This document shows positions 1 to 20,001 of a stretch of 20,001 nucleotides of DNA, in pieces. The stretch spans positions 1 to 20,001 of the IMG/VR virus record IMGVR_UViG_3300025687_000447; one strand, written 5' to 3'. Position 1 is the first letter of the stretch. Every line of letters begins with the position of its first letter. This stretch comes from a virus. The notes below the pieces were generated by a model that worked only from the letters and a program-made list of their open reading frames with translations, did no database searches and had not been told where the DNA came from. A program made the position numbers and the translations under genes.

Positions 1-156
1 TTTCCGGAAAATCTTTTCCTTAGCTTTTTGAGCTTTGGTTTTAGCCCTCTTCATAGTGTCAGAAGAACCACGGGTCTCCTCACCGCTAGGGGCTTTTTTA
101 GCTTCACGATCTGCCGCAAATTTCTTCAACAGTTCGGCTGGCATACTTTTAGCCAT
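1..156 (-). CDS. Truncated Lys-rich hypothetical protein (N-terminal 52 residues)
   Basis: The 3' end of this gene lies outside the window. The frame opens with an ATG at 154-156 inside the sequence ATGGCTAA, so it overlaps the stop of the preceding glycosyltransferase by 8 bases, a typical coupled phage junction. The visible part begins MAKSMPAELLKKFAADREAK and is strongly basic and hydrophilic, with Lys/Ala-rich stretches towards the cut edge and no membrane segment. I do not recognise a family. Such compositions occur in small scaffold-like or DNA-associated phage proteins, but nothing here shows that. The evidence for it being a gene is the overlap, the shared strand and the open frame to the window edge. 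Confidence 0.7.
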   Translation of the reverse strand, partial: MAKSMPAELLKKFAADREAKKAPSGEETRGSSDTMKRAKTKAQKAKEKIFRK

Positions 157-964
157 CTGGAAGAAGGTACTTTTTGACTCTTTCCAGTTTAACCGCTTCC
201 TCGGGTAAATCCTCGATTGGGTACGTGGTAATTAAATGATCCTGGCGTCCTAACATGTCTGTACTACCTTCAACAGGCTCAAACTCCTCACAAAGTTTTT
301 GAACTTCAGGACGGTCCCAAATATAAGCTTCTGCGATTGACTTCAACTTAGTCAACCTTCTATCTGAGTCACCCATCCACGAAAAATGCCAACCAGCGTC
401 TCGTTTGCCTACATAGTGATTATTCTGTGTCGAACGCATAGACGATAACGTCCCGTAGTCTTTTAGCTGCTTTACTGTGCTTACAACGCCGCAACGCCAA
501 TCAAAAAGCTCACCAGTAGGTGATACTAATTGTCGGTCAGCCCTGCCGTAGTGCATCGACATCGACAAGCGCACCACTTTATCCTCGTGCTCTTTAACTG
601 CTTCTAGCACTTCTTCAAGCTTGCCGGGGTTAGCGATCTCGTCGCAATCTGAACAAATAAAAACATCATCATCATCCATCAAGTGGAGACCAACTCCAAG
701 CGCGTCTCGCTGTCCTCGCTCACGAACCCAAGGATCCGGAGCTTCTTCCATAGAAGGGAGCTCAACGTGCATAACTTGGATTTTATTTTCTGGAAGCCCA
801 AGCTCTCGAATCGTATCTAGACACGTAAATGGTTTGAGCTCGCCCGTTGCGTGCGTGCGATTAGCGTCAGTGATTAAAAATCCATCAACGTGGTTCTCTA
901 GAGTTCGAATACGAAGCTCTAGTAACTCACGCTCATTAAAGTATGTAAAGCAATCGAGAAGCAC
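149..964 (-). CDS. GT17-type glycosyltransferase
   Basis: The 271-residue protein resembles glycosyltransferase family 17, whose characterised members add N-acetylglucosamine to mannosyl glycans; phage and bacterial members have unknown substrates. Seen in the sequence are the N-terminal FTYFNERELLELRIRTLE block (residues 6-23), an ITDANRTHATG strand-loop (31-41), a WVRERGQRDAL segment (79-89) and the acidic DDDVFICSDCDEIANP motif (98-113), where D106-D109 would hold metal and nucleotide sugar. All of these follow the order seen in GT17. The start is GTG at 962-964: an in-frame TGA lies seven codons upstream, so no earlier ATG is possible. It has no membrane anchor and is probably cytoplasmic. 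It is the second glycosyltransferase downstream of the terminase on this strand. The specificity is not deducible. Confidence 0.85.
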   Translation of the reverse strand: MLLDCFTYFNERELLELRIRTLENHVDGFLITDANRTHATGELKPFTCLDTIRELGLPENKIQVMHVELPSMEEAPDPWVRERGQRDALGVGLHLMDDDDVFICSDCDEIANPGKLEEVLEAVKEHEDKVVRLSMSMHYGRADRQLVSPTGELFDWRCGVVSTVKQLKDYGTLSSMRSTQNNHYVGKRDAGWHFSWMGDSDRRLTKLKSIAEAYIWDRPEVQKLCEEFEPVEGSTDMLGRQDHLITTYPIEDLPEEAVKLERVKKYLLPDG

Positions 965-995
965 AGTGAACCCTGTGAGGTCTCACCATACTAAC

Positions 996-1289
996 TCAAT
1001 CTCGCTCCCGGAGATACTTCGACACTTTTTGTTTTGCTCGCATCAACGCGTTACCGTTTGATTGATCGAGAATCGTACCCTCATCAGTTTCTACCCCGTT
1101 GTACTGCTCATTCGGCGGCGCCGGAGCCTGTGGCTGAGGAGAATACCGATAGTCCATTTCTTCATCAGCCACGCCTTCTGCGAACGCATTACTAGAAGGT
1201 TGATTGGCTTTACGCTGCTCATCAGCAGCCTGCATGTTCATTTGGTATGCCTTTGCAAAACCAAAAGCAGCCTTCGCGTAGGGATCCAT
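996..1289 (-). CDS. Hypothetical protein, Gln/Pro/Ala-rich middle, charged tail
   Basis: This 97-residue protein starts at an ATG that shares its A with the stop of the upstream gene (TGATG), which implies translational coupling. It opens with a short amphipathic stretch containing KAAFGFAKAYQMNMQAADEQ, continues through a disordered Pro/Gln-rich middle (PQPQAPAPPNEQ) and ends in a basic helix (RAKQKVSKYLRERD). It has no cysteines, no membrane span and no family I recognise. Composition and position next to a small spike-base-like gene suggest a virion or assembly accessory, but this is inference. About 30 bases separate its stop from the GT17 start. Confidence 0.75.
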   Translation of the reverse strand: MDPYAKAAFGFAKAYQMNMQAADEQRKANQPSSNAFAEGVADEEMDYRYSPQPQAPAPPNEQYNGVETDEGTILDQSNGNALMRAKQKVSKYLRERD

Positions 1290-1573
1290 CAGTACAGTAC
1301 AAAAACGCCGTTTACGGAACCACTAATTAAAGCAGTGCAGGCAAGAGGAATTAAATCATTACCATCCAGGTTAACTGCAGTTGCGTGCTGACCCGGAGCA
1401 TCTGAAAGCTCAACAGTCAAGTAATCCTTACTACTCGACGTTTTAGCTTCAATAAAAATAGCTCTACAAGTAGGGAAGTTTTTACGACCCTGTGCAGGAG
1501 CCCAGCCGAATCCGCTCGCATAAGGCAGCATTGAAGTCTGCCCGTAAACGGAACCAAACGCGCGGATATCCAT
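1289..1573 (-). CDS. Small beta-rich protein resembling phage spike-base proteins
   Basis: The 94-residue protein is rich in predicted beta strands. Its second half (CRAIFIEAK at 36-44, YLTVELSD near 51-58, then NLDGNDLIPLACTALISGS and a terminal FVLY) has the layout of a short family in tailed phages and gene transfer agents, called spike base proteins: CRA-hydrophobic strand, a small loop, a LPL-type turn and a closing V-LY strand. The resemblance is by pattern only. The ATG start (1573) has no clear Shine-Dalgarno sequence nearby. The gene ends in a TGATG junction with the next gene. A tail-tip or host-contact role is inferred from this resemblance; a general beta-sandwich decoration protein is the alternative. 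Confidence 0.7.
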   Translation of the reverse strand: MDIRAFGSVYGQTSMLPYASGFGWAPAQGRKNFPTCRAIFIEAKTSSSKDYLTVELSDAPGQHATAVNLDGNDLIPLACTALISGSVNGVFVLY

Positions 1574-1602
1574 ATGTAAAGACTGTTTGTTTTATCCTAA
1601 CG

Positions 1603-1893
1603 CTAGGCGCCTTGCTTTTCCAAGTAAGTAATCAATCGGTCGAGGTACCAACGAGCTTTCTTCAGGTCTTCCGCGCCGTTCTTAAATTTTTCGCGAGAGA
1701 CGTATTTCAAAACGTTCATTTTACATCCACCACAAAACTCTTCAGAAGTTAGGCAGGACTCCATATAATCTATAGTCTCTATCGATCCCTGAGTGTAGTG
1801 TGTAGGATGGTTAACGGCATCATCCATTTGCTGCAAAGGCATTAGACCGAGTTCGTTAAGACTTTTTAGCTCTGTCTTATCAGAAGGAAGCAT
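1603..1893 (-). CDS. DUF3310 family protein
   Basis: This 96-residue protein has the hallmark DUF3310 blocks: NHPTHYTQGSIETIDYMES (residues 28-46), EEFCGGCKMNVLKYVSR (51-67) and EDLKKARWYLDRLI (75-88). The family is widespread in phages and is often labelled nucleotide kinase in databases, although its function is not established. The ATG at 1893 is preceded by GGAG at a suitable distance, so I keep the 27-residue N-terminal leader before the domain. It overlaps the upstream glycosyltransferase by 14 bases. Two in-frame ATGs further in could also serve as starts and would still include the whole domain. Its presence among sugar and packaging genes rather than replication genes is slightly unusual. 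Confidence 0.9.
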   Translation of the reverse strand: MLPSDKTELKSLNELGLMPLQQMDDAVNHPTHYTQGSIETIDYMESCLTSEEFCGGCKMNVLKYVSREKFKNGAEDLKKARWYLDRLITYLEKQGA

Positions 1894-2767
1894 AACCGAA
1901 CATCTCCGAAATATCTAAGACGGAGCCTAGCTTCCTTTCTAAATCCAAACTGTACTTAGTATCGCAGTGTTCTACTAACCCACAGGGGGCTATCTGCAGT
2001 TTTTTATTTTCTTGTATTACAGGGACGACACGGCGGTGCTCTTGCCCAGGTAGCAAATTTTCAAACGCCAGACCCATAGAACTTCTGTCAGCCAGCGGCC
2101 AGCAACGAAACTGGGTAAGGTCAAAACTCTTTATAGGGTCAAAACTTTGAGAGGTTATATACTTCTCCGCCATCTCCTGATCCAGAATCATCATCCCCAT
2201 ATAAGGATTTCCTAAAGAGACGAATCCTACAAAGTCGTCTAACGGTGTCAGATAAGACTCAACACGATACGGTCGACCTCCCCAAACATCGCGCGTAGGT
2301 GCATTAAGCTGCCAAACTCGATGGTTGTCGAAAGGAATTAATCTGGACTCATAAGACTCATATCTACAAAAACCGGGCTCTAAATTTAAAGCTCTCAACT
2401 TATCTTTGTACAAGTACCAGTAAATAAAGTTCTCACTTGTGAATACCATATCGTTCTCTGTATATACATAAAAGTCATAATAATTCTGACAAACAGCTTC
2501 ATAGAGAAGACTCTTGTGAGCCCAAGTAAGAGCGTAACCCTCATAAGATTCAGGAGCAACAATAATATTTAAAGCATTAAAGGTAACATTAGGCTCCAAC
2601 AAATCTTTTAAAAGATCTTTGTCACCTTTGTGACCAGAATCTATATAAATAAAAACATCTTTAATTCCAGGCAGTTCCTCGTACCCACGCAGGGTTTTAA
2701 GTAGCTGATCAAACCTAGAAAGAGGATCATGAGCCGTAACAAAAACTAAGAACGTAAAATCTTTCAT
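1880..2767 (-). CDS. Glycosyltransferase, GT-A fold
   Basis: This 295-residue protein begins with FTFLVFVTAHDPLSRFDQLL (4-23), the usual first strand and helix of a nucleotide-sugar-binding GT-A domain. A run of alternating strands follows, then a YVYTENDMVFT segment (100-110), where E104-D106 sit where GT-A enzymes keep their DxD-like metal site. The C-terminal part is rich in aromatic residues and Arg (WQLNAPTRDVWGGRPYRVES) and may form the acceptor site. It has no signal peptide or membrane span. The start overlaps the terminase stop (TGATG), so it is probably translated from the same message. The donor and acceptor sugars cannot be read from the sequence, and the family assignment is by fold motifs only. 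Confidence 0.75.
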   Translation of the reverse strand: MKDFTFLVFVTAHDPLSRFDQLLKTLRGYEELPGIKDVFIYIDSGHKGDKDLLKDLLEPNVTFNALNIIVAPESYEGYALTWAHKSLLYEAVCQNYYDFYVYTENDMVFTSENFIYWYLYKDKLRALNLEPGFCRYESYESRLIPFDNHRVWQLNAPTRDVWGGRPYRVESYLTPLDDFVGFVSLGNPYMGMMILDQEMAEKYITSQSFDPIKSFDLTQFRCWPLADRSSMGLAFENLLPGQEHRRVVPVIQENKKLQIAPCGLVEHCDTKYSLDLERKLGSVLDISEMFGYASF

Positions 2768-4290
2768 CAGTACTCCATCTCGAAATTACCCCGGCGTTGA
2801 AGGAAACACACTAGGTGCGTATATGCGTCTAAAAGATCGTCGTGAGAGGTCGCTCCTATATTAATCAGCTGATCAAAAAGAGCATCAAATTTGCGATAGC
2901 GGTTAAAAATAACTTTTTTATTCTCCAGCAGGCCTAGCGTTCCTCTGAAACGAGCGATCTTATCTCCACGGAAGCCCTTAACCTCATGGATGTGGAGATT
3001 TCCAAGGCCCCACTCATCCAACATCACGCGCCTTAGGTCTGCCGCTAGTGATGCTTGGTATGCGACTGACTCCACCACTAGCGAACAGGTCGAATAAGTA
3101 GGGAAATATTTACCGTCGTTATCTTCTTGTAAGATGCCCCACTCAATAAGCATCTTGCACAACAGATCAATCTTTTCGAGATTACCTATAGAACGCACTT
3201 GATGAGCGTCAATAATATAGTATTTATCTTTTAATCGACCGCCCAAGACAAACGCCGTGTAATCTGACGTTTCGTTTTTGCTAGCGGATAAGTCAATACC
3301 AACAGCTAGGCTATCAAACTCTGTGACGACGTCCCCTTTAACGAGTAGGTCAGGTGAGAGGACTAAGTCAGAAGTCATAACTGGCTGTTGCTGATACTGG
3401 AAAGCAAAAGCAACTGGATCTAATTCTTTCTGACCTAACAGGTAGTCAACGGACCACTGCTCAGGCCAATAGCTAATCGGTTCACCATCGTTGTCATAAG
3501 TTAAAGCTTCTTGCTGTACCTGTTTCCACCCTTTATCAGGGACAAACATCGTTTTATGAATGTCGAGTGGGTGGAACCGAGTACCCAAGCAGATAGCTCG
3601 ACCACCTTCAAAAATAATCGGAGCAATAACAGAGCTCCAGTTATTATTCATCTCCTCCCTAATGGTTGGATTTTTAATATCAGTACTAGATTTAATAGGG
3701 TCATCTACAATCACAAGGTGTGCACGCTTCGACGTGATAGAGCCTCTAAGACCTGCAGCACGTAGAGTAAATTCTTCATCGCCCACACGGCTGATACCTG
3801 CGTAATCAAAATCGATACTCCAGCCAATATCAGACTGCATACCGGACCTCAATTGGACCTTCGGAAATATCTTCCGATAAGTTGATGAGTCGATAATTTG
3901 CTTAATAATTCGACTTTTGGGAATGGCTGTGGCGATGTTGTATGAACAATAAATAATCTGAAGAGGGAGACCAGCCGTAGTGTGCCTCCCGATAATCCAG
4001 GCCGTGAACATATTGAGCACTGTACTCTTGGCGCTACCTCTAGGCGCTAGAATATCTAGATTTGGTCCAGCTATATCCAATAAATACCTGTTACTCTCTC
4101 CAGTAATTAAGTGTTTATGCCATTCCAGCATGTGCGTAGCTGGGGCTTTGTCCATAATCGTACAAAAAGTATGGAAGTCATCAGCCGCTCTTAAAAATAT
4201 ATTGTCAATCACAGAACTTTCTGAGTCTATGGCTTTAGCTGCACGCAGTTTTAAAGCACGACGATACGCAAATGTTTCTCTACTCGGCAT
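2767..4290 (-). CDS. terL: Terminase large subunit (ATPase-nuclease packaging motor)
   Basis: This 507-residue protein drives DNA into the prohead and cuts the concatemer. Seen directly are a Walker A motif APRGSAKST (82-90), a Walker B motif LVIVDDP (192-198), a TRFHPLDIH motif (237-245) typical of the coupling region, and a C-terminal RNase H-type nuclease with acidic residues D333 (AVGIDLSAS), E407 (LVVESVAYQ) and D484/D485 (HDDLLDAY). The length is normal for the family and both active sites look intact. The start is ATG at 4290, 48 bases from a divergent gene. The stop overlaps the next glycosyltransferase (TGATG). The likely small subunit is not directly upstream; a plus-strand sugar cassette separates them. 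Confidence 0.97.
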   Translation of the reverse strand: MPSRETFAYRRALKLRAAKAIDSESSVIDNIFLRAADDFHTFCTIMDKAPATHMLEWHKHLITGESNRYLLDIAGPNLDILAPRGSAKSTVLNMFTAWIIGRHTTAGLPLQIIYCSYNIATAIPKSRIIKQIIDSSTYRKIFPKVQLRSGMQSDIGWSIDFDYAGISRVGDEEFTLRAAGLRGSITSKRAHLVIVDDPIKSSTDIKNPTIREEMNNNWSSVIAPIIFEGGRAICLGTRFHPLDIHKTMFVPDKGWKQVQQEALTYDNDGEPISYWPEQWSVDYLLGQKELDPVAFAFQYQQQPVMTSDLVLSPDLLVKGDVVTEFDSLAVGIDLSASKNETSDYTAFVLGGRLKDKYYIIDAHQVRSIGNLEKIDLLCKMLIEWGILQEDNDGKYFPTYSTCSLVVESVAYQASLAADLRRVMLDEWGLGNLHIHEVKGFRGDKIARFRGTLGLLENKKVIFNRYRKFDALFDQLINIGATSHDDLLDAYTHLVCFLQRRGNFEMEY

Positions 4291-4338
4291 GTTCTTTGAA
4301 AAACTGTCTGTATACTGTTAGCAAGATTCTACCGCCAA
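4291..4338. promoter_or_regulatory. Divergent intergenic region with possible back-to-back promoters
   Basis: Forty-eight bases separate the divergently read terminase and GT4 genes, so both must start transcription here or rely on read-through. The palindrome GTATAC at 4310-4315 gives a TATACT -10-like hexamer (4311-4316) reading towards the GT4 gene and a TATACA hexamer reading towards the terminase. A TTGAAA lies at 4296-4301, but only nine bases from TATACT, too close for a standard -35. No Shine-Dalgarno sequence is visible before the GT4 ATG. The promoter call is tentative. Confidence 0.35.
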
Positions 4339-5511
4339 ATGGCAAAAATTCTCTGGTACGGTGACATTCTCTCGAACACAGGTTTTGCTAGAGTTACACA
4401 CAGCATCCTAGAGCATCTATCTCGCACAAACGAAGTTGTAGCCTTTGGTATTAATTACACCGGAGACCCTCACGATCTACCGTTTAAGGTATACCCAGCT
4501 GGAGCTCAAAATCCCTCAGACCGTTTCGGTATCGGGAGACTGCCACGGGTAGTTGAGCAAGAAAAGCCGGATTTTGTGATTTGTCTCAACGACATTTGGG
4601 TTGTTAACCAAGTGTGGGAGCGAATCCATCTCCTCAAAGACTCTTTAAAATTTAAATTTATTGCATACTTTCCAGTTGATTCTAACTACTACATGAGCTC
4701 TATGCTCTCATATATGAAAGACTGGGATTTTGCCATCACATTTTCAATTGAGCAAGCTCAGCGTCTTCTGATGCAGGGTGTGCAACCAAAGCTTCTTGGT
4801 GTAGTCCCCCACGGCTTAGACCAAGGGAAGTTCTACCCGATTGATCGAGCAGTTGCGCGTAAAGCACTAAGGCTACCCGAGGATAAATTCATCGTTCTTA
4901 ACGCCAATCGAAACCAACCTAGGAAACAGATAGACCTAACAATCAAAGCATTTGCCGAATTCGCCGTAGGTAAACCCGATACTCAGCTTTACCTGCACAT
5001 GAGCGAAAAAGATCTTGGTTGGGACGTTCGAGCTATCTTCGACGCCGAGATGAAGAGAAGAAATCTCGAATCAGATAATCGTTTAATTATGACTACAAAT
5101 AATATCGACTACACTAACGCCCCTTCCGATGAATTACTAAATAAGATATATAACGCGTGTGATGTAGGTATTAACACTGCAAACGGAGAAGGGTGGGGAT
5201 TGGTTTCCTTTGAGCACGCTTCCTGTCGAAAACCACTTGTTCTGCCTAACCACACCTCGTTTAGCGATATCTGGAAGAGTAGCGCTCTCTTAGCAGATAT
5301 CGCAGCTTGGGTCTACGACAAGGATCTCAGTGTCGAGAGAGGCATCGTAGATGTAAAAGATATGGCAGCCATGCTCACTAAGTTGTATGAGGATAAATCT
5401 TTCTACGACGACATAGCTGATTCTTGTTTCAAAGTCACACAAAACCCCGCTTACCGCTGGGATCGAATTTCTGAAGCCTTTAACAAAGCCATGGAGGAGC
5501 TGAGCAAGTGA
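4339..5511 (+). CDS. GT4 family glycosyltransferase
   Basis: This 390-residue retaining glycosyltransferase has a GT-B layout. The N-terminal domain has ILWYGDILSNTGFARVTHSIL (4-24), where the Gly-rich loop and following helix contact the acceptor side. The hinge has VPHGLDQGKFYP (156-167), and the second domain shows the donor-phosphate patch LNANRNQPRKQIDLTIKAF (187-205) and the motif GEGWGLVSFEHASCRKP (283-299), where E284 and E292 match the EX7E pair of GT4 enzymes. All core residues appear present, so activity is likely. It has no membrane segment. It overlaps the next gene by four bases (GTGA), forming a plus-strand pair in a minus-strand region. The sugar specificity is unknown; a nucleotide-hexose donor is expected from the family. 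Confidence 0.9.
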   Translation: MAKILWYGDILSNTGFARVTHSILEHLSRTNEVVAFGINYTGDPHDLPFKVYPAGAQNPSDRFGIGRLPRVVEQEKPDFVICLNDIWVVNQVWERIHLLKDSLKFKFIAYFPVDSNYYMSSMLSYMKDWDFAITFSIEQAQRLLMQGVQPKLLGVVPHGLDQGKFYPIDRAVARKALRLPEDKFIVLNANRNQPRKQIDLTIKAFAEFAVGKPDTQLYLHMSEKDLGWDVRAIFDAEMKRRNLESDNRLIMTTNNIDYTNAPSDELLNKIYNACDVGINTANGEGWGLVSFEHASCRKPLVLPNHTSFSDIWKSSALLADIAAWVYDKDLSVERGIVDVKDMAAMLTKLYEDKSFYDDIADSCFKVTQNPAYRWDRISEAFNKAMEELSK

Positions 5512-6593
5512 CACAATTTCATCGCTATCGCACTTACAACAATCAAGTTGTTAAACGAGCTTTTGTTCCATCTAAATCAGGGTTTCCTTCTGTCTTTGAT
5601 CAAGCACACGACTTAGGTGGAACTTTTACAAAAATAACGTCTGGTTTACCGGAAAACAGCTTTGCTAATTTCAGCCCCTGTGTCATTCAACACAGAGGGT
5701 CGACGCTAATAGCGTGGCGATCTCAACCTGAACACTTTGTGTTTAGGCACGATATGAAATATTTTTACTACAACAACACGCCTACTGATATCTGGATCGG
5801 TCAGCTATTGAAGGATGACACCATCATCGCCCCAAGAAAACTTATCGACAAGCCACACAGACTCAGCTACGAAGATCCAAGGATATTTATCTCGCCTGAC
5901 GACAACTTGCTGTGTCAATTTGTCACTAGCACTTACGCGACAAAGTGGGATTCAACAAACCACAAAATGCTTAAAACCCCGAAAGTCTGCACAGGTGTAG
6001 TAAATGAATTCGGACTGCTTATCGACAAGTTTTATCCGCCAATTGGAGAAAACTACACAGAAGGTAAGTCAGAAAAGAACTGGTGCTTTTTTGCGGATAA
6101 CGAACACCTGCGTCTTCTTTATTCAACACAGCCGATAGTTATAAAAACTCCAGGGGATGCAGACAAAGTAATTGATTCGACATGCCTGAAGTCAGTAACA
6201 GGTGACCACCCTACATTTAATTCAACTGCTCCAATTCTTGTCGAGGACGAGTGGCTGGTGTTTTACCACTGGAAATTTATGTGCCGTGAGCTCGATAAGC
6301 GGCCTTATTTGATGTACTCACTCGGTGCTTACTGCTTAGACAAAAACTTAACCAAAGTTACACGAATGATGAATGAGCCTCTTTTTGTGGGTTCGACAAA
6401 CGATGATCTAGTCACATGGACGGATCCAGTTGGGAACGACGTATCGAATCAACCCGCGTGCATCCTTCCGTTTGGTTGCTTTGTCGATGACGATGAATTG
6501 ACTATGGCATTAGGTGTTAATGACTATTACATGGGTGTATTTAAAACACCTGTGTTAAATGTGTTATCATTAATGGAACCCGTTAACCAGTAA
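5508..6593 (+). CDS. GH130-like five-bladed beta-propeller protein
   Basis: This 361-residue protein resembles glycoside hydrolase family 130 and related propeller proteins, which phosphorolyse or hydrolyse mannosides. The best evidence is SYEDPRIFISP (120-130), matching the GxEDPRI-type motif that carries the proposed catalytic Asp (here D123), and SEKNWCFFADNEHLRLLYS (188-206), matching the E-KNW-F block. PTFNSTAPILVEDEWLVFYHW further on resembles another propeller blade. The start is GTG at 5508, in a GTGA overlap with the GT4 gene, so the two are cotranslated. It could act as a mannoside phosphorylase, a glycan-binding propeller, or an uncharacterised glycosyltransferase partner. No signal peptide is visible, so it probably acts in the cytoplasm or on the virion. 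Confidence 0.7.
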   Translation: MTQFHRYRTYNNQVVKRAFVPSKSGFPSVFDQAHDLGGTFTKITSGLPENSFANFSPCVIQHRGSTLIAWRSQPEHFVFRHDMKYFYYNNTPTDIWIGQLLKDDTIIAPRKLIDKPHRLSYEDPRIFISPDDNLLCQFVTSTYATKWDSTNHKMLKTPKVCTGVVNEFGLLIDKFYPPIGENYTEGKSEKNWCFFADNEHLRLLYSTQPIVIKTPGDADKVIDSTCLKSVTGDHPTFNSTAPILVEDEWLVFYHWKFMCRELDKRPYLMYSLGAYCLDKNLTKVTRMMNEPLFVGSTNDDLVTWTDPVGNDVSNQPACILPFGCFVDDDELTMALGVNDYYMGVFKTPVLNVLSLMEPVNQ

Positions 6594-6613
6594 GTTGCTC
6601 ACACTTGCTGGTT
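6585..6613 (+). terminator. Stop-codon-spanning hairpin
   Basis: An 11-pair stem with one T-G wobble (6585-6595 with 6603-6613, seven-base loop) includes the TAA stop of the propeller gene at 6591-6593. There is no downstream T run, so it is a candidate transcript 3' end or stability structure rather than a classical intrinsic terminator. Confidence 0.5.
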
Positions 6614-6633
6614 CACGAAGCCAAAACGGGCTA

Positions 6634-6657
6634 GAAGGTAGATCTTGATCTACCTTC
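6634..6657. terminator. Perfect inverted repeat between convergent genes
   Basis: GAAGGTAGAT at 6634-6643 pairs exactly with ATCTACCTTC at 6648-6657 around a CTTG loop, giving a ten-pair stem that is nearly symmetric on both strands. It sits between two convergent stop codons, where a bidirectional terminator is expected. Neither side has a clear T tract, which lowers confidence in the terminator call although the hairpin itself is certain. Confidence 0.55.
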
Positions 6658-6663
6658 GCAAAC

Positions 6664-7194
6664 TTAACTCTTTTCTTCCTTCTCAATCGTGCTCCAAACG
6701 ACGATGGAAGCGTCTTCAAGAAGTGAATAAACAGCGGGAACATCTTCAAAACTATTCATTAGTTCCCGCATACACCTATCAGCTCCAGCAAGAAGAAGAC
6801 CTCGTCGGTCGAGTCCGTCAGTTAACTGACGTACAGCTTGGATGTGCGAACGAATTTCTTTTTGAAGAACAGCAATCTTGGTAGCGGCTGTAGCGTGGTC
6901 CAACATACCCGTAAGGGTCATCTGCCTTACGTTATGCAAATCCGTCTTCATCGCATCAATTTCGATGAGAAGGATCTTTCTTAAATCCTCTTTGGGGTAC
7001 TTTTCGTTAACCCACGCTGTTAGGTCGGCAATAGATCCGTTATAACTAGGCTTTAAAAACCGAGCGTAAAGATAAGCCTCTATGTCACTTGTTGCGTTCT
7101 TCGCATAATGCTTAAACGCATCTTGTTGAGATTTATCTAGTGAACTCAACCAACCGCCAACAGTTGTAGAGTCTCCAATCGTGGATTTAATCAC
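6664..7194 (-). CDS. Hypothetical helical protein, possible terminase small subunit
   Basis: The 176-residue protein is predicted mostly helical. The N-terminal part (LDKSQQDAFKHYAKNATSD then GSIADLTAWVNEKYPKEDL, roughly residues 19-71) could form a helix-turn-helix-like DNA-binding unit. The middle (KTDLHNVRQMTLTGMLDHAT and IAVLQKEIRSHIQAVRQLTD) looks like the oligomerisation helices of small terminase subunits. These are impressions, not a recognised family match. The context supports it: it is the last gene of the minus-strand virion cluster, and the large subunit would be the next gene on this strand were the plus-strand cassette absent. The start is GTG in a GTGA overlap with the preceding gene. 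A different DNA-packaging or head-completion role is possible. Confidence 0.6.
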   Translation of the reverse strand: MIKSTIGDSTTVGGWLSSLDKSQQDAFKHYAKNATSDIEAYLYARFLKPSYNGSIADLTAWVNEKYPKEDLRKILLIEIDAMKTDLHNVRQMTLTGMLDHATAATKIAVLQKEIRSHIQAVRQLTDGLDRRGLLLAGADRCMRELMNSFEDVPAVYSLLEDASIVVWSTIEKEEKS

Positions 7195-7970
7195 GCAAAC
7201 ATCCGAGTACCAGCAAGAGCCTGGTTAGCACCGAATTGTTTCAGAGCAAGCTGACCTTTGGTAGCAGCCCTGGTTCGAGCTAAATCACCAAGCGTCTTCA
7301 CTTTATCTAACTGAGCAGCGTTTTCAAACTGTTGTGCACCCAATGCCAATAAGCCTTCATTCTGGGCACGAGTCTGATAAACCTGGTTGAGAGTTTCCGC
7401 CTGGTTGCGGGCAACATCACCACGGAGTTGTTCTTGATAGGCTTTAACACCTAGATTTGTCATGCCAAGCTGATTAGCAAGTTGGTTTTCGCCTGCTAAT
7501 GCAGCAGATCCTGCCTGAGCGAGAAGATTAGGAGCTTGCAACTCGGTGGCTAAGCGTGCCTGGCCTAAGTTGTACAGAGTATCTAAACCCTTACCAGCGC
7601 CGTAAGCGGCCACAGAAGACTGAAGCGTGGCGTCCTTCTGAGCACGCTGTAGTGCCTCAGCCAAAATGCTTAACTGAGAAGAAGCCTTGGTTGTCGCTTC
7701 TTGGCCGATGGCGCCTGCAAGAGCCCCCTGCATCAGGCTTAAGCCTTGATACGCAGCAGTTAAGGGGTTGTTCTGGGCGGCCATCTGAGCCGCAAACTGT
7801 TGATAGACGTCGCCTGGCTGAGCACCGCTACTACTGCTGCCGCTACTACTGCTGCCGCCACCACCGAATAAACTTCCGAGTCCGCCAACTACGGCCCCAA
7901 TGCCAGTACCCCAAGGTCCAAAGGCAGACCCTGCGGCCGCTCCTGTTGCAGCACCACCTAAAAAGTTCAT
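7191..7970 (-). CDS. Probable virion protein with Gly-zipper N terminus (ejection-protein-like)
   Basis: This 259-residue protein opens with a hydrophobic Gly/Ala-rich segment, roughly residues 1-38 (MNFLGGAATGAAAGSAFGPW and GTGIGAVVGGLGSLFGG), able to insert in a membrane as a glycine zipper. A Gly/Ser linker with repeats of SSSSG follows, then about 200 residues of Ala/Gln/Leu-rich helix (QLSILAEALQRAQKDATLQS). This plan resembles small internal or ejection proteins of tailed phages such as T7 gp14, by architecture only. It contains an NNPLTAAY motif near residue 67, related to the NPLT motif in the two upstream genes. The ATG start lies two bases after the upstream stop. Confidence 0.8.
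   Translation of the reverse strand: MNFLGGAATGAAAGSAFGPWGTGIGAVVGGLGSLFGGGGSSSSGSSSSGAQPGDVYQQFAAQMAAQNNPLTAAYQGLSLMQGALAGAIGQEATTKASSQLSILAEALQRAQKDATLQSSVAAYGAGKGLDTLYNLGQARLATELQAPNLLAQAGSAALAGENQLANQLGMTNLGVKAYQEQLRGDVARNQAETLNQVYQTRAQNEGLLALGAQQFENAAQLDKVKTLGDLARTRAATKGQLALKQFGANQALAGTRMFA
7826..7855. repeat. Two exact 15-base tandem copies encoding a Ser/Gly linker
   Basis: The unit CGCTACTACTGCTGC occurs twice back to back (7826-7840 and 7841-7855). On the minus strand it encodes the SSSSG linker of the ejection-like protein. It keeps the frame, so copy-number change would only alter linker length. Confidence 0.9.
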
Positions 7971-7972
7971 GA

Positions 7973-8611
7973 TCAGCTAATCACAGAAGAGGGCATTCCA
8001 AAGCCGGAGCGACCCTGACCGGCAAGGGACGCACCAGCTTGAAGAACATTGGGGTTGGGGACGCCAGCTGCATAAGCCAGGTTCATCATGCCAAGACCCA
8101 TTGCGGTATCTCGGTTAATCTGAGCCTGAGTGATCTTCTGCCACGCGTCGATGGTCTGGAGCTCGATCTGACGCGCAGTATTTTCGCGCATCTTCTCCAT
8201 ACCAGCCTGAGCAGCAATATCAGATTGCTGGCGATAGGTCTCGATATCGATTCGAGCTTGTTCTGGGTAAAACTCCCGAGCAGCCTGGGCCTCAGCTTGT
8301 TGTGCTGCGCGAGTAGCCTGAGCTTCTTGAGCTTGGAGCTTCATCAAAGCTTCGATAAGCGCAGGCAGATCTGCACCCGAAGCTCCGCCGGGAGGAATTG
8401 GTTGTTGTTTAGGGCTGTTATCCGCCTTTGACTCGGAACTGGTTGAAGTCGGAGGTGGAGGAGTTTGATTAGCCGAAGGCTTGCTAGAAGTAGGTTTACC
8501 TAAGACGTCCTTTTCTTTGTTGCCGCCTAGCAGAATCGGCGCAATAGGCGCGACAGGCGCGGTCAACGGGTTGCCGGACAAAATAAGCTCTAAGAAATCA
8601 GTAGCATTCAT
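7973..8611 (-). CDS. Probable virion protein, Pro/Ser-rich N terminus and Ala/Gln helices
   Basis: This 212-residue protein begins MNATDFLELILSGNPLTAPV; the NPLTAPV motif is nearly the same as NPLTSPV in the next upstream gene. A disordered stretch rich in Pro, Ser and Lys (NQTPPPPTSTSSESK) spans roughly residues 35-80. A long Ala/Gln/Glu-rich helical part follows (LMKLQAQEAQATRAAQQAEA and IDIETYRQQSDIAAQ), which may form a coiled coil. The C-terminus is Gly/Ala-rich. No family is recognised. The TGATG junction and position in a run of similar proteins argue for a virion or assembly role. The ATG start at 8611 is fixed by the overlap. Confidence 0.8.
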   Translation of the reverse strand: MNATDFLELILSGNPLTAPVAPIAPILLGGNKEKDVLGKPTSSKPSANQTPPPPTSTSSESKADNSPKQQPIPPGGASGADLPALIEALMKLQAQEAQATRAAQQAEAQAAREFYPEQARIDIETYRQQSDIAAQAGMEKMRENTARQIELQTIDAWQKITQAQINRDTAMGLGMMNLAYAAGVPNPNVLQAGASLAGQGRSGFGMPSSVIS

Positions 8612-9258
8612 CAGAAACCCCTCCCGATTTCACTAATAATACTGCCGTAATCGGGACGATTAAGGGAACTAGCAATGCCTTGTTGGACTACACCACCGAG
8701 GCTCTGTGCTCCGCCTTGAATAGCACCGCTAAGTGCTTGCGAACCCTGACCAGCTGCCTGCGACAAAGCAGACTGAATAGTACCTTGTTGCTTCAGTTGC
8801 TCGATTGCGTACTCACGAGCACCGGCCTCAGCAGCGGAACGACGAAGCTGATCTTCCCGCTCACGAATGATCTCATCCGCATCCAAAGGAGGCATACCTA
8901 ATGCCCGGCGCTTAAAGTTCTCATTATTTACATACTGCTGAATGTCGCGAACATCCTGCAGAGTAATCATGAATTTGCTGCCGGATCCTCCTTGAGTTTC
9001 AGGAGGAGCAAACGCCCCCGTGGCAATTTCGGAACCAGACTTTATACCGCCAGCAATAATATTTCCGACGACTTCAGCAAGAAGGGCAGCCCCTAAGGCT
9101 TTAACACCTCCGGCAGCAGCGGGTGCGGCTGCAGCAGCGAGAGGAACAGGCATTTGAGTGCTAGCGGCGAAGGAAGAGGTTGGAACTAAGCGAGTGGCAG
9201 CGCCTGTTACCGGGCTTGTTAAGGGGTTTGGTTGCTGAATAAACGAGTAACGGCTCAT
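8611..9258 (-). CDS. Probable virion protein with hydrophobic Ala/Gly segment
   Basis: This 215-residue protein starts MSRYSFIQQPNPLTSPVTGA and contains a hydrophobic Ala/Gly segment (about residues 38-75) including ALGAALLAEVVGNIIAGGI that could insert in a membrane. A charged helical part (IIREREDQLRRSAAEAGARE) follows, and the C-terminus is Gln/Gly/Ala-rich with imperfect repeats (QGSQALSGAIQGGAQSLGG). The plan is close to its neighbours: short N-terminal NPLT motif, insertable segment, Gln/Ala helices. I do not recognise a named family. The start ATG shares its A with the preceding stop. An ejection or tail-interior role is inferred from composition. Confidence 0.8.
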   Translation of the reverse strand: MSRYSFIQQPNPLTSPVTGAATRLVPTSSFAASTQMPVPLAAAAAPAAAGGVKALGAALLAEVVGNIIAGGIKSGSEIATGAFAPPETQGGSGSKFMITLQDVRDIQQYVNNENFKRRALGMPPLDADEIIREREDQLRRSAAEAGAREYAIEQLKQQGTIQSALSQAAGQGSQALSGAIQGGAQSLGGVVQQGIASSLNRPDYGSIISEIGRGF

Positions 9259-9497
9259 CAGAAACCTCCTGGATTGTCGTACTTGGTGCCGCTAAGAGGC
9301 TTCTTCATTAATTTTAGAGTATCCGCCTGATTATTTACATCCATACCACGCTGCATTTGCTGAGCTGAAGGCAGCGCAGAAGTCTGTGGAAAGTTACTTT
9401 CCATATAAAGACGCATGAATGTATTTGCGTCTAACTCAGGAGACAGCTTTCGAACATCGCGTTCGCGTAACTGCTGTTGACGTGCGTTAAGAGTCAT
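9258..9497 (-). CDS. Small hypothetical protein
   Basis: The 79-residue protein is hydrophilic, with a basic N-terminus (MTLNARQQQLRERDVRKLSP) and a Met/Gln-rich middle (LPSAQQMQRGMDVNNQADTL). It has no cysteines and no membrane segment. It is embedded between two coupled genes by TGATG overlaps at both ends, which is the main evidence that it is translated. It is probably a structural or assembly accessory of the surrounding cluster; no family is recognised. Confidence 0.75.
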   Translation of the reverse strand: MTLNARQQQLRERDVRKLSPELDANTFMRLYMESNFPQTSALPSAQQMQRGMDVNNQADTLKLMKKPLSGTKYDNPGGF

Positions 9498-9994
9498 CAG
9501 CTTAAAGGCTGGAAGGCGCGAGAAGGCTCGATTCCATTTGAGGAAGGAGCGTTAAGAACGCTGTAATTAGAACCTAAATTCGGGGTGTCGTACTCAAGAG
9601 GACGTTGAGACGAAAGACGATCAGACTCTTCTTCGCCTTGATCTGAAAGCTGTTCAATCAAAGCCATAATAATTTGATACTCTTCAGGCTCTAAAGACTG
9701 CAGCAGCTCCATCAGATAAGCATCTTCCTGAGGACGCTCAGGTTCGGTCCGCAGACGAGCTGCTAACTGAGCCTTCTGCATCGGAGCAGTGTTATTTGGG
9801 TACGCGTTCAGGGAACGAGTAGCTCCTGTGTAAAAACCATCTCCTTCCATACCTGGCATAGGAGGAAGAGCCTGTCCAAACTGCCGAATCACTTGAGCAG
9901 TTGCGGGGGTGGCGGCAGCCATCTCAGCCGGCGTTTGAGGCACCGGAAGCCCGAGGATACGAGCAGCTAATTCGTAATCGGCTTTAGAAAACAC
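9497..9994 (-). CDS. Hypothetical acidic protein of the virion cluster
   Basis: This 165-residue protein begins with FSKADYELAARILGLPVP, a helical opening, followed by Ala/Pro-rich and then acidic Gln/Glu-rich helices (LMELLQSLEPEEYQIIMALI and EQLSDQGEEESDR). It ends in a Ser/Asn-rich tail. The start is a GTG at 9992-9994 lying inside the end of the regulator gene, an 11-base overlap without its own ribosome-binding sequence, so translation is probably coupled to the regulator. I do not recognise the family. A scaffold-like role would fit an acidic helical protein but is only a guess. Confidence 0.75.
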   Translation of the reverse strand: MFSKADYELAARILGLPVPQTPAEMAAATPATAQVIRQFGQALPPMPGMEGDGFYTGATRSLNAYPNNTAPMQKAQLAARLRTEPERPQEDAYLMELLQSLEPEEYQIIMALIEQLSDQGEEESDRLSSQRPLEYDTPNLGSNYSVLNAPSSNGIEPSRAFQPLS

Positions 9995-10256
9995 CGGACA
10001 CCACCACGGCTGATTGTTCTATATTACCGCGAATGTTTAAGATATCGCCGGGCAGACACTCTAAAGTAATACAAAGCTTTTCTAGTACATCAGGAGAAGG
10101 TATGTATTCGGGGTCGCTATAAATTTTTCTTGTTGTCGTAGGCGACAAATTCGCTCGCTTACTCAGCGCAAAAGACGATAAGTGTTTACTGTCTAAAAGC
10201 GACCTGAGCGTATTAACAAGCTTACCTGAGGCTGTATGTGAGGAGTAAAAAGGCAC
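9984..10256 (-). CDS. XRE-type helix-turn-helix regulator
   Basis: This 90-residue protein carries a Cro/C1-type DNA-binding domain: LVNTLRSLLDSKHLSSFALS (13-32) gives the first helices, KRANLSPTTTRKIYSDPEY (33-51) the recognition region, and SPDVLEKLCITLECLPGDIL (54-73) the closing helices. The sequence is close to the compact XRE regulators of cyanobacteria and Firmicutes. The start is GTG at 10256, with AAGGA only about two bases away, a tight spacing. An ATAATA (TATTAT on this strand, 10279-10284) could be a -10 element but no good -35 is seen. Its place inside a virion gene run, directly in front of five structural candidates, suggests it may control that operon. Confidence 0.85.
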   Translation of the reverse strand: MPFYSSHTASGKLVNTLRSLLDSKHLSSFALSKRANLSPTTTRKIYSDPEYIPSPDVLEKLCITLECLPGDILNIRGNIEQSAVVVSGVF

Positions 10257-10302
10257 GTTCCTTACACCCGATCAGCACATAATACTTCGACGCTTCGCAA
10301 AG

Positions 10303-11073
10303 TTAAAAGCCTAGGTGTTTACGGCGGACAAACTCCAAATCATATGTAGTGAAACTGGAAGGAAACTCAGGGACATTAAAAGGTGTTTTATGTGTAGGGT
10401 CATCGACGTGCGCCTGCCAGCCTTCGCCCCACTTCATGTGCATATATCGCTTATTGAGCTCATGAGCGACATGAATCGATCGCGCTATAGACGGTTCAGA
10501 CCGCCAAGTCTGACTTCCGTCTGAGTAATCCTTCTTAGTTCCGTGGTAATAGCCGTGGCCTAAAGTTAAAACCCTTTTTACGTCGTCATGTATAAAGCGA
10601 ACCCCGTAATCTAAATCTTCGCAGTATCCAGGGTATAAATTTTCATCAAACAAACCATACTTTTTAACCATCCAATCCTTTAGAAGAAAAATATCCCAAC
10701 CGCCCCCAGAACCATGAACAGTACCTACCTCGCTATCCTGTGCTTCCTCATTCATTTCCTGTAAAAAACCAGGCTCGAACATAACATCATGGTTTGATAT
10801 AACCCAGTATGGTGCTTTCATAAAGCACTTAATAATCAAATTCCACGCTCCAGAGCAACCCAAGTTGGCTGGCATGTGCGTCACATGAACCTTTTTTACA
10901 AACGGATTGGACAAGTTACGGACACTTTCGACCGCTTCCGTAATCTGCCCACGGCCGTTGTTATTTACAACAAAAAAATTATCTACTGGGTAGTCGATGC
11001 TCATGAAGAGCCTGTGCAACCAGTATGGATTATTGACGATTGCAGTACCGAGAACGGGGATTGAGTCCGCCAT
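10303..11073 (-). CDS. GT2 family glycosyltransferase
   Basis: This 256-residue protein has the GT2 order of motifs: a first strand (VLGTAIVNNPYWLHRLFMSI, 7-26), the FFVVNNNGRG strand (33-42), the donor-binding NLGCSGAWN (70-78), a metal-site strand VISNHDVMFEP (91-101) with D96 in the DxD position, and FDENLYPGYCEDLDYGVR (142-159), the acceptor and base motif seen in rhamnosyl- and related transferases. It has no membrane anchor. The ATG at 11073 has AGGAAG very close upstream. It is separated from the regulator gene by 46 bases. It adds a sugar to an unknown acceptor; it is the fourth glycosyltransferase in the window and belongs to a different family from the others. Confidence 0.9.
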   Translation of the reverse strand: MADSIPVLGTAIVNNPYWLHRLFMSIDYPVDNFFVVNNNGRGQITEAVESVRNLSNPFVKKVHVTHMPANLGCSGAWNLIIKCFMKAPYWVISNHDVMFEPGFLQEMNEEAQDSEVGTVHGSGGGWDIFLLKDWMVKKYGLFDENLYPGYCEDLDYGVRFIHDDVKRVLTLGHGYYHGTKKDYSDGSQTWRSEPSIARSIHVAHELNKRYMHMKWGEGWQAHVDDPTHKTPFNVPEFPSSFTTYDLEFVRRKHLGF

Positions 11074-11100
11074 CTTCCTATAGCTTATGTCAGTATACTA

Positions 11101-11532
11101 TCAGAATAATTCCTTAAATAAATTGCATCCTTTAGCTTCTTCAGTCTGAGCTTCAGGGATATCAAACGAGCACCCATAAGGTGTCAAATGAGCACAATCA
11201 CAACAAGGTATTTCTGAGACCTCTTTAACGACTACAGGAGCAACTGTAGTTGCTGAAAGCTCAGGAGTCATTTCAAGCACGGCATTTTTAATGAGAGCAA
11301 ACTTAGAGCGGAGCATACGAAGTTCTTCGTAACTCTCAGCAGAAATCTCGTGCATAGTCTGTTTGTAGTCACAACTCAAGCACTTGTAACGTCGTCGTGT
11401 TCCTTCAAAAGTCTTTCTACTCTCAATGACTTTGAACTTATGGCTACTGCAGGCCGGACACTCTTTTGTTGCGTGGTAAGCATAAAATCCGCTCAGTTGA
11501 GTCTCAGTGTGCTTTTTACGCTGTGCCGCCAT
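11101..11532 (-). CDS. Zinc-ribbon protein with second Cys cluster
   Basis: I set the start at ATG 11532, since the longer open frame would read through the tRNA-Leu. The 143-residue protein has an N-terminal zinc ribbon: CPAC (25-28), FKVIESRKTFEGTRRRYK (33-50) and CLSC (51-54). This block closely follows the zinc ribbon of the ribonucleotide reductase repressor NrdR, including the VI-SR and RRR features. The NrdR ATP-cone does not follow. Instead there is a helical middle and a C-terminal group PCCDCAHLTPYGCSFDIPEA with C110, C111, C113, C121 and C136, probably a second metal site. The role is unknown; nucleic acid binding is the natural guess from the ribbon. Confidence 0.85.
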   Translation of the reverse strand: MAAQRKKHTETQLSGFYAYHATKECPACSSHKFKVIESRKTFEGTRRRYKCLSCDYKQTMHEISAESYEELRMLRSKFALIKNAVLEMTPELSATTVAPVVVKEVSEIPCCDCAHLTPYGCSFDIPEAQTEEAKGCNLFKELF

Positions 11533-11547
11533 GTTGAAATAATTAAG

Positions 11548-11629
11548 TGCTGCAGGTGGGACTCGAACCCACACGAGATGAACTCAGCGCATTTTAAGTG
11601 CGCAACGTCTACCATTCCGCCACTGCAGC
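11548..11629 (-). tRNA. tRNA-Leu (anticodon TAA)
   Basis: The 82-base class II tRNA folds with acceptor stem GCTGCAG/CTGCAGC (11623-11629 with 11549-11555), an anticodon stem GCGCA/TGCGC around the loop CTTAAAA, a variable arm GAG-TTCAT-CTC and a T arm GTGGG-TTCGAGT-CCCAC. The anticodon TAA reads UUA, which is Leu. The loop keeps T33 and the structural bases look normal. No CCA is encoded; the discriminator base is A. It lies between two coding genes on the same strand and must be cut out of their transcript or have its own promoter. Confidence 0.95.
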
Positions 11630-11652
11630 GGCGTACGGACTGTAGCAGGTAA

Positions 11653-11868
11653 TTAGTCGAGTGTGCGGCCGCCCCCGGATTTTTTCCAAGTTTGATCGCC
11701 GGGCAGTGGTTCTGTGCCGTACTCAAACGTATCGTAGTCATCCTCATTACGAGGATCTTCCACGAACGCATAATGAGTCGTATTATCCTCGATAAACGAC
11801 TGAAGATTGGACAAAGCTTGGTCCAGAAGCGCCTGCTCTTCTGGACTCAGTTGTTTCGACTCTTCCAT
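11653..11868 (-). CDS. Small acidic hypothetical protein
   Basis: This 71-residue protein has a very good ribosome-binding sequence: GGAGG sits four bases before its ATG, the strongest Shine-Dalgarno in the window. It begins MEESKQLSPEEQALLDQALS, a helical and acidic opening, and continues with many Asp/Glu and Tyr residues (VEDPRNEDDYDTFEYGTEPL) before a Lys/Gly-rich tail. There is no recognised domain, cysteine or membrane segment. It precedes the tRNA-Leu on the same strand by 23 bases. The strong initiation signal suggests abundant expression, perhaps late in infection; this is inference. Confidence 0.85.
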   Translation of the reverse strand: MEESKQLSPEEQALLDQALSNLQSFIEDNTTHYAFVEDPRNEDDYDTFEYGTEPLPGDQTWKKSGGGRTLD

Positions 11869-11892
11869 GGTTCCTCCGGGTCCCCTACCAAA

Positions 11893-12183
11893 TTAAAGGT
11901 TTTCGTAGACTCGGAACACCGCGTTCACACTCTTCTTACAAGCAACGTGATCGGTGCGGCCATAGTCGCGGTACTGAGCAGCCGTGCACTCCTGCACTCT
12001 CTGATTGAACTCGGCCTCACGATCCAAAGACTTTGTGAGGTTCCCAAACAGCCACAACCCGTAAGCCAAAGCCGGAGTGAACAACAAAATAAAAGGAAGA
12101 AATTGAAAAATCTGGTGCAGTGCAACGCCCCAGACAAGGTGGGAAGTCTTGGCGTCTAGATTGATGTTGATGTTTTTAGTCAT
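11893..12183 (-). CDS. Small single-pass membrane protein with Cys pair
   Basis: I start at ATG 12183 because AGGTGA sits five bases upstream; a GTG nine bases earlier lacks such a site. The 96-residue product has a short polar N-terminus (MTKNININLDAKTSHLVWGV), a hydrophobic span of roughly residues 20-50 (FLPFILLFTPALAYGLWLFG), and a charged C-terminal half with two Cys residues (VQECTAAQYRDYG and VACKKSV). The Cys spacing would allow a disulphide if that half is outside the cytoplasm. It is the first gene of the long minus-strand run and faces the plus-strand methyltransferase across 92 bases. A lysis role, such as spanin or holin helper, is possible but not shown. Confidence 0.8.
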   Translation of the reverse strand: MTKNININLDAKTSHLVWGVALHQIFQFLPFILLFTPALAYGLWLFGNLTKSLDREAEFNQRVQECTAAQYRDYGRTDHVACKKSVNAVFRVYENL

Positions 12184-12275
12184 GTAAGTCACCTAGTGAC
12201 GTAGTCATCATACACAGCTCCCCTACCCCTGTCAAGAAATTGCTGCTACGATGCTGACACACCGAGAATCTGGCG

Positions 12276-12989
12276 ATGACCACGGTAGCCAAACCTAGCT
12301 TTAAGGATTTAATGGCTCAGCTGGGCGACGAAACAGCAGCCGTAGCCCCCGTGGTGCAGATTCAAGGCAAAAAGAAACTTGACGACCGCTATACGTTCAA
12401 CCAAACCTGGTTTGACGCCTTACTGAACACCGATATGGTGCTTTGCACGCGTGATGAAGCCAAGGATATTCGGCTGAACCCCGCTGAAAAGCGTCAAATC
12501 GTCGAAATCGGAGTTTACGAAGGCGCCTCTAGCTGTTTTTGGTCCGATTTTTACCTCTCACACCCAGAATCTCGTTTAATTTCCATCGATCCGTTCACTG
12601 GAAGCTCTGAGCACCACGAAAAACCAGAAAATTACCCGGAATTAGCGAAAATTGAGCTAACAGCCCGTGGAAATATCGCAAAATCCGATAACGCCGAGAA
12701 AATTGAGATCCTTAAAGGTTGTAGCTGGGACGTTTTTCCTGAATTAAACCGCCGAAACGGAGGGGACCCTTGGATTGACGTCCTCTATATCGATGGTGCT
12801 CACGACCCAGCTTCGGTAGCTCGCGACACAACCCTGTACGTCCCAATGGTTAAAAGTGGGGGCGTCGTAATTTTCGATGACTATGGTCACCCCGACGTTC
12901 AGCGCGGTGTCGACGGAGCTCTCAACGCTTTCGCTTCGATGAAAACAGCAATCTTCACCGGTTGGCAGCTCGCTTGCCTGGTCGCATGA
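12276..12989 (+). CDS. Class I SAM-dependent methyltransferase
   Basis: This 237-residue protein has the Rossmann methyltransferase motifs of the Methyltransf_24 type: motif I VEIGVYEGASS (76-86) binds S-adenosylmethionine, LISIDPF (101-107) carries the acidic residue for the ribose, DVLYIDGAHDPASVARD (168-184) is the characteristic IDG-H block, and GGVVIFDDYGHPDVQRGVDGAL (195-216) follows. This group includes enzymes that methylate sugars and O-antigen or glycan precursors, and also cephalosporin- and macrocin-type enzymes. An N-terminal extension of about 40 residues precedes the fold. No clear Shine-Dalgarno precedes the ATG. It overlaps the next gene by four bases (ATGA). The acceptor is unknown; in this context a glycan is plausible. 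Confidence 0.85.
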   Translation: MTTVAKPSFKDLMAQLGDETAAVAPVVQIQGKKKLDDRYTFNQTWFDALLNTDMVLCTRDEAKDIRLNPAEKRQIVEIGVYEGASSCFWSDFYLSHPESRLISIDPFTGSSEHHEKPENYPELAKIELTARGNIAKSDNAEKIEILKGCSWDVFPELNRRNGGDPWIDVLYIDGAHDPASVARDTTLYVPMVKSGGVVIFDDYGHPDVQRGVDGALNAFASMKTAIFTGWQLACLVA

Positions 12990-13183
12990 ACGAGAAAGAA
13001 GCCTGTCGGACCTGTAAATTTTTCAGGTTGACGCACGATGCTGAGATTAATGCGGCCGGAGAGTGTCGCAGGTTTTCTCCAGTACCCGAGTATAAGCAAT
13101 CGGCTCTGCACCCACGGGCTCAATGGCCTTTGGTTAACGCAGATAAAGACTGGTGCGGTCAGTGGAAACCGACTAAAAAATAG
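12986..13183 (+). CDS. Cys-motif miniprotein (CxxC, GECRR, WCG type)
   Basis: The 65-residue protein starts at an ATG that overlaps the methyltransferase stop (ATGA). It shows CRTCKFF (residues 7-13), GECRRFSP and a C-terminal DKDWCGQWKP, four Cys in a spacing shared by a common family of small phage and bacterial proteins of unknown function. The four Cys could bind zinc or an iron-sulphur centre. It has no membrane segment. The overlap implies cotranslation with the methyltransferase, which may make it a small partner, but it also occurs elsewhere without one. Confidence 0.85.
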   Translation: MNEKEACRTCKFFRLTHDAEINAAGECRRFSPVPEYKQSALHPRAQWPLVNADKDWCGQWKPTKK

Positions 13184-13227
13184 TTTTAGAGCTAAGATTA
13201 ATCAATCGGCTAAAGAAGCTGTTCGTA

Positions 13228-13854
13228 ATGTCCAACTCTGTATTAGGTCTAGGTGCAGCTTCTTTAGGCGCAGCTTCTCTAGGCGCGGAAAAAGCTTCAA
13301 GGGCAGCTCGTAGAGCTCGAAAATACAAACAGGAGAAGGATACCCGTATGGTGAAAACACCTATGCCTTCTAAAGAAGACTATCAACTGGGTATGGCTCT
13401 CTCAAAAGGAAAAGATCGTTATCTCCAGGAATCCGTCCTAGGAGCTAGCGGTAATTTCTACTATGGCGAAGCACCGAAAAAGATTCCTCAAGGTTCCTAT
13501 TTAGTTCCTGGCCCATCCATTCAAGGGGCGGTAGGAGTACGAAATCCGCAGTCAGGTTACACCTCGTCTCGCCCTATTTCCACATATCAGCTAATAACGC
13601 CAGTTACTACCACGCAGCAGCAGGCTCCGGCAGAACGCCAGCCGATTAATTTAGGCGCAGGTAAAAGCACGCAGTTCTTCGGCGGAGCTGACTATAAACA
13701 GGCTCGCGCTCAAGGTTACTCCGATAAACAGATACTGAAGTTCCTCGATAAAAACCCAACCTTCCTCCGGGGGAATCAAGCCGCTGGTGGCGGTGGTATC
13801 TACGATCGAATTGCGCAGAAAATAGAAAAACGTGCAGGAAAAAAGGGTAAGTAA
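13228..13854 (+). CDS. Probable virion protein, Ala/Gly-rich N terminus
   Basis: This 208-residue protein begins with a Gly/Ala/Leu-rich insertable stretch (SVLGLGAASLGAASLGAEKA), then a basic patch (SRAARRARKYKQEKDTRMVK), a long disordered Gln/Pro/Ser-rich middle and a C-terminal unit GADYKQARAQGYSDKQILKF followed by LDKNP. The YSDKQILKFLDKNP pattern is like MTPETLMSWVEANP in the protein ending at 16433, which may reflect a shared short helix-turn module. It ends with Lys/Gly residues. No named family is recognised. The combination is typical of internal virion proteins, but it is read on the plus strand, apart from the main minus-strand virion run. Confidence 0.8.
   Translation: MSNSVLGLGAASLGAASLGAEKASRAARRARKYKQEKDTRMVKTPMPSKEDYQLGMALSKGKDRYLQESVLGASGNFYYGEAPKKIPQGSYLVPGPSIQGAVGVRNPQSGYTSSRPISTYQLITPVTTTQQQAPAERQPINLGAGKSTQFFGGADYKQARAQGYSDKQILKFLDKNPTFLRGNQAAGGGGIYDRIAQKIEKRAGKKGK
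13255..13284. repeat. 15-base tandem repeat encoding ASLGA
   Basis: Two adjacent 15-base units (13255-13269 and 13270-13284) differ at one base and encode AASLG twice, making the hydrophobic N-terminus of the protein from 13228. It keeps the frame. Confidence 0.85.
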
Positions 13855-13979
13855 TCGCTAAAAAGCGCTTCGCCACAAGTCTCAAATAAGACACTTAAGA
13901 TTGGCGCTTGGGTTTCGGCCCGCGCTCCACACCTTTCCCATTAGCAGCTTGTCGCGTACGCAGTTTTTATTACTACCCC

Positions 13980-14192
13980 TTACCCTTTGTCTTCTACAGC
14001 TTGCGCTTTGGTTCGTTTCTTTGCGTCCCAATCCGCCGGCTTCGTCCTGCGTGTCAACTGAATCTTGCGTTCGTCCACCAGGTGCCAACTACTAACAAAA
14101 CTTTGCTCACCCCACGCTGCCTTCACCAAAATCCCATACGCATCAACCCCAGTCACCTCAAAATCGGACTCATCAAATAACATATAACTCAT
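13980..14192 (-). CDS. Small acidic hypothetical protein
   Basis: This 70-residue minus-strand frame sits alone between two plus-strand genes. It begins MSYMLFDESDFEVTGVDAYG and continues with a Trp/Val-rich compact middle (ILVKAAWGEQSFVSSWHLVD) and a basic tail (TRRTKPADWDAKKRTKAQAV). The amino-acid use looks like a real folded domain rather than a shadow frame, and the plus-strand frames opposite are hydrophobic and implausible. A GGAG lies 14 bases before the first ATG, too far to be convincing; the second ATG at codon 4 is no better. No family is recognised. The remaining non-coding bases on each side hold nothing I can name. Confidence 0.6.
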   Translation of the reverse strand: MSYMLFDESDFEVTGVDAYGILVKAAWGEQSFVSSWHLVDERKIQLTRRTKPADWDAKKRTKAQAVEDKG

Positions 14193-14264
14193 ACAGCGCG
14201 CCCGCTCTCCGTATAAACATAAATGCTAAACTGAACTATACACCCTTAAAACTAAAGGGCCGAA

Positions 14265-15104
14265 GTGACTAACTCAAATCCATATCTTCCGACATATCGT
14301 TCTGGATTCACCGGCCCTAGCGAACGCATTGGCGGATCATCGCCGTATCACATCGACTTAAAAATACTCAACTCACTTCCCTACGAAGAAAAAATCCGCG
14401 CACTTGATTCTCTAGCCGCCCAGTACAAAAGCATCGGCCGGGAGATCGAATTCTCTAACAAAGCCGTATCTGGTCGTCGCTGGAACCTCAACGCCACGCC
14501 TGAAGAAAAGAAAGCTTTATTTGAAGCTGCCACTGCAGCACACGCAAATAGACCAGGATGGGACCCCCTAGATTTTTACGTCCCGTTTGCCGGTAAAAGC
14601 CGCTTTGACAAGGGCGCAGTCGAAAACGCTTCAATTTTTATCCCCGGCGTACCCGGAGGCAAAATCACCCGTGGCTCCGGCGGCGGTTATGGATACTTCA
14701 GCGAAGCCGTAGATCCCAGCGGCCGCGTGGTATTTCGTGTCGGCCACGGTGACATCAACCGCCCCGAAACTGAAGCGGAAATTGCTGTCGCAGCAGCAAA
14801 CGCCGCAGCCGAGCAAGAACAACAACCCACAAAATCAGCGGACGAAATTCTGGCTGAAGCTATCGCCAAACTCCAAAAAGGCTCGCGCCAGACAATGCCG
14901 CGCCAAACCTACGAAGGCCCAAGTGAAGAAACTTTCAGACAAAACGAAGAAAACATCAACAGAGTGATGACACAACTAATGCTGCAAAAAGCGGCACAGC
15001 AACAAGAAGAAAAGCAAAAGCAGCCTACCGTCCAGCAGAACGTAGGCGCCTTGGCAGCCGCTTTAGGTCAGAGAGGTTTTGCGACTCCTAAGTCTCTTAT
15101 CTAG
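14265..15104 (+). CDS. Hypothetical protein with Gln/Ala-rich helical C terminus
   Basis: The 279-residue protein starts at GTG 14265, with AAAGGG a few bases upstream. The first half looks folded: HIDLKILNSLPYEEKIRALD then AGKSRFDKGAVENASIFIPG and a Gly-rich loop GGGYGYFSEAVDPSGRVVF. The second half is Ala/Gln/Glu-rich and helical (EAEIAVAAANAAAEQEQQPT and MTQLMLQKAAQQQEEKQKQ), resembling the virion helices in the minus-strand cluster. It ends in a CTAG shared by the convergent gene: the two stop codons overlap. A structural or internal virion protein is likely by composition. No enzyme motif is visible. Confidence 0.8.
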   Translation: MTNSNPYLPTYRSGFTGPSERIGGSSPYHIDLKILNSLPYEEKIRALDSLAAQYKSIGREIEFSNKAVSGRRWNLNATPEEKKALFEAATAAHANRPGWDPLDFYVPFAGKSRFDKGAVENASIFIPGVPGGKITRGSGGGYGYFSEAVDPSGRVVFRVGHGDINRPETEAEIAVAAANAAAEQEQQPTKSADEILAEAIAKLQKGSRQTMPRQTYEGPSEETFRQNEENINRVMTQLMLQKAAQQQEEKQKQPTVQQNVGALAAALGQRGFATPKSLI

Positions 15105-15307
15105 ATTGCCTCGCCTGGAAACAACTCGCTTACAACTGCTTCGAGCTTAGTCACAGCTGTACGACGCAAGCTCAGCTCGTCTGTTAGCGCACGCTTAATA
15201 GCAGGAACAAGCTTATCGATCATATCGTCTTCCATATACTCAAAAATACTTTCTTCTAACCTCTTGTACACCGCTTCTTCGTAATTAGGCCAGGGATCAC
15301 AAGGCAT
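15101..15307 (-). CDS. Small charged helical protein
   Basis: The frame stays open up to 15439, but I choose the ATG at 15307, which gives a 68-residue protein; the extra upstream residues (SSSRTLSPTALLLPVSYAIG) look less like a domain and lie opposite plausible plus-strand frames. The chosen part is amphipathic and acidic-basic: PWPNYEEAVYKRLEESIFEY, MEDDMIDKLVPAIKRALTDE and a closing VTKLEAVVSELFPGEAI. GGA lies three bases before the ATG, a weak site. No family is recognised. Its stop overlaps the convergent plus-strand stop within CTAG. If the longer start is used it has 112 residues. Confidence 0.65.
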   Translation of the reverse strand: MPCDPWPNYEEAVYKRLEESIFEYMEDDMIDKLVPAIKRALTDELSLRRTAVTKLEAVVSELFPGEAI

Positions 15308-15321
15308 CGTTCCAATGGCGT

Positions 15322-15585
15322 ATGACACCGGCAATAATAAAGCAGTTGGTGACAAAGTACGTGACGAAGATAACAGTCCGTATCCACGCCACTCGATCGG
15401 CACTCTTTGAACAATCTGCGGCTTTGGGTCCAAGTGCATTGGCCCACAATTTGAAAGCTTTTTGCCGGCGGTGCATTTTGCAGCTAGAGGCAGATATTGA
15501 CGGTTTAGACTTATCGAGCAATACTCAACAAATCACATGGAGTTCCTTAGCGTTCTGGCGTCCATTATCGTCATACTCATCATAA
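15322..15585 (+). CDS. Possible small plus-strand gene
   Basis: This 87-residue frame has a helical look (IIKQLVTKYVTKITVRIHAT, then SALFEQSAALGPSALAHNLK and LQLEADIDGLDLSSNTQQ), a plausible protein. Against it, no ribosome-binding sequence precedes the ATG, a shorter 31-residue frame at 15315-15410 overlaps its start in another phase, and the tail after residue 75 reads like noise. It lies opposite the possible N-terminal extension of the minus-strand gene ending at 15101. This call is weak; the stretch 15308-15631 may alternatively hold only the very small frames. Confidence 0.35.
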   Translation: MTPAIIKQLVTKYVTKITVRIHATRSALFEQSAALGPSALAHNLKAFCRRCILQLEADIDGLDLSSNTQQITWSSLAFWRPLSSYSS

Positions 15586-15626
15586 TATTCATCTTAGGTT
15601 GGATGCTCCGCACAACGAGAGAATAA
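15537..15626 (+). CDS. Possible 29-residue single-span membrane peptide
   Basis: The frame ATG 15537 to TAA 15626 encodes MEFLSVLASIIVILIIIFIL followed by GWMLRTTRE: a hydrophobic core of about 20 residues with a basic end, a clean topology for a tiny membrane peptide. It lacks a visible ribosome-binding sequence and overlaps the tail of the weak 87-residue frame. Random sequence rarely gives such a uniform span ending in basic residues, but a single case is not proof. It is one of several membrane micro-frames between 15.5 and 16.5 kb. Confidence 0.4.
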   Translation: MEFLSVLASIIVILIIIFILGWMLRTTRE

Positions 15627-15631
15627 CAAAC

Positions 15632-15814
15632 TCAACGAATGTCCAATTCTCCATCTTCGTTCCAAGTCATGCTGTGCATCAGATGGTAAGGAGGTAACTC
15701 CGTTTTGCGCGTGGCAACATTTGATGCCCGACCAGGAGCATTGACTGGGGCCAAAGCAAGCAGTTTGCCGATCTGCGTCGAAATGCGATCGATCGTTTTA
15801 CAGGGATCCCCCAC
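15632..15814 (-). CDS. Small hypothetical protein
   Basis: This 60-residue protein starts at GTG 15812-15814; an in-frame TGA lies two codons upstream, so no longer version exists. It reads MGDPCKTIDRISTQIGKLLA then PVNAPGRASNVATRKTELPP and ends HSMTWNEDGELDIR, a balanced composition. The Shine-Dalgarno is poor, with AAGGA about 15 bases away inside a hairpin. No family is recognised. It follows another small minus-strand gene by 72 bases, a region with two tandem hairpins. Confidence 0.55.
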   Translation of the reverse strand: MGDPCKTIDRISTQIGKLLALAPVNAPGRASNVATRKTELPPYHLMHSMTWNEDGELDIR

Positions 15815-15827
15815 GGGTCAAAAGCGT

Positions 15828-15861
15828 GTTCCTTACTCTAGGAACCTTTGCGTCGCAAGGG
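15828..15861. other. Two abutting hairpins between small minus-strand genes
   Basis: GTTCC (15828-15832) pairs with GGAAC (15841-15845), and CCTTTGC (15845-15851) pairs with GCAAGGG (15855-15861) with one T-G wobble. Together they form two adjacent stem-loops in the 72 bases between stop 15887 and start 15814. No T run follows, so I do not call a terminator; they may control the start of the next gene, whose AAGGA lies within the first stem-loop. Confidence 0.45.
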
Positions 15862-15886
15862 ATCTCTTAACTTAAAAATTATTATG

Positions 15887-16222
15887 TTAAACGCCACCGA
15901 GCGGGAAACCCCGTTGCATCAGACGCTGGCGGGCTCGATCAAAATCGCCACGTTCGCGTCGGACCCGAAGAAGTTCAGCGAGAGCAGCCTCGGCAGCAGG
16001 TTCATCACCGCCGGGATCGATGTCTCCGGGTGCTACGGGAACAAAAGGAACATAGCCTGCAACATCAGGACCAGGGCCGCCGATAAAAGCATTTAAGAAA
16101 GCTTGCCCCAGAGCTTCGATTTTGCTGTCGTCAGAAGACGGATTGTAAGGAAGCGTTTCGACAGCGATAGAATCGCTACCAGGCCGATACACAAGGTCCC
16201 GGTACATGCTGCTTTTCGGCAA
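15887..16222 (-). CDS. Hypothetical protein, Pro/Gly-rich middle and Arg-rich helix
   Basis: I take TTG at 16222 as start because GAGG lies about four bases upstream, whereas the ATG at 16207 has none; the choice adds five residues to a 111-residue product. The protein reads MPKSSMYRDLVYRPGSDSIA, then a helical segment (KIEALGQAFLNAFIGGPGPD), a Pro/Gly/Val stretch (AGYVPFVPVAPGDIDPGGDE) and an Ala/Glu/Arg helix with RVRRERGDFDRARQRL. The Pro/Gly stretch with a flanking insertable helix resembles other small virion proteins here. No family is recognised. Its start overlaps the start of a divergent plus-strand membrane peptide by 17 bases. Confidence 0.7.
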   Translation of the reverse strand: MPKSSMYRDLVYRPGSDSIAVETLPYNPSSDDSKIEALGQAFLNAFIGGPGPDVAGYVPFVPVAPGDIDPGGDEPAAEAALAELLRVRRERGDFDRARQRLMQRGFPLGGV

Positions 16223-16379
16223 TAAACCTCAATCTATTTTAGAGCCTCCCAAAGGAATCAAACGCACGATTATCGTTGTCTTATTGCTGTGGGCTATTGG
16301 CAGCGTAATTATGCTTCTTGATGAAATGCGTTTAAAGATCGTTCGCCTCAAGAATAACGGCAGCTACAACGATTATTGA
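16206..16379 (+). CDS. 57-residue single-span membrane protein
   Basis: The ATG at 16206 follows AAGG by nine bases. The product reads MLLFGNKPQSILEPPKGIKR, then a membrane span TIIVVLLLWAIGSVIMLL, then DEMRLKIVRLKNNGSYNDY. Basic residues just before and after the span give a clear topology, and the composition is that of a real small membrane protein. It starts head-to-head with the TTG-started minus-strand gene (17-base overlap) and its last 48 bases overlap the convergent 33-residue peptide. The function is unknown; small membrane proteins of phages include holins, spanins and exclusion factors, and none of these can be chosen here. Confidence 0.6.
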   Translation: MLLFGNKPQSILEPPKGIKRTIIVVLLLWAIGSVIMLLDEMRLKIVRLKNNGSYNDY

Positions 16380-16433
16380 TAAAACGAAAATAACAGCCAT
16401 CATAATAATGACTGGCCAAACTACAGAAGTCAT
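16332..16433 (-). CDS. 33-residue hydrophobic membrane peptide
   Basis: This frame starts at an ATG that shares two bases with the stop of the upstream virion-like gene (TAATG), so translation could restart directly. It encodes MTSVVWPVIIMMAVIFVLSI followed by IVVAAVILEANDL, almost entirely hydrophobic, long enough for one membrane span. The coupled junction is the main support. Its 3' half lies antisense to the end of the plus-strand 57-residue protein. The two spans would be translated from opposite strands of the same DNA. Confidence 0.55.
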   Translation of the reverse strand: MTSVVWPVIIMMAVIFVLSIIVVAAVILEANDL

Positions 16434-17101
16434 TAGAAAGCTTCAGGTAGAAGGCCACGCTTCTCTGCTAATCGGTAAGCGAGATCCGGATTTGCCTCGA
16501 CCCAACTCATCAGAGTCTCAGGTGTCATGCCAGGAACCGCACCGCCCTCCATCAAACGGCGCTGAAGTTCGCCACCCTGCTCCATTTCGCGTCCTTTACG
16601 GTATTGCTCAGCATATAACTGAGCCAGCTCATTCATGGTTTCGGGCTCTTGTCGCTGAGGAAGGTTGGGGCTAGAGGGAAGCTGCTGGCTAACAGGAGCG
16701 TGTGATTCTTCCACGGGGCGTCGAGCAGCCGGGCTGCCTGCAAAGGTTCGAGTTTGTTGAGGATCCTTTAACTCGGCAGCGCGAGTTTCATTAGCTTTCC
16801 GCTGTTTTTCGAAAGCTTCCCTTAGCTGACGCTCCTCTTCATCTGTTGCACCAGCCGCCCCCGCGTCCAGCACATTCAAAGCAATGCCCGGAAGGAGGCC
16901 GCCGTAGCTGAAATATTCAACACGCTGCCTCGCTTCAGGTCCAAGTGTATTACCAACAATCCCGCCAACGGCTTCTTCCAGCAGCATAGTAGCTGCGTTA
17001 ATAGGATTTAATGGATTTAATGCTTTACCAACTGCGCCCAAACGCGTCGTAGGCACACGAGTCTTAAAAGGATTTAAAGCTACTGGAATACGAAAACCCA
17101 T
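16433..17101 (-). CDS. Probable virion protein, NPLNP motif and Glu/Arg/Gln helices
   Basis: The 222-residue protein opens MGFRIPVALNPFKTRVPTTR, followed by a segment KALNPLNPINAATMLLEEAV and GGIVGNTLG that resembles the NPLT-plus-insertable-helix opening of the protein at 8611-9258. The middle is a charged helix (EEERQLREAFEKQRKANETR) and a disordered Pro/Ser/Gln stretch. The C-terminus is GMTPETLMSWVEANPDLAYR then LAEKRGLLPEAF, a compact helical ending. No family is recognised. The ATG at 17101 lacks a clear ribosome-binding sequence. An intrinsic terminator lies 50 bases upstream, so it needs its own promoter. Confidence 0.8.
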   Translation of the reverse strand: MGFRIPVALNPFKTRVPTTRLGAVGKALNPLNPINAATMLLEEAVGGIVGNTLGPEARQRVEYFSYGGLLPGIALNVLDAGAAGATDEEERQLREAFEKQRKANETRAAELKDPQQTRTFAGSPAARRPVEESHAPVSQQLPSSPNLPQRQEPETMNELAQLYAEQYRKGREMEQGGELQRRLMEGGAVPGMTPETLMSWVEANPDLAYRLAEKRGLLPEAF

Positions 17102-17150
17102 TTTTAACTAAATTACGCCCTGAATATAATTATAGATTACCGATAAACGA

Positions 17151-17175
17151 TAAAAAAAGAGGCCCTAAAGCCTCT
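17151..17175 (-). terminator. Rho-independent terminator (minus strand)
   Basis: On the minus strand AGAGGC, loop TTTAGG and GCCTCT form a perfect six-pair stem (17158-17163 with 17170-17175) followed at once by a run of T. This is the classic intrinsic terminator. It would end transcripts coming from the tRNA-like and YRG genes and isolate the gene at 16433-17101. Confidence 0.8.
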
Positions 17176-17240
17176 AATTACCCATCTCCTCGGTTCCTTG
17201 GCGGAACAGATTAAGTCTAACCACGCTGAGTCGTCTGTCA

Positions 17241-17315
17241 ATCGCGAGGGAAGGCATCGAACCTCCCATCTCTAGGCTATCTGCCTAGCGTTCTTGCCTT
17301 TTGAACTACTCACGA
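17241..17315 (-). tRNA. tRNA-like sequence, GAT (Ile) at the anticodon position, probably degenerate
   Basis: The sequence folds as a cloverleaf: acceptor TCGTGAG/CTCGCGA, D arm GTTC/GAAC with AAAAGGCAA, anticodon stem CTAGG/CCTAG with loop CAGATAG, and a T arm GGAGG-TTCGATG-CCTTC. The anticodon position reads GAT, which would be Ile. Two points are abnormal: base 33 is A rather than the nearly universal T, and one extra C sits between the T stem and the acceptor. No CCA follows. It may be a decaying tRNA, a tRNA with non-standard folding, or a tRNA-like structural RNA. Confidence 0.55.
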
Positions 17316-17341
17316 AAGGCGTTTTATTGAGGGGAGACGTT

Positions 17342-17370
17342 ATCGGACGCCTCCTGAACCGGAGCCCGAT
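17342..17370. other. Imperfect hairpin upstream of tRNA-like sequence
   Basis: ATCGG (17342-17346) pairs with CCGAT (17366-17370), and inside it CTCC (17351-17354) pairs with GGAG (17361-17364). It lies between the stop of the YRG gene and the tRNA-like sequence, in a 78-base gap. It may guide RNA processing; it has no T tract. Confidence 0.4.
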
Positions 17371-17393
17371 GCCAAAGCAGAGCGGGAACGGAC

Positions 17394-17555
17394 TCAATCT
17401 ATCACAAGACTCTCGTGGGCATAGCGCGGATCAATCTCCACGCCGCGATAAACACACCGGTGGCCTGCCTCACGGGTTAGTTTTTGCCACTCATGCACCT
17501 CTTTCTGGTGCTCGACGGTGTCATACTGTTTGCCGCGATACGTTAAAACAGTCAT
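17394..17555 (-). CDS. YRG-motif protein, DUF4278-like
   Basis: This 53-residue protein runs from ATG 17555 to TGA 17394. It begins MTVLTYRGKQYDTVEHQKEV and has a second half with RCVYRGVEIDPR. Two YRG motifs, one near each end, are the signature of the small cyanobacterial DUF4278 family, in which TYRG-x-Y and a later YRG follow each other. This is the best taxonomic hint in the window, though the family also appears in related phages. Its function is unknown. A weak AGG lies eight bases before the start. The gene shares its strand with the tRNA-like sequence and the terminator downstream. Confidence 0.8.
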   Translation of the reverse strand: MTVLTYRGKQYDTVEHQKEVHEWQKLTREAGHRCVYRGVEIDPRYAHESLVID

Positions 17556-17688
17556 GGGGTAGCCTGTAACTACCTCAAGTATAAGAAACGGTAGCGATTA
17601 ATACTGTATTACTGCTATACAAAACACCTACTTAGATGTAAAACCAACACACTGGTCTTAGAATTTTTTTGTACTCTGCATTCACCCC

Positions 17689-17880
17689 GTGGCGCGGGAG
17701 TGGAACACCCCCACGCGTGAGCCGTGGAATGGGATGATCAAGGCTTCCCTAGACTCGATAGATAGGCATAACGAACATTATATAAAAACAAATAACTATA
17801 AACATCTTGTAGCTGCACATCTACTTAGAGAGTACGTAACTTACGTAAAAAATTTGATTATCGAGCTAGAGCAACAATAA
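17689..17880 (+). CDS. Small helical protein resembling conserved cyanophage hypotheticals
   Basis: This 63-residue frame starts at GTG 17689 and reads MAREWNTPTREPWNGMIKAS, then HNEHYIKTNNYKHLVAAHLL and REYVTYVKNLIIELEQQ. The W-x-x-P, W-x-x-MI and LREYV-x-x-VK features match my recollection of a short conserved protein found in cyanophages, whose function is unknown. An alternative start is ATG 17734, with GGAATGGG directly upstream, but it would drop the W-P-W part, so I keep the longer version. It is alone on the plus strand, ending 14 bases from the convergent fibre gene. Confidence 0.75.
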   Translation: MAREWNTPTREPWNGMIKASLDSIDRHNEHYIKTNNYKHLVAAHLLREYVTYVKNLIIELEQQ

Positions 17881-17894
17881 AAGCGTTAGACAAA

Positions 17895-19109
17895 CTACCG
17901 TTGCTCAATCCAGGTTAAAGAAGCTATGCCGCTTTTATTGCTGCCGTTAGTAGCTGCTGCAATCGTAAGAGTATCGCTAACAGTGCCCATACTGGAACGT
18001 CCCATTTGATATACAACGTCTTTATCTATACGAATTCCAGTACCCCCTCCTCCTTGAATAACAAAACCTGAGTCAATTACCACGCCGGTTGTTACCGCGC
18101 CAGTCGAAGTAATATTATACTGTGTAAAAGAATTAGAGTCTGGTACATCAACCCAAGTACCATTAAGAGTTGCATTACGTACAACTTTATAGAATATATT
18201 AGTATTATCTGTAGTAGCTACCTGAAAAAACGTAGGTAATACAATCGCTTGTAGTGCTGTACTTTTTAACCTAATCGACAACAAGGGGTAATAAACGCCA
18301 GGATCCAGTAAAGAAATTCCTGTTGTAGCTGTTTGTGCGTTTTGCGAGATTCCAAGTTTTTGGGTCAGGGAACCGTCAAGCGCAACAGAATTAGAACCTT
18401 GATAGAGAGTGTTACTACCCGACTGACCTCCAGTCGTATTAGTTATCTCAATTCGTATTGGAACGAAAGGCGTGCGGCACCACACTGTCTTTAGCCTGTT
18501 GGCACTGTTGATAGTGTGAATGACCCGAAGCTCACCCTCGATTATGAAGCCAAATTGAACAGATCCTGATCCGTACCACTCGTACTCAAAGTTAACCAGC
18601 TGTTGCGCTGTTGGATCAGCTGTAATACCACTAGGACCAGTACCATCTAACTTATCTCCATTCCACTGCGAGCGTGGAATACGCTCTAAGGTAGGTAATC
18701 CTCCCTCTCCGGATGAATTGATGACGCAACAATAATAATCACCGTCTCCACCATCTTCGAAATAGAATCCATCTGCGCCGTTAAATAAACCTATACGTCG
18801 CCTAATACCAGTTACAGGAGAACCAAATCGAACTGAAAAACTTACGTTAGCCGATCTACCAGGAACGTAACGAATAACATTCCGAGTCTGGCGGATAACC
18901 TGAGAGCCAAGAGCATTAGTAACTGTTAGTACGACACCGCTGTTATCAGGATCGTGTGCAGCAGTTCCACCAGTAGAAGTCGACTGATCCCAAACATCAG
19001 TTTCTAAACCATATTGAAAGGTGTTGAAAAAAACAACATCTTGATCGACAACTTTCTGCTGATCTTTACTGGTCCAAGTATCGCGAGATTGTTTAAATAA
19101 ATGAGACAT
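17895..19109 (-). CDS. Tail-fibre or receptor-contact virion protein
   Basis: The 404-residue protein is dominated by beta strands, Gly, Ser, Thr and Asn, as in phage fibres and adhesins. It reads MSHLFKQSRDTWTSKDQQKV, then a lectin-like region (SVRFGSPVTGIRRRIGLFNG and DGFYFEDGGDGDYYCCVINS, about 92-130) resembling concanavalin-type domains in virion proteins, and a C-terminal repeat-poor beta domain (DTLTIAAATNGSNKSGIASL). The start is ATG 19109, fixed by a TAATG overlap with the upstream gene and GGAG nine bases before it; a TTG 15 bases earlier is less likely. It probably binds host surface sugar, an inference from type and position. Confidence 0.75.
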   Translation of the reverse strand: MSHLFKQSRDTWTSKDQQKVVDQDVVFFNTFQYGLETDVWDQSTSTGGTAAHDPDNSGVVLTVTNALGSQVIRQTRNVIRYVPGRSANVSFSVRFGSPVTGIRRRIGLFNGADGFYFEDGGDGDYYCCVINSSGEGGLPTLERIPRSQWNGDKLDGTGPSGITADPTAQQLVNFEYEWYGSGSVQFGFIIEGELRVIHTINSANRLKTVWCRTPFVPIRIEITNTTGGQSGSNTLYQGSNSVALDGSLTQKLGISQNAQTATTGISLLDPGVYYPLLSIRLKSTALQAIVLPTFFQVATTDNTNIFYKVVRNATLNGTWVDVPDSNSFTQYNITSTGAVTTGVVIDSGFVIQGGGGTGIRIDKDVVYQMGRSSMGTVSDTLTIAAATNGSNKSGIASLTWIEQR

Positions 19110-19591
19110 TAGATGATTCTCCAACCGTCGCGATAAATAAGAGTCAGAGACCCATCGTCATAACTAATAATAGCTTCATCCTCTCCATCTATTTGTGCAG
19201 ACCCTGAGATACGTATGTTTCTGTTGACTCCAGAACCTGCGTTTCCACTTTCATCTTTTACGATGATTACACGCCCCGTGGCGGGAGCAGGTGGCATGAC
19301 CACAGTGACGACGCCGGAGTAATTAACTCCAATGTAGTAATCAGTATCCGTGACGCTATAACTTGATGAATTTACAAAAGTGGTTGAGTAGGTAGCTGGT
19401 AAAGAGCCAAGGGAGGCTTTTAAATTACTTAAACTGATGCGTTTTGGCTGTGATACAGCCTGGAATTCGTTTAGATCAAGTACTAAGAAGATATCTTCAG
19501 AAGTTACACGCTCAGTTTCAGTCAAACTGACAAGAGTTTGAGCGTGACGATTAAATTCGATCGCCTGGACTAGGTTCTGCCTTGGCGCCAC
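19109..19591 (-). CDS. Tail-fibre-like structural protein
   Basis: This 160-residue protein starts at GTG 19591. It has a helical N-terminal part (QNLVQAIEFNRHAQTLVSLT) and a C-terminal beta domain: YSVTDTDYYIGVNYSGVVTV, then PPAPATGRVIIVKDESGNAG, then RISGSAQIDGEDEAIISYDD and SLTLIYRDGWRII. This strand, KDE-GNAG, I-G-DGE and closing strand pattern is widespread in phage tail fibres, including those of cyanophages, and usually forms a trimeric fibre domain. It overlaps the receptor-type gene by TAATG, so the two probably assemble together. No ribosome-binding site is clear at the GTG. Confidence 0.85.
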   Translation of the reverse strand: MAPRQNLVQAIEFNRHAQTLVSLTETERVTSEDIFLVLDLNEFQAVSQPKRISLSNLKASLGSLPATYSTTFVNSSSYSVTDTDYYIGVNYSGVVTVVMPPAPATGRVIIVKDESGNAGSGVNRNIRISGSAQIDGEDEAIISYDDGSLTLIYRDGWRII

Positions 19592-19659
19592 GGCTGCGAT
19601 TCTGGTGTGTCTTAAAAGTCTAAGATAAGCCTATAAAAAATAAGGCACTCCGTAGCAGA

Positions 19660-19977
19660 TTACTCGGCTGTCCCTCTAAACCATTTCCGCTTTTCGGAAA
19701 ACCACTCGGCCAAAGTCAGTGGATCTTGGGCACCTTGCAGGTGATTTGACGGGTCAGGGTCGCCCAAATCCATTTTTTGCATGAAGTCATCGAGACTTCC
19801 TTCCTCAAAACCGCCACTTATAGCCTCACGACGTGCTTTTCTAAGCATGGCGTCGACAGAATGGTTCGATTTGGCCCATTTTTGGACCCATTCCATCTCC
19901 TTGAACTGAACTTCCTCTCCTTTAGCGATCCTCTGGCAGATAAATTCGACTTTTTGCCGCACACTCGGGGAAAGCAT
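19660..19977 (-). CDS. Conserved small hypothetical protein of cyanophage type
   Basis: The frame stays open to the window edge at 20001; I place the start at ATG 19977, giving 105 residues beginning MLSPSVRQKVEFICQRIAKG. It continues with EVQFKEMEWVQKWAKSNHSV, then a helical DAMLRKARREAISGGFEEGS and an acidic DDFMQKMDLGDPDPSNHLQG. The LSPSVR, W-Q-K-W-A and MDLGDPDP blocks match my memory of a conserved small protein of cyanophages with no known role. A start beyond the window is possible. No ribosome-binding sequence is visible before ATG 19977. Confidence 0.8.
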   Translation of the reverse strand: MLSPSVRQKVEFICQRIAKGEEVQFKEMEWVQKWAKSNHSVDAMLRKARREAISGGFEEGSLDDFMQKMDLGDPDPSNHLQGAQDPLTLAEWFSEKRKWFRGTAE

Positions 19978-20001
19978 TCGACTGCACGAACGTATATACA
20001 A

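Follow-up and report, generated by a model that had tools for sequence, protein, structure and literature searches.

Six genes for sugar-handling enzymes are grouped around the terminase large subunit gene (TerL) in the window, the whole 20,001-nucleotide stretch of viral DNA analyzed here (IMG/VR record IMGVR_UViG_3300025687_000447), and the set is unbroken in a widespread lineage related to Synechococcus phage S-EIV1 (Table 1). The window comes from an uncultured lineage that is sister to that phage. The six enzymes are probably a virion-glycan set, and we suggest with moderate confidence that they decorate a protein of the phage's own virion, most likely one of the head, with a glycan that is methylated and probably branched. 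Virion glycan sets are already known as a kind; the most unusual member here is the GH130-like protein.

Table 1. Sugar-handling genes and neighboring features of the window.
Feature	Coordinates	Strand	Evidence or remarks
GT17 family glycosyltransferase, 271 aa	149..964	-	PF04724 51.5 bits (cut-off 26); start codon as listed mechanically
97-aa protein, same gene string as GT17	996..1289	-	conserved in place among relatives (37-91% identical); nothing in Pfam or PHROG
94-aa protein, same gene string as GT17	1289..1573	-	conserved in place among relatives (46-96% identical); nothing in Pfam or PHROG
DUF3310 protein	1603..1893	-	PF11753 E 7e-22; overlaps GTA gene end
GTA, GT-A-fold glycosyltransferase, 295 aa	1880..2767	-	AlphaFold model; start overlaps TerL stop (TGATG)
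Terminase large subunit (TerL)	2767..4290	-	phrog_38 E 2.3e-74; 54% identical to S-EIV1 TerL
Divergent TerL/GT4 spacer, 48 bases, promoter-like	4291..4338	.	palindromic GTATAC core
GT4 family (GT-B) glycosyltransferase, 390 aa	4339..5511	+	phrog_2170 E 2.3e-49; PF00534 38.1 bits (cut-off 26.4)
GH130-like five-bladed propeller, predicted, 361 aa	5508..6593	+	fold match; start overlaps GT4 stop (GTGA)
Protein conserved with S-EIV1	6664..7194	-	41% identity; adjoins TerL in S-EIV1 too
Probable virion protein	7191..7970	-	weakly similar to tail-associated lysin phrog_1047, E 2.1e-8
GT2 family glycosyltransferase, 256 aa	10303..11073	-	PF00535 29.1 bits (cut-off 23.3); phrog_29879 E 1.3e-24
GTATAC promoter-like copy upstream of GT2	11088..11099	-	exact AGTATACTGACA
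Methyltransf_24 SAM-dependent methyltransferase (MT), 237 aa	12276..12989	+	PF13578 71.5 bits (cut-off 26.3)
Virion structural protein, context for the set	17895..19124	-	phrog_1645 E 1.1e-122

Each of the six proteins has an open reading frame at the position given in Table 1. Profile searches and fold predictions bore out the enzyme identities and coordinates proposed in an earlier note on this DNA, with the GH130-like protein scoring below the Pfam cut-off. Motifs that the note had described as complete are invariant in family alignments of all six: S105-D-x-D-E in GT17 (20 relatives), E284-x7-E292 in GT4, NHD and ED in GT2, E104-N-D in GTA, motif I (EIGVYEGAS) and DDY in the methyltransferase, and the GH130-like motif discussed below. 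For GTA, which matches nothing in Pfam, the AlphaFold model (pLDDT 90.4) adopts a GT-A fold, with a best Z of 11.1 over 204 residues and many GT-A enzymes tied. The four glycosyltransferases had been called unrelated, which holds at the level of families but not of folds, as GT17, GTA and GT2 (GTA being the one modeled) probably all share the GT-A fold. Profile searches gave chlorovirus NY2A B736L, a protein of unknown function as of a 2017 review, as the best solved match of GT4 (E 3.9e-25), and found no solved relative from the sequence profiles of GTA, GH130, GT2 or MT. The GT2 protein is 31% identical to the GT2 of Pontimonas phage phiPsal1 and 36% to that of the uncultured phage L269. Two weak structure matches of GT17, to a lipase and a designed protein, were read as chance.

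We file the propeller protein as GH130-like rather than GH130 because its PF04041 score (23.0 bits) is just below the curated cut-off of 26. Its AlphaFold model (pLDDT 79.4, with residues 1-24 poor) predicts a five-bladed propeller closest to GH130 structures: the match to GH130 phosphorylases has a Z of 24.6 over 273 residues (rmsd 3.2), and the next structural group is the GH43 propellers, at a Z of about 18. The predicted fold is thus common to the GH130 mannoside phosphorylases (Z 24.6) and to GT108 enzymes (Leishmania MPT-1 and MPT-2; Z 19.8), the latter being GDP-Man-dependent mannosyltransferases on a GH130-type fold. With only 10-18% identity to these structures, the likeness consists of the fold and an ED-x-R motif. 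E122, D123 and R125 of this motif are invariant in 28 relatives; we take it to be the motif expected of GH130, in which D123 is the putative catalytic Asp. Sequence searches found no solved relative at E values up to 10, and a pattern search of 84,980 prokaryote species, a method that detects close relatives only, returned none.

The genes had been placed at six separate loci; there are five, as GT4 and GH130 share 4 bases and form one pair. GTA and GT17 lie between TerL and the portal gene, on the same strand and in overlapping genes, and in the near-complete relative G001 the portal gene is 0.2 kb downstream of GT17. The backbone is S-EIV1-like in TerL (Table 1), MCP (71% identity) and portal (42%, via G001), TerL being the one of the three inside the window. 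According to the earlier note, carriage of these genes by relatives independently of one another would have refuted its proposal. Instead, among 80 relatives the set is complete and syntenic wherever the contig reaches: GT17 in 43/43, GTA in 55/55, GT4 in 46/46, GH130 in 35/35, GT2 in 20/20 and MT in 7/7. Seven long lineage records carry it unbroken except at contig ends; searches of 16 sister-group records turned up no GT17, GTA or GH130. Because the six genes are syntenic in every reachable relative and have dN/dS values of about 0.01-0.1 (where computable, with dS often saturated), their presence is not due to chance. Shared ancestry partly accounts for their co-occurrence inside the lineage.

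A virion acceptor is best backed by comparison with other phages. It is favored because GT4-containing sets with GT2, a methyltransferase or GT17 recur in head modules built on other capsid proteins. In Synechococcus phage S-CBS4 the order is portal, gp13, GT4 (41% identical), GT2 (26%), methyltransferase, protease and MCP, and in 33 of 34 IMG/VR loci the gene just before GT4 is portal or gp13, the remaining locus being cut off. That phage differs in its capsid and portal, its methyltransferase belongs to another Pfam family, and it gave no match to GT17, GTA or GH130. Phage phiPsal1, which has an actinobacterial host and yet another capsid, encodes MCP, GT4, methyltransferase, GT2 and neck in that order, and MCP directly precedes GT4 in all nine loci (9/9). 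GT4 and GT2 are likewise beside MCP in the uncultured relatives L269-L272; L269 and L272 show the order MCP, GT4, GT2, an intervening gene, GT17, an extra cytidylyltransferase (CTP_transf) and a gp6-like connector. A tblastn search of 50,697 phage records with GT17, GTA and GH130 found nothing. The window encodes glycosyltransferases with intact motifs, as expected of virion-glycosylating phages, and a supporting though not strictly defining trait, a set tied to head genes in independent phages, is also found, with S-EIV1 as the exception.

S-EIV1 shares the backbone of the lineage and a GT4 (40% identity), but its GT4 gene adjoins the primase gene, away from the head genes, and it has no match to GT17, GTA, GH130 or GT2. 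Its Methyltransf_24 protein is no detectable orthologue of MT, the two having no significant pairwise similarity. Head-gene placement is therefore not universal. The proposal in the earlier note that the phage glycosylates its own virion is partly supported by the unbroken set and the head-module recurrence, and counting against it are S-EIV1 and the three of six genes (GT4, GH130 and MT, on the plus strand) that lie opposite the head genes, the minus strand holding GT17, GTA, TerL and GT2; the virion acceptor is what we infer. Such placement is also not required for a virion-glycan function, since chlorovirus glycosyltransferase genes are expressed early (PMC5408694).

The same off-strand genes would suit a set that alters a glycan on the surface of the infected host, be it lipopolysaccharide or exopolysaccharide, perhaps to prevent superinfection or release progeny from debris. 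Combinations of glycosyltransferases and methyltransferases are, as is generally known, typical of O-antigen synthesis, and a Flavobacterium phage has a large sugar cluster away from its annotated head genes. We consider this rather unlikely, as similar sets in other phages sit within runs of portal, capsid and connector genes and the six enzymes come without a flippase or polymerase, neither of which was detected by Pfam in G001. None of the six has a 19-residue stretch with mean hydropathy above 1.2, that is, no obvious membrane segment by hydropathy windows, and by this measure they lack the flippase and membrane-anchored glycosyltransferases of Gtr-type serotype conversion. The earlier note likewise saw no membrane flippase.

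Nor did it see a base-modifying enzyme, which bears on whether these enzymes glycosylate the phage's DNA bases (hypermodified DNA). Several phage glycosyltransferases, GT-A types included, do so according to PMC12838424, and PHROG labels a relative of MT 'DNA methyltransferase'. We rejected that label as evidence of a DNA enzyme, as it spans a broad fold and the Pfam assignment is Methyltransf_24; MT also matches the TylF and rhamnosyl O-methyltransferase models. PF00303 (thymidylate synthase / pyrimidine hydroxymethylase type) was matched in 0/12 lineage or sister records, seven of them lineage, and in 9/14 controls, and no base oxygenase appears in the Pfam scans of G001. DNA as the acceptor is highly improbable.

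A role in host metabolism during infection, such as turnover of mannosides or a compatible solute in which the GH130-like protein would liberate mannose 1-phosphate, would fit the titles of matched structures, by which GH130 enzymes are mostly mannoside phosphorylases of carbohydrate breakdown, and the presence of mannosylglycerate synthase among the GT-A matches. It is improbable, leaving unexplained both the retention of four glycosyltransferases together with a methyltransferase and the similar head-module sets elsewhere.

For the virion glycan, assembly would take place in the cytoplasm of the probable cyanobacterial host, where at least one glycosyltransferase would start and lengthen the chain with sugars taken from the host's nucleotide sugars and GT2, GT17 and the GT-A enzyme would add more. 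A mannoside may be the substrate of the GH130-like protein, which would either trim mannose or add it, with mannose 1-phosphate or GDP-mannose as the donor, and the methyltransferase would finally cap a sugar hydroxyl, although Methyltransf_24 enzymes could also act on other small molecules. We infer the acceptor, sugars, linkages, order and timing in this scheme. No epimerase was detected in seven lineage records.

Precedents for such a pathway exist. Mycobacteriophages encode glycosyltransferases and are reported to bear glycans on capsid and tail tube subunits (Freeman et al. 2023, as cited in PMC12619734); in the present case the glycan is predicted from genes, and the set numbers six enzymes, among them a GH130-like protein and a methyltransferase. 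Chloroviruses (PBCV-1 A064R, A111/114R, A546L / NY2A B736L) also use mostly soluble, virus-encoded glycosyltransferases, with a homologous GT4, GT17 enzymes and a glycan-capping methyltransferase, but they are eukaryotic giant viruses with another capsid fold. The PBCV-1 protein A064R unites glycosyltransferases with a methyltransferase by which the capsid glycan is capped (PMC5408694, PMC7826918); neither account of this machinery includes a GH130-like protein.

More tentatively, and with appreciable doubt, tailed phages with unrelated capsids may share an exchangeable, GT4-anchored head-module glycan cassette, in which the GH130-scaffold protein here works synthetically, as a mannosyltransferase or phosphorylase, on the virion glycan. 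If so, a virus-encoded GH130-type enzyme would take part in capsid glycosylation, and abundant, largely uncultured, probable cyanophages would sugar-coat their particles with conserved enzymes of their own, as chloroviruses do in algae. The cassette would then be testable, with S-CBS4 and phiPsal1 as cultured stand-ins, for the role of a virion glycan in water, where candidate benefits are stability, less sticking to debris and protection from grazers.

A GTATAC promoter-like element accompanies part of the set. We rejected it as a shared promoter, as in the window it is exact only upstream of TerL/GT4 and GT2, weak before MT and absent before most minus-strand genes, and its count with two mismatches allowed is near chance; it is kept as a hint only. 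Of 81 loci, 71 have an exact AGTATACWGACA ahead of TerL, the TerL/GT4 spacer has a length of 46-52 in 58 loci, and the element recurs upstream of GT2 with at most two mismatches in 17 of 27 loci.

In this lineage the six genes are kept together. The window, a virus record of 20,001 bases, encodes a terminase large subunit (TerL) with 54% identity to that of Synechococcus phage S-EIV1, and close relatives are encoded on 332 IMG/VR stretches, of which we studied the best 80. Counting only loci long enough to include a gene's place, GT17 is present in 43/43, the GT-A fold protein (GTA) in 55/55, GT4 in 46/46, the GH130-like propeller in 35/35, GT2 in 20/20, and the methyltransferase (MT) in 7/7. 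GH130, GTA, GT17, and GT4 each occur in all seven long lineage records and GT2 and MT in six; the seventh, whose TerL lies near the record's end, has no match to these two. The earlier note had raised the possibility that relatives carry the genes independently. Instead, the set stays together wherever loci reach, and no loss was observed despite large divergence (identity as low as 62% for GT17 and 58% for GTA) among relatives that are not themselves independent. Across 16 sister-group records, some of them fragments whose absences are not all firm, GH130, GTA, and GT17 were unmatched, GT4 was found in 11, and GT2 and MT gave one weak match each, in G023. In this phage, genes for GT2, a C-methyltransferase, and a Methyltransf_24 protein also form a single string, which lies about 5 kb away from its GT4. 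Lineage member G007 has a tandem pair of GT17 genes, and in another, G006, a second, weaker Methyltransf_24 match adjoins GT2.

The family assignments proposed in the earlier note held up. GT17, GT4, GT2, and the methyltransferase exceed Pfam cut-offs, and fold prediction was applied to the two doubtful proteins. GTA has a predicted GT-A fold (Z 11.1) and is left without a family because many GT-A enzymes tie. The GH130-like protein scores slightly below its Pfam cut-off, and its model best matches GH130 mannoside phosphorylases (Z 24.6), ahead of GT108 mannosyltransferases (19.8) and GH43 (about 18). The motifs, which looked complete in that note, consist of residues invariant across the family alignments. 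Gene junctions are tight at TerL/GTA (TGATG) and GT4/GH130 (GTGA).

For GT4, tblastn gave matches in only 7 records of 50,697 phages. S-CBS4 shares GT4, GT2, and a methyltransferase with the window, there placed between portal and head genes (portal, gp13, GT4, GT2, methyltransferase, head protease, MCP, the major capsid protein). Pontimonas phage phiPsal1, added through the GT2 search, has GT4, MT, and GT2 between MCP and a neck protein. In Tetrasphaera phage TJE1, genes for a nucleotidyltransferase, an epimerase, an MT, and a GT4 precede terL and portal by about 3 kb; in Microcystis phage Mae-JY09, a GT and an epimerase come directly after MCP. Among IMG/VR loci, the gene immediately preceding GT4 is portal or gp13 in 33 of 34 of the S-CBS4 type (the exception is truncated) and MCP in 9/9 of the phiPsal1 type. 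Two uncultured loci, L269 and L272, share GT4, GT2, and GT17 with the window in a slot that also holds a cytidylyltransferase (MCP, GT4, GT2, a 182-aa protein, GT17, cytidylyltransferase, gp6-like connector); over the aligned parts, identity to the window's proteins is 36% for the L269 GT2 and 28% for the L269 GT17. At locus L257, the slot bounded by portal and protease contains GT4 along with a pair of further GT-like genes, a C-methyltransferase gene, and a Methyltransf_24 gene. Phages that differ in their capsids thus have, within the head module, a set anchored by GT4 whose partners are exchangeable, and this is the main reason why we favor a virion acceptor.

Glycosylation of phage DNA would call for an enzyme that appears to be lacking: PF00303 (thymidylate synthase/pyrimidine hydroxymethylase) was found in 0/12 records, with controls ringing, and Pfam scans of G001, an 86-kb relative, revealed no base oxygenase among the families they list. 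Remodeling of the host surface is possible, but neither flippase nor membrane anchor is in evidence, and a hydropathy scan found no obvious membrane segment in the six enzymes. The earlier note likewise saw no base-modifying enzyme and no membrane flippase.

The virion glycosylation proposed there is partly supported. The head-module sets of other phages speak for it; against it, GT4-GH130 and MT of the window lie on the other strand than the head genes, and the S-EIV1 GT4 adjoins primase, away from head genes. Chloroviruses offer parallels: the best solved relative of GT4 is NY2A B736L, GT17 genes are found in chloroviruses as well, and A064R of PBCV-1 unites two rhamnosyltransferases and a methyltransferase capping the capsid glycan (PMC5408694, PMC7826918). 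Chlorovirus glycosyltransferase genes are expressed early (PMC5408694), and therefore placement among head genes is no requirement. In mycobacteriophages, both capsids and tail tubes bear glycans, according to work cited in PMC12619734. On balance, the six enzymes are best interpreted as a virion-glycan set, and this interpretation is fairly likely. Because searches of the lineage detected no epimerase, the sugars would derive from host nucleotide sugars. The TerL-GT4 spacer is conserved (46-52 bases, palindromic GTATAC core), and a similar element occurs upstream of GT2, which hints at shared control but does not prove it. Systems of this kind are already known. What is new, as far as searched, is the presence of a GH130-like protein, a set of six genes that stays unbroken in an abundant lineage, and the repeated occurrence of GT4-anchored cassettes in head modules.

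In G001 the order is MCP, portal, GT17, GTA, TerL, GT4, GH130, virion-like genes, GT2, MT. Its MCP is 71% identical to an S-EIV1 ORF, and the MCPs of three lineage members share 97-99% identity. Kinship with S-EIV1 and a Kyanoviridae Gp96 match in G001 suggest that the host is probably a cyanobacterium. The S-EIV1 equivalent of the lineage's probable MCP gene is unannotated, and GenBank calls an opposite-strand ORF across it. The S-EIV1 TerL gene has 2541 bases versus 1524 in the window and its alignment falls into two pieces, which indicates that a large segment, perhaps an intein, is inserted in frame. Since the GH130 gene is matched, with overlap, at both ends of the G003 contig (85268 bases), this lineage record is probably a complete genome of ~85 kb, circular or terminally redundant. 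The listed start of one window ORF, set mechanically, overlaps the Leu tRNA, and the true start therefore probably lies later. Adjacent genes for a MoxR-type AAA ATPase and a von Willebrand factor A protein immediately precede the DNA polymerase A region in G001.

Coordinates of backbone features and additional genes
Feature	Record	Position	Strand
MCP	G001	4937-6052	
Portal	G001	7974-10199	
MoxR/von Willebrand factor A pair	G001	43443-46165 (L085 4443-7165)	
MCP-equivalent gene	S-EIV1, L082	26699-27850 (KJ410740 60859-62010)	
TerL gene	S-EIV1, L082	19920-22460	
tRNA-Leu (TAA)	window	11547-11629	-
tRNA-Ile (GAT)	window	17241-17315	-
ORF overlapping tRNA-Leu	window	11101-11574	
Tandem GT17 genes	G007 (L061 contig)	57634-59249	
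Second Methyltransf_24 match	G006	46719-47051	
GT2/C-methyltransferase/Methyltransf_24 string	G023 (L207)	11913-15095
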